NCBI GenBank assembly: GCA_944989445.1
Contig: CALYLW010000068.1
Span: forward strand, 935,001-999,000
DNA: 64,000 bases
Source: Ampullaceana balthica
Taxonomy: Eukaryota; Mollusca; Gastropoda; Lymnaeidae
Direction: 5' to 3'
Positions 1 to 64,000 of the stretch are shown here, piece by piece. Every line of letters starts with the position of its first letter. Within the stretch, counting starts at the first letter, position 1. Both the position numbers and the translations under genes were made by a program. The notes below the pieces were generated by a model. The model had not been told where the DNA came from and ran no database searches. It was given only the letters and a program-made list of their open reading frames with translations.

Positions 1-505
1 TAATAACTTTAGACTACGTCCTTGTTCTTTGACTGTGGCTAGTAATAACTTTAGACTACGTCCTTGTTCTTTGACTGTGGCTAGTAATAATCTTAAACTA
101 TGCCCTTGTTCTCTGACCGTGGCTAGTAATAACTTTAGACTACGTCCTTGTTCTCTGACCGTGGCTAGTAATAACTTTAGACTACGTCCTTGTTCTCTGA
201 CCGTGGCTAGTAATAACTTTAGACTACGTCCTTGTTCTCTGACCGTGGCTAGTAATAACTTTAGACTACGTCCTTGTTCTTTGACTGTGGCTAGTAATAA
301 CTTTAGACTACGTCCTTGTTCTTTGACTGTGGCTAGTAATAACTTTAGACTACGTCCTTGTTCTTTGACTGTGGCTAGTAATAACTTTAGACTACGCCCT
401 TGTTCTTTGACTGTGGCTAGTAATAATCTTAAACTATGCCCTTGTTCTCTGACTGTGGCTAGTAATAATCTTAAACTATGCCCTTGTTCTCTGACTGTGG
501 CTAAG
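1..505. repeat. 42-bp minisatellite, about 12 copies, continues left of the window
   Basis: The unit contains TAGACTACGTCCTTGTTC and is 42 bp, a multiple of three, so it reads open on the + strand for about 169 codons as a 14-residue cycle. Two variants alternate in blocks (ACTTTAGACTACGTCC and TCTTAAACTATGCCC), which indicates spread of variants along the array. The array is cut by the window edge. The open frame looks like a by-product of the unit length; nothing suggests translation. Confidence 0.95.
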
Positions 506-610
506 TACAAAAAGTTCCCCCGCGAGTTCAATGTTTGATTGCAGGACCGCAGCCATGTTAGAATGTGAGCAGACGTGTGACATTTTGACTGACACGTTAT
601 TGGACTGCCT

Positions 611-910
611 CAGTTTTAAGACATCCAGCCCACCTCAGTTTTAAGACATCCAGCCTACCTCAGTTTTAAGACATCCAGCCCACCTCAGTTTTAAGACATC
701 CAGCCCACCTCCGTTTTAAGACATCCAGCCCACCTCAGTTTTAAGACATCCAGCCCACCTCAGTTTTAAGACATCCAGCCCACCTCAGTTTTAAGACATC
801 CAGCCCACCTCAGTTTTAAGACATCCAGCCCACCTCAGTTTTAAGACATCCAGCCCACCTCAGTTTTAAGACATCCAGCCCACCTCAGTTTTAAGACATC
901 CAGCCCACCT
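611..910. repeat. 25-bp minisatellite, exactly 12 copies
   Basis: The unit contains CAGTTTTAAGACATCCAGCC. It spans 300 bp, i.e. 12 units, with only a few substitutions (one CCGTTTT copy, one CCTACCT copy). It lies 100 bp after the 42-bp array and is unrelated to it in sequence. Confidence 0.95.
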
Positions 911-1147
911 CTGTACGTGCAAACAACTGTTATTAAAAGAAAGACGATTTTTTTTCATTCGAAACCTTCGGAATCCATTCCATCAAGTTTTCAAAGCTTC
1001 TCAAATGCTCTGAACATGAAGCAAGTTCAACAAATTCTATGAATGACTGTTCTTGTGTTTTTTTATTTCAATTCTAAACATTTTTATTGTTGTTTACATC
1101 ACACACATTGAACGCAGTCTCACACCTTTGTTGTTTGTCTTATTATT

Positions 1148-1637
1148 GACATTTACACGAGCTAAATTGATTGAAATATGAAGACATTTATACGAGCTAA
1201 ATTGATTGAAATATGAAGACATTTATACAAGCTGAATTGATTGAAATATGAAGACATTTATATGAGCTAAATTGATTGAAATATGAAGACATTTATATGA
1301 GCTAAATTGATTGAAATATGAAGACATTTATACGAGCTAAATTGATTGAAATATGAAGACATTTATATGAGCTAAATTGATTGAAATATGAAGACATTTA
1401 TATGAGCTAAATTGATTGAAATATGAAGACATTTACACGAGCTAAATTGATTGAAATATGAAGACATTTATATGAGCTAAATTGATTGAAATATGAAGAC
1501 ATTTATATGAGCTAAATTGATTGAAATATGAAGACATTTATACGAGCTAAATTGATTGAAATATGAAGACATTTATACGAGCTGAATTGATTGAAATATG
1601 AAGACATTTATATGAGCTAAATTGATTGAAATATGAA
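1148..1637. repeat. 35-bp minisatellite, 14 copies
   Basis: The AT-rich unit contains GAGCTAAATTGATTGAAATA. The span is 490 bp, exactly 14 units. Copies differ mostly at one dinucleotide (TACGAG, TATGAG, CACGAG, TACAAG). Confidence 0.95.
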
Positions 1638-2190
1638 CAATTCTTTATCAAAACAGTAAACAAAATGAAATCAAGAGAAGCCCTTAAAAATGGCGAGCTT
1701 ATATGATAATGTGTCTAAAATGCTTATAGAGCCATATAATTTTAAGTCTTTTCAAATTGTGTAAAGAACACGATCAATGGGAGACTAAAACAATGTTGCA
1801 ACATTTTAGTTAGATCGTGTATTCATTTTATATCATTTTATTCCAAATGAAAAGCGATAGTAGAGGTTTTGAAACTTGTGAGTAAAACAGTGATGTGAAA
1901 TACTATCAATGATCAGATGTGACTATTTGAATTGATGTCTCTCATCGTACATTTTGTTATCCTAATGGATTAGACATGCACACGGAAACGCTTTATTAAA
2001 AAAAAACTTCATTGAGAAAGTTAGTCGAAGATTATAATGATTTGATTGGCATTGAGAGGGAAGCGTAAAATGTGTTCAGTTTAATTGAACGCAACGAAGG
2101 GAAAAGAAATTCTTGAGCGAAATAGAGTTTCCCTAATGGCTAATGGAAGTAATGGTTGACCTTATGATTGAGTATTTGTCACTAAGGTCC
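1638..2190. other. AT-rich unique spacer
   Basis: No repeat, RNA gene or convincing coding region seen between the 35-bp and 30-bp arrays. Confidence 0.6.
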
Positions 2191-3893
2191 GGTGATGATG
2201 TGAGTGTTGACAGTTGTATTTGTGATGATGTGAGTGTTGACAGTTGTATTTGTAGTGATGTGAGTGTTGACAGTTGTATTTGTGATGATGTGAGTGTTGA
2301 CAGTTGTATTTGTGGTGATGTGAGTGTTGACAGTTGTATTTGTGATGAGGTGAGTGTTGACAGTTGTATTTGTGATGATGTGAGTGTTGACAGTTGTATT
2401 TGTGATGATGTGAGTGTTGACAGTTGTATTTGTGGTGATGTGAGTGTTGACAGTTGTATTTGTGGTGATGTGAGTGTTGACAGTTGTATTTGTGGTGATG
2501 TGAGTGTTGACAGTTGTATTTGTGATGATGTGAGTGTTGACAGTTGTATTTGTGATGATGTGAGTGTTGACAGTTGTATTTGTGATGATGTGAGTGTTGA
2601 CAGTTGTATTTGTGGTGATGTGAGTGTTGACAGTTGTATTTGTGATGATGTGAGTGTTGACAGTTGTATTTGTGATGAGGTGAGTGTTGACAGTTGTATT
2701 TGTGGTGATGTGAGTGTTGACAGTTGTATTTGTGATGATGTGAGTGTTGACAGTTGTATTTGTGGTGATGTGAGTGTTGACAGTTGTATTTGTGATGATG
2801 TGAGTGTTGACAGTTGTATTTGTGATGAGGTGAGTGTTGACAGTTGTATTTGTGATGATGTGAGTGTTGACAGTTGTATTTGTGATGATGTGAGTGTTGA
2901 CAGTTGTATTTGTGGTGATGTGAGTGTTGACAGTTGTATTTGTGATGATGTGAGTGTTGACAGTTGTATTTGTGATGAGGTGAGTGTTGACAGTTGTATT
3001 TGTGATGAGGTGAGTGTTGACAGTTGTATTTGTGATGATGTGAGTGTTGACAGTTGTATTTGTGATGATGTGAGTGTTGACAGTTGTATTTGTGGTGATG
3101 TGAGTGTTGACAGTTGTATTTGTGATGATGTGAGTGTTGACAGTTGTATTTGTGATGATGTGAGTGTTGACAGTTGTATTTGTGATGATGTGAGTGTTGA
3201 CAGTTGTATATGTGATGAGGTGAGTGTTGACAGTTGTATTTGTGATGAGGTGAGTGTTGACAGTTGTATTTGTGATGATGTGAGTGTTGACAGTTGTATT
3301 TGTGATGATGTGAGTGTTGACAGTTGTATTTGTGATGATGTGAGTGTTGACAGTTGTATTTGTAGTGATGTGAGTGTTGACAGTTGTATTTGTGGTGATG
3401 TGAGTGTTGACAGTTGTATTTGTGATGATGTGAGTGTTGACAGTTGTATTTGTGATGATGTGAGTGTTGACAGTTGTATTTGTGATGAGGTGAGTGTTGA
3501 CAGTTGTATTTGTGATGATGTGAGTGTTGACAGTTGTATTTGTGATGATGTGAGTGTTGACAGTTGTATTTGTGATGAGGTGAGTGTTGACAGTTGTATT
3601 TGTGATGATGTGAGTGTTGACAGTTGTATTTGTGATGAGGTGAGTGTTGACAGTTGTATTTGTGATGATGTGAGTGTTGACAGTTGTATTTGTGATGATG
3701 TGAGTGTTGACAGTTGTATTTGTGATGAGGTGAGTGTTGACAGTTGTATTTGTGATGATGTGAGTGTTGACAGTTGTATTTGTGATGAGGTGAGTGTTGA
3801 CAGTTGTATTTGTGATGAGGTGAGTGTTGACAGTTGTATTTGTGATGATGTGAGTGTTGACAGTTGTATTTGTGATGATGTGAGTGTTGGCAG
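2191..3893. repeat. 30-bp minisatellite, about 57 copies
   Basis: The unit contains GATGTGAGTGTTGACAG followed by TTGTATTTGT. It is 30 bp, so the + strand is open for 590 codons from 2143 as a DDVSVDSCIC decapeptide cycle. Variation is almost confined to one codon position (GAT, GGT, AGT) and a T/G change giving GATGAGG. The pattern of variants is not periodic over larger blocks as far as I can see. Each unit carries a GTGAGT hexamer, a good match to a 5' splice site. A decapeptide protein with regular cysteines cannot be strictly excluded, but the context of similar arrays argues for non-coding DNA. Confidence 0.95.
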
Positions 3894-4047
3894 TTTCAGC
3901 TCAGTTAGAAAATAGGAGCAGGGTCATAATGAGAATCAAGCTTACCCCCTCCCCCCAGCACCCAAGTGAAGGAAACAAAGCAAGGTAATAAACACCTTAC
4001 AATACAAACTGAACTAATGCCACGTATTGTTTAATTCCGACCATAGC

Positions 4048-4718
4048 ATCACCTCCCACCTCTCACCACTCACCTCTCACCACTCACCGCTCACCGCTCA
4101 CCTCTCACCTCTCACCGCTCACCTCTCACCACTCACCACTCACCACTCACCGCTCACCTCTCTCCTCTCACCGCTCACCTCTCACCTCTCACCGCTCACC
4201 ACTCACCTCTCACCGCTCACCTCTCACCTCTCACCGCTCACCTCTCACCTATCACCGCTCACCTCTCACCTTTCACCGCTCACCTCTCACCTCTCACCGA
4301 TCACCTCTCACCGCTCACCTCTCACCGATTACCTCTCACCTCTCACCGCTCACCTCTCACCTTTCACCTCTCACCGATCACCTCTCACCTCTCACCGCTC
4401 ACCTTTCACCGCTCACCTTTCACCGCTCACCTCTCACCTCTCACCGCTGACCTCTCACCGCTCACCTCTCACCTCTCACCTCTCACCGCTCACCGCTCAC
4501 CTCTCACCTCTCACCGCTCACCTCTCACCGCTCACCTTTCACCGCTCACCGCTCACTTCTTACCTCTCACCGCTCACTTCTTACCTCTCACCGCTCACCT
4601 CTCACCGCTCACCTTTCACCGCTCACCGCTCACTTCTTACCTCTCACCGCTCACCGCTCACCGCTCACCGCTCACCTCTCACCGCTCACCTCTCACCGCT
4701 CACCTCTCACCATTCACC
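4048..4718. repeat. 7-bp microsatellite/minisatellite (CTCACCN)n
   Basis: About 670 bp of CTCACCT, CTCACCG and CTCACCA heptamers, often paired as 14-mers. The + strand is almost pure C/T/A with hardly any G outside the CCG steps. One frame is open for 234 codons as a serine-proline-leucine-threonine cycle, an artefact of the repeat. Confidence 0.95.
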
Positions 4719-4719
4719 G

Positions 4720-5922
4720 CTCTGTTTGTAAAAGTAATCTTATTTACAGCGTTGTTCTACGATGACTCAAATAATTTAAAGCGTTTTTTGACACTGACTT
4801 TACGGCACCGCTGTTGTGACGTAGAAACTCTATACGATCACCGGTGATTTTCTCAGTCAACTTCCTGATTACCACAAACGGTGTTAGTGCGTCGTGTGGG
4901 ATGTCTGATATTGGATGACGTCTCATTGATTTGTCTGGAAGACGGAAATTGTGTTGCGTAGGTCGAATACTGTTGTTTGGAGAAACGCTCGACGTATGCA
5001 TTGTGGCGTAGTTGGAAAATTGTACAAGATTTTCGAGGAGTCGGTCTGTGAGAGACTTATCGTCGCTAGTTTGATGAATCGACCATGTAAAGAACTAAAC
5101 ACCGACAGCACGAGAATAACAGGAGAGATGTATGATAAGTATACACAAGTTTGTTCTGCTAGTTTTTTTTAAGTTTAAGACACGTGTCAATTCAAAGACG
5201 TGTTAGAAAAGAAAAATGTTAATTTAAGATTATTACTAATTTAACGAAGGTTCCCCATGGTTTCGGAAAGGTTCGTTTATGATCATTGACTGTTGTAATC
5301 TTTTCCAAGTGATTTGGAAATGATGTTTGTTTGTTGTTTTTTTCCCCATTAATTCACCTTTAAAATGATTATCGAGTCTGTCAATAGCTGAAACAAGCAA
5401 TCATCACATCGTTATGGAAAAATATTCTTGAGCTACTCAAGAATTCGGAAATTATTCAGATAATATCATACTCATTTGTTCACTGCGGACTTCCATGCAC
5501 TGGGCTTATTATTTACCTTGTTCTTCTCTTTTAGTCTCTTGTTAGTCTGCATCTCTCTCTGTCTCTCTCTCTCTCTCTCTCTTTCTGTGTGTATTTCTCT
5601 CTATAACTCTCTTAAATCTAAAAACTCCAATGTCTTGTCTTGCTCCGTCTTTTACACTCTGTAAACATTTGATTAAGGAGAGAGATCAGATCAAAAGAGA
5701 ATAACGCTATCATCAAGTTCTTATTATTTCATGTTTATTTATTGTTACTTCTGTAACATTTTCTTCTGATTTATTGTTGCATAAACACAAACGTGAAAGT
5801 GAGTTTTTTAATATTAATTTTCGCATATGAAGCATATTAACCCGTTTCTATTAAAAAAAATAATATCAAAATGTGCCTAATAAAAAGTGTTGACCATTTC
5901 CATTTGTTTTATTTTATTTCAG
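4720..5922. other. Upstream region of the gene; no supported gene
   Basis: Overlapping short open frames on both strands at 4744-5172 (62-85 codons) have no recognisable motif and cancel each other. A (CT)n tract lies near 5559-5582. The sequence is AT-rich elsewhere. It may be promoter or an intron upstream of the 5923 acceptor; the sequence does not decide. Confidence 0.5.
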
Positions 5923-6089
5923 GGCTTTGACATCTGACCCCAGTATGGAGTATTTGAGATCGGACCCCAGTATGGAGTATTCGGATCTGAGATAAAGTTT
6001 CTGTGGACAACTATGTTCAACCACAGGAAGTCTCCATCCATGTCCAACAGAAAATCCTAACAAGCGTGTGACAACATTGTGACGTCACC
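5923..6089 (+). other. Putative 5' UTR part of the first coding exon
   Basis: A good acceptor (T-rich tract ending TTTATTTCAG at 5922) precedes this stretch, so the coding exon probably starts here and an untranslated exon lies further upstream. It contains a small internal duplication of CCCCAGTATGGAGTATT. The initiator ATG at 6090 follows in the context CACCATGG, a strong vertebrate-style Kozak match. Confidence 0.5.
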
Positions 6090-7469
6090 ATGGAGAGTGA
6101 ACGTGACGTCACTCGACATCGGAGACTGAGCAAAGAGCACCGGAGGAGCACCGAGAAAACTAGGAGCAGGAAGTCCTCCACGGAGCACGGCTTCACTGGC
6201 GTCCCTAGTAACCGTGGAGCGAGCCGAGAAACTTCCCTGGACAGCGGGGCTGGTGGGGACGAGGAGGACAGCTGCCGACTTGAATCTTTGGACAAAGAAA
6301 TTGGGGGCGAGCCGCGTGTGCCAGGTGCTACGTCTCAAACGTCGATGGACACGGACAGAAGAAGCCACGCCTCTGAGAACACTAAGCCTGAACACGATTC
6401 ACCGACTTCTGTCACGTCAGCTGCCGCCTTGTCCGTCGTGTCGCCATCAGGCGAGTCAGGTGTGCTCTCGTCTCCCAGCACGTCCGACAGGTCAGCCAGC
6501 AACATGGCGTCACCCAGGAGGTCAAGGTCACCGGAATTATCCAAGGCGCTGCGGTTAAAGCATGAGTATTTAAAACGCGAGAACGACCTTGCCGAGACAA
6601 GATCACGGCTCAAACTGTTAAACCTGGCAGGAGGCGCCAACGAACACCGGGTCAGTGCTGAGAACACGCATGACGTAGATGTGTCAAAGTCCATGCACTC
6701 CAAACGAAGTCTCGAGAGAGCCAAGTCGGTGGAACTTGCTAAACTGAAATACGCGGAGAAAATCGCGTTGCTCAATGGCAAGAGCAGCAGCAACTCTCTC
6801 GGAACAATAAAAGACATGGAAGAGCGGTACACCAGGAGGCATCATCGGTCCAAAAGCGAGAAACGCCATGTGGAGAAGTCTGCCTTCGAGCACAAATCTA
6901 AACCCGAGAAATCCTCCGGTGAACATAACGAAAACTTTTCTTTGAGGGATTTGGCTGAAACCAGTACATCCGACAGTAGGCCGAAACTGGGAGACAGACG
7001 ATACAGACGCCACGGGTCGTCTAGGAGCATCGACGTGGCAGATAACGTGAGCTTGCTATCTTCAAACATGGAGAGCGTACGTGAGTCAGCTGTTGTTTTA
7101 AGTGTGTCCGAATCATTGTCCGACAGCCAACCCCAGTCGTCTCAAATATCCAATGACTCTCTTGACGGTAGCACATCTGTGGCTACAGTGGAAGACGGTG
7201 AGTTTAGAATGCTACCGTGCCCACCAACTACAGCTAAGGTTCCAGCTGCAAGATCCGGGAGATTGCAGGACTCATCGGTGTACACAGTACACATCGTCCA
7301 GAAACACGCAGACAAAGATGGCCACGTAGCACCGAGTCCGTCTCATCAGGGTCTGAAAGACGCGGACAATTGTTTGGAAAGTCTTGACACAGCGAATGAG
7401 GTTGAGGCGAGGACTATGTCTGCTCTTGACGCCATTTTAAAAGACAACCTTCCACCAATACCGAGCATA
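6090..7469 (+). CDS. Coding exon 1, residues 1-460, disordered N-terminal half
   Basis: The exon encodes 460 residues. The start ATG has CACCATGG context. The end is ATA followed by GTAAGT at 7470, leaving phase 0. The protein is hydrophilic and rich in Ser, Arg, Glu and Asp, with SR-type patches such as SPRRSRSPELSK (about residues 141-152) that begin a short charged helix running to about residue 180. Another basic stretch (RRHHRSKSEKRH) lies near residue 250. There are no membrane segments and no signal peptide. GC content is clearly higher than in the flanking introns, and the exon is free of tandem repeats, both as expected for real coding sequence. Minus-strand open frames across it (up to 165 codons) are shadows. 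Confidence 0.85.
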
Positions 7470-7480
7470 GTAAGTATATA

Positions 7481-7817
7481 AGACCGTTGTTGTACTAAGG
7501 GGCACAAGCACACTCGTTATTAATTTCAATCTTATAAAATTCCTTCTCATGACTTTTATCTCAGTGACGTGTCCAGTCATCTCATTAGAACATTTTTTTG
7601 TTTTTAATTATTTGAAACAAAATCCATTTTTACATTATTTTTATGACCCTTATCCATTTAGGCAAATGCTTTCATTTTAAAATTTTGTTTCTAGATTTTT
7701 TTTAGTTTCATGTTTTTTCCCCATGGTTAGAACTCCGTTGACCATTATAATATAATTGTCTTAAATATTCCATATGCCTATATAATATATATACACTGAT
7801 AAATATGTATATATACA

Positions 7818-7878
<61 letters not shown>

Positions 7879-8823
7879 TAGTGTAAAAGCCTGCTGAAGC
7901 TGGCTGAATAAAATCCGACAGAAGGTATAACAAAGAGATATACGAAATACTGCAATAGAAAAGAACATGTGCCCTTTATTTCCCATGAACAGAATACGAT
8001 ATGAACAGAAATAACAAAGAAATGTATGAAATACTGCAATAGAAAAGAACATTTATCTTTTATTACCATGAACACAATACGATATGAACAGCTAAATATC
8101 ATAGATTACCTTGTACACCACATTTTTAGTGTAGCAGGCGGACGAAATATTAAACTTCCTGAAATGTACCGTCGTAATCGGAGGACTACCTATGTATCAA
8201 CATGCATATCTATGCTTTCACGCCTATAATAAATATATATATAACGAAATATTAACTCAAAGACATTGAATTCATAATTTTCCTCTAGAAAAGCATCAAT
8301 AAATAAAACCCATATTTTTAATTATTCTTTTTGTTACTTTTTTTTTGGGGGGGGGGAGGGATAAAAATCGTATACCCCCACCACACTGGGGTGGAGGGAA
8401 TCGTGAGGTGGGATTCGTCCTGCTGTCGGTTTGTCCAAGCCCAAATGGCTTTATATCTTTTAAAACATAAGACATTGCCTCTTTCATGTCCAGGTTTTTT
8501 AAAAGATTTTCTGCTGCGAATGTTTCTTTTCTTTATTTCATAATTTGTTTTAATGTTGTTTGTGTGTTTAGATTGTTTCATTTTGCAAGTTAACTGATTT
8601 AAAAATAAATAAATTCGCGTTTAACGTATTTCATTGTAATACTTGATTTCTTCCTAGATGAAAACATGTGTCTTCTTTCTTTCGGACATAAACATCGTAC
8701 ACATTAAAATTTTAAGCTCGGGTGTCACCCCCTGATGGGTGTCACCCGGGGCGGTCTGCCCCCTCGCCCCCCCCCTAAGCGACGCCACTGGTTGTAGGGC
8801 GCCTGCGAAATATTCCGGAAATG
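7481..8823. other. Intron 1, proximal part: AT-rich with a (TA)n tract
   Basis: A (TA)n microsatellite occupies about 7820-7876. Roughly 70 bases (AATACTGCAATAGAAAAGAA and neighbours) occur twice between 7945 and 8055. No coding sequence is supported. Confidence 0.6.
8717..8790. mobile_element. hAT MITE end fragment
   Basis: It ends in CGACGCCACTG and carries GGTGTCACCCGGGGCGG, the same terminal vocabulary as the complete micro-MITE at 50479-50549. Only one end is clear, so it is a fragment. Confidence 0.5.
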
Positions 8824-8948
8824 CACACAAAGTATTTAATAATTAACAATGCTCATAAAACAATGACGTCATTGTTTAATGTTAATCACACAAAGTATTT
8901 AATAATTAACAATCCTCATAAAACAATGACGTCATTGTTATTGTTAAT
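8824..8948. repeat. 62-bp tandem duplication with CRE-like palindromes
   Basis: Two copies of a unit with CACAAAGTATTTAATAATTA. Each contains the perfect 16-bp palindrome ACAATGACGTCATTGT, whose centre TGACGTCA is the consensus CREB/ATF site (8864-8871 and 8927-8934). Confidence 0.8.
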
Positions 8949-9053
8949 CTGGAAACCAAAATAGATTTTTAAGTCTCTCTTTTCAATTTTTTCTTTTAAA
9001 AAAGCAGAGTGATGTCCCTTTGGGGAGACACACGCACAGATAGGGCGATTATG

Positions 9054-9141
<88 letters not shown>
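9054..9141. repeat. (TA)n microsatellite
   Basis: About 88 bp of alternating TA. It lies inside intron 1. Confidence 0.95.
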
Positions 9142-9143
<2 letters not shown>

Positions 9144-9611
9144 AATATATATATATCATTTACACTGAAAACATATTTTGAATAACATTATAATCATTTC
9201 CTTTTTTCACATCCTAAATCACTTTCGATAATTTTATATTTACCTTTTCCAGTCCTTCCTTTTTAGTTTTGATTTTGTTTAGAGTTACAGCAAATTCTCG
9301 TAAATACACGGTTACTTTTTTCGTCGAGACGCCGCTTTATTGAGAATGGCATTTAACTTTTCTTTTTCACCACCGTGGGACACGATATATTGGAGATCGT
9401 GACAACAGCGATTGCCATTTTTAAATTAAGATATGCCATTCGAATTGAGGCTTTTAAGTAAAACCTTACCCACAATTTATTATTTGTTTTTTTTTAAATA
9501 AAATATTGTCTAAAATTAAGAGCTTGCATTTAAACAAGTTTAAGTTTTTTTGTGTTGTTGTTTAAATTTTGACGTGTGCGCGTGGGTGAGTTCCTGCGTG
9601 CATGCGTCCTG

Positions 9612-9618
<7 letters not shown>

Positions 9619-9643
<25 letters not shown>
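9619..9643. repeat. (GT)n microsatellite
   Basis: A short alternating GT run within a wider GT-rich stretch. Confidence 0.85.
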
Positions 9644-9893
9644 TTGTGTTTGTTTTAAAAGCGACATTTAAAGACCACCGTGATAGGATAAGAAACACGT
9701 TTAATAAGTCTTATCATAAAATTTTGTATGTTATATCAAAAGCAGATTCCTTAGAACGATTTCTGTCGTGTTACAATACCTTCAAATAAATTACGAAATT
9801 TAATATTAGAAACTCCACACCATACACAAACACACTAACATACACACATACACATAAACCGAACACATGATTACAAGTTAGCTGTAACAATAT

Positions 9894-10197
9894 CATCAAC
9901 ATATGACTTTATGCAACAGTACCAGCAGTAACATCAACATATGACTTTATGCAACAGTACCAGCAGTAACATCAACATATGACTTTATGCAACAGTACCA
10001 GCAGTAACATCAACATATGACTTTATGCAACAGTACCAGCAGTAACATCAACATATGACTTTATGCAACAGTACCAGCAGTAACATCAACATATGACTTT
10101 ATGCAACAGTACCAGCAGTAACATCAACATATGACTTTATGCAACAGTACCAGCAGTAACATCAACATATGACTTTATGCAACAGTACCAGCAGTAA
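9894..10197. repeat. 38-bp minisatellite, 8 copies
   Basis: The unit contains CATATGACTTTATGCAACAG. The span is 304 bp, exactly 8 units, and the copies are practically identical, indicating recent expansion or homogenisation. Confidence 0.95.
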
Positions 10198-11833
10198 CGG
10201 TAACCCTGATCACAATGGGAACTGACGTAAGATAGGAAAGGAAGGTAACTTGAAAGGGATGGATTATCCTTCTTGTAGATACAATGTGAGATACAAAAAC
10301 GAATGTGTGTGAATCAAACAATAAAGGACAAATGTCTTCATTAGTTTAAATAATTTTTAAAAATGCATTTCAAAGTTGTGTAGACCCACTAATCTAAATG
10401 AAAGTTTATTAAGTACGATGCATTCAAGAACGTCAAAGTTTCATACCTTTTGACATACTTAAATGTATTTTCTGACGTGTTTTCAAAGTTTATCAATAAT
10501 TCCACAACTTTCATTTAACTAAAAAAGACGAAATAATAATTTCATGAATGTAAGAATAATATCAGCAGCTTCCATTGACAAGAAGGTCATCACTTCCTTA
10601 GACAACATCTTAGACAAAAATAACCTGTGATGTGTTCATGTTATTGTCAAAGATGAAATATATCGTTTTAGAAATATTCGATTCCACGTTGCCTAGCAAT
10701 CATCCGTGGCGCACCCTTAATAACCACCCCCCCCCCGGCAGTAATTAACCTTTTTTAAGTGCGTTCCGTGTTGTAATCGAACCTACGATTCCAGGCCCAC
10801 ACAAGACCACACCACTCGGTATCGCGGTCACTTCCTTAGCAACTGTCCTGTTTACCGTCAATAAACGATTATTATCGTTCAAGTATCGACCCCCCCAGCG
10901 AGTATCTGACTGCCATCAAAGATTTCAGAGAGTTCATTGTGTTCCTGACTGTACCCAATCCAACTTCCATCCCCCTTCCCATCCCCCTCCCACCCCCTCT
11001 CCCACCCCCCCTCCCAATCCCCCCTCCCGTCCCCCATGAACTTATTTCCCCTGCCCAAAATTGAACACGAATCAATAAGCCCATCGGTACATTCCTATCT
11101 GGATCAGGTCAAAGCGTTCGATAGATCAATTTAAAATTCATTTCAAAACTTTAAAAAGACATTCAAATTTGGTTTTATTATTCTAAATTGTTACAATGTA
11201 TATGAAATTTAAAGATTTTTTTCAATTTCTGAAGCTGTCACAAGTTGTCACAACGCTGAATAAATATTAAAGATCTTATACCATAATCATTATGGAAATA
11301 ATGTCAAATATTGTTTTACAAATTAAGCTGAAAACATGGTTCAATCTTTACTATGAAAACTCTTTTGAAAGACACGTTCCTGTTATTTCATATCTACAAC
11401 CCAAACAAATTGTTATTTCAATCAAATTTCCCTTTTCAATTCATTTTTTTCTTTTAAATTATACTTTTGCCTCTTACTCAACAAAGAAATAAAATCTGTT
11501 TTCTAACTACATTTTCTTGTTCATTGCCATGCTTTGATATTTGTTTTAAAATGATTTCGTTCTTGTATATTTTTTAAAAAAAATAATAACTTCATAACCT
11601 AGCCCATACCCCTCCGCTAGTCACGGGATATCACCAAACATTCTACTGGGACATCACAAGAAATATGCAAAACAAACACAATTTGTCAGTAGAAAAACAT
11701 ATTTACAATAACTTCTCTTCTTCATGGACCTCAGCTATACCTCCTCCACTTCCTTAGATTTCATGGGCTCTATAACATACCTTTTTATTTAATAAATTTT
11801 TTTTAATAACTTGAGCACCATGTGTCAAACACA
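10198..11833. other. Intron 1 unique AT-rich sequence
   Basis: It includes a C-rich tract (about 10965-11035, CCCCTCCCACCCC type). Nothing coding is supported. Confidence 0.6.
10745..10835 (-). mobile_element. tRNA-like SINE head
   Basis: On the minus strand the sequence GGTTCGATTAC is a near match to the RNA polymerase III B box. About 35 bases before it lies GAGTGGTGTGG, a weak A-box candidate. A full tRNA cannot be folded from it by eye, so a tRNA-derived SINE remnant is the better call. Confidence 0.35.
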
Positions 11834-11919
11834 ACATATACGTAATGTGGGATCTATGGTCAACACATACGTAATGTGGGATCTATGGTCAACACATACG
11901 TAATGTGGGATCTATGGTC
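11834..11919. repeat. 29-bp tandem repeat, 3 copies
   Basis: The unit contains TACGTAATGTGGGATCTATG. Confidence 0.9.
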
Positions 11920-12145
11920 CTTGTGGCTAAACTTAACTCCCCCCTCCGACCACATCCCTTTGTCTACATTTCGTGTCTTCTTGACACTGCGCAATGTCCA
12001 GTATTCTATTTGATGGATTCAATGCACTGTCCAGTGAGCTATTTGTGTCAGTTTATCGCTGTCAAAACATGTGTAGGGACTGCTTCTGTGTCACATCTTC
12101 TATACTTTCAAAAGATACATCTTAAAAACATCAACATTATTAGAG

Positions 12146-12298
12146 TCATTTAGAGTGTACCTCATTTATTAGAGTGTACCTCATTTATTAGAGTGTAACT
12201 CATTTATTAGAGTGTAACTCATTTATTAGAGTGTAACTCATTTATTAGAGTGTAACTCATTTATTAGAGTGTAACTCATTTATTAGAGTGTAACTCAT
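12146..12298. repeat. 19-bp minisatellite, 8 copies
   Basis: The unit is TCATTTATTAGAGTGTAAC; the first copies read GTACC instead of GTAAC. Confidence 0.95.
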
Positions 12299-13138
12299 TA
12301 AAAATTAAAAAAAACTGTTCTTTATCGAAATATAAATGCTGTACATTTCATAAACACAAGAATCACATTATATATATACATATATATATATATATTGGAT
12401 ATCATATCAATCATATTTTTAGGGAAATGTTCTTTATAATAATAAAAAAATGTATGTGAAGTGACATTTTGTCTTAGAATTAGTGAACATTATTTTCTCT
12501 AGTGGGTCACTGAAACTACACTCACTTTTACTTTACAACAGTCACTTCATACGTTGTTACGTGGATGTAGGCGTCACAAACTCATTGCTTAACACGGGCG
12601 TCACCAAATCACAGACTGTTATAGGCGTCACTAACTCAATGAATATTAGACGCCTATAAATCATAGACTGTCATAAGTCTTTGATTTAAAATGACCTCTT
12701 TATTGACATTTAGAGAAATTATATATTAAAGAAATTTTTAAAAAATAAGTATATAAACAATTATTAAATTTTGATTAAAATAACATTATTGATTTTGTTC
12801 GCTCCGGCACATTCCATAACAGAACTCCTCTCCACATTTTCCTTTCAATTCTAATTATTCTTAATTTACTATCAACTCTAATAAAAACATTGAAACTAAC
12901 GTCCCATGAAAAAATTAAATCAATGTCAAAAAATGATAGTATTACTGTAGTCACACAAGTTCATCGCCCCATAAATCAGATCTCCACAGAAATCGGAGGG
13001 TTTTCTCAGATTTCAGTACAATGAACAAGACATTAAATTATTAAATAAACTATTATCACTCATGAAATATTGAGATAATCCATTGAGTTATGAATAAGTT
13101 TAATAAATGAGTTTCCTGAACACGTAAAACCAATCAAT

Positions 13139-13582
13139 TAGGGCTGGTACATATTTTTTTTTAAATGTTCGATTAATCGGGAAAAAATTTGATCGATTAA
13201 TCTCTTAATATTGATTTATTACATTTTAATAACTCATATATAGGTAGACCCGGTTAAGTCGCGATTCATTATTTCACGAAATTGGCTAAGTCGCAGTAAT
13301 TCCATGGCTCACAAATTTTGTGATGTAACACAGAAATATCGTTCTGCTATGCAAGAATTAAGGAAGAAAAACCTTTTTGTTTACGTATGCACATCTAAAT
13401 ACATAATAATAATACGAGGGAAAAGTATGCAACAAAAAATATAAATTATTTAAAAAATTTGAAAAAAAAATATTAGAAATATTTTCTTAAATTTTAATCG
13501 AATTTTAATCGATCAAAGTAATTTAAACGATTAAAATTTTAACGATTAATCGATTAATTAATCGTTAATTTCCTCAGCCCTA
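13139..13582. mobile_element. hAT-type MITE, 444 bp
   Basis: The termini are TAGGGCTG and CAGCCCTA, with nested inverted stretches of CGATTAATCG inside both ends. The flanking octamers CAATCAAT and CAACTAAT agree at 6 of 8 bases, compatible with a decayed 8-bp target duplication. It has no coding capacity. Confidence 0.7.
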
Positions 13583-13613
13583 CAACTAATAATAGATTTC
13601 TTTCGAGGCCTGG

Positions 13614-13765
13614 TCTGTGACTTAATCTTTATGTCAATGACTTAATCTTTACGTCTCTGACTTAATTGCTATGTTTCTGACTTAATCTTTAGGTCTCTGA
13701 CTTAATCTTTAGGTCTCTGACTTAATCATTATGTTTCTGACTTAATCTTTAGTTCTCTGACTTAA
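13614..13765. repeat. 20-bp minisatellite, about 8 copies
   Basis: The unit is close to CTGACTTAATCTTTAGGTCT. It starts about 30 bp after the hAT MITE. Confidence 0.9.
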
Positions 13766-14312
13766 TATACAAATGTGTAACAAATCAACTGCGTCTCGGC
13801 TTACAACGGCACGAAACGGTCGGTCGATGAAAATTGTTTGTTGTTTCAAACTGAAAATGGATATTGCAGAATATCATCAGAAATTTATTTCGTGCGTGAT
13901 TTTAAAAAAAAATTATTTTGAAAATTAACTTTTCTTATCTTCTTCGGTCATATTTTGAATTCGATTACGTAAAGCCTTGGTAGGACCTGGTGTGGATAAA
14001 TTCTTAAACCTTTCATTACGTGACATTTATTGGCACCAAGCGTTTGGGGGAGCACCACAAGTCCTCAAGAAAAATGTGTATATTTTCACGGCATCCCCGC
14101 GTATCGAGATGTCATTAGCATTCCGCAAATATATGATTGAACCCTCAATCCCACAACCTGAGGGGTACAATACCTACCACCCAGTTATTTTGCTATTTTG
14201 TGCTATTTTTCTTCGATTCTTGTGCGTGCTATATTTTGACCTTTTTAAGGATATGTTTGTGCCTCGTAAGTTGGTAATCATAATACGCGCTAACTTATAA
14301 AGACTGCGTGTT

Positions 14313-14370
14313 AAGGTTGGTCCACACCTCTCAAATACTCGCGAGCATTTGAGAGGTGTGGACCAACCTT
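14313..14370. repeat. 58-bp near-perfect palindrome
   Basis: Arms of 24 bp (14313-14336 and 14347-14370, core GGTTGGTCCACACCTCTC) are exact reverse complements. The 10-bp centre contains the palindrome CTCGCGAG, so only one A/C pair breaks the symmetry over the whole 58 bp. It would extrude as a cruciform. It sits at the 5' edge of the decayed hAT transposase. Confidence 0.95.
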
Positions 14371-16300
14371 TAATATACCGCGCTCTTGAACAAGGCTTGG
14401 GTCTACTACAAAAGCTAGAAGAGCAAATAAACGAAGAGTACAGTTACTTGAAACATGTTTTGAGGCGAGCAGCAGCAATAATTTATATTATAGCAGAACG
14501 TGGTCTGGCTTTTAGAGGAAGAAATGAAACATTTTGGATCTTTACAAAAATATAATTTTCTAGAGATGCTGGAGTTGGTAGGTCAGTATGTCCATATTTA
14601 GCATCACATTGAGAAATATGAAAATTCTGGAAAAGGAAATCCTTCTTATTTATCCAACACTATATGTGATTGAAATTATGTCCCCAAAAGTCCATGAAGT
14701 AACTGTAGATTTCAGCTTGTCGGTAGACTCAACACCCGATATTTCACATACACATCAGTTAAGTGTTGTTCTTCGATATGTTGTAGATGGCGAGCCCACT
14801 GAGCGCTTTTAGACTTTCTGGGAGCCGCAAGGTCACATCGGTGAAGGTATGGCTCAGCAACTGTTGCAGTACTTACGTAAAGTTTGCAATATTGATTTTT
14901 GCAAATGCAGAGGTCAGTCCTAGGATAACGCAGCTAATATGTCTGGGTGCTACAAGGACATTCAGAAAAAAATTCTATAGGAAAATGAGTTTACTATATA
15001 CATATCCTTCGCTGTCCATTCACTAAATCTGGTAGGCAGAAGTGCCGTTGACCCTTGTTTAGAGGCAGTAAACAGAAGTGCCGTTGACTCTTGTTTAGAG
15101 GCAGTAAACTTCTTCCATACAGCACACCTGATCTATACTTTTTTCTCAGCTTCAAACAAAAGATGGAAGATTCTGCGAACATAATGCGGGTGGGACTGCA
15201 ATCAGGCTTATAGATAAGAAGATGCAAACAGGGTATATATGAGCCTGGAAGATTCTTAAAGAATGCCTTGTGAATGAAACGCTGTTAAAGTCTCTTTTCG
15301 AAGCACATGCTGTTGCAACTGAAGCTATTCTATAGTCTCATACTCAGATAATAGAAGAGTTAGAATGTTTACAAGAAGACCAGTCACAGAAGGGGGAAAC
15401 CAGAAGAGAAGCAGAAAACATTGCAAGAATTAGACTTTGCTCTCATGCTTATCTTTTGGGAAGAACTGTTACTACATTTTCACAGGGTTAGTATGTCAAG
15501 GTCTACAAAATAAGTACGTGAACTTGAAAACTTGTGCTGATTTGTATTCTTCACTAGATTCACAAGCAGATCACTGGCATGAATCTAGGAATGAATTTAA
15601 AAGATTTAAAGAGGCTGCAAAATAAATAAGACCAGGTGTGGATTATAAGTCAACTTTGACCCCTAATCGTAAACGAAAGACATTGGTCATTGGTGGTGAT
15701 GCCCCTGAGGTATCTCTGAATGTCAGAGACAAAGTTCGTATATCTGCTGTCTACGCCATTGTTGACAAACTTGACAGAGATAAGTAGACGAGGACAGGTA
15801 TATAATGATGTAACAGTTCAATTTTCTTGTTTGGTCGATATGCCATAAACATCTCAATGTTGTGAAGGACTAATAAATGCTTATCCTGAAAATCTGAACA
15901 ATAATTTATATACTGCACTACAACAGTTCTACTTATATATCGGCCACAAGTTTCGTGCATCAAAATCTGAAAGCAACACGTTCAGTCATGAAGAATTATA
16001 CAGAGTGATAGTTAGAGACCACATCGAGTGTGCTTATCCAAATGTAGAAATGGTCTTGCGCATATTTTTAATTTTTAACATAAGTGGTTACGAACTGTTC
16101 AACTGAGAGCTCTTTTTGTCAGTTGAAACGTACAAAATATCCAAGTAGATCGACAAAGAAACAAGAATGGCTTGATTGATTGCTTATCTCTGCTGATGAT
16201 TGAGGCAGACTTGTTGCGCAAAATTAACTTCGATGATGTACTCAAAAACTTCGTCAGATGTAAATATAGAAAAAGAACTTTAAAATGTAAATGTGTGCTC
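14371..16300 (+). pseudogene. Decayed ZMYM1-like hAT transposase (DUF4371 and dimerisation domains)
   Basis: Fragments in changing frames follow the order expected for this transposase type. About 14480-14530 encodes AERGLAFRGRNE. About 14700-14812 encodes VDSTPDISHTHQLSVVLRYV. About 14845-14965 encodes GEGMAQQLLQYLRKVCNIDF and then DNAANMSGCYK. About 15500-15560 encodes YVNLKTCADLYSSLDS. About 16080-16290 gives the relics of the C-terminal hAT dimerisation region. Stops and frameshifts occur throughout, so it is dead. A 42-bp stretch is tandemly duplicated at 15040-15115. A probable right terminus, AATCCGGCCCTG, lies at about 16494-16505; no left terminus was found, and the 5' part is lost at the palindrome. 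Confidence 0.8.
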
Positions 16301-17039
16301 TCTCTTTGATTTTCTCATCTATTAAAAAAGTTACATTATTTTTGTATATTATTATTACAAAATTAATTAACTATTAATTTTAACACAGAAATAACTTATT
16401 GAAGGTTGTCATTGAGTAGTAGTAGTACAAACATATACCCGGGGCAGAAGGGGGCACCCATGTGTGTTTGTGCCTAGGGCACCAAGATGGCCTAATCCGG
16501 CCCTGGCTAAGGGACATATATATTTCAGATTATGTAACTCCTATAATGTAATATTAATTAAAATTTATAATTTCCTATTTCATGTTTGATTGTAAAGAAA
16601 AATCTGCATTTTACATTAGATCTGAATTACTTTGAACACCTCATCTTGTCTTAAATGAACGAAAGATAATATCTCACTTTACTACCAAGTACCAAGTACC
16701 AAGCTTATGTTTCCCTTCCGATCACTTCTGAAACAGTCGTCACATCTTTAGTTAAAACAGACATTTTTTAATGTGATAATATTCTAAGAAGATAAGCTGG
16801 TTGTCCTCTAAGCAAGCGGTTCTCAACCTGTGGACGCCTGTGGTCCGCGGAATACTAGTGGTCCGAGGAGGTGTGCCTGGTGGTCCGCGAGCAAATCATG
16901 AAAAAAATATTTTTAAAATTAAGAACACGAAACGGAATAAATGTTGTCACATGTTGACTATATTGATTAATTCTAATCACTTAATGGCGAGAGCATATCG
17001 CCGAAAACAATATTTTTGAGTCTATATTCACTTTTAGCC

Positions 17040-18760
17040 ATACATTATATATATCATATGCGTCATAGCAAATAATCAACCCATACCACAATGTGTAATA
17101 TGCTCGCAAATTTTTGCAAATGAAGCGATGAAACCTGCAAAACTCCGAAGACATCTGAAAACTAATTATAATGTCTTCTCGGAGAAACCATTGGAATTCT
17201 TTTTGCGCTAAAACATTCACTTGATAGTCAGACGTCATGCATACGACAAGCTATAAAAGTCAATGAAAAGGCTTTAAGAGCATCATTTTTTATGGCTATA
17301 CGAGTTGCACAGACCAATAAATCTGATTATCAAGGGGGGGGGGAGTGTTTAACAGAATGTTTGAATTATGTGATGCTGTTTGAATGATGTGATGCTGTTT
17401 GAATGATGTGATGCTGTTTGAATGATGTGATGCTGTTTGAATGATGTGATGCTGTTTGAATGATGTGATGCTGTTTGAATGATGTGATGCTGTTTGAATG
17501 ATGTGATGCTGTTTGAATGATGTGATGCTGTTTGAATGATGTGATGCTGTTTGAATGATGTGATGCTGTTTGAATGATGTGATGCTGTTTGAATGATGTG
17601 ATGCTGTTTGAATGATGTGATGCTGTTTGAATGATGTGATGCTGTTTGAATGATGTGATGCTGTTTGAATGATGTGATGCTGTTTGAATGATGTGATGCT
17701 GTTTGAATGATGTGATGCTGTTTGAATGATGTGATGCTGTTTGAATGATGTGATGCTGTTTGAATGATGTGATGCTGTTTGAATGATGTGATGCTGTTTG
17801 AATGATGTGATGCTGTTTGAATGATGTGATGCTGTTTGAATGATGTGATGCTGTTTGAATGATGTGATGCTGTTTGAATGATGTGATGCTGTTTGAATGA
17901 TGTGATGCTGTTTGAATGATGTGATGCTGTTTGAATGATGTGATGCTGTTTGAATGATGTGATGCTGTTTGAATGATGTGATGCTGTTTGAATGATGTGA
18001 TGCTGTTTGAATGATGTGATGCTGTTTGAATGATGTGATGCTGTGAGAGAGTTTCATGGAGAAAAACAATTCAAAGCTTGTTGATCATTGGAACGATATT
18101 TTATTGGTAGCTTTTCTGGATTACTTGGCTGACATTTTTGAAGAAATTAATAAACTTAATTCATCTCCGCAAAGAAAGCAGGCAAATTTAATTGCTCCCA
18201 GTGACAAAGTGTCGGCTTTCAAGATGAACTTTCAAAGTGTTGATCAATTGTAAGAATTTACCGAGAAACCAGAAAATACTGAAATCAATAAACAACTTTT
18301 GATAAATTTGATTTCTGACCATTCAAATCACTATTAAATCAATCCGGGATCAATTTAACTTCTAATTTGATGATTTGAATCTTCAGAATGTTTGTGTTTC
18401 CAGTTCATTTCTTGCACACATTGACTCTTTAAATTTACTACCATCGAAAGTAAACCAATTCATAGAACTGAACAGCGATACTACTTTTTTTAATAAGTTG
18501 CATCAGTAAGTGAGCTTGATGACATTTTGTAGTTCTCAGAAATGTCTCAGAAAGCTTAAAAATAATGTACTTTTATACTTTGCAACATATTTTTGTGAAT
18601 ATGGATTTTCTGCGTTGGTTACAATCAAGACAAAACATCGTTCCTGACTTGAAGTTGAAGATGAACTGCGATGGAGTTTTTCAAGTATTACATCTCGTTT
18701 GGATGTGCTATACTCAAATGTGCAAGCTCAAGGCTCGCACTAAATGAACTAATATAGCAG
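17040..18760 (+). pseudogene. Buster/ZBED5-like transposase relic
   Basis: Recognisable parts in order: a BED zinc finger near 17090-17180 (Cys-x2-Cys and a following His pair partly lost); LVDHWNDILLVAFLDYLADI with the DIFEEINKLNSS type motif at 18075-18160; SDKVSAFKMNF to 18235; and FCEYGFSALVTIKTKHRSRL at about 18590-18655, the hallmark hAT C-terminal helix. Frameshifts, stops and the inserted tandem array make it non-functional. The assignment rests on motif memory of the ZBED5/Buster group. Confidence 0.75.
17358..18041. repeat. 19-bp minisatellite, exactly 36 copies, inside a transposase
   Basis: The unit is TGTTTGAATGATGTGATGC. The span is 684 bp, exactly 36 units, with only the first copy carrying a substitution. 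Because 19 is not a multiple of three, all three frames on one strand give the same 19-residue cycle, which explains the 257-codon open frame on the minus strand. Confidence 0.98.
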
Positions 18761-19497
18761 TCTTTCTAATACTAACTACTGTTTTTTAATAGTAAGCAAA
18801 ACGATTTAAATACGACTAAAAGTATAAGACTAAGTATAAATGACATTTTTTCATTACAAAAGAAATCCATTACAATCTGATTCCATTTAATATTTTCTGG
18901 AAGCAAGCAAATCGTAGCCTATCAGTATAGATTTACAAACTAACATGTATACTAGTAACTAGTTATATACACAGTGTAATTTTAATATATAAATTTCAAT
19001 CACGGCAGTAGGACAATTTTCAGTAGTGGTCCGTGGCTAAGACACACATTTTCAATTGGTCCTTAAATCTCAAAAGGTTGAGAACCACTGCTCTAACCGA
19101 TGTGAATATTGAAGAAGACTCGTTCCTAAAATTCATAGATGTTTAAAAGAATGGTATCTAATATGAATTCTGTAGAGCTAGTTTTAGCATAACTACATAT
19201 TAATAATTAAGATTCCATTTATAGTCTTGTAAATTCGCATATATTCCACATTTTTAAAATCAAGTCAGATATCGTTTATTTCCCCATTTAATGATGTCAA
19301 TCAATATCAGGCAACCCGCACCCCCTTAATCGATAAGTCTGTCACTTCCTGTCAAAATATTATGAAATAGTTACGACGTCTTCGCTGATACCTAATCAAT
19401 ACCGGTGACGTCATCTCTGTAGTATGACACTGATAGCGAATTATAGAGCGCTCGAAACTTTGCTACAGTCTGATAACTTTTGTACTGTCTCTCACAA

Positions 19498-20046
19498 TTA
19501 TGGTACTGTCTGGCCACTATGATACTGTCTGGCCACTATGGTACTGTCTGACCACTAAGGTACTGTCTGGCCACTATGATACTGTCTGGCCACTATGGTA
19601 CTGTCTGGCCACTATGGTACTGTCTGGCCACTATGGTACTGTCTGGCCACTATGGTACTGTCTGGCCACTATGGTACTGTCTGGCCACTATGGTACTGTC
19701 TGGCCACTATTATACTGTCTGACCACTATGGTACTATATGGCCACTATGGCACTGTCTGGCCACTATGGTACTGTCTGGCATTTATGGTAGTGTCTGGCC
19801 ACTATGGTACTGTCTGGCCACTATGGTACTGTCTGACCACTATGGTACTGTCTGGCCACTATGGTACTGTCTGACCACTATGGTACTGTCTGGCCACTAT
19901 GGTACTGTCTGGCCACTATGGTACTGTCTGGCCACTATGGTACTGTCTCACAATTATGGTACTGTCTGGCCACTATGGTACTGTCTCGCAATTATGGTAC
20001 TGTCTGATAACTTTAGTACTGTCTCTCACAATTATGGTACGGTTTG
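19498..20046. repeat. 19-bp minisatellite, about 29 copies
   Basis: The unit is TGGCCACTATGGTACTGTC with more variation than most arrays here (TGACC, TCACAATT, GCATTT variants). Open frames of 124 and 150 codons are repeat artefacts. Confidence 0.95.
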
Positions 20047-20059
20047 ACCACTCAGACCA

Positions 20060-20650
20060 CCACATTGTCTGGCCTTGACACTCAAGTTCTCGATTTGACC
20101 CCAAATTAATACTTCCATTAAATCGGAGAATTAGAAGTAATTATAACATTGTTTATTTATTATTGTATTTAATATTTATACAGCTATTTATGGTGTGTTA
20201 GTGTGTGTGTAACGTTATCTTGTTTTACAAAATGACACACCAATTTCCTCGTAGGTAAAGAGAAGACTTTCATGTCGGTATTGTTTTATTTCAACTTGAT
20301 AATTATTTACTTTTCCAATTCTATAGCGCAGTAACCCGGCACACGGCTTGCCTCATACCGCCTTACAAACAGGTTCAACACTTACAGAAAACACAATGCA
20401 CTCTAAATCTTCCTAAACATAGTTACACACACAACATTTTATAAACATGTTCAGAAATGTTTTTACTGGAAATGAAAAAAAAATGTTTCACTCACTAACC
20501 AATGGATACTTTCATGTCATCTCTCTCAGACAAATTTATTTTTGTTGGATGTATGTTTTGACATTTATTCTTTTTTTTTAAAATTAGAAATGATATCAGT
20601 CCCTAAGAACTACACGAATGATGAATGTTGTGTTTAAAACTCTGTTGTGG
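20060..20650. other. Intron 1 unique AT-rich sequence
   Basis: No repeat or coding signal seen. Confidence 0.6.
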
Positions 20651-20877
20651 AAACAAATAGGTTTACAAAACAAAATAGTTGAACACATCACTTATATTTA
20701 GTCAGAAACAAATAGGTTTACAAAACAAAAAAGTTGAACACATCACTTATATTTAGTCAGAAACAAATAGGTTTACAAAACAAAAAAGTTGAACACATCA
20801 CTTATATTTAGTCAGAAACAAATAGGTTTACAAAACAAAAAAGTTGAACACATCACTTATATTTAGTCAGAAACAAA
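20651..20877. repeat. 55-bp tandem repeat, about 4 copies
   Basis: The unit contains AAATAGGTTTACAAAACAAA and ends in TTTAGTCAG. Confidence 0.95.
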
Positions 20878-21234
20878 TTTCCTTCCTTCACGTCGACACA
20901 TTGTGATTATAAAAATAGCAACACAATGAGATCTTCGAACAAAAAAAAAGTGACAAGAAAGGTCTGGACAGTATTTAACATTTAGTCATGCGTGGCTCTA
21001 ACAGTGCATACCATGGCCATCGTTATTTTGTAGCCTGCTTACGAAGTGAATTATAGAAACCACCTTAGGTCGAATGGCGATCAAATCTATATTTATGCAT
21101 TGTTCAGGGACCTTTTGAAACCAGGTTCTTTGTTTTACCGAAACTGTATGTGTAGTCCTCTACAAAAATTCTGCCATAACAGATCAACACAATCTTTTTT
21201 TTTGGTTTCAGAATTCTATGCATTTATTAAAGCT

Positions 21235-21480
21235 AATACATTGTGTGTGTGTATAAGTCTGTCTGTTTGTGATTTTATGAGTGTCTGTTTGCGTGTATGA
21301 ATGTGTCTGCTTGTTTGCGTAGGAGTGTTTGTGTTGTGTGTGTATGAGTGTTTCTGTTTTGAATGTGTTTGAGTGTGTCTGTTTGTCTTGTGTGTATGTA
21401 TGAGTGAGTCTGTATTGAGTGTATGGTTGTGTCAGTGTTGTGTGTGTATGAGTGTGTCTGTGTTGTGTGATGTGTGTATT
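21235..21480. repeat. Imperfect TG-rich repeat
   Basis: Degenerate GTGTGTATGAGTGTGTCTG units lead up to the exon 2 acceptor. Confidence 0.8.
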
Positions 21481-21516
21481 TGAGTTGTTCTTGATTTTGT
21501 TCTCTACCATCCTCAG

Positions 21517-21624
21517 GGAGACACGAATGAGGGCGTCTTACTTGACTGGAGGCGTGTTTTCCGTGTAGAGATGATCCGCCTGCGCCGAGAAGTCAACGAC
21601 TTCCGGCAATTTTGTCTCAAACAG
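21517..21624 (+). CDS. Coding exon 2, residues 461-496, start of the coiled coil
   Basis: The acceptor is TACCATCCTCAG at 21516 and the donor is CAG/GTAAGG at 21625. The exon is 108 nt, 36 codons, phase 0 to 0. The peptide includes EMIRLRREVNDFRQF, an amphipathic helix with heptad spacing. A TG-rich stretch lies directly upstream, and a 22-bp minisatellite begins about 155 bp downstream. Confidence 0.8.
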
Positions 21625-21778
21625 GTAAGGGAAGTTAACAATGGAAACTCTAGCTGCACTTTCTGACAGTAATTGATACTCGTGTGACGCTGACATGGCA
21701 CCTGCCATAATGGCACAGTGGGGGCGGGTAGAGGTCACGAACAGACGTCCTGGCGTGTCACGGCCGAATGGGATACTG

Positions 21779-23044
21779 GTCATGATAAGTGGTTGTGGGG
21801 GTCATGATAAGTGGTTGTGGGGGTCATGATAAGTGGTTGTGGGGGTCATGATAAGTGGTTGTGGGGGTCATGATAAGTGGTCGTGGGGGTCATGATAAGT
21901 GGTCGAGGGGTCATGATAAGTGGTCGTGGGGGTCATGATAAGTGGTCGTGGGGGTCATGATAAGTGGTCGTGGGGGGTCATGATAAGTGGTCGTGGGGGT
22001 CATGATAAGTGTTCGTTGGGGTCATGATAAGTGGTCGTAGGGGTCATGATAAGTGGTTGTGGGGGTCATGATAAGTGGTTGTGGGGGGTCATGATAAGTG
22101 GTCGTTGGGGTCATGATAAGTGGTCGTGGGGGTCATGATAAGTGGTCGTTGGGGTCATGATAAGTGGTCGTGGGGGTCATGATAAGTGGTCTTGGGGTCA
22201 TGATAATTGGTTGTGGGGGTCATGATAAGTGGTCGTTGGGTCATGATAAGTGGTCGTGGGGTCATGATAAGTGGTCGTGGGGGTCATGATAAGTGTTCGT
22301 GGGGGGTCATGATAAGTGGTCGTGGGGGTCATGATAAGTGGTCGTGGGGTCATGATAAGTGGTCGTGGGGGTCATGAAAAGTGGTCGTGGGGGTCATGAT
22401 AAGTGGTCGTGGGGGTCATGATAAGTGGTCGTGGGGGTCATGATAAGTGGTCGTGGGGGGTCATGATAAGTGACCGTGGGGGTCATGATAAGTGATCGTG
22501 GGGGTCATGATAAGTGGTCGTGGGGGTCATGATAAGTGGTTGTGGGGTCATGATAAGTGGTCGTGGGGGTCATGATAAGTGGTCGTGGGGTCATGATAAG
22601 TGGTTGTGGGGGTCATGATAAGTGGACGTTGGGGTCATGATAAGTGGTCGTGGGGTCATGATAAGTGGTCGTGGGGGTCATGATAAGTGGTCGTGGGGGT
22701 CATGATAAGTGGTCGTGGGGGTCATGATAAGTGGTCGTGGGGGTCATGATAAGTGGTCGTGGGGGTCATGATAAGTGGTCGTGGGGGTCATGATAAGTGG
22801 TCGTGGGGGTCATGATAAGTGGTCGTGGGGGTCATGATAAGTGGTCGTGGGGGTCATGATAAGTGGTCGTGGGGGTCATGATAAGTGGTCGTGGGGGTCA
22901 TGATAAGTGGTCGTGGGGGGTCATGATAAGTGGTCGTGGGGGGTCATGATAAGTGACCGTGGGGGTCATGATAAGTGGTCGTGGGGGTCATGATAAGTGG
23001 TCGGGGGGGTCATGATAAGTGGTGGTTGGGGTCATGATAAGTAG
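21779..23044. repeat. 22-bp minisatellite, about 57 copies, G-rich
   Basis: The unit contains TCATGATAAGTGGTCGTGGG. The G run varies from 3 to 7, giving 20-23 bp units, as expected from slippage. The + strand carries a G run every 22 bases. It starts about 155 bp after the exon 2 donor. Confidence 0.95.
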
Positions 23045-23915
23045 TCTAAAAGTTACGCTAAATTCTTTTAATTACCCAGGAAATTATGCAGACATGTAGG
23101 GCATCGACGACAGTAGAATGCTAACAGACCGACCGAGAACGAGATGGATGAGGTTGAGAAACATTTACAGTAGGCGGGTGGGGGGGGGCAAGACTTGACG
23201 GCGAAAGAAGAATTTTGAATGGAGGAGCATGTCTGAACTTGTCAGGGGCGCACATGAGGATGATTTGTATACAGTTTTGCATTATCTTATTGAATGCAAA
23301 ATTTATAAAATTAGAAATATCCTGTCATATTTAATTGGATGTTGAAATTGATGTAAATAAAATCTTTATAAATATCAGATTTGGAAAACAAAATTGCTCA
23401 ATGCGTTAAATAGATTCAATATTTTCATCACACGGACATTGTCGCATACAATGAGAAATGTGCGAACAACATCGTCAACATCGTCAAGCCTCTTGTCAAA
23501 ATGTATCAAATATTGCAAAGCTGATTATTGTATAATCATTATAAAATGTTTCACCAACGTTTCATTAATATGTAGATAGTGAGACTCGCTAAAAGGAAAG
23601 AAATTAAATATTGAGAATGCTGGAGGTGTTCTCAAATAAGCTAAATAGTAAAGTAAATTTTCTGTCATAATGTTGTGTTTGTTGAAGTTTATTTAGAATG
23701 TTTCCCTTTTTCCCTAGTGTTTTCGTCATTACTCTATTTCTTCACAAAACAGCTAAAAATAAATTCAAATTTGGCTACATATCATAATCCACCTTTCCCC
23801 GGCAAAAACAAATTTATTATTTTTTTTATTTTAAAATATTGTTAATTTTAGTATTTAAATTTTAACGCGTGTTTCATTCCGCGTCTAACAAGATGGACAC
23901 TTGAAGCTCGTGAAA
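23045..23915. other. Intron 2 unique sequence
   Basis: AT-rich; no coding region supported. Confidence 0.6.
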
Positions 23916-24265
23916 TTGAACAATTGGTATTAGCAATCTATTGAACAATTGGTGTTAGCAATCTATTGAACAATTGGTGTTAGCAATCTATTGAACAATT
24001 GATGTTAGCAATGTATTGAACAATTGGTGTTAGCAATCTATTGAACAATTGGTGTTAGCAATCTATTGAACAATTGATGTTAGCAATGTATTGAACAATT
24101 GGTGTTAGCAATCTATTGAACAATTGATGTTAGCAATCTATTGAACAATTGATGTTAGCAATCTATTGAACAATTGGTGTTAGCAATCTATTGAACTATT
24201 GGTGTTAGCAATCTATTGAACAATTGATGTTAGCAATCTATTGAACAATTGGTGTTAGCAATCCA
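23916..24265. repeat. 25-bp minisatellite, 14 copies
   Basis: The unit contains TTGAACAATTGGTGTTAGCA. The span is 350 bp, exactly 14 units. GGTGTT and GATGTT variants are interspersed. Confidence 0.95.
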
Positions 24266-24472
24266 TGAACTTGAACATCGAATATCACATTTATGAGATA
24301 TTGATTGTTAAGCAGATATTTTTGTCATTTTCAATCACATAAATTTCATTTTTATTGCTTACAGTTTTTAAAACCAATTGTTCACGTCTAAAATATTTTT
24401 ACAAAAGTGTAAGTTTAGACTTTTAGTATTAATCATTCTTTTGGCTCTTCAATCTTACTTAAATTTTATTTA

Positions 24473-24612
24473 GTGGCGTTATATCAATAGGCTGTGGTGA
24501 TGATTCAGTGGCGTTATATCAATAGGCTGTGGTGATGTTTCAGTGGCGTTATATCAATAGGCTGTGGTGATGATTCAGTGGCGTTGTATCAATAGGCTGT
24601 GGTGATGATTCA
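24473..24612. repeat. 35-bp tandem repeat, 4 copies
   Basis: The unit contains AGTGGCGTTATATCAATAGG. Confidence 0.95.
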
Positions 24613-25347
24613 CTTAAAAAGGCCACCCCTTCACCCCCATCTAAACATTACTTTCTACACTTAAAACTTCTAACTTCCACACGTCATGAATTAGCTGGCC
24701 TCCCGATGGCATTGTATGTATGATGATCAGTGTGTTACATGTATATACTTTGGTATCAGCATTGTGTAAGATTTCTCTTTCGACTTATCTGTAACACATT
24801 TTTTTTACCTGTAACACAATTTTTTTTACCTATTTCATATTTCATGATTTTTTTCTTCTTTTCATTTTTGAAATACAATACACATTTTTTGTGACGTCGA
24901 TATATTTAAATTGAATTTGATAAAAGTTTGTGTGTGTAGTTCTGTGATAGTTAATGTTTTAAGGCTGTCCTGGTGATGTTTCTGAAACTTTTTTCATACT
25001 GGTTTTTCTATTTCAAATGTGACAAACCGAAGTTAGATAACGTCCGAAATAGTCCTTTTTATCATCAGGATCAGTGTCGCTGCTACCTAAGAAGTTAACA
25101 TAGGCACACGATCTAAGTGACTATTGAAATCATTTGGTTTATGAGCATATAAACCAACATAGCACCAATTGGTTGGCAAGTCAAATACTAGCAGTGCATC
25201 ATCAAAGATAGCCATGCACATTTCGACATGACACTAATAGGGTGTGCCACCCATTAAATAGCGCAAAGTCATTTTGTTTCATTCCCATCTATTTTTTTTT
25301 AATCCATAAGCTTTTGAACCACCTTTTGAATACTTGTGTTTTCACAG
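24613..25347. other. Intron 2 distal unique sequence
   Basis: AT-rich; nothing recognised before the exon 3 acceptor. Confidence 0.6.
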
Positions 25348-25430
25348 ATAGAACTCAACTCTTTGTCACTACAAAATTCGTGGTCGGAGAAGTCGGGATT
25401 GGAGAATACTCAGAGAAATGACAAACTCCC
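25348..25430 (+). CDS. Coding exon 3, residues 497-523 plus two bases of 524
   Basis: The acceptor is GTGTTTTCACAG and the donor is CCC/GTACGT at 25431. The 83-nt exon ends in phase 2. The peptide (IELNSLSLQNSWSEKSGLEN and onward) is polar. A 19-bp repeat begins about ten bases after the donor. The split codon CC+G continues correctly into exon 4, which is the main support for a short exon like this. Confidence 0.75.
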
Positions 25431-25439
25431 GTACGTTTT

Positions 25440-25562
25440 CTGTAACATAGGTCTTTAGCTGTGACCTGGATCTTTAGCTGTAACATAGATCTTAGATTGT
25501 AACATAGATCTTTAGCCGTAACATAGATCTTTAGCCGTAAAATAGATCTTTAGCTGTGACAG
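25440..25562. repeat. 19-bp repeat, about 6-7 copies, next to the exon 3 donor
   Basis: The unit is close to GTAACATAGATCTTTAGCT. It begins about ten bases after the exon 3 donor. The donor GTACGTTTTCTGTAACATAG leads directly into the first copy. Confidence 0.9.
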
Positions 25563-25687
25563 ATCTTTTGTTTTATTTCCTGAAATAATTCTGAAATTAA
25601 CAGTGAAGTTAAAATTTTATTTACGTTCAAACATTATTTGTGTTGAGTTTTAAGTCAGATACAGGTGAAGTAGTGTGTGAAATCTTT

Positions 25688-25920
25688 GCCTCAATTATAG
25701 GGCCCTAATGAAATATTGTCTGAATTCATTGCCTCTATTATGATGCCCTAATGAAATATTGTCTGAAATCCTTGCCTCAATTATAGGGCTCTAATGAAAT
25801 ATTTTCTGACCCTTGCCTGAATTATAGGGCCCTAATGAAATATTGTCTGAAATCCTTGCCTCAATTATAGGGCCCTAATAAAATATTGTCTGAAATCCTT
25901 GCCTCAATTATAGGGCCCTA
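25688..25920. repeat. 43-bp repeat, about 5 copies, containing the exon 4 acceptor
   Basis: The unit contains CCTCAATTATAGGGCCCTAA. The final copy spans the real acceptor of exon 4 at 25913/25914, so each upstream copy carries the same AG and the first exon bases. Copies diverge by a few substitutions and one short deletion. Confidence 0.95.
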
Positions 25921-26076
25921 ATGTCACCGAGAATCTCAGAACAGCTCCAGAAAGTAGATGGTGATGTAAAGATGCTGCAGAGGAGGCAGACCGTCCTTGA
26001 CCTCGAAGCAGACTTGCTGTCCAAAGAGGGGCAACTCGCGGAGAGACAGAAGGGCCTGGAGGAATACGAAAAAGAG
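25914..26076 (+). CDS. Coding exon 4, residue 524 (third base) to 578, coiled coil
   Basis: The acceptor is CTCAATTATAG at 25913 and the donor GAG/GTGAGA at 26077. One base completes the codon split with exon 3, then 54 codons follow. The peptide includes QLQKVDGDVKMLQRRQTVLD and EADLLSKEGQLAERQKGLEE, typical coiled coil. The acceptor and the first exon bases (GGCCCTAATG) are also part of the 43-bp tandem repeat that fills the end of intron 3. Confidence 0.85.
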
Positions 26077-26527
26077 GTGAGAGGCTACAACAGTGTTGAG
26101 TTAGTTTAATTTCACAAAGTAAGAACTAACGATAGATGGGTGTGTGGAAGACAGAGATAGTGGAAAGGGGGGAGAGAGATTAGGACAACTTCTTCTTCGT
26201 CTACATCTTCTTTTGGCCTGAGACATAGTCTCTTAACGCCTTGGCTACTACCTGGGAAACCAGCTTCATCTGCTGAGCAGTGCCATATAAAATTGTCTTC
26301 GCGTGGGACTCTTTTGCCTCCCTAACCTCCCCGGCTGTCTAGCGCGAGACGCGAAGTTAATTGATTAGGACAACTTGATCCTGCGATCCGATGGATGCAA
26401 CTATTCCTTGTCCTCATTCCACCCTTCCACCTTTCCGCCATAATATCGAACTCCTCATCATTTCAATAAGGACAAATATCCCCTTCCACCCCAATAAACC
26501 AAAAACCAAACAGTAAGCGTATCACAT
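26077..26527. other. Intron 4 unique part
   Basis: Mixed-composition sequence with no recognised feature. Confidence 0.5.
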
Positions 26528-26826
26528 GTCCTCCACCTTGTTTAACAAACATTCCTCCCATGTGTTTAACAAACATGCGTCCCTTATGTTTAACAAACAT
26601 ACCTCCCAGGTGTTTAACAAACAATCCTCCCATGTGTTTAACAAACATTCCTCCCATGTGTTTAACAAACATACCTCCCATGTGTTTAACAAACATACCT
26701 CCCATGTGTTTAACAAACATACCTCCCATGTGTTTAACAAACATACCTCGCATGTGTTTAACAAACATTCCTCCAATATGTTTAACAAACATTCCTCCAA
26801 TATGTTTAACAAAATTTCCTCTCATG
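26528..26826. repeat. 24-bp minisatellite, about 12 copies, running into the exon 5 acceptor
   Basis: The unit contains CCTCCCATGTGTTTAACAAA. The exon 5 acceptor TCCTCTCATGTGCAG aligns with the repeat phase TCCTCCCATGTGTTT, so the splice site looks like a modified last copy. With 24-bp units several frames stay open; these are artefacts. Confidence 0.95.
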
Positions 26827-26831
26827 TGCAG

Positions 26832-26912
26832 ATCATTGAAGTTGAATCGCTGCTGAACCAGCGCCAAGCGATCTGTGACAGGAGACAACGGGCTCTACTC
26901 AACCTGGACGAG
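26832..26912 (+). CDS. Coding exon 5, residues 579-605, coiled coil
   Basis: The acceptor is CTCTCATGTGCAG at 26831 and the donor GAG/GTGAGT at 26913. It is 81 nt, 27 codons, phase 0 to 0. The peptide (IIEVESLLNQRQAICDRRQR and onward) continues the coiled coil. The acceptor side is the last, altered copy of a 24-bp minisatellite, and the donor side is the first copy of a 34-bp minisatellite. This small exon is therefore squeezed between two arrays. Confidence 0.85.
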
Positions 26913-27040
26913 GTGAGTCACTCATTGTCACTGTTGTCTGGATGAGGTGAGTCACTCATTGTCACTTTTGTCTGGATGAGGTGAGCCACTCATTGTCACT
27001 GTTGTCTGGATGAGTTCAGTCACTCATTGTCACTTTTGTC
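26904..27040. repeat. 34-bp repeat, 4 copies, containing the exon 5 donor
   Basis: The unit contains GAGGTGAGTCACTCATTGTC. The first copy is the real exon 5 end and donor (CTGGACGAG/GTGAGT). Later copies repeat CTGGATGAG/GTGAGT or GTGAGC, and the last has GTTCAGTC. Confidence 0.95.
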
Positions 27041-27143
27041 TTTGCAAAACTGTGCTGTATAATTATTTTTTTTATTATTCTGGTTGGTGTTTACATTTTT
27101 TCAATGGGAAAATCAATGGGACCTGCGTGTAAGCATGACTAGC

Positions 27144-27221
27144 AACACATCAATTAAACCAATAACACATCAATTAAACCAATAACAAATCAATTAAACC
27201 AATAACAAATCAATTAAACCA
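27144..27221. repeat. 20-bp repeat, 4 copies
   Basis: The unit is AACACATCAATTAAACCAAT with an AACAAATC variant. Confidence 0.9.
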
Positions 27222-27928
27222 AAACAAATAATTGCTTAATAAAATATTTTCAAAGCCTAGAAGAAAATATTTCATTATTTTTTACCAAAGATCTTTTGCT
27301 TTGTGACCAACACTGAGAGTCACAGGCGTAGGGCGTAGGGGTACTTTTTCTTTCAAGTTTCCTTGACAAGCGATTGCAGATATCCCCACCTCACACTAAC
27401 TCTGGCAACGCCCCTGCTAACATCTATTACATTGTCTTTGAATAATAAAAAAATAACTTTTTAAAAGCCTTTATTCATGAAATAAAACTGTCATTTAAAA
27501 AAATAATTAAGACTTAATTCAATGCCCCGTTTCTGTTTTATTTTTTAAATAATCCAACACAATCAGTTTAGCAGAGTTTATTTATGTGTTTAAAATAATG
27601 TAAAAGTACATTCTATTTCAGGAAAATAACAACTGTAACTAATCCGTTTGGTCTTGACTTGCAATTGATAGGACCACTGAATAGATTAAGTATTTATGTG
27701 TGGGGGAAATAATAAGGGTTAATTTTAGCTCTGTCTATTTGTCTAAACAATTCTTCTTCTGCTGGCAACTTCTGTTCGAATAATCAATAATGGTCTCTAA
27801 AGAATGAAAGTGAAAACTGGAACAATTAAGAATAAAAATAGATATCTGCTTACTTGATCTGACATGACACAGAGCAACAGTGTCAATAGCAGCTCATACG
27901 TGACATTGTGTAAATATTCTCAACACAC
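27222..27928. other. Intron 5 unique AT-rich sequence
   Basis: No feature recognised. Confidence 0.6.
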
Positions 27929-30900
27929 TACTTCCATCAACTCGCGGTAACATAAAGCTACTATCATCAACTCGTGGTAACATAAAGCTACTATCATCAA
28001 CTCGTGGTAACATAAAGCTACTATCATCAACTCGTGGTAACATAAAGCTACTATCATCAACTCGTGGTAACATAAAGCTACTATCATCAACTCGTGGTAA
28101 CATAAAGCTACTATCATCAACTCGTGGTAACATAAAGCTATTACCATCAACTCGTGGTAACATAAATCTACCACCCTCAACTCGTGGTAACATAAATCTA
28201 CCACCCTCAACTCGTGGTAACATAAAGCTACTATCATCAACTCGTGGTAACATAAAGCTACTATCATCAACTCGTGGTAACATAAAGCTACTATCATCAA
28301 CTCGTGGTAACATAAAGCTACTATCATCAACTCGTGGTAACATAAAGCTACTATCATCAACTCGTGGTAACATAAAGCTACTATCATCAACTCGTGGTAA
28401 CATAAAGCTACTATCATCAACTCGTGGTAACATAAAGCTACTATCATCAACTCGTGGTAACATAAAGCTACTATCATCAACTCGTGGTAACATAAAGCTA
28501 TTACCATCAACTCGTGGTAACATAAATCTACCACCCTCAACTCGTGGTAACATAAAGCTACTATCATCAACTCGTGGTAACATAAAGCTACTATCATCAA
28601 CTCGTGGTAACATAAAGCTACTATCATCAACTCGTGGTAACATAAAGCTACTATCATCAACTCGTGGTAACATAAAGCTACTATCATCAACTCGTGGTAA
28701 CATAAAGCTACTATCATCAACTCGTGGTAACATAAAGCTACTATCATCAACTCGTGGTAACATAAAGCTACTATCATCAACTCGTGGTAACATAAAGCTA
28801 CTATCATCAACTCGTGGTAACATAAAGCTACTATCATCAACTCGTGGTAAAATAAAGCTACTATCATCAACTCGTGGTAAAATAAAGCTACTATCATCAA
28901 CTCGTGGTAACATAAAGCTACTATCATCAACTCGTGGTAAAATAAAGCTACTATCATCAACTCGTGGTAACATAAAGCTACTACCATCAACTCGTGGTAA
29001 CATAAAGCTACTATCATCAACTCGTGGTAACATAAAGCTACTATCATCAACTCGTGGTAAAATAAAGCTACTATCATCAACTCGTGGTAACATAAAGCTA
29101 CTATCATCAACTCGTGGTAACATAAAGCTACTATCATCAACTCGTGGTAAAATAAAGCTACTATCATCAACTCGTGGTAACATAAAGCTACTATCATCAA
29201 CTCTACTATCATCAACTCATGGTAACATAAAGCTACTATCATCAACTCTACTACCATCAACTCTACTACCATCAACTCGTGGTAACATAAAGCTACTACC
29301 ATCAACTCTACTACCATCAACTCTACTACCATCAACTCGTGGTAACATAAAGCTACTACCATCAACTCTACTACCATCAACTCATGGTAACATAAAGCTA
29401 CTACCATCAACTCTACTACCATCAACTCATGGTAACATAAAGCTACTACCATCAACTCTACTACCATCAACTCATGGTAACATAAAGCTACTACCATCAA
29501 CTCTACTATCATCAACTCATGGTAACATAAAGCTACTATCATCAACTCGTGGTAACATAAAGCTACTATCATCAACTCGTGGTAACATAAAGCTACTATC
29601 ATCAACTCGTGGTAACATAAAGCTACTACCATCAACTCGTGGTAACATAAAGCTACCACCCTCAACTCGTGGTAACATAAAGCTACTATCATCAACTCGT
29701 GGTAACATAAAGCTACTACCATCAACTCGTGGTAACATAAAGCTACTACCATCAACTCGTGGTAACATAAAGCTACCACCCTCAACTCGTGGTAACATAA
29801 AGCTACTACCATCAACTCGTGGTAACATAAAGCTACCACCCTCAACTCGTGGTAACATAAAGCTACCACCCTCAACTCGTGGTAACATAAAGCTACCACC
29901 CTCAACTCGTGGTAACATAAAGCTACCACCCTCAACTCGTGGTAACATAAAGCTACTATCATCAACTCGTGGTAACATAAAGCTACTATCATCAACTCGT
30001 GGTAACATAAAGCTACTACCATCAACTCGTGGTAACATAAAGCTACCACCCTCAACTCGTGGTAACATAAAGCTACTACCATCAACTCGTGGTAACATAA
30101 AGCTACTATCATCAACTCGTGGTAACATAAAGCTACTATCATCAACTCGTGGTAACATAAAGCTACTATCATCAACTCGTGGTAACATCAAGCTACTATC
30201 ATCAACTCGTGGTAACATAAAGCTACCACCCTCAACTCGTGGTAACATAAAGCTACCACCCTCAACTCGTGGTAACATAAAGCTACCACCCTCAACTCGT
30301 GGTAACATAAAGCTACCACCCTCAACTCGTGGTAACATAAAGCTACCACCCTCAACTCGTGGTAACATAAAGCTACCACCCTCAACTCGTGGTAACATAA
30401 AGCTACCACCCTCAACTCGTGGTAACATAAAGCTACCACCCTCAACTCGTGGTAACATAAAGCTACCACCCTCAACTCGTGGTAACATAAAGCTACCACC
30501 CTCAACTCGTGGTAACATAAAGCTACCACCCTCAACTCGTGGTAACATAAAGCTACTATCATCAACTCGTGGTAACATAAAGCTACTATCATCAACTCGT
30601 GGTAACATAAAGCTACTATCATCAACTCGTGGTAACATAAAGCTACTATCATCAACTCGTGGTAACATAAAGCTACCACCCTCAACTCGTGGTAACATAA
30701 AGCTACTATCATCAACTCGTGGTAACATAAAGCTACTACCATCAACTCGTGGTAACATAAAGCTACTATCATCAACTCGTGGTAACATAAAGCTACTATC
30801 ATCAACTCGTGGTAACATAAAGCTACTACCATCAACTCGTGGTAACATAAAGCTACTATCATCAACTCGTGGTAACATAAAGCTACTATCATCAACTCGT

Positions 30901-31746
30901 GGTAACATAAAGCTACTACCATCAACTCTACTACCATCAACTCTACTACCATCAACTCGTGGTAACATAAAGCTACTACCATCAATTCGTGGTAACATAA
31001 AGCTACTACCATCAACTCGTGGTAACATAAAGCTACTACCATCAACTCGTGGTAATATAAAGCTACTACCATCAACTCTACTACCATCAACTCTACTACC
31101 ATCAACTCGTGGTAACATAAAGCTACTATCATCAACTCGTGGTAACATAAAGCTACTATCATCAACTCGTCGAAACATAAAGCTACCACCATCAACTCTA
31201 CTACCATCAACTCTACTACCATCAACTCTACTACCATCAACTCTATTACCATCAACTCTATTACCATCAACTCGTGGAAACATAAAGCTACTACCATCAA
31301 CTCTATTACCATCAACTCTATTACCATCAACTCTATTACCATCAACTCTACTACCATCAACTCTATTACCATCAACTCTACTACCATCAACTCTATTACC
31401 ATCAACTCTATTACCATCAACTCTATTACCATCAACTCTATTACCATCAACTCTATTACCATCAACTCTATTACCATCAACTCTATTACCATCAACTCTA
31501 TTACCATCAACTCTATTACCATCAACTCTATTACCATCAACTCTACTACCATCAACTCGTCGAAACATAAAACATAAAGCTACTACCATCAACTCGTGGT
31601 AACATAAAGCTTCTACCATCAACTCTATTACCATCAACTCTATTACCATCAACTCGTGGTAACAAAAAGCTTCCACCATCAACTCGTGGAAACAAAAAGC
31701 TACTACCATCAACTCGTGGAAACAAAAAGCTACTACCATCAACTCG
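27929..31746. repeat. 3.8-kb minisatellite of 30-bp units with 15-bp half units
   Basis: The main unit contains CTCGTGGTAACATAAAGCTA plus CTATCATCAA. In 29190-29520 and 30900-31660 it alternates with, or is replaced by, 15-bp units such as CTCTATTACCATCAA. Both lengths are multiples of three, so all minus frames stay open and give very long frames (429, 455, 751 and 766 codons). These are by-products: the frames overlap in different phases and have no non-repeat domain. Variants (ATCATC, ACCATC, CACCCTC) form local runs. Confidence 0.97.
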
Positions 31747-32002
31747 GAGTGCCCCCAAGGCCACAATTTTTGCGAGTTACGTGTTAAAGAGAAAGACAAG
31801 AACTCGACTTCAGCCATTCCATCAATTACAGCAAGTTGTTGATTTTTAAATTTATATTGTCATTAATTGAAATACACTGTTGTCGACATCTTTGTCATCC
31901 TGGAAGTTTTTAATCAATTAATCGCAATCATTTGGTTTTGGTATTCGATTACATTTATGTGTTTAATTAAGCAGTTCACTGGAGTAGTTGCATTAAATCA
32001 AC

Positions 32003-32117
32003 TTATTTAGTTGACCTCTAGGAGTTGACCTCTAGTAGTTGACCTCTAGTAGTTGACCTCTAGTAGTTGACCTCTAGGAGTTTACCTCTAGGAGTTGACC
32101 TCTAGGAGTTGACCTCT
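32003..32117. repeat. 14-bp repeat, about 8 copies
   Basis: The unit is AGTTGACCTCTAGT with an AGGAG variant. Confidence 0.9.
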
Positions 32118-32401
32118 AAGGCTCATTAAAAAATTATTTAAACTGTTATGGTTCGTATAGGACTACACTATTTGTAAAAACTTACTTCAGATTTATTTAA
32201 GATAAAAAATTGCTTGAATATTCTTCAAGCAATTAAATTACTTTGATTGCGCGATGTGAGGCTATGTGTGGCTATGTGTGGTGTAGATTTTATTTTTAAC
32301 CAATCAAAAATTAAAGGAAAGAAAACAATCTGAAACACTCAACATATCTCAGAGTGAAAAAATAATGTAATGTAGTTTTTGGTGTAACTTGACCAAATTC
32401 T

Positions 32402-33352
32402 TATGATCTGTCCTAACATTGAGTCTCGTATGTATGATCTGTCCTACCATTGAGTCTCGTTTGTATGATCTGTCCTAACATTGAGTCTCGTCTGTATGAT
32501 CTGTCCTAACATTGAGTCTCGTCTGTATGATCTGTCCTAACATTGAGTCTCGTCTGTATGATCTGTCCTAACATTGAGTCTCGTCTGTATGATCTGTCCT
32601 AACATTGACTCTCGTCTGTATGATCTGTCCTGACATTGACTCTCGTCTGTATGATCTGTCCTGACATTGACTCTCGTCTGTATGATCTGTCCTGACATTG
32701 ACTCTCGTCTGTATGATCTGTCCTGACATTGAGTCTCGTCTGTATGATCTGTCCTGACATTGACTCTCGTCTGTATGATCTGTCCTAACATTGAGTCTCG
32801 TCTGTATGATCTGTCCTAACATTGACTCTCGTCTGTATGATCTGTCCTAACATTGACTCTCGTCTGTATGATCTGTCCTAACATTGACTCTCGTCTGTAT
32901 GATCTGTCCTAACATTGACTCTTGTCTGTATGATCGGTCCTAACATTGACTCTCGTCTGTATGATCTGTCCTAACATTGACTCTCGTCTGTATGATCTGT
33001 CCTAACATTGACTCTCGTCTAAATGATCTGTCCTAACATTGAGTCTCGTCTATATGATCTGTCCTAACATTGACCCTTGTCTGTATGATCTGTCCTAAAT
33101 TTGAGTCTCGTCTATATGATCTGTCCTAACATGACTCTCGTCTGTATGATCTGTCCTGACATTGACTCTCGTCTGTATGATCTGTCCTAACATTGACTCT
33201 CGTCTGTATGATCTGTCCTAATATTGACTCTCGTCTGTATGATCTGTCCTAACATTGACTCTCGTCTGTATGATCTGTCCTAACATTGAGTCTCGTCTGT
33301 ATGATCTGTCCTAACATGACTCTCGTCTGTATGATCTGTCCTAACATTGAAA
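32402..33352. repeat. 31-bp minisatellite, about 31 copies
   Basis: The unit contains TATGATCTGTCCTAACATTG. Variants TAACATTGAG, TGACATTGAC and TAACATTGAC occur in runs. It ends about 375 bp before exon 6. Confidence 0.95.
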
Positions 33353-33729
33353 CCAGACTACGCCTGCGGTAAGTCTATGATACTGGCGGTACAAGCCAGT
33401 CCGTTTATTGACACTAGGGACAACTCTCTGATTCGATGGACGAGTTATTGTCATGTCCCACAATGGGGGCAGCGGGCGGATGTGCTTCTCACATTACAAT
33501 TACAATCTAATCGTCTGCACTGGAGAGTTTCTTCTATTTTTAAAAACAAAAACCAATAAGTTAAAATGTCAAACACTAATGTTGTTGAACTTAAAGGAAC
33601 GGATCGCGAGGTAATTTATCTATGTATGTTTTATTTTTTAAAACGTGTTTTATGAAATGATTATCTAAATAAGATTTTTATATTAGATTATGTCCACGTC
33701 TCTATGATTATATCTTCCTTCGTGGCCAG

Positions 33730-33830
33730 GAGTTGCAGATACTACGTCATGAGCTGGAAGAGACCAAAGAACAGATTCAAAGTGAGGGGTCAATTCCTGA
33801 GTCGAACTCGGACAGAGCCAGGAAAAACTG
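33730..33830 (+). CDS. Coding exon 6, residues 606-638 plus two bases of 639
   Basis: The acceptor is CTTCGTGGCCAG at 33729 and the donor ACTG/GTAGGT at 33831. It is 101 nt, ending in phase 2 with TG. The peptide includes ELQILRHELEETKEQIQSE, coiled coil, followed by a polar hinge. The donor is the first of about nine tandem copies of a 30-bp unit beginning GTAGGTCTGTGG. Reading into the intron meets TAG at once, so retention would truncate the protein. Confidence 0.8.
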
Positions 33831-34110
33831 GTAGGTCTGTGGTTAATGGGGAGATGTGTGGTAGGTCTGTGGTTAATGGGAGATGTGTGGTAGGAGGTCT
33901 GTAGTTAATGGGGAGATGTGTGGTAGGTCTGTGGTTAATGGGAGATGTGTGGTAGGTCTGTGGTTAATGGGGAGATGTGTGGTAGGTCTGTGGTTAATGG
34001 GGAGATGTGTGGTAGGTCTGTGGTTAATGGGGAGATGTGTGGTAGGTCTGTTGTTAATGGTGAGATGTGTGGTAGGTATGTGGTTACTGGGAGATGTGTG
34101 AGTGTTATAA
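33831..34110. repeat. 30-bp minisatellite, about 9 copies, beginning at the exon 6 donor
   Basis: The unit begins GTAGGTCTGTGGTTAATGGG and ends GATGTGTG. The first base of the array is the first base of the intron, so every unit repeats the GTAGGT donor hexamer. Confidence 0.95.
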
Positions 34111-34920
34111 CGATTAATATGGGAATGTGCCATTAAGTAGTAAATAGTTTAATACATTTTTTTATTCGATTACGAAGAGATCAAAATGAAAGTTACTTGA
34201 AAAATGGATTTCTATCACGGAGGCAGGCCTTTAGTCCTCTAGTTTGTGTATGGCTACACTTAGTTATGTATTCTTGGGTTAATGTTTTAATGACGTTGTA
34301 GTAACATTGGTTACCTGAAATTACTTAGTTGTTGAGCTCACTAAATGACTGTTTACTAAGAAAACAAGACTAATGATATCTTCTTGAATAAACTACAAAC
34401 AACAAACTAACATTTTATTGAGATACACAAATCCATGAATTTCAGATGTGTTCCGTCATTTAGTCCAAATTAATAATAGATTAGATTGAGACGTGAGTGG
34501 CATTAAGTGTGAAGCTGTGCCACCTCCAAAAGAAACACAGAGTTCAGCAGCTGAATCAGGCGTTCAACTGACACCGAGTTCTGTTTAAAGCACACTGTTA
34601 ATATTTTTGGGCTTCTAACAATGCACAACAAAAAAAAGCCATCTGGAATTCTTTGTTTGTGTCACTAATGACGTATTTAGCCTAGCTCCACGTGCAATTT
34701 CCGAAACATTTAGCATGTCTGTTCTATAAATCCTCAGCCCCACCTATTATAATCATCAGTGTGTTCTACTTAGGACAACACCGTGATGATGTGTTTTAAT
34801 GTGTTGTGACAGGAGTGGTGGTTGGGGGGGGGGTAGGTGAGTTATGAGCATGACGCAGGGGAAGAGATGTGACCCGACAATCTATAAATATAATTCACAA
34901 AAGCAAGAGCGAGTAGTGTG
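34111..34920. other. Intron 6 unique AT-rich sequence
   Basis: No coding or RNA gene signal seen. Confidence 0.6.
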
Positions 34921-34925
34921 CTAAT

Positions 34926-35232
34926 ATGCATGACGAATCACCATCGCTGGGGTCGACCAATCACAGTACGGTTGGCAAGCGAAGAGGTGCAAAGGGGGGA
35001 GGGGGCATGTCTCGAGACCAACAATGCTTGCGTTCACTTGCGTTTCTCTTTCCTAGAAAACATGTGTTATCACACATACCTAACACAATGAAGGTCCTGG
35101 GTTCAAGCCCCAGCTAAAACATTATTTTTTAATTTTAAAAAAAAATTATGTTTGTGTCCGTTCTTTCCCCCTTTCTTTGCACTCTCCATGAGCAAGTCTG
35201 CGGCGTATGCTAAGCTGCGTGTCGTATCTAGT
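34926..35232 (+). mobile_element. Interspersed repeat with tRNA-like centre, copy A
   Basis: It begins GCATGACGAATCACC and CGCTGGGGT, and ends GCAAGTCTGCGGCGTATGCT. A B-box-like GGTTCAAGCCCC lies at about 35098-35109. The same ends and centre recur in reverse orientation at 36231-36963. It is best explained as a SINE-type family with a tRNA-derived segment. Confidence 0.6.
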
Positions 35233-35235
35233 ACA

Positions 35236-36230
35236 TAAATATTTATCTTTTAAATTAAAGTTTCCGCTAATTAGTATCTTTAATCACCCTAAGAGTCAAA
35301 CCGTTTTTGAGTTCATGGATTTTAATTAAATCTTCCATTTGTGATTACGGTGGTTCTGTCATGCGTGACAGCGTGTATTTGTTCGGTTCACCCAATCATT
35401 CATTCCATATTAAGTCCAGACGATTTTGAAGACTTAATATTTTTTTTAATTAAAAGAATTAAAAAAGCAAATGTCATGAAATATAGATGTCTAATTATAA
35501 CCAGATTTTATTTGCATTTTTCTCTTTAAAGTTTATTTACATTTCTCGGTGGTTTGTTTGTTTTCTGTGTTTTAAATATTTTGGTATGTGGTTGAAGTTA
35601 GCTAGCACAATTGATTTCAACTAGGCTTCCTCAAAACACAGTTTTGAGTAAATAGTAAATAGTATAAAGCACGTTTAAAGAAAAGAAAAAAACCTTTTAA
35701 TCTTTCACAAGTAAATATGTTGATATGTTCCAGCTCAATTAATATTTATATATATATCTCTTCGAACATTTCTTGTTGACCTTTTCTACTGAGAAATTTT
35801 TTTGGTTCTTTTCTCGTGGAAAAGCCAATTTTCGCGTGTTTATGCCATGTTATGATAACTGGGAGAATCAATGAATAAAGTTGACATTTAAAAGTGTCTA
35901 CGGTAAAAATGTATAGGTAGATCTTACTAAATAATGATAAAATTTATGATTTCTTATGGTAAAACAAAACCGCTACATGTTTTAGCCATCCTCTTCACTA
36001 TGAGTGACTTTGACTTTATCACCAAGTACTGTAGCACGGTAGTACAGTGTTTTACGAGGTGAAACTTTTGAAATGAGTTTTAACTTAATTAGATTCAAGG
36101 TATTATCATTTGTGAGGAATGTCCTTTGTTATAAAAGACTTATAAGGAGCATATTCACTGACTGATCTAGTAAGTTGAACTCAAGCTTTAAAGAGAACTA
36201 AAGTCCATGTGAGTGGAAATAATAAGATGA
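35236..36230. other. Intron 6 unique AT-rich sequence between two inverted repeat copies
   Basis: Nothing recognised. It would be the loop if the two flanking interspersed copies pair. Confidence 0.5.
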
Positions 36231-36963
36231 ACTAGACGCCCCGCGGCGTAGCATACGCCGCAGACTTGCTCATAGATAGTGCAAAGAAAAGAAGGGGAGG
36301 GGGAGAACGAACACAAACAGTAGCACGAACAAATGGGAACAACGCGAATGAACTTTGGGGGACCACCGAAGCATTTTTTGGGAAGTATTTCGGACATCGC
36401 CACAATTTCTTCTTTGTCACCATATACTCCTGAAGTTTCATGTACAGAGCGTATTGTTGAGAGTGTATGACTACGTTTCCGTCACTGAGAACAACGGAGA
36501 GCTCGTCGCCGAAGTTATACCAATGTTGAGAAACAAATATTACATCCAGGAAGCCAAGTTGGAGACCAACAACTTCTTCCATAAATGAAATTTGCGACCA
36601 AAAGAAACATACAGTTACCTGGTGAAGGCATTGGTATAACACTGAACGAAGCTTTTTTCCGTGACATGCGAAGCGGTGTTTATGTTCGCTACGAAAAAAG
36701 GGGGGGGGGAGAACGTGCATAAGCATTTTTAAAAATTAAAAAAACAAATGTTGCCGCTTGGGCTTGAACCTAAGACCTTCCGAATATCGGGCGGATGTAA
36801 TAACCGATACACTACGAAATTCATGCACATTGTTAAGGAACAATGAAGTGAATGTAAAAAGCAGTGCTGGTCTCAAGACATGTCCCACCCCTCCACTACC
36901 TTCGCTTGCCAACCGTTAACTGTGATTAGTTTACCCCAGCGAGGGTCATTCGTCATGCTCGGT
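36231..36963 (-). mobile_element. Interspersed repeat with tRNA-like centre, copy B, longer
   Basis: Reverse orientation relative to copy A. On the minus strand it starts GCATGACGAATGACC and CGCTGGGGT, carries TAGTGTATCGG and GGTTCAAGCCC (A and B box-like, 36755-36815), and ends GCGGCGTATGCTACGCCGC. It holds about 400 extra bases (roughly 36300-36700) with a 164-codon minus-strand open frame that I cannot assign. Confidence 0.6.
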
Positions 36964-38048
36964 TGCACATACTTGCAGCTTGTCTCGCATGGTCCCATGT
37001 AGAGAATTAAATATATAGATGTGTATTCCGTGTATGTGACACGAAATCGTATTATGGTATACATTCACTGAGAAACGAAAAGAATATCATTAACTTGGGT
37101 CGAACAAAGAAATACCTTAAAAGAGTTCATGGATAAATCTAGGTCTCAATTAACCACACCTCCACCTGCGTCTGCTCATATAATTGCTACGCCCGTTGGT
37201 CAAACGCCCCAGCTCCCAGTTACTGCATTGATCTAACTACCAACTTTAATTTTCCTGTCCCGTGTTTTTGTTTGTGGCTGACAGGGATTGTCCTGACTGG
37301 TCATTACCCGAGGACATCACTGGTACCGGCCGGACGAAACTTTGCCTGGAGACGATGTGTCGGGTCATTATCTGGCAGTCTGGGGTGCAGGGCCACAGGG
37401 CAATGAGTGGGGGAGGGTTGTTTGAACGTTCTCAGCTCAGGGGCGTATGGAGGTTATGGTCGTTTGAACGTTGTCAACTCAGGGGCGTATGGAATGTTTG
37501 TGATAGTGACAGTGATTATTTTCAGAGATGAACTCATATTTCGTCATACTTTGACATGAACTAATTCCCGGTAAGCTGAGAGATCCTACCAAGGAATGAT
37601 TTATTTCCTTTAAACTGCTTGAATGGTGGCGGCATTTTCGGTCACCTAAAGTTGTTGTTTTTCTTTAGAGGAAAGGTTAAGGGGGGAGGGGGGATAACTC
37701 TGTCTACTTCTCTGGCAGAATTAAGTGTCGATAGCCCCCGTATAAATGGATAGTGTCGAAAATATACCTTAGAAGGGGAAAGTTCACATATTGCTGCCAC
37801 CATCTTTGGGCTTTCTGTAAATAGTACGTTGTATAAATATTTCAAACAATTTAACACAAGCAAGTCAGTGCCAGAGTCATGCTATCATGGCTACTGAATT
37901 ACAATCAAGTATTAATGAACTTCTCAGCTATGTGGAGCTATTATTAAAGTGACATAAATATCAGGTTATTTTATTATATTTTAAAATAAAATTAGGCCCT
38001 AACATTCTTGTATATTTCCCTTGAACGTTTTTAAATTTTTGTGTTGTG

Positions 38049-38058
<10 letters not shown>
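36964..38058. other. Intron 6, unique sequence
   Basis: It contains a GC-richer stretch at 37285-37500 behind a good acceptor-like sequence. No gene feature is firm enough to call. Confidence 0.5.

Positions 38059-38112
<54 letters not shown>
38059..38112. repeat. (TG)n(TA)n microsatellite
   Basis: Alternating TA, preceded by a short GT run. Confidence 0.9.
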
Positions 38113-38115
<3 letters not shown>

Positions 38116-38249
38116 AGGGCGGATAAAGACTGCACAGTGAACCTGGCTGCAATTCCAACTGGGGCCCTATACAGCCAGCATCCCTTTAAATAAAATGATT
38201 GCTAGCAGCTAATACAAGACTGTAACGTGTAACTAAATAGTACATTGGT

Positions 38250-38485
38250 TCCTTATCTTATCTCATACTTAGTCTGTACTATGGGATATGCCTTCCCAGC
38301 CAAAGGATTATTCATGAAAAAATCTAACACGAAGAAATAACTGTTTGCCAGTATCCTAAAATTGATTGTAAAAAGACAATTTAAAAAAAAGACTAATGAA
38401 AAAAATTCCCCACTGGGAATCGATCCCGATTTCGCTTGCACGACAAGCCTACACACTTCCACACGACCAGGAGGGCCTGACGGAA
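38250..38485 (-). mobile_element. tRNA-derived SINE candidate
   Basis: On the minus strand there is a tRNA-like order: TCGTGTGGAAG (A-box region), a GCTT/AAGC anticodon-arm-like stem, then GGGATCGATTCCC (B box and T-arm). The downstream part is T-rich. A functional tRNA is unlikely because the acceptor stem does not close. Confidence 0.5.
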
Positions 38486-38753
38486 TGTGTAAATTACAAA
38501 AATATAAACAATATTCTTTAATATTTTCTCATATTAAGCCTATCAAATCAGGTTTTTCGATTACTAAGTCTATCGGGTCTAAATAGCGATCAGATTAATA
38601 GATAAGATTTTATTAATTTATTTAATTTATAATATTTTCAGGGATTCATGCAAACATTTGTCCACCTTTATTACAAAATATACTCAATTTGGGGGCCCCT
38701 AATATATCGGGGGCCCCTGCCTTTAGCCCGTTTAGTCCCCCCCCAATCCGCCA

Positions 38754-38756
<3 letters not shown>

Positions 38757-38814
<58 letters not shown>
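38757..38814. repeat. (TA)n microsatellite
   Basis: About 58 bp, roughly 150 bp before exon 7. Confidence 0.95.
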
Positions 38815-38818
<4 letters not shown>

Positions 38819-38960
38819 ATGAACATAAATATGTGTGTGTGTGTGTAGAGAGAGAGGGGGGCGGAGAGGTAACATGTAGTAGACATGGAGGCTTTCGTCC
38901 CAGTTTTTTTCATAGTTCTATTCTCCTGTACAATTGTGACCTTACTGTCTATAATTTTAG

Positions 38961-39096
38961 GGACATGGTAAGGCGAAACTTGATGGACAAACAGCACCTG
39001 TTGGAGTCCACTGTCCAGAAGTACAGGTCAGAACTGGCATCAGCCACTTCCACTTTAGCAGGGAAGGACATTCTCATTGCCAGGCTGCAGAGTAAA
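38961..39096 (+). CDS. Coding exon 7, residue 639 (third base) to 684, coiled coil
   Basis: The acceptor is CTATAATTTTAG at 38960 and the donor AAA/GTAAGT at 39097. One base plus 45 codons, ending in phase 0. The peptide includes LLESTVQKYRSELASATSTL and ends LQSK. The last exon bases AGAGTAAA and the donor GTAAGT are repeated about 130 times in the following intron. Confidence 0.85.
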
Positions 39097-42000
39097 GTAA
39101 GTTGATATGTGATCTACAGAGTAAAGTGAGTTGATATGTGATCTACAGATTAAAGTAAGTTGATATGTGATCTACAGAGTAAAGTAAGTTGATATGTGAT
39201 CTACAGAGTAAAGTGAGTTGATATGTGGTCTACAGAGTAAAGTGAGTTGATATGTGGTGTACAAAGTTGATAGTGGTCTACAGAGTAAAGTCAGTTGATA
39301 TGTGGTGTACAAAGTTGAAAGTGGTCTACAGAGTAAAGTGAGTTGATATGTGATCTACAGAGTAAAGACAGTTGATATGTGATCTACAGAGTAAAGTAAG
39401 TTGATATGTGATCTACAAAGTTGATATGTGGTCTACAGAGTAAAGTGAGTTGATATGTGGTCTACGGAGTTGTTATGTGGTCTACAGAGTAAAGTGAGTT
39501 GATATGTGGTCTACAGAGTAAAGTGAGTTGATATGTGGTCTACAAAGTTGATATGTGGTCTACAGAGTAAAGTGATTTGATATGTGATCTACAAAGTTGA
39601 TATGTGGTCTACAAAGTTGATATGTGGTCTACAGAGTAAAGTGATTTGATATGTGGTCTGCAAAGTAGATATGTGGTCTACAAAATTGATATGTGGTCTA
39701 CAGAGTAAAGTGAGTTGATATGTGGTCTACAGAGTAATGTGAGTTGATATGTGGTCTACAAAGTTGATTTGTGATCTACAGAGTAAAGTCAGTTGATATG
39801 TGGTCTACAGAGTAAAGTGAGTTGATATGTGATCTACAGAGTAAAGTCAGTTGATATGTGGTCTACAGAGTAATGTGAGTTGATATGTGATCTACATAGT
39901 AAAGTGAGTTGATATGTGATCTACAGAGTAATGTGAGTTGATATGTGGTCTACAAAGTTTATATGTGATCTACATAGTAAAGTGAGTTGATATGTGATCT
40001 ACAGAGTAAAGTGAGTTGATATGTGGTCTACAGAGTAAAATGAGTTGATATGTGGTCTACAGAGTAAAGTGAGTTGATATGTGATCTACAGAGTAAAGTG
40101 AGTTGATATGTGATCTACAGAGTAAAATGAGTTGATATGTGGTCTACAGAGTAAAATGAGTTGATATGTGGTCTACAGAGTAAAGTGAGTTGATATGTGA
40201 TCTACAGAGTAAAATGAGTTGATATGTGGTCTACAGAGTAAAGTGAGTTGATATGTGATCTACAGAGTAAAGTAAGTTGATATGTGATCTACAGAGTAAA
40301 ATGAGTTGATATGTGGTCTACAGAGTAAAGTGAGTTGATATGTGATCTACAGAGTAAAGTGAGTTGATATGTGATCTACAAAGTTGATATGTGGTCTACA
40401 GAGTAAAGTAAGTTGATATGTGATCTACAGAGTAAAGTGAGTTGATATGTGATCTACAAAGTTGATATGTGGTCTACAGAGTAAAGTGAGTTGATATGTG
40501 GTCTACATAGTAAAGTAAGTTGATATGTGGTCTACAGAGTAATGTGAGTTAATATGTGGTCTACAAAGATGATATGTGATCTACAGAGTAAAGTGAGTTG
40601 ATATGTGGTCTACAGAGTAAAGTGAGTTGATATGTGGTCTACATAGTAAAGGTAGTTGATATGTGGTCTACAGAGTAAATTTAGTTGATATGTGATCTAC
40701 AGAGTAAAGTAAGTTGATATGTGGTCTACATAGTAAAGTAAGTTGATATGTGGTCTACAGAGTAATGTGAGTTAATATGTGGTCTACAAAGATGATATGT
40801 GATCTACAGAGTAAAGTGAGTTGATATGTGGTCTACAGAGTAAAGTGAGTTGATATGTGGTCTACAAAGTTGATATGTGACCTACAGAGTAAAGTGAGTT
40901 GATATGTGGTCTACATAGTAAAGTAAGTTGATATGTGGTCTACAGAGTAATGTGAGTTAATATGTGGTCTACAAAGATGATATGTGATCTACAGAGTAAA
41001 GTGAGTTGATATGTGGTCTACAGAGTAAAGTGAGTTGATATGTGGTCTACATAGTAAAGGTAGTTGATATGTGGTCTACAGAGTAAATTTAGTTGATATG
41101 TGATCTACAGAGTAAAGTAAGTTGATATGTGGTCTACAGAGTAATGTGAGTTAATATGTGGTCTACAAAGATGATATGTGATCTACAGAGTAAAGTGAGT
41201 TTATATGTAGTCTACAAAGTTGATATGTGGTCTACAGAGTAAATTGAGTTGATATGTGATCTACAGAGTAAAGTAAGTTGATATGTGATCTACAAAGTTG
41301 ATATGTGATCTACAGAGTAAAGTGAGTTGATATGTGGTCTACAAAGTTGATATGTGGTCTACAGAGAAAAGTAAGTTGATATGTGGTCTACAGAGTAAAA
41401 TTAGTTGATATGTGGTCTACAGAGTAAAGTGAGTTTATATGTGAACTACATAATAAAGTGAGTTGTTAAGTGATCTACAAATTTGATATGTGGTCTACAG
41501 AGTTAAGTGAGTTGATATGTGGTCTACAAAGTTGATATGTGATCTACAGAGTAAAGTAAGTTGATATGTGATCTACAGAGTAAAGTGAGTTGATATGTGA
41601 TCTACAGAGTAAAGTAAGTTGATATGTGATCTACATAGTAAAGTGAGTTGATATGTGATCTACAGAGTAAAGTGAGTTGATATGTGATCTACAGAGTAAA
41701 GTGAGTTGATATGTGATCTACAGAGTAAAGTAAGTTGATATGTGATCTACAGAGTAAAGTGAGTTGATATGTGATCTACAGAGTAAAGTGAGTTGATATG
41801 TGATCTACATAGTAAAGTAAGTTGATATGTGGTCTACAGAGTAAAGTGAGTTGATATGTGATCTACATAGTAAAGTGAGTTGATATGTGATCTACATAGT
41901 AAAGTGAGTTGATATGTGATCTACATAGTAAAGTAAGTTGATATGTGATCTACAGAGTAAAGTGAGTTGATATGTGATCTACATAGTAAAGTGAGTTGAT

Positions 42001-42983
42001 ATGTGATCTACATAGTAAAGTGAGTTGATATGTGATCTACAGAGTAAAGTGAGTTGATATGTGATCTACAGAGTAAAGTAAGTTGATATGTGATCTACAG
42101 AGTAAAGTGAGTTGATATGTGATCTACAGAGTAAAGTGAATTGATATGTGATCTACATAGTAAAGTAAGTTGATATGTGGTCTACAGAGTAAAGTGAGTT
42201 GATATGTGGTCTACAGAGTAAAGTGAGTTGATATGTGATCTACAGAGTAAAGTGAGTTAATATGTGGTCTACAAAGTTGATATGTGATCTACATAGTAAA
42301 GTGAGTTAATCTGTGGTCTACAAAGTTTATATGTGATCTACAGAGTAAAGTAAGTTGATATGTGGTCTACAGAGTAAAGTGAGTTGATATGTAGTCTACA
42401 GAGTAAAGTGAGTTGATATGTGATCTACAGAGTAAAGTAAGTTGATATGTGATCTACAGAGTAAAGTGAGTTGATATGTGATCTACAGAGTAAAGTGAGT
42501 TGATATGTGATCTACAGAGTAAAGTGAGTTGATATGTGGTCTTCAGAGTAAAGTAAGTTGATATGTGATCTACAGAGTAAAGTGAGTTGATATGTGATCT
42601 ACAGAGTAAAGTGAGTTGATATGTGGTCTACAGAGTAAAGTAAGTTGATATGTGATCTACAGAGTAAAGTGAGTTGATATGTGATCTACATAGTAAAGTG
42701 AGTTGATATGTGATCTACAGAGTAAAGTGAGTTGATATGTGGTCTACAGAGTAAAGTGAGTTGATATGTGGTCTACAGAGTAAAGTGAGTTGATATGTGG
42801 TCTACAGAGTAAAGTGAGTTGATATGTGGTCTTCAGAGTAAAGTAAGTTGATATGTGATCTACAGAGTAAAGTGAGTTGATATGTGGTCTACAGAGTAAA
42901 GTGAGTTGATATGTGGTCTACAGAGTAAAGTGAGTTGATATGTGATCTACAGAGTAAAGTAAGTTGATATGTGGTCTACAGTC
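39087..42983. repeat. 3.9-kb minisatellite of 29-bp units seeded by the exon 7 donor
   Basis: The common unit contains AGAGTAAAGTGAGTTGATAT and ends GTGATCTAC or GTGGTCTAC. Shorter units without AGAGTAAAG also occur (ACAAAGTTGATATGTGGTCT). The first unit is the real exon 7 end plus donor (CAGAGTAAA/GTAAGT). About 130 units follow, many with GTGAGT or GTAAGT. Blocks of several units are re-copied; for example the series with ATAGTAAAGGTAG recurs near 40645 and 41045. Confidence 0.97.
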
Positions 42984-43125
42984 GTGAGATGACCGTAGTA
43001 AACCCAGATATTGGTCAGAACATTGTATTGGTCAAAGGAGGTCCGAGTGCCTTTGTTTCCTTGGTGCTATCGTTAATGTTGACACCAGCCAAAATGACCA
43101 ATGGCTTATGTAGTTGTAATTATGT

Positions 43126-43887
43126 GGTTATGGCTAATGTTGTTGTGGCTAATGTTGTGATGACTAATATTGTTATGGCTAATGTTGTGATGGCTAATGT
43201 CGTTATGGCTAATGTTGTTATGGCTAATATTTTTATGGTTAATGTTGTTATTGCTATTGTTGTTATGGTTGATGTTGGTATGGCTATTGTTGTTATGGCT
43301 AATGTTGTTATGGCTAATATTTTTATGGTTAATTTTGTTATTGCTATTGTTGTTATGGTTGATGTTGGTATGGCTATTGTTGTTATGGCTATTGTTGTTA
43401 TGGCTGATGTTGGTATGGCTGATGTTGGTATGGCTAATGTTGTTATGGCTAATGTTGGTATGGCTAATGTTGGTATGGCTAATGTTGGTATTGCTGATGT
43501 TGGTAAGGCTAATGTTGTTATGGCTAATGTTGGTATGGCTAATGTTGGTATGGCTGATGTTTGTATGGCTAATGTTGGTATGGCTAATGTTGGTATGGCT
43601 AATGTTGGTATGGCTAATGTTGGTATGGCTAATGTTGGTATGGCTGATGGTGGTATGGCTAATGTTGGTATGGCTGATGTTGGTATGGCTAATGTTGGTA
43701 TGGCTGATGTTGGTATGGCTGATGTTGGTATGGCTAATGTTGGTATGGCTAATGTTGGTATAGCTAATGTTGGTATGGCTGATGTTGGTATGGCTAATGT
43801 TGGTATGGCTAATGTTGGTATGGCTAATGTTGGTATGGCTAATGTTGGTATGGCTAATGTTGGTATGGCTATTGTTATTATGGCTAA
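43126..43887. repeat. 15-bp minisatellite, about 51 copies, ending next to the exon 8 acceptor
   Basis: The unit is GGTATGGCTAATGTT with GTTATGG and GCTGATG variants. It has no stops in two frames, so it fuses by reading frame with exon 8 into a spurious 471-codon frame. It ends about 20 bases before the exon 8 acceptor. Confidence 0.95.
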
Positions 43888-43909
43888 GGTTCTTTTCCTC
43901 TACTTACAG

Positions 43910-44386
43910 ATCATCGAGCAAGAGGACGAGCTCGTCACTAAAGACAAACGAATCAAACAACTGGAGACCAAACTGGCGCTGACCATGGCTGAGGCGAGGA
44001 ACCTTGCTGACCAACTGACCAACCACTCGTACAGGGACATGCTCGGCTCCACCAACTACAGCAGGGGTGAGCACTCGGGCGACTACAACGGCATGTTCGT
44101 CGCCCGGCGCCCCAGCCAGGAGCTCATCCCCGAACACCCGCGGGGCGCGTACCGCAGCTCGATGTATCGTAGACCGTCCAATAACGCCGGAAGTGACCAG
44201 GGGGAGGAGTACAAACCGGTCATCACCGCGGCGCTGGACCACGACGCTGAACAGTTCAAGAATGGTTCTCGTATTGTGAGGAAGCGGAACAGCATCAGTG
44301 ATAATGCCATCTCTCGTCTGACGCTGTCCACCCCTCGGTCTGACGACAAGTATGGGAGGGGCAGCAGTGCCTGTTCGGTTCAGTGA
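43910..44386 (+). CDS. Coding exon 8, residues 685-842 and stop, C-terminal tail
   Basis: The acceptor is CTCTACTTACAG at 43909 and the stop TGA at 44384-44386. It encodes 158 residues. It begins with coiled coil (IIEQEDELVTKDKRIKQLET to about residue 725), then a Gly/Arg/Ser-rich tail with several Arg-rich sites (RIVRKRNSISD). The start echoes exon 5, which also begins with IIE. The frame is open upstream into the intron only because the 15-bp repeat there has no stops; that part is not coding. Confidence 0.85.
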   Translation: MIEQEDELVTKDKRIKQLETKLALTMAEARNLADQLTNHSYRDMLGSTNYSRGEHSGDYNGMFVARRPSQELIPEHPRGAYRSSMYRRPSNNAGSDQGEEYKPVITAALDHDAEQFKNGSRIVRKRNSISDNAISRLTLSTPRSDDKYGRGSSACSVQ

Positions 44387-45037
44387 GGGAGGACAATGTG
44401 TATGACACCTTTATCTGTAATCTGGAAACGTTCACTAGTTGCTCTTTCACCAAGTGTATCTAGGTATTATATATATATATATATTTATATACTAACAAGT
44501 GTCTGTAGGTTCATTTATAAAGTTTTCTGAGTTATGGATGTATAAACCATCAAGTTCTATAACGGTACAATACCTACACGTGTTATCTAAAACTTATTAT
44601 AAGTAAACGTGTCGGGTCCAAATAAGACTTAACAGCTCTTTCACTACATTATTACTGATGCTGTGTAGTGTTGGTTCTGAAAAAACTGCTTTTCTCAATA
44701 ATTGTTAACTAAGTCATTACCAATGTATGGGCATCGAAGTGAAAAAATACAAGCACGATCGAAACATTGGACACCATTGTGATATGTCACATTTAGACAC
44801 TTAAACATTGATATGTTTTTCATTGTTATTGAAGCTGTTATTGTATACGTAATGACACTGTTTAAAAAAAACTATGTCATTTATGTGTCAAACGTCACAT
44901 CCTGTGTTTAAAACGTAACGGCCAGGGTCGGACGCGTCGCATTTGCATAAAGCCATAGACAAATTTTAAACTCCCTTTTGTCTTTCTTCATTGACCTGGC
45001 TGCTGATTGAACTGATGAGTGGGGTGACTAATGTGAA
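44387..45037 (+). other. Probable 3' UTR and downstream flank
   Basis: This AT-rich sequence follows the stop codon. It includes a short (TA)n at about 44468-44482. I see no canonical AATAAA here, only weaker variants such as TATAAA near 44541, so the transcript end is not placed. Confidence 0.4.
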
Positions 45038-45470
45038 ATGGATGAATGACGTTGTTGAATGACTTAATGAGGTTGTTGAATGACATAATGATGTTGTTGA
45101 ATGGCTGAATGAGGTTGTTGAATGACTGAATGAGGTTGTTGAATGGCTGAATGAGGTTGTTGAATGACTGAATGAGGTTGTTGAATGACTGAATGAGGTT
45201 GTTGAATGACTGAATGAGGTTGTTGAATGACTGAATGAGGTTGTTGAATGACTGAATGAGGTTGTTAAATGACTGAATGAGGTTGTTGAATGACTGAATG
45301 AGGTTGTTGAATGACTGAATGAGGTTTTTGAATGACTGAATGAGGTTGTTGAATGACTGAATGAGGTTGTTGAATGACTGAATGAGTTTGTTGAATGACT
45401 GAATGAGGTTGTTGAATGACTGAATGAGGTTGTTGAATGACTGAATGAGGTTGTTGAATGACTGAATGAT
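45038..45470. repeat. 21-bp minisatellite, about 20 copies
   Basis: The unit is GAATGAGGTTGTTGAATGACT. It is a multiple of three, giving 166- and 208-codon minus frames that are artefacts. It lies about 650 bp after the stop codon. Confidence 0.95.
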
Positions 45471-45587
45471 CTGGAGCTTGTTATGCATGAGTTCAATGAA
45501 TGGCGTCTCTCACATGAAAACAGAACATGATGTAAGAAGTTATCTTGTTTTTCAAAGATCTTTCCAGTAATCATATCGATAGCTCTA

Positions 45588-45735
45588 CACACTACGGTGT
45601 GTGTAACTGTTTACCTACATACTGCAGTGTGTGTAACTGTTTACCTACACACTACGGTGTGTGTAACTGTTTACCTACACACTACGGTGTGTGTAAATGT
45701 TTACCTACACACTACGGTGTGTGTAACTGTTTACA
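45588..45735. repeat. 30-bp repeat, about 5 copies
   Basis: The unit contains CACTACGGTGTGTGTAACTG. Confidence 0.95.
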
Positions 45736-47746
45736 CATCTACACGAGTTGGCTTACTTACAAGCAGTGCTTTTTTTTTCCCCGCGAAACGCACCGGGATG
45801 GTGTTCCAGTGTTCCGGTTTCTTTTTTCAACCTTCTTATTTTTATTACTGTCTGGAATGCTTTTTCCACCATGCGTTCCGGTACCTTTTTTCATGCATTA
45901 CGGTACCTTTATATGAGTTGGAGCATGCACTAGTAACACATTTAAATGAGATTACTCACTTATTATCTTTTTTTTAAAAAATTAATTATTGTTATTATTA
46001 TTCGCGTCTTTTTTTCGACAATGTAAAGCTTTTTAAAAAACTATAAATGAACTAATATACTCGTTCGCAAGCGACCTATTTTTTTGGACAAAATCTAGGG
46101 GGGAAATTTGGGGGTATTGAATATCGGGGTTATGTAGATCATCAATTTCCTTTTCTACATTCTACAAGATTCGACTGCTCTACCAGAAGCTATAATATAT
46201 TATTAAACATCTACACTTACCATTTTTAATCATTTTATTTATTTTTGTGAACGTTTTAAAAATGTTTTACAAATTTTGTTTTCAACAACGAATTTTAATG
46301 TACGCGCTTTCGTCACTGATTACCGAAGAATTTTTTTTTAAATACCGGTAACTCTTGCATAACAAAGAGCACAAAGACAAAGATTGGCAGTACAAAGTAA
46401 ACAATCATAATGACCGATTTAGCTTGTAGCTTTTTAAAAAAAAATTGTACCATTTTCTTCAAGCTGTCCTATTATTTTTTGGGGGTCGGCTTGCGAGAAT
46501 ACTTTTCTCTTCCAAAAGTGTGGGGGGAGGGGGGTGGGATCGACTTATGAATGAACAGGTTATAGAACGAGTATATACGGTACTAATTATAGTAAAAAAA
46601 ATAATAAAGTCTTGAATATTTTCACGATTAAAATGATCTTTCTTGGTCATTACGACACAAATATTTAGACTGCGAATGAGTATGAAAAAATTAATAGGTA
46701 AAGCTTAATTAAATGAATTGCTGTGCAACACAATCAAATCCTGAGTCGGCAAACAACTGTCACAAAAGCAGATAAAGATCAGGTGTAGTGACTTCCTTTT
46801 GACAGCCTGGGTCGTGAGTTGATGCAGGCAAACTGAAATCGTGGGTTGGGTTCCTCTTAACTTCAAAATGTAAATATTTTATGGAAATTGTGACATAGTA
46901 AAAATTCTGAAGGATAATTGAAAAAAGAAACCAAAAACAACAATGCAACGGGCCAATGTAATGTCGTGTTATTTGTTCACGTAGTGGTACGTTTGTATTT
47001 ACTTGGAGGTCATTGTCAACGAGATTATTTCAACTGCAGTTGGTAGTTATGCTATACAAATTCTCCAGCTCAAACACATACACGCGCACCCAAAGAGACA
47101 CCATTTCCCACTATTCCCGTAGTACTCCCCCCCCCCTTACCAATGCCTCTGATCTATACATTAAAAATCTTATCGATACCGTCCAATGATATCGCATGCC
47201 ACTGCTTGCAAACACTTGAGTTTATTGGCCGCCCCAAGCACTCAGACACTTGGCACTGACGGCACAAAGTATCGCCATCAGATGTTTACGATACCATCAA
47301 CCGTTGCTATGTTGTAAGAACGTTGTAAATAAAACCGGATAAACAGATATTTGGATATTTTTTAATAGTCTGGGAAGACTTTTTTAATAAAAATAAACCA
47401 GTATATTCTTAATGGTATGAAACATTTTTCAATGCAGTTATGACTACATCGGTTTTGCACTTTAAACAATCATAAAGGGATTTTCCTTTATTTCGTGCTG
47501 TCTCCTTTACTGTAAGATGTTTCATTTATAAGGAAATGTTCCAGAACTATTTTAAACGTTAAGCTAAAACATTTGAGAAGCAGCAATCAGCTCATGATAA
47601 AATCTATAAACCTTATTTTTTAAACTCAATTTAATACAAATAAAAGTATTTATCTATTTTTTAAAAAAAAGTATTTAAAGGCAAAGAATTTTCACAACAA
47701 CAAAAAAGCAACAAAAAATTGATCTAAAGACCAGATTTCCAACGCT
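45736..47746. other. Intergenic AT-rich sequence with transposon debris
   Basis: At 46055-46590 the ends ATATACTCGTTCGCAAGCGA and AACGAGTATATACGGTA form a loose inverted pair, suggesting a degraded DNA transposon. A GTTCCGGTACC-rich stretch lies at 45790-45910. No gene supported. Confidence 0.4.
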
Positions 47747-47934
47747 TGACCAGCATAACAAGGTCACGAACATAGCACGCCCTTGACCAGCATAACAAGG
47801 TCACGCACATAGCACGGCCTTGACCAACATAACAAGGTCACGCACATAGCATGGCCTTGACCAGCATAACAAGGTCACGTACATAGCACGGCCTTGACCA
47901 GCATAACAAGGTCATGCACATTGCACGGCCTTGA
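47747..47934. repeat. 37-bp repeat, 5 copies
   Basis: The unit contains CCAGCATAACAAGGTCACGC. Confidence 0.95.
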
Positions 47935-48306
47935 GATACCCCTACCCACCCAACACCCAGCCCCCATGGCATAACTCTCCAGTACCCAGGAACTGTTTGC
48001 TCGTGGCATTTAGTTTCAATCGTCATTATCCTGCCTTATCCCTGATCTGGGGGTGGTCTGGGGCTTCAGTGGCAAACATCAAGGGACCCGTTAGTTGTGA
48101 CTTGAAATGTCAACATGGGAAGATAAGAAGTTTGGGGGAAACGGCATGTCCTTTATTTGTGTTCAAGATTAAGGTTATCAAGGTAGCTAACTCTGAGTTT
48201 GAATTGAAACGGAAAAAGAAAAGAAGAAAGAATAAATAGATCATTGAGCGTCCAAACATAGCCTCGGATTTATTTATTCGTTTTAATTTTTAAATCTATA
48301 TCTATA

Positions 48307-49075
48307 CAGTATACCCTCGGCTATTCGCGGCCCCGCATATTCGCGGGTTAAGCTCTTAACACTATCGCATCGTACTGTACACTACTGTGTACCTATTACC
48401 TGCACTGTGCGTACTGTAGTTTGCCTTTAAATTTATTCCATTTTCTGTCAATTCTAATACAAATTTTGTAAGCATAAAAAATAATTTACGGTGCAGTAAT
48501 ACGGTAATACAGTAATACAGTATGGGTAATTATGCTATGCGGTGTTACTCTCCTCGTGTACTTTCTTTTCTTTTAAAAAAAATTAAAATATTGTTGCAGT
48601 ACAAAATCAAAATGTGTTTACATTATCATTAGGGGCCGTCCATAAAGTACGTTACGCTCCAGAGGGGGGAGGGGGTGTAAGAAAGTGTGACAGTTTGTGA
48701 CAGGGGGAGGGGGGTCCGGCAATGTGTGACATCACCCTGTTTTATATTACATTTTAATTATTTTGTTATTAAAAAACGCAATATTTGTTTGAAAGTGTGA
48801 CGTACTTTAGGGGGGGGGGTCCAAGATTTGTGACAGTTTGTGATAGGGGAAGGGGGGGTTAAAAATGGTCAAAATTAGCGTGACGTACTTTATGGACGGC
48901 CCCTTACTACATCAATGACTTACACTAGTGAAATACATAACTGCGTGCAATATTTCTACATTATTACTATATTATTGAGTTGGAGTATCTTTAGAAAGTG
49001 TTTGTAAAGTATTTAGTTCCCAGTGTAATCTCGTATATTCGCGTTTTTTCCCATTCCCGTGAGGGGGGGGTGTAA
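48307..49075. mobile_element. pogo/Tigger-like element relic
   Basis: The left end CAGTATACCCTCGGCTATTC is preceded by TA and followed by GCGG-rich sequence, a familiar pogo/Tigger terminal pattern. Matching inner sequence (TATTCGCGTTTTTTCCCATT) occurs near 49035, but the outer right end is missing. It is interrupted by the MITE at 48631-48904. Confidence 0.6.
48631..48904. mobile_element. MITE with GGGGCCGTCCATAAAGTACG ends
   Basis: The termini AGGGGCCGTCCATAAAGTAC and GTACTTTATGGACGGCCCCT are perfect inverted repeats. The interior is G-rich near both ends and has no coding capacity. I could not identify a clean target duplication. Confidence 0.85.
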
Positions 49076-49473
49076 AGTTAAACTATTTGAGTAAACATTT
49101 TTTTCTCTCATAGGATCCCTTTCCACAACACGACCCCATAACTCCTATGGGTTACCGTGTCCAAATACGATCTTGTTTCATATCGAGCTCCTTTTATTGG
49201 TGGAATCCAGTTCCCTGATATGATCCCGTTTCGTAGAGAAATCTATTTCCGTTGTGGACTACTAATCCTTGTAGCATCTAATATAACGGAATCTTATACA
49301 GATGGAGACCCATGCCCGTTAGATCACGTAGCAGTTCGAATTATAAAGATAGTTTTAACAAATGTTTCTAAGTTTCATCAACAAATAAAGTCGAACTTAC
49401 TAATACTATTACTATAATATGTGTTCATTGATATATATATATAGAACAGAGAAAGTTTAAAAATTAAACATTT
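49076..49473. other. Unique intergenic sequence
   Basis: An 86-codon open frame at 49157-49417 has no recognisable motif; no gene call is made. Confidence 0.4.
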
Positions 49474-49481
49474 ACTTAGAT

Positions 49482-49808
49482 CAGGGGTCGGGAAACTTTT
49501 TTGTCTGAGAGAGCCATAAACGACACATATTTTGAAAAATAGTACTGTGAGAGCCATACATTATGTTTGAAACTAAAAATTCAAGTAAATGTGTGCATTT
49601 TGTTTAATTTCAACACTAAAAGTACAATAATTATGTATCTGAATTTTTTTATAACAGTATTATGCAGTTTTTTTTATATGCAATTAATATGTAGATCAAA
49701 GGAGTATGAATAAACATTTTTTTTTATAATCGAACATTTGTCTGAGAGCCCGATGCAGCCATTAAAAGAGCCACATCTAGCTCGCGAGCCATGGTTTCCC
49801 GACCCCTG
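49482..49808. mobile_element. hAT MITE, copy 1, 327 bp
   Basis: The ends CAGGGGTCGGGAAAC and TTTCCCGACCCCTG are inverted. A perfect 8-bp target duplication ACTTAGAT flanks it (49474-49481 and 49809-49816). It is homologous throughout with the copy at 59006-59284. Confidence 0.95.
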
Positions 49809-49816
49809 ACTTAGAT

Positions 49817-50470
49817 GTAAGTTGAAGAAATGTTACAATTGTTTAAAGGTGTAAGTTATTAAAATTCAAGGCTATACCACCCCATCCTCACATATACAAC
49901 CCCCCCCCCTTTTTTTAAAATAAAATTTTTAAATATAAATCCAGCAGACAGTAGAAACTACAAATTTTCGTTAAAGTGAATACAATGAAACAGGTGACCA
50001 GTGATGAGAGTTGAAGACATCAATATGTTGACAGAGTTCACCACCAAGGATCACAAAACTGTAGGCCAGGGTTACGGTTACTTGCACCACGCTACCTACA
50101 ATCCTCCAATAACTGACCAGACAAATCGATAGTTTGATTATTTCCCACCATGACTGGACTTATTGATCGATCTGAGAGTTTGGTGAGCACTTCACTTCTG
50201 ACAACACGCTCCTGTAAACTCTGGGAACAAACTTTATAGAATTTATAGCACAATCGCTGGCTCAAGGATGAAAGAAAATTCTCTTAATTATTTAAACTAC
50301 GAGATGGCTTTTCGAGCAATAAAGTGTTGCAGTACAGTTCTAAGCCTCTTCTGTGTATGGGTTAGCGTACCCGTGGATGTATGACACCGTACGATGTAAA
50401 ATGGTGTAGTATATTCTTTCAAGTTAAAGATATTTTAAAAACCTATTATTACAGTCGCTCAGAAAGACAT
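49817..50470. other. Unique intergenic sequence
   Basis: Nothing recognised. Confidence 0.5.
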
Positions 50471-50478
50471 CACTGGAT

Positions 50479-50549
50479 CAGTGGCGTCACTAGGGGGGTG
50501 TGGTGGAGGCGGGCCACCCCGGGTGACACCAAGCCTAGTGACGCCTCTG
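50479..50549. mobile_element. 71-bp hAT micro-MITE
   Basis: The ends CAGTGGCGTCACTAGG and CCTAGTGACGCCTCTG are inverted. A perfect 8-bp target duplication CACTGGAT flanks it (50471-50478 and 50550-50557). The whole element is barely more than its two ends. Confidence 0.9.
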
Positions 50550-50557
50550 CACTGGAT

Positions 50558-51202
50558 CATGCAAAACTAGAATGTAAAGCCCCCGCCCCAAATAATAATG
50601 GTCTAGTAATAATAATTCATAATAATAAAAGGAATGAAACTGCCTTATCGATGGAGCGCCCTCTATGATTAAAAGAACAAATCCAAAGACGTGCAGACGA
50701 AAGATTAAAATGTGTTTGGTATCTAATATTTAAAAAAACATATTTTCTTCTCAGAATTTCTTTGCATGTTGAAAAGCGTAGAACTTCCCTCTCCAAACTC
50801 TTAATCTACTTGGTTAATTATAGGCCAAACATCAAATATTTCAATAGATTCCTTTTTCTTAAATTGATAATTTTTTTCTAACACGGATTATAATAGAAGC
50901 TTTTAAAAAATAATTAAAACTCTGTTCAATATATGTTTTCTCCGTGTTGTTCGTTCCGTATGGGTATAATACACGTATAATATATGGGAATAAAAATGTG
51001 CATTACACAATCTGTTTAGCTTGTGTATTTTATGGAAATAAGGCAAGGCTAAGAGTTCAAATAAAAAGTATGGCAACTCCGCGTTTTTGCAACATTTAAA
51101 GAAAACTAAAAGTAACTTATGCAGTGTTATATGGATTACAACATTTTCATTTTAGCATTCTTTTACTTTTTAAATGTATTATTTAACAAATATTTATCAA
51201 AT
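50558..51202. other. AT-rich intergenic sequence
   Basis: Nothing recognised. Confidence 0.5.
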
Positions 51203-51278
51203 ACAAAATACACAAACAAATTTTTGAAATGAAAACAATAAATTTGAGCTTTATTATTAAACTAACACGACAGTAAAC
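51203..51278 (+). repeat. 75-bp dispersed repeat, copy 1
   Basis: Contains ATACAAAATACACAAACAAA and AACAATAAATTTGAGCTTTA. Homologous sequence occurs in reverse at about 53438-53503 and forward at 59402-59470. Confidence 0.7.
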
Positions 51279-51279
51279 G

Positions 51280-51560
51280 CAGCGAAGTCAAGTAGCGAGG
51301 GGGAGGAGGGCAGTAAAGGTGATATCTTAAAATATGTGAACGATTATTCTGCCAAAAATTATTCTGTTACTTATGCTGATGAACAGAAAAACCAAGAGGC
51401 TTAAGTAACATGAGAACACGACATTGATCTTCTGTTAACTTAATGATTCTTCAAATTTGACAGCCGCTCCTGTTGTAGAATCGAAAATTGATGTACCTTA
51501 TCAATTTTAAACATTAGCCAATCTTTTGCTAAGGGCGTCACTTTGTTAAGGGCGGCACTT
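51280..51560. mobile_element. hAT terminal fragment
   Basis: AGTAGCGAGGGGGAGGAGGG and the following GGGCGTCACTTTG/GGGCGGCACTTTG sequence resemble, in reverse, the right end of the element closing at 55767. No target duplication was found. Confidence 0.35.
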
Positions 51561-51865
51561 TGCATATGGTTGGAAAATTCCTCGTTGTTAATTAGTTTAT
51601 AGAAATGAAGGCTTTAAAAAAAAGTTTCAGAAAAGAAACGAGAAGACAAGTTAAAATTTAATAAAATAAATGAAGGATATGCTAAGATAAGTGAACTTTT
51701 CTAATGACAAAATTTTAAACGCCATAATGAATCTAACTAAATTCTTTTGATACTGAAATGAATAACCGAGGGCCTTAAGTAGCGTAAGAAAATGAAAATA
51801 ATGTGCTGGTACCTATAACTGATTCTAGTTTGTCAGCTACTCATCTTGTAGAAGCTAAAATTGCT

Positions 51866-52357
51866 AGTGACCCGTCAAAACGGCCCCAGACAAAACGACC
51901 CCAATAAAACGGCCCCGACAAAACGGCCCCGACAAAACGGCCCCGACATAACGGCCCCGGTCAAACGGCCCCAGACAAATTGTTACCATTTTTTAACAAA
52001 AAATTAACATCTTTTTGCATTTTAAGCTTTTGTCAACTTTTTCACCCTTTATTAAAAAGTGGTAACATTGTAAAATTATTTCTTGTGATGTTATATTATT
52101 TCTTGTAAAAAATTGTGCCTTGGGGCCTTGGTACCATTTCGCGTAAGGGCTAATAAATTCATTCTTGTGATGTCATTATTATTGTTTCTTGTGAACTAAA
52201 CCTGACACGGAATCGGTGAGTAAAAATATGAATATAAAATTTGATTGAACATTTTACTGTTAGTCCATCTATTAGTCCTGGGCCGTTTTGTCGGGGCCGT
52301 TATGTCGGAGGCCATTTGTCGGGGCCATTTTTTCCGGGGCCGTTTTGTCGGTGAACC
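51866..52357. mobile_element. Foldback element, copy 1, 492 bp
   Basis: Both ends consist of subrepeats of ACGGCCCCGACAAA (left) and TTTGTCGGGGCCGT (right), forming long inverted arms round an AT-rich centre. The outer right end is TCGGTGAACC. A 9-bp duplication AAAATTGCT flanks it (51857-51865 and 52358-52366), with the next base shared too. A 9-bp duplication with long inverted ends suggests a Mutator-like origin; that family call is inference. Confidence 0.85.
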
Positions 52358-52519
52358 AAAATTGCTATATCCATTAAATTCCAACAACTACTAAACTTTT
52401 AATAACATACATGGACTAAATATATTTATAAGTAGATTACTAAAAGTGCAGCAATATTGAAAGAGTAACCAACATATTAACATTAACTTCTTAAAAATAG
52501 ACACGGATCTTACACCAAA

Positions 52520-52675
52520 ATAGAGATGAGACGGGTCTTACGATGAGACGGGTCTTACGATGAGACGGGTATACCGTATAGTGGTCTTACACCAAACTAG
52601 AGATGAGACGGGTATACCGTATAGTGGTCTTACACCAAACTAGAGATGAGACGGGTATACCGTATAGTGTGACTG
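52520..52675. repeat. Tandem repeat of GAGACGGGTATACCGTATAG units
   Basis: Three or so copies of a unit of about 49 bp, preceded by shorter GATGAGACGGGTCTTAC copies. Confidence 0.85.
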
Positions 52676-52759
52676 ATTTTAACGTAAGTATAATAGTTGG
52701 GGAAAATTGTTAGCGTACTTATATGGCGTATTCTCCTAATAATAATATAATAATAAACC

Positions 52760-52905
52760 CCTTTTCTGACCATAACGGCCAATAGGGCAAGTTTCATTCA
52801 GCCACCACTAACGGGCAAGGGCTGGCACAATGCCCCAGGGAGGGGGGGGGGCCTTACCAGCACCGAGGATCGATCCCGTGACTCTCTTTTGCCACCGCCA
52901 CCCCC
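52760..52905 (-). mobile_element. SINE-like fragment (weak)
   Basis: On the minus strand GGGATCGATCCTCGG resembles a B box region. No A box is clear. Confidence 0.25.
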
Positions 52906-53437
52906 CCTGTATTCTCCTAAAGCATCATCAATTTAATTTTAATGTCTTCTGTTTTGTTGCATAAACAAAAATAATGAACAAAGTTGTTTGTCTAATGGTA
53001 TAAGAGTTGACATGAAATAAATTCAAATGTAGCCACTCGTAAATAATTGTTAAACATTGCTAAAGTATTTGCAAATGGAAGGAATCAGAAATCAGTTTTT
53101 AAAAAATAGACTATTTTAAAAGTGCAACGAAAATTTTTTGTAAAAGAAAAAACAAAGGGGCAAGAAGCAGCGGCGTAGCGTGGGTATACGTTGGCTCCAT
53201 ATGGAATTAACCAAATTCACAATTTTACTTAACTGAACTGCAGAATCTTTTTCCCGTTGTGGTTTTAACTGTACCTTTAGATACTTGTTTGTTTTTGTTT
53301 TTCCTTTCCTTTTATTTTACATGCATATTTTAAATTATTTTATGATATAATATGTTTTAAGAATTTAAATATATGTAAGTACCTATTTTATGTTATAGTA
53401 CTGATGAAGGCATTAGCCGAAACGTCTATTGTCGTTT

Positions 53438-53503
53438 TAGTTTAAAATAAAACTCAAATTTATTGTTTTAATTGCACAATTTGTTTGTGTATTTTGTATT
53501 TTA
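53438..53503 (-). repeat. 75-bp dispersed repeat, copy 2
   Basis: Reverse-complement match to 51203-51278 (AATACACAAACAAATTGTGC on the minus strand). It follows CTGATGAAGGCATTAGCCGA at 53401-53420. Confidence 0.7.
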
Positions 53504-53538
53504 TCCTTGACCAACTCAACAAGCTTTGTCATATTTAA

Positions 53539-54478
53539 TCAAAATTCTAATGAATTAGTAATGATGGTGTTGGTTAAACCTTCAACTGTTCTATTGACAA
53601 TTGGAATATATCCCATGAATTCTTCTGTGACCATCATTTTCCCATTTTGTTCTTTGACAAATCTAACACCAAGTGACATCTGCTCAATGCCTGAAATGTC
53701 ACTTGTCTCGTCGGCAAGTATAGAAAATGCAACTGAATAATTTGCTTCATGAACAATGTCTTCACGCAAGAGAGACCCACACATTTCTATTATAGTGTTT
53801 TGCGTAGTTGCCGAGATACACTCAGCGGTTACCCATCAAAACGGTCCCAGACAAAACGGCCCCAACATAACGGCCCTGGTCAAAACGGCCCCAGAAAAAT
53901 TGTTAACATTTTTAACAAAAACATAATTTTTTTTATTTATTTTTTTTGCATTTTAAGCTTTCGTCAACTTTTTCACCCTTAAAAACGTGGTAACATTGTA
54001 AAATTATTTCTTGTGATGTTATTTTATTGTTTCTTGTCAAAAAACAACCGTTATTGGTACCATTTTGCGTAATGGCTATTAAATTCACTTTTGTGGTGTT
54101 ATTATTATTGTTTATTGTTATCTAAACCTGACACTGAATAGGTGAGTAAAAATACGAATATATTTGATTGTAAATTTTACTATTGGTCCATATATTAGTC
54201 CAGGGCCGTTTTGTCGGGGCCGTTATATCGGAGCCCATTTGTCGGGGCCGTTTTGTCGGTGAACCATACTCAGCACTACAAGAACCAATTGACAAACGAT
54301 TACCAAGAACTTCATCTCCAGATTCAACACGAAACTCTAACAGTTCATACAAATTACCAGAATTCGATTCTGTTCCACGAAGTGCTAAAACATGCTTGCA
54401 GCAAACTAGGATTGTAGAAATGATGGGACCCAGTTCCTTGCGATTTTCTTGAATTTGTCTTCTAAATGATGAGTCCAA
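53539..54478 (-). pseudogene. P52rIPK/ZMYM1-like hAT transposase relic, interrupted
   Basis: The N-side part (54478 to 54275) encodes RKELGPIISTILVCCKH and NSGNLYELLEFRVESGDEVL. After the foldback insertion the C-side part (53817 to 53539) encodes FSILADETSDISGIEQMSLG and a following RFV motif. Together these are the DUF4371 region of this transposase family. The C-terminal dimerisation domain is absent before the element end at 53168. Confidence 0.75.
53827..54265. mobile_element. Foldback element, copy 2, 439 bp, nested in a hAT transposase
   Basis: Same family as 51866-52357: arms of ACGGCCCC and GGGGCCGT subrepeats, with outer ends GGTTACCC and GGTGAACC. The 9-bp flanks ACACTCAGC (53818-53826) and ATACTCAGC (54266-54274) differ at one base. 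Confidence 0.85.
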
Positions 54479-55775
54479 CTGCTCATCTATAGAAATTGCT
54501 TGGCTTCCAATAAAGCAAATAAAATTGCTTGCATCTTCATGAGAGCCTTTGTGCCATAATGTGCTTTGCAGGTTGCTACGTGCATCTTCGTTGAAATCTT
54601 TATCTTTTGTACATGGTTTGATGACAAATACCCACTGAACTCAAATAATTACTTTTTGCAAAAATAACACGCACTATTTGCAAAAAGTCACCTATTAACA
54701 TTTGCGAGTATAAATGCCACGGAGAATAGTCTGATAACCATGCATACCTAAAAACTAAAAACTTTATTTCTCTCACTGTCAGCTCTAAAATCATAATTTC
54801 TATCAAGGGTCCAACAATCACGAATCAGCTGCAATATCAACTTATTTGAAAGGTCGTATGTCCAGACATACCTTACAATATCCAATTTAGGAAATGAATA
54901 AGTGTCAGCGACATCAAATTAGGAACAGTTGCTTCAGTTGTGTCTGGCTGTTGAACGTTTAATGTTGTCCTCAATGCCAATGATAAGTCAGATGCTGCAG
55001 ACGCCCCAAAATCTTCTAATAACGGCATTTCGGAATCCCGCGATTGGTCTACTTTTCGATTTTTTTTAAGCCTGTAAAAAAATTTCTGATATCAATCCTT
55101 GGTAATCCTGCAGTTTCTACACGTATATTATTTCACAGCAAAATTCAATTTTCTCGTGCGAACTTAAGTTGTTAATTTATTAAATGCATTAATAAATTTT
55201 GTATTTTACATTAGTAGCAGAAGACTTATGATTTATAATGGAGTTTGAAGTTTAGGCATTATAAGCGCTCTCGTATTTTAATATAGTTCCTCATTTCGTT
55301 TAATTTTTTTTATCTTGTCTGTTCTTTTACTTTATTAAAATTTATTTTCACGTTTTAACTATTAGCTAATTAACAACGAGGAATTTGCCTCCACCCAATT
55401 TTACAACAGGGGTGGCTGTCAAATTTTAAAAATCAATGAATTTATCACCACATCAATGTCACGTTCCCATACTAATTTAGCCTCTGTTTTTAAAAATTTA
55501 TTACAGTATTATTAGTATCAGAAAAATTTATATCCAAAAAGGAGTTTGAAGTTTTGGCAGTTAAAACGTTCACGGTCTTTTGGATAGTTCCTTTATTTCT
55601 TTTATTAATTTATTATTTGGCTTTTCTTTGATATCGATTTTAAAAAACTACTCTTTCTTTTAAAATTTTAATTTTAAGAAACTAATTAACGGCCAGGAAT
55701 TTGTTGTCCCTGGCAAAGTGCCGTCCGGGGCATTTGCCCCCCTGCCCCCCCCCTCGCTACTCCAATGGCAAGAAG

Positions 55776-56715
55776 TCCGTGTTGTAATGTTTGACATTAT
55801 TAAATCTTAGCAAAATAGTAATTTGCCTTTTCGTGGTCAAAGACAGGAATATACCAGTGCAAATGTAGGCAATTTTCTGGAACTTATGCATCTGCTAACT
55901 GCTAGCAAAGTACGATCGAGTACTTCGACAACAAAATTTGCAAAATAATTTAAAAACAAATTTAAAAAAAACGTAAAAAATCACGTTTTTGACTATAAAT
56001 CCTTTATGTACGAGAAGTAACTAAAAGAATGCTCATTATAATACGCAGCGCAAGACCATCCAAAAATACAAAATTGCAGTTGTGTCGTAAAACATGTTTA
56101 ATATAATGCGCACCGATCAGGAATATGTTTATAAAAAGTGTTGTCAATAAAATACGCACCTTATTGCGCGACAGAAAGGTCGTTCAATATAATACGCACC
56201 GCGACACTCTATCTAAAAAAATAACATGATACATAGAGATAAATAAAATAATCTAAAAATCAATAATTTAATTACGGTACATGCGATCGATCTGAAATTT
56301 TGATACATCGTTTTTATCATCGGTACAAAACTGCCTCCAAAATGTCAGCTCGCTAGCTTCGAAAAAGTGGGTTAAAAATCGATCCAAAGTTTTGGCGACA
56401 AGCAAGCAAGCAAACAAGCAACCAAACAAATAGAAACCACGAGTTAATATAAAGGATTTAAAAACAACCTGTCCACTCGTATTCAAAATGAGAATATTGC
56501 AGTTTGAGGAGGTGCGGTTCGTAAAAAATTAATATTTCAGGTACATGAAATCAAATATTTTTCAATGTGAGCGTTAGCTCTCAATATTTCACATCAGTAT
56601 CAAACAAATCCAGTTGTGTGATATGTAAAGATTGAAAATCAGAAAATAGACGTTGTAGAATCTTTCATAGGTTTCATTATTTTAAAAAAGTAATATTATT
56701 ACGACATTTCTGAAA
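55776..56715. other. AT-rich intergenic sequence with low-copy motif
   Basis: TATAATACGCACCG-like sequences occur four times between 56035 and 56205. No gene supported. Confidence 0.5.
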
Positions 56716-56739
56716 TGATTTTTAAAAAGTTTAAAGCGG

Positions 56740-57264
56740 ATGGTTTACAATTATGTAATGCAAAGGCCCAAATTGTGTTATTACTGCTATACTGCTGGAC
56801 AGTATCCAGGAGTTCAAGAGACTTTAAGACATATATCTCAATGTCAAATCTCGCTCAAACAGTTTATTAAATCTGTTTTGTTTGCATGCCGTTCCACCAG
56901 AAACAAACTTTCTAATATTTATAGTCCCTCGCCCCTTTTTTTAAATTTCCATGCATTTTGGAAAGATCTAATTGGTGGTACCTGCAAGGCATTAATCTTA
57001 CTTAAGGATACAAAATATAGTGAATTTACTATTTGGAGCAATTTTGACGCTTTTTTAAGCTATAGAAAAACTGACCGAGGCAGACGAACAATTAAACACC
57101 CGAACAGACACAGGAACTTTGCTAGTCACAATTCACTTTTTTTAAACTGGACATTTGGAAACATGTACTTTATGAAGTCAATGAAGCGCGAAATTATTTA
57201 CAAACGTATTGTGAGAAAAAATGCTTTGCGAAGGCTTCTCACAGAGAAACTAATGGACTTTTAA
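56740..57264 (+). CDS. Unassigned 174-residue ORF
   Basis: This is a single-frame, non-repetitive ORF of 174 codons, unusual in this AT-rich region. It is rich in basic and aromatic residues. Near the start it has CYYC and later HISQC (Cys-x2-Cys then His and Cys), which could be a small zinc-binding site. The middle has FHAFWKDLIGG and SNFDAFLSYRKTDRGRRTIK. No signal peptide or membrane segment. A second ORF in another frame follows after 8 bases. I recognise no family. It may be a mobile-element gene, a captured gene or chance. Confidence 0.35.
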   Translation: MVYNYVMQRPKLCYYCYTAGQYPGVQETLRHISQCQISLKQFIKSVLFACRSTRNKLSNIYSPSPLFLNFHAFWKDLIGGTCKALILLKDTKYSEFTIWSNFDAFLSYRKTDRGRRTIKHPNRHRNFASHNSLFLNWTFGNMYFMKSMKREIIYKRIVRKNALRRLLTEKLMDF

Positions 57265-57272
57265 AGGAACCT

Positions 57273-57455
57273 TTGACTTTCACTAAAACTTTATGTGGAG
57301 TCCTTACGACGTTAAACTTTAATTGTACCTTCAAGTCAAAGAACGAGAGAGAAAATTGTGGCCATCAAATCGAATATGTAGTCATGTTATGTAGAGAAAT
57401 AGTTGAAGAAAAATGTGGTCTTCATAAGATGATGTCACTGTTGAAATTCAAGTGA
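57273..57455 (+). CDS. Unassigned 60-residue ORF after the 174-residue ORF
   Basis: It lies in a different frame 8 bases downstream. It is polar, with Cys and His (NERENCGHQIEYVVMLCREI). It could be the frameshifted continuation of the preceding ORF. Function unknown. Confidence 0.2.
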   Translation: MTFTKTLCGVLTTLNFNCTFKSKNERENCGHQIEYVVMLCREIVEEKCGLHKMMSLLKFK

Positions 57456-58015
57456 GGTTTGGCAGTTATGATTTTCGTACACCATTTACGTAATCTAGTA
57501 GCTATTTTGGATTTTGAGCATGACATGGCTGACAGAATCCTATATAATTAAAGGCTAAGTTCTGTCCGGTCATCGATAGCGATTGGTCCCTCAAACACAT
57601 ATGACACCTACAGCCAATCATATTGAACACGTTTACGCGGACGTTCAAAACGATTTATTTTTGGTGCAGTATTTCTTCCAAAACTTTATTTTGAGCTATG
57701 CGCGTTGGGATTTATAGTCAAAAGCTCTGTTTTTACGAGTTATTTATTTTAACTATTATGAATAGTATTTTTGACGTGATGCACATGTATGCCGGTCGAG
57801 ACGGCTTTTAGAGGGGAGTTACAACATGCCACCGAATGGTGGCGGAACGTCCTTGGACGGGCTTTGTTGCTCGTTGATACATTAAAGATTGTGCCATGAA
57901 CAAAAGCAGAAAACTCAATTTTATTTATTTCTTAAAATGAAAGATTTTCTATTTATTATTAACATAAAAAATAAATAGTGTCCTTATTATTACTTTCTAA
58001 AAAACATTGTCTTTC
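57456..58015. other. Unique intergenic sequence
   Basis: Nothing recognised. Confidence 0.5.
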
Positions 58016-58102
58016 CTTTAGAGAATATATGTATTTTCCCGGGGGTGGGGGCGGAAAACCTGAGTTCTTCCCCGGGCGGCACATACCCACGCTACGCCAG
58101 TG
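58016..58102. mobile_element. hAT right-end fragment
   Basis: Ends CATACCCACGCTACGCCAGTG, the reverse of the TAGCGTGGGTAT end type seen at 53168, with GC-rich CCCCGGGCGGC just inside. No partner with matching flanks found. Confidence 0.5.
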
Positions 58103-58134
58103 AGTGAATGTTCATTCTCTTTTGGGTCGAGCCG

Positions 58135-58470
58135 TTATGCTCTTAGGACCCGGTTCATGTTATCGCATGCGAGCCTCATCAAGCGGGCATCGCCATAGAG
58201 GTACTCCTCTGCAAGTACCGTGACTTCTCCTTCCAAATCCCCGCACAGCTCGGGGCACTCTTCGAGTACGTGGGCCACTGTCTCCTCCGGGTGGCCACAC
58301 AGCCGACAGGCCAGTTCGCTTCTAGTGTTGAACTTGTACAGGTAGCTTCGTATGGGACAATGTTCAGTTCTCATTCTAGTAATGAGCGTCTGATTGCTAG
58401 GTCGAATTTCCCACCAGGAGTCGCTTTTTCTCGGTCATGGCATGTACTGGTCTGGCCGTGCTTCCAGATG
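58135..58470 (-). pseudogene. Non-LTR retrotransposon C-terminal fragment
   Basis: The minus strand encodes WWEIRPSNQTLITRMRTEHC and then CRLCGHPEETVAHVLEECP, a Cys-x2-Cys-x8-His-x4-Cys finger typical of the C-terminal end of LINE reverse transcriptase proteins. Only the last roughly 110 codons remain. It is cut at 58478 by the end of the following hAT element. Confidence 0.75.
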
Positions 58471-59005
58471 CCCAGCCCCAGTGGCGTAGCTAGACCTTTT
58501 GCCGCCCGGGGCGGTCTCCAATTTGCCGCCCTTTCTGAATAGTTAGTGTCGTAGTTTTTATAAATTAATAAACATAAATAAATAACTTTAATTGAAACAA
58601 AGTAAAGGTGGCGAACATTTCTACCACTGAATGCCATATTTAAGTTAGCGGCAATAAAGGAGGCCAAATAAGACGTTATACCTATAAATACATATTTTTA
58701 TAAAAATACAAGATACTTTTTTGTTTTAAAGGTTACAGGAAAGTTACTAAGGTTGCACCCCCCCCCATGAGACAAACGTATTCCAAAAAATTAAATTACC
58801 AATTAGTATGCTTTTATTTTGTATTTATAAATAAATGATTTAATTATATTTGTACAAACAAATCGTGTACATTAGTATGTAAGCTTATTATTTATACATT
58901 TATTTTCCTAACTTTCATAGTAGAAAAATCGTGTACTATCAAAATTTAAATAAGTTGTTATATTTTGTTCTATGGACAATATTGCAAGAGTTTGTAGTCT
59001 TAAAT

Positions 59006-59284
59006 CAAAGGTCGGGAAACTTTTTGTCTTAGAGAGCCATATATTATTTTTAAAACTAAAAATTCAAGTAAATGTGTGCATTTTGTGTAATTTCAACAAT
59101 AAAAGTACCATAATTATGTCTCTTAATTCTTTTTAATATCATTGTTATGCTGTTTATTGTTTATGCAATTCAAAGGAATCTGAATAAACGTTTTTTTAAG
59201 AATAGTCGAACATTTGTCTGAGAGCCAGATGCAGCCATCAATAGAGCCACATCTAGCTTGCAAGCAATGGTTTCCCAACCCCTG
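59006..59284. mobile_element. hAT MITE, copy 2, 279 bp, inserted in a hAT dimerisation domain
   Basis: The ends CAAAGGTCGGGAAAC and TTTCCCAACCCCTG match copy 1 at 49482. A perfect 8-bp duplication TCTTAAAT flanks it (58998-59005 and 59285-59292). The host coding sequence resumes on the other side, which proves insertion into the transposase. Confidence 0.95.
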
Positions 59285-59401
59285 TCTTAAATCATGCATT
59301 CATTGTGGAACGAAGATACTTTTTTTTTATCAACTTCAGTTTGGAGAAGCTCTTTTCACAACTAGCGACACTGATAACAATAATTGTTATAAAAATTCTT
59401 A

Positions 59402-59470
59402 GAATACAAAATACACAAACAAATTGTGCAATGAAAACAATATATTTAAGCTTTATGTATAAACTAATAC
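59402..59470 (+). repeat. 75-bp dispersed repeat, copy 3
   Basis: Contains AATACACAAACAAATTGTGC and GAAAACAATATATTTAAGCT. It replaces expected hAT coding sequence just N-terminal of the SVASCEKSF motif, so it is probably an insertion. Confidence 0.65.
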
Positions 59471-61292
59471 AACAAGCGGGCCTTTTCCTCCATTTTTTCC
59501 AACGCAATGCCTCTTTTTGTAGTATAGGTACAGCCACAAAACCCGAATCATTTTCCTTTCATTATGGAACTGTTCTTTATCAATGTCAATAACATCATTT
59601 ATTTGACATTCAATTTCTTCACTTAGTAGGTTACATGGGATTATACACGAATATTTTCTGACATGGACATGCTACTGATCAAAGAGTTCTTTTAATTCCT
59701 TTATAATTCGATCCATGGATTAAAACATTTCTCGTTGTACTTCATGTTCTAAAGATAGGACCCCGTCTTGTGAATTTTCCCCACTCACATGTTTTTCCCT
59801 TCTAACTTGGCGTTTCCTTTATTTTCTACAAAGTAAATAAACGATTCTACAACTTTAACTTCGCCAACATCAATAACTACGTATCTTTTAATTTGACTAG
59901 TTTAATATTTGTGGGAAATATCTGGAGAGCTGTCAAATATCTTACAAAAGTTTTTAGCTTGCTTTATTTGGTCCATTATTGTTTTTCTCGCTGCCCCTCT
60001 CAATAGGTCTATGAATTCACTTTGAATCATTTTCCACAAATAAGAGACACTATATTTATTACCCATCTTAATTTTTACTAAATGTTCACATAATACTGGG
60101 TCGGACTTGGCCAACAAGTCAAAAAGCTCTAGAAAATTTCCTATATTTTCAATTGAATTGATGTCTTCCTCATGAATACTTTCACGATGACCCCACAACG
60201 CCAAATTTTGTTTTGCTAAGAATCTAATTATATTAAGTATTGTGAGAATTTCTTTTCCTTTTTTCTTATTTCTTTATCAATATTCTGTTTTTGTAGTTTA
60301 TCAAAAGTTGCACCATGTCCAATTCTTATTTCTAATTCCTTCCATTGGAAAATGACCGAATTTTCCGTAGACTCAACTCGTGTTCACTTATTCAGTAGAC
60401 TCAACTCATGTTGACTTATTTTGAGATTAAACTTCCACTATTTGTTAAAACTATTGGAAAAAATCATCAAACAGTTGACAGCAAAAACAATATATAATTT
60501 TCTTCAATGGTGAACACACCATCCACGATATTAACAAATTTTCACAATTATGCATAATTTTGGGGGAAAAAACACCAATCGCGATTAATCTTTCTTGTGA
60601 AAATTCGTAATAATTTTCACTGAAATAGACTAATTCAAACTATCTAAACATTACTTTAATAGGATATGCATAAAATTTTTAGTGAATAAACGTATTTTAA
60701 TGAAACACACACATTTTGTTTGTGCTACGTTATGAAAAAAACAAACAAAAAGAAAAAAAAATCATTTTTAATAAATTACCTTAGAATAATTTTCTGAAAA
60801 CTTAAACAGTAATATAAATTACTACTTGCAAGTTAAACACAATATTTGAAACACAATGCCATGTAGGTACTTTTTCGCGTATCATTCTGTGCATGTCGAA
60901 AATCCACGCAATAACTGTCGCGGCGATATTAATAGTATATTCGGTCCAGCAGTGATGTGTTCTTTGTGTTGTTTTCTTATAAAAAGCGTCACCTGTGATG
61001 TATACCACTTAATTTTCAAAACAAATCGATACAATTTTTAAGCGATTTTAAATTTCTTAACGGTTATGCGTTAGTTATAACAAACAGTATGTAATAAGAA
61101 AATGTCTTGATAATCCGTTAATTACGACTCGAAAGTACGAATATTTTATTTTCACCCGGGTTTTCCACTTTCAAAAGAAATAGAGCGGTTGTCCGAAAGG
61201 GCTGTACTTTTCAAATGCCCCCAAATGCCGCCCCCAAAACGTGTGCCGCCCGGGGCGGACCACCCCCACCGCCCCCCCTAGTTACGCCACTG

Positions 61293-62989
61293 CATTCTAT
61301 TATCATTTTAAAAAATGTATCTATACCTAAATAATGCATTAAATGAAGGGAAACAATTGTTCATTTTTGTTTAAATTTTAAATTAGATCACATTATGCGA
61401 AGAGTTAAATTAATAAGACTTGCTAATGTCATTCACATAATTTAGATGTCTAGAGGTTTATTTAAAACATGATTTAAAGCTATAAAGTCATCGTGTAAAA
61501 TTTTTATATTGTTTTTTTCCGAAACTGAAAACTAAGTAATTAGAACAATTAAAGAAATGTATCTGTTTTCATATACAAACCTAATTATGTTGTTTCGACA
61601 TAGTGCACGATATCTACGAGTGAAACTCCACTTTTATTCGCTCCTAAAATAGGGGACAATAATGAAGTTTTACTGTTCCAATTTGTATCTTGATCCCACA
61701 ACTCTAACTTTATGATAGAGATTTAAAATAAATTAAACTTGATGTTATCATCCAACTCTAGAAGTTAAAAACATATTTGGATACTATCATCGTAATTGAA
61801 AAAAGACAACACTACATGTGTATGCTTTGAAAAATGACGCAACAAGACGATCAACGTTAACGACATGAAGTCTTTCTTCGAAATAAGTTTTTTTTTAAAG
61901 TGTGCAAATTTTATGATCCGTAAATTACCAATAAACTCCCGTTATCCATAAATAATCATTTAAATCACAAATTGAAATTGTTTTATTCTTGAAACGTACA
62001 ACTAAAAAAATGTAACCGTTATATTTCATTGTGTAATTCGCATACAATTGCCTTTATTTTTTTTATCTTTTTACCATATACTGTTCATTTGTACTTAGTC
62101 TTTTATTGTGTCTATGTTACATATAAGATAACGATCTACTAAAATAACAATGAGACCTCAACCCCTTAATCCGACCCCCTCCCCCAAAAAAATAATTTAA
62201 AAAAATTAAAAATTGTTTCAGTATTCAATCATAGTGAATCATATAATTATTTCTAATAGTATGACATTTTTACTATGAGCTTGAATATCTAAAGCTGATT
62301 ATGTAAGTGCATATCTGAAACAGATTATGTAAGTGCATATTTAAAGCTAATTGTATATGTGCATACATAAAGATGCATTTTAAGTTTGTATGTATGTCAC
62401 TATAAATATATATCATTGTTTCTTTATTACAAAAATAGGCAATTTAATCCAAAAAAGGTTTGTGTACATATTGTGATAACTTCATACAATAGTGAAAAAG
62501 AATCATATAAATATTTTATTGATACTTCAACTACAATAACGTGTTTATTATTAGAGTAAGCAGAAATGTAAATAATTCTTGAAATGTCAAATACAACACA
62601 AACAAACCATTAATATCATTAACACTTATTTCTGCTTTTGTTTCCTCTAGAAACGGTTAGTTTCGCTGTCTAACCTTTAACTTAAATGCATGTACACACA
62701 ATGACTTGCTACTTTTAAGAGAATCCATTTAAGAAATATTAAATAATAGAAAGCTGTTAACAATAAACATTGAATTTGTCTTTTTTTATATTCTATTTTA
62801 CCCATTGCTAACCACTTACCCCTAAGATCATGTCGACAAAAACTTCCTGATAACTGACTTTGTCAAGACTTTTAAACAGAAAACTGAATCAGGCCAGGCA
62901 AGTCCAGGTAGTTCTTTAACAGAGTTGTAACAATAAAAAATAAATTAAATAAATATCTTGAAGTACAAGTAGAGGTAAATTCCTTAAAT
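61293..62989. other. AT-rich intergenic or intronic sequence
   Basis: A short tandem of TTATGTAAGTGCATATCTGA units lies at about 62290-62370. No coding region supported. Confidence 0.6.
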
Positions 62990-64000
62990 AAACAATTTGA
63001 TACACACACTTTGTGTCTTTATGTTAAAACTACTTACAGAAACAATTTGATACACACACTTTGTCTCTTTATGTTAAAACTACTTACAGAAACAATTTGA
63101 TACACACACTTTGTCTCTTTATGTTAAAACTACTTACAGAAACAATTTGATACACACACTTTGTCTCTTTATGTTAAAACTACTTACAGAAACAATTTGA
63201 TACACACACTTTGTCTCTTTATGTTAAAACTACTTACAGAAACAATTTGATACACACACTTTGTCTCTTTATGTTAAAACTACTTACAGAAACAATTTGA
63301 TACACACACTTTGTCTCTTTATGTTAAAACTACTTACAGAAACAATTTGATACACACACTTTGTCTCTTTATGTTAAAACTACTTACAGAAACAATTTGA
63401 TACACACACTTTGTCTCTTTATGTTAAAACTACTTACAGAAACAATTTGATACACACACTTTGTCTCTTTATGTTAAAACTACTTACAGAAACAATTTGA
63501 TACACACACTTTGTCTCTTTATGTTAAAACTACTTACAGAAACAATTTGATACACACACTTTGTCTCTTTATGTTAAAACTACTTACAGAAACAATTTGA
63601 TACACACACTTTGTCTCTTTATGTTAAAACTACTTACAGAAACAATTTGATACACACACTTTGTCTCTTTATGTTAAAACTACTTACAGAAACAATTTGA
63701 TACACACACTTTGTCTCTTTATGTTAAAACTACTTACAGAAACAATTTGATACACACACTTTGTCTCTTTATGTTAAAACTACTTACAGAAACAATTTTA
63801 TACACACACTTTGTCTCTTTATGTTAAAACTACTTACAGAAACAATTTGATACACACACTTTGTCTCTTTATGTTAAAACTACTTACAGAAACAATTTGA
63901 TACACACACTTTGTCTCTTTATGTTAAAACTACTTACAGAAACAATTTGATACACACACTTTGTCTCTTTATGTTAAAACTACTTACAGAAACAATTTGA
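62990..64000. repeat. 50-bp minisatellite, 20 copies, continues right of the window
   Basis: The unit contains CACACACTTTGTCTCTTTAT and ends AAACTACTTACAG. It is extremely uniform: I see only a TGTGTC change in the first copy and one TTTTAT change near 63800. Each unit resembles a 3' splice site: a pyrimidine-rich tract, then CTACTTACAG. The same CTACTTACAG ends intron 7 of the gene. Confidence 0.97.

What the first reader, a model, noticed from the sequence alone, without database searches (positions are those of the whole stretch)
21517..44386. Possible general process: introns growing by tandem multiplication of their own splice sites
Of seven introns, four have a splice site inside an adjacent array (exon 4 acceptor; exon 5, 6 and 7 donors). 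A further acceptor (exon 5) looks like a modified last copy, and arrays start or stop within about 10-20 bases of the exon 3 donor and exon 8 acceptor. The units are unrelated in sequence, so this is not one transposon family. A mechanism that nucleates tandem duplication at exon-intron borders, or selection that tolerates arrays only where they preserve splice signals, would explain it. I know of no named system of this kind.
Basis: partly seen in the sequence, partly recalled or inferred. Interest (0 to 1): 0.8.

Follow-up and report, generated by a model that had tools for sequence, protein, structure and literature searches.

The report
Tandem repeats straddling exon edges
In this snail-like mollusc genome, short tandem repeats sometimes swallow the edge of an exon and copy its splice site many times into the intron; the phenomenon is real, but it is a known kind ('mirages', described in lancelets) and in our sample needs no special process that starts repeats at exon borders.

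Summary
Confirmed: in seven joined exons of a gastropod coiled-coil gene, 4 of 13 splice sites lie inside tandem arrays. Junction-spanning arrays occur there too: CCT1, CCT2 (twice), three clear kinesin junctions and two degenerate ones. But junctions show no excess: sides with an array number 2 of 264 in exon (-60..-41), 8 at the junction (+1..+5) and 18 in the intron (+41..60); the CCT subset alone is flat (3 of 68). The window gene has a similar shape at higher density (4 of 13 at +1, 8 of 13 at +50). Units of 104 arrays around the gene carry no significant excess of splice motifs over reversed controls. Best explanation: tandem duplications arise blindly; those straddling a border survive because the outermost copy keeps exon and splice site, and later copies lengthen the intron. 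This matches the 'mirage' minisatellites of amphioxus, so 'no named system' is wrong. New: a mollusc and a frequency estimate (about 3% of sampled junctions). No RNA evidence; a whole-genome motif test did not complete.

The parts
25348..25430 (+). exon 3; donor CTCCC|GTACGT not in an array (next array starts 9 bp on)
25440..25561 (+). 19-bp array beginning 9 bp after the exon 3 donor
25666..25923 (+). 43-bp array, 6 copies, TTATAG in 5 of 6; the last copy supplies the exon 4 acceptor TTATAG|GGCC and 10 nt of exon
25914..26076 (+). exon 4 (an alternative in-frame start at 25932 cannot be excluded)
26539..26828 (+). 24-bp array, 12 copies, ending 3 bp before the exon 5 acceptor; last copy flows into CATGTGCAG|
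26832..26912 (+). exon 5
26904..27041 (+). 34-bp array, 4 copies, spanning the exon 5 donor (CTGGACGAG|GTGAGT; donor hexamers of the copies GTGAGT, GTGAGT, GTGAGC, TTCAGT)
33730..33830 (+). exon 6
33829..34100 (+). 30-bp array, about 9 copies, starting 2 nt inside exon 6 and repeating its donor TG|GTAGGT
38961..39096 (+). exon 7
39088..42981 (+). 29-bp array spanning the exon 7 donor (AGTAAA|GTAAGT); 117 regular units sliced, 99 of them with GTRAGT in junction register
43129..43891 (+). 15-bp array ending 18 bp before the exon 8 acceptor
43910..44386 (+). last exon (exon 8) with stop codon

Best explanation
These are mirage-type minisatellites. In a genome very prone to tandem duplication, short segments are duplicated at positions that take no notice of exon borders (inferred from the lack of a peak). 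Duplications inside exons are purged (inferred). A duplication that straddles a border is nearly neutral, because the outermost copy (5'-most for a donor, 3'-most for an acceptor) still carries the complete exon end and its splice site, and the extra copies fall into the intron. Slippage and unequal exchange then multiply the copies (inferred, not shown), so the intron lengthens by arrays full of decoy splice sites. The spliceosome must use the copy next to the exon body, probably by exon definition, because several arrays hold decoys as strong as the real site (strengths computed; site choice inferred). The window gene is striking because its introns are array-rich, not because its borders are special.
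For: Gene model and arrays. The same thing in two gene families whose exons were picked without looking at arrays. CCT1 acceptor: 67 bp x 7.0, 32 nt of exon. CCT2 donor: 49 bp x 9.0, 24 nt. CCT2 acceptor: 79 bp x 2.0, 50 nt. Kinesins: acceptors 51 bp x 2.0 (24 nt) and 55 bp x 2.0 (44 nt), donor 39 bp x 25.8 (16 nt); two more by eye: acceptor 37 bp x 27 nearly filling its intron, and a degenerate 29-bp acceptor case. Profile over 264 junction sides, array bases per 1000: 2.4 at -100..-61 in exon, 26.5 at -10..-1, 28 at +1..+5, 56 at +21..40, 64 at +41..80, 49 at +81..100 where the fetched flanks end. Junction 8 of 264, intron 18 of 264. A 24-mer self-match test gives the same direction: at least 18 of 24 matched in 0, 1, 3, 5, 5, 7, 8 of 264 and 12 of 261 sides at offsets -60, -40, -20, -10, 0, +10, +20, +35. 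Splice motifs in 104 array units: donor 22% against 13.5% reversed and 16% shuffled (Wilcoxon p 0.66); acceptor 5.8% against 9.6% and 8.8% (p 0.83). Decoys within 0.5 bit of the real site or better: 5 of 6 in CCT1, 3 of 5 at exon 4, 1 of 1 in the C7 kinesin.
Against: In the CCT subset there is no gradient: 3 of 68 sides are in an array at the junction and at every intron distance to +100; the 3 sizeable arrays near CCT exons all span a junction and none of similar size lies wholly in the fetched intron flanks. Exon-side array edges are about as dense per base as intron-side ones (7 in 50 nt of exon, 11 in 60 nt of intron); if straddling duplications cost anything, that hints at some excess. 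The share of units with a strong donor motif is nominally above controls (22% against 13.5% and 16%). Part of the 24-mer gradient is base composition: the mean best match rises from 11.5 in exon to 13.0 in intron. Slippage, polymorphism and splice-site use were not observed.
Confidence: 0.8

Rival explanations
1. A process nucleates tandem duplication at exon-intron borders (replication or transcription stress, or the AG|GT motif itself), so that introns grow preferentially from their splice sites.
For: 4 of 13 sites in the window gene; 3 of 3 sizeable arrays in the CCT sample span junctions and that subset shows no gradient; exon-side edge density about equal to intron-side density.
Against: No peak at junctions in 264 sides; no significant motif excess in 104 units. 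A crude whole-genome count of GTAAGT pairs at 14-bp spacing gives 734+439, below the backwards control 1300+1406, though copies in one array count many times there.
Confidence: 0.08
2. The introns themselves were created by tandem duplication of exonic AGGT (tandem genomic duplication), and the arrays are remnants of that birth.
For: Tandem genomic duplication is a proposed route of intron gain with in vivo support (PMC3443670, passages read), and mirages were proposed as a route to new introns (PMC3087553, passages read).
Against: In none of the six window introns do donor and acceptor lie in the same array; in the kinesin intron that is nearly all array the donor lies outside it. The window arrays share at most 10 nt with exons.
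Confidence: 0.05
3. Assembly artefact: copy number or the arrays themselves are produced by misassembly.
For: Array copy numbers are often wrong in assemblies (general knowledge); no reads were available.
Against: Copies in the window arrays differ by scattered substitutions; spanning arrays occur on several contigs, and three have only two copies. Exact copy numbers remain unsure.
Confidence: 0.04
4. The multiplied splice sites are selected for, as decoys or regulators of splicing.
For: 99 of 117 sliced units in the exon 7 array keep GTRAGT in register.
Against: Most other positions of that unit are at least as conserved, so recent homogenisation explains it. In the C103 kinesin array 19 of 24 matched copies have TCAC where the real acceptor has TCAG. 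In CCT2 only 1 of 8 decoy donors comes within 0.5 bit of the real one.
Confidence: 0.03

Closest known systems
'Mirage' minisatellites of amphioxus (Adh3, globins BflGb6/BflGb9, troponin C; imperfect ones in PGBD5); PMC3087553 and PMC3902484, passages read; the Adh3 paper is not held
   Same: Tandem units that include an exon end and its splice site; both donors and acceptors; unit length and sequence differ from gene to gene; many but not all copies keep splice signals.
   Different: A gastropod mollusc, not a cephalochordate; copy numbers up to about 140; frequency estimated over 264 junction sides. Length polymorphism, somatic instability and normal splicing, reported for amphioxus, could not be tested here.
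Intron gain by tandem genomic duplication (PMC3443670, passages read; PMC4974935 and PMC2891723, listing and start of abstract only)
   Same: Tandem duplication makes extra splice signals in a gene.
   Different: Here existing introns are lengthened (inferred); donor and acceptor of the window introns do not come from one duplicated exonic segment.
Human internal tandem repeats altering gene structure (PMC2812944, listing and start of abstract only)
   Same: Tandem repeats inside genes that affect gene structure.
   Different: Paralogues in segmental duplications; from the part seen, not defined by splice-junction spanning.

Membership tests
mirage minisatellites | tandem array whose unit spans an exon-intron boundary | tested here: met
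   4 of 13 sites in the window gene (the exon 6 case has only 2 nt of exon); CCT and kinesin cases
mirage minisatellites | unit sequences unrelated between loci (not one element family) | tested here: met
   78 pairs of 13 units compared; longest shared stretch 14 bp, AT-rich, CCT1 against CCT2, E 4e-4
mirage minisatellites | normal mRNA in spite of decoy sites | not testable with these tools
   no RNA data; only the joined frame supports use of the outermost copies
mirage minisatellites | length polymorphism or somatic instability | not testable with these tools
   one assembly, no reads
mirage minisatellites | found in cephalochordates (described range) | tested here: not met
   7 of 7 relatives of the window protein are gastropod; best CCT5 match Batillaria; a range, not a mechanism
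intron gain by tandem genomic duplication | donor and acceptor both derived from the same duplicated exonic AGGT segment | tested here: not met
   six window introns and the C103 kinesin intron; not examined for the other introns
   two gene families, 264 sides
   104 units in 264 kb, no significant excess, donor share nominally higher; the whole-genome donor-pair search did not complete

The most novel reading that the evidence does not exclude
In this mollusc about one splice junction in 30 is straddled by a live minisatellite, making this a widespread route of intron lengthening and a natural experiment in which the spliceosome picks one site among dozens of near-identical, equally strong copies purely by position next to the exon. 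The exon-bound copy, held by selection, may act as a master that keeps such arrays alive longer than free intronic ones.
Probability: 0.3. Interest if true: 0.55.

Novelty: new member of a known kind. Interest (0 to 1): 0.33.

Why it matters
It carries a phenomenon that, in the papers my searches found, is described for lancelets into a mollusc, with a frequency estimate and a control that argues against special nucleation. The arrays offer ready-made test cases for splice-site choice among identical candidates and for how near-neutral duplication lengthens introns.

Tried and rejected
Tried: whole-genome count of GTAAGT pairs at 14-bp spacing, no excess over its backwards control; the counts pile up in long arrays, so it weighs little. 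Pfam scan of the joined protein and five other window ORFs gave no family over its cut-off. L121 (kinesin, C676) has a 33-bp array at the end of its hit but no credible donor there: coding repeat or broken copy, not counted as spanning. L086, L062 and L125 are borderline (weak array; degenerate similarity; array starting 3-4 bp inside the intron). TRF counts L086 and L125 among the 8 sides at +1..+5 and misses the degenerate L114 and L066, so 8 of 264 is a TRF count, not a hand count. Limits of the sample: CCT stretches were chosen because their exons lie close together, which may favour short introns; 36 of 51 CCT hits were used, one of them (internal stops) then left out of the junction set; 120 of 127 kinesin hits were fetched in listing order. 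44 of 240 kinesin sides were dropped (score under 3, or more than 30 nt from the hit end). CCT junctions were placed by eye, helped by vertebrate CCT sequences recalled from memory; two acceptors came out 1-2 nt off and a script moved them to a nearby AG. Kinesin junctions were placed with a matrix built from the CCT and window sites (made, used). The names CCT1 and CCT2 are recalled, not from a call; CCT5 is borne out. Kinesin flanks of 105-120 bp hide long units and arrays starting far out, so intron density is a lower bound. Window ratios are taken at single points (+1, +50), sample ratios over short intervals, so they compare only roughly. Copy walking lost irregular arrays (exon 7) and had the C3 site 1 nt off; both were redone, where the C3 copies were found by their motif, so their equal scores are by construction.
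Full report
What is there. The window is part of a 1.097-Gb genome (C68:935001-999000). The seven relatives found for the protein all come from gastropods: Haliotis, Aplysia, Gigantopelta and Elysia, 42-63% identical. A CCT5 piece is 89% identical to a Batillaria protein. Seven exons between 21517 and 44386 join in frame with GT-AG introns to 382 aa.

The arrays. Four of 13 splice sites lie in TRF arrays with different units (43, 34, 30 and 29 bp). In the gene model the copy used is the outermost one in each case, so the protein is untouched and the extra copies lie in the intron. The exon part caught in the array is 10, 9, 2 and 9 nt. Two introns are 77% and 97% array. The exon 4 acceptor is the least certain of the four: another in-frame AG 18 nt further on lies outside the array.

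Is it more than chance for this gene? Arrays cover 32% of the 264 kb around and including the window (5,000 bases of it read N) and 55% of the gene's span. At +50 in the intron 8 of 13 sides are in an array, at +1 4 of 13, at -5 3 of 13, at -20 none. The junctions are touched about as often as that density leads one to expect.

Test outside the window. CCT chaperonin (PF00118) and kinesin (PF00225) exons were located in the genome; 36 of 51 and 120 of 127 hits were fetched with flanks. The CCT stretches were picked for exons lying close together, the kinesin ones in listing order. 264 junction sides were usable (68 CCT, 196 kinesin; 136 donors, 128 acceptors; 44 kinesin sides dropped). Arrays spanning junctions turned up in CCT1 (acceptor, 7.0 copies), CCT2 (donor, 9.0 copies; acceptor, 2.0 copies) and three kinesin junctions (acceptors of 2.0 and 2.0 copies, a donor of 25.8), with two further acceptors spanned by degenerate copies, one of them in a 27-copy array that nearly fills its intron. 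So the phenomenon is not confined to the window gene.

No excess at the border. Counting sides with any array base: 1 of 264 at -100..-61, 2 at -60..-41, 5 at -40..-21, 7 at -20..-11, 7 at -10..-1, 8 at +1..+5, 9 at +6..10, 13 at +11..20, 16 at +21..40, 18 at +41..60 and +61..80, 14 at +81..100, where the fetched flanks end. The CCT subset shows no gradient (3 of 68 throughout the intron); the rise comes from the kinesins (5 of 196 at +1..+5, 15 of 196 at +41..80). Comparing +1..+5 with +41..60, ten sides have an array only in the intron and none only at the junction (p 0.002). A 24-mer self-match test independent of TRF gives the same direction, part of it from base composition. The ratio of junction to intron is 0.44 in the sample and 0.50 in the window gene; what sets the window gene apart is density (8 of 13 against 18 of 264, p 2e-6). 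The units of 104 arrays in 264 kb are not significantly enriched in donor or acceptor motifs over reversed units. Results that lean the other way: the three sizeable arrays near CCT exons all span junctions; exon-side edges are about as dense as intron-side ones, 7 in 50 nt against 11 in 60 nt; donor-motif units are nominally 22% against 13.5% reversed and 16% shuffled.

How it works. The simplest account is position-blind tandem duplication plus selection. Border-straddling duplications keep one intact exon end with its splice site and push the rest into the intron. Decoys are as strong as the real site in several arrays: within 0.5 bit or better in 5 of 6 copies in CCT1, 3 of 5 at exon 4 and 1 of 1 in the C7 kinesin, and in 25 of 97 later GTRAGTT copies at exon 7; at the C3 kinesin 24 copies, the real one included, carry the same donor TTG|GTAGGC. 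So choice must rest largely on position, presumably exon definition (inference). In other arrays decoys are weaker: 19 of 24 matched copies in the C103 kinesin have TCAC instead of TCAG, 1 of 8 decoy donors in CCT2 comes within 0.5 bit, and the single decoy copy is weaker in the CCT2 acceptor, C105 and C1067 cases.

Known kind. Amphioxus genes carry 'mirages', minisatellite-like tandem duplications of exon-intron boundaries, at donors and acceptors, reported or suggested not to disturb splicing; examples are Adh3, globins, troponin C and, imperfectly, PGBD5 (PMC3087553 and PMC3902484, passages read; the founding Adh3 paper is not held). Searches for splice-site minisatellites and for gastropod cases listed no mollusc paper whose title or shown abstract describes it; the one gastropod gene-structure paper listed (Conus, PMC3862624) speaks of simple microsatellites in introns in the passages I read. 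I read none of the papers in full. Intron birth by tandem genomic duplication (PMC3443670, passages) is different: no window intron has donor and acceptor in one array.

Verdict. Real, found in other genes of this genome, of a known kind, and not evidence for border nucleation. What would change this is a genome-wide, RNA-supported junction set.

Noticed in passing
window -100000..+164000 (C68:835001-1099000): Very dense minisatellites: 32% of 264 kb, including a 29-bp array of about 14.5 kb at +122977..137482 and a 65-bp array from +158653 to the end of the fetched stretch.
   Followed up: partly
C68, window coordinates -23726..-16980 and -12118..-9379: Two long 38-bp arrays with, by eye, much the same unit in opposite orientation.
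   Followed up: no
51871-51979, 52280-52351, 53837-53899, 54203-54259: Short arrays of a 14-15-bp unit (CGACAAAACGGCCC) in both orientations within 2.4 kb; its core also at +72792.
   Followed up: no
6072-7481 (+): Open frame of 469 aa ending in a stop, Ser/Arg-rich by eye, no Pfam family over its cut-off; may be the last exon of a neighbouring gene.
   Followed up: no
L090/L171/L066 (C103:656107-657789): The 37-bp kinesin acceptor array also scores as a 225-bp higher-order repeat; 5 of 24 matched copies, the real acceptor included, have TCAG and 19 have TCAC.
   Followed up: partly
L121 (C676:548542-548871): Kinesin-like exon with a 33-bp tandem repeat in frame where no donor is seen; possible broken or odd copy.
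   Followed up: no
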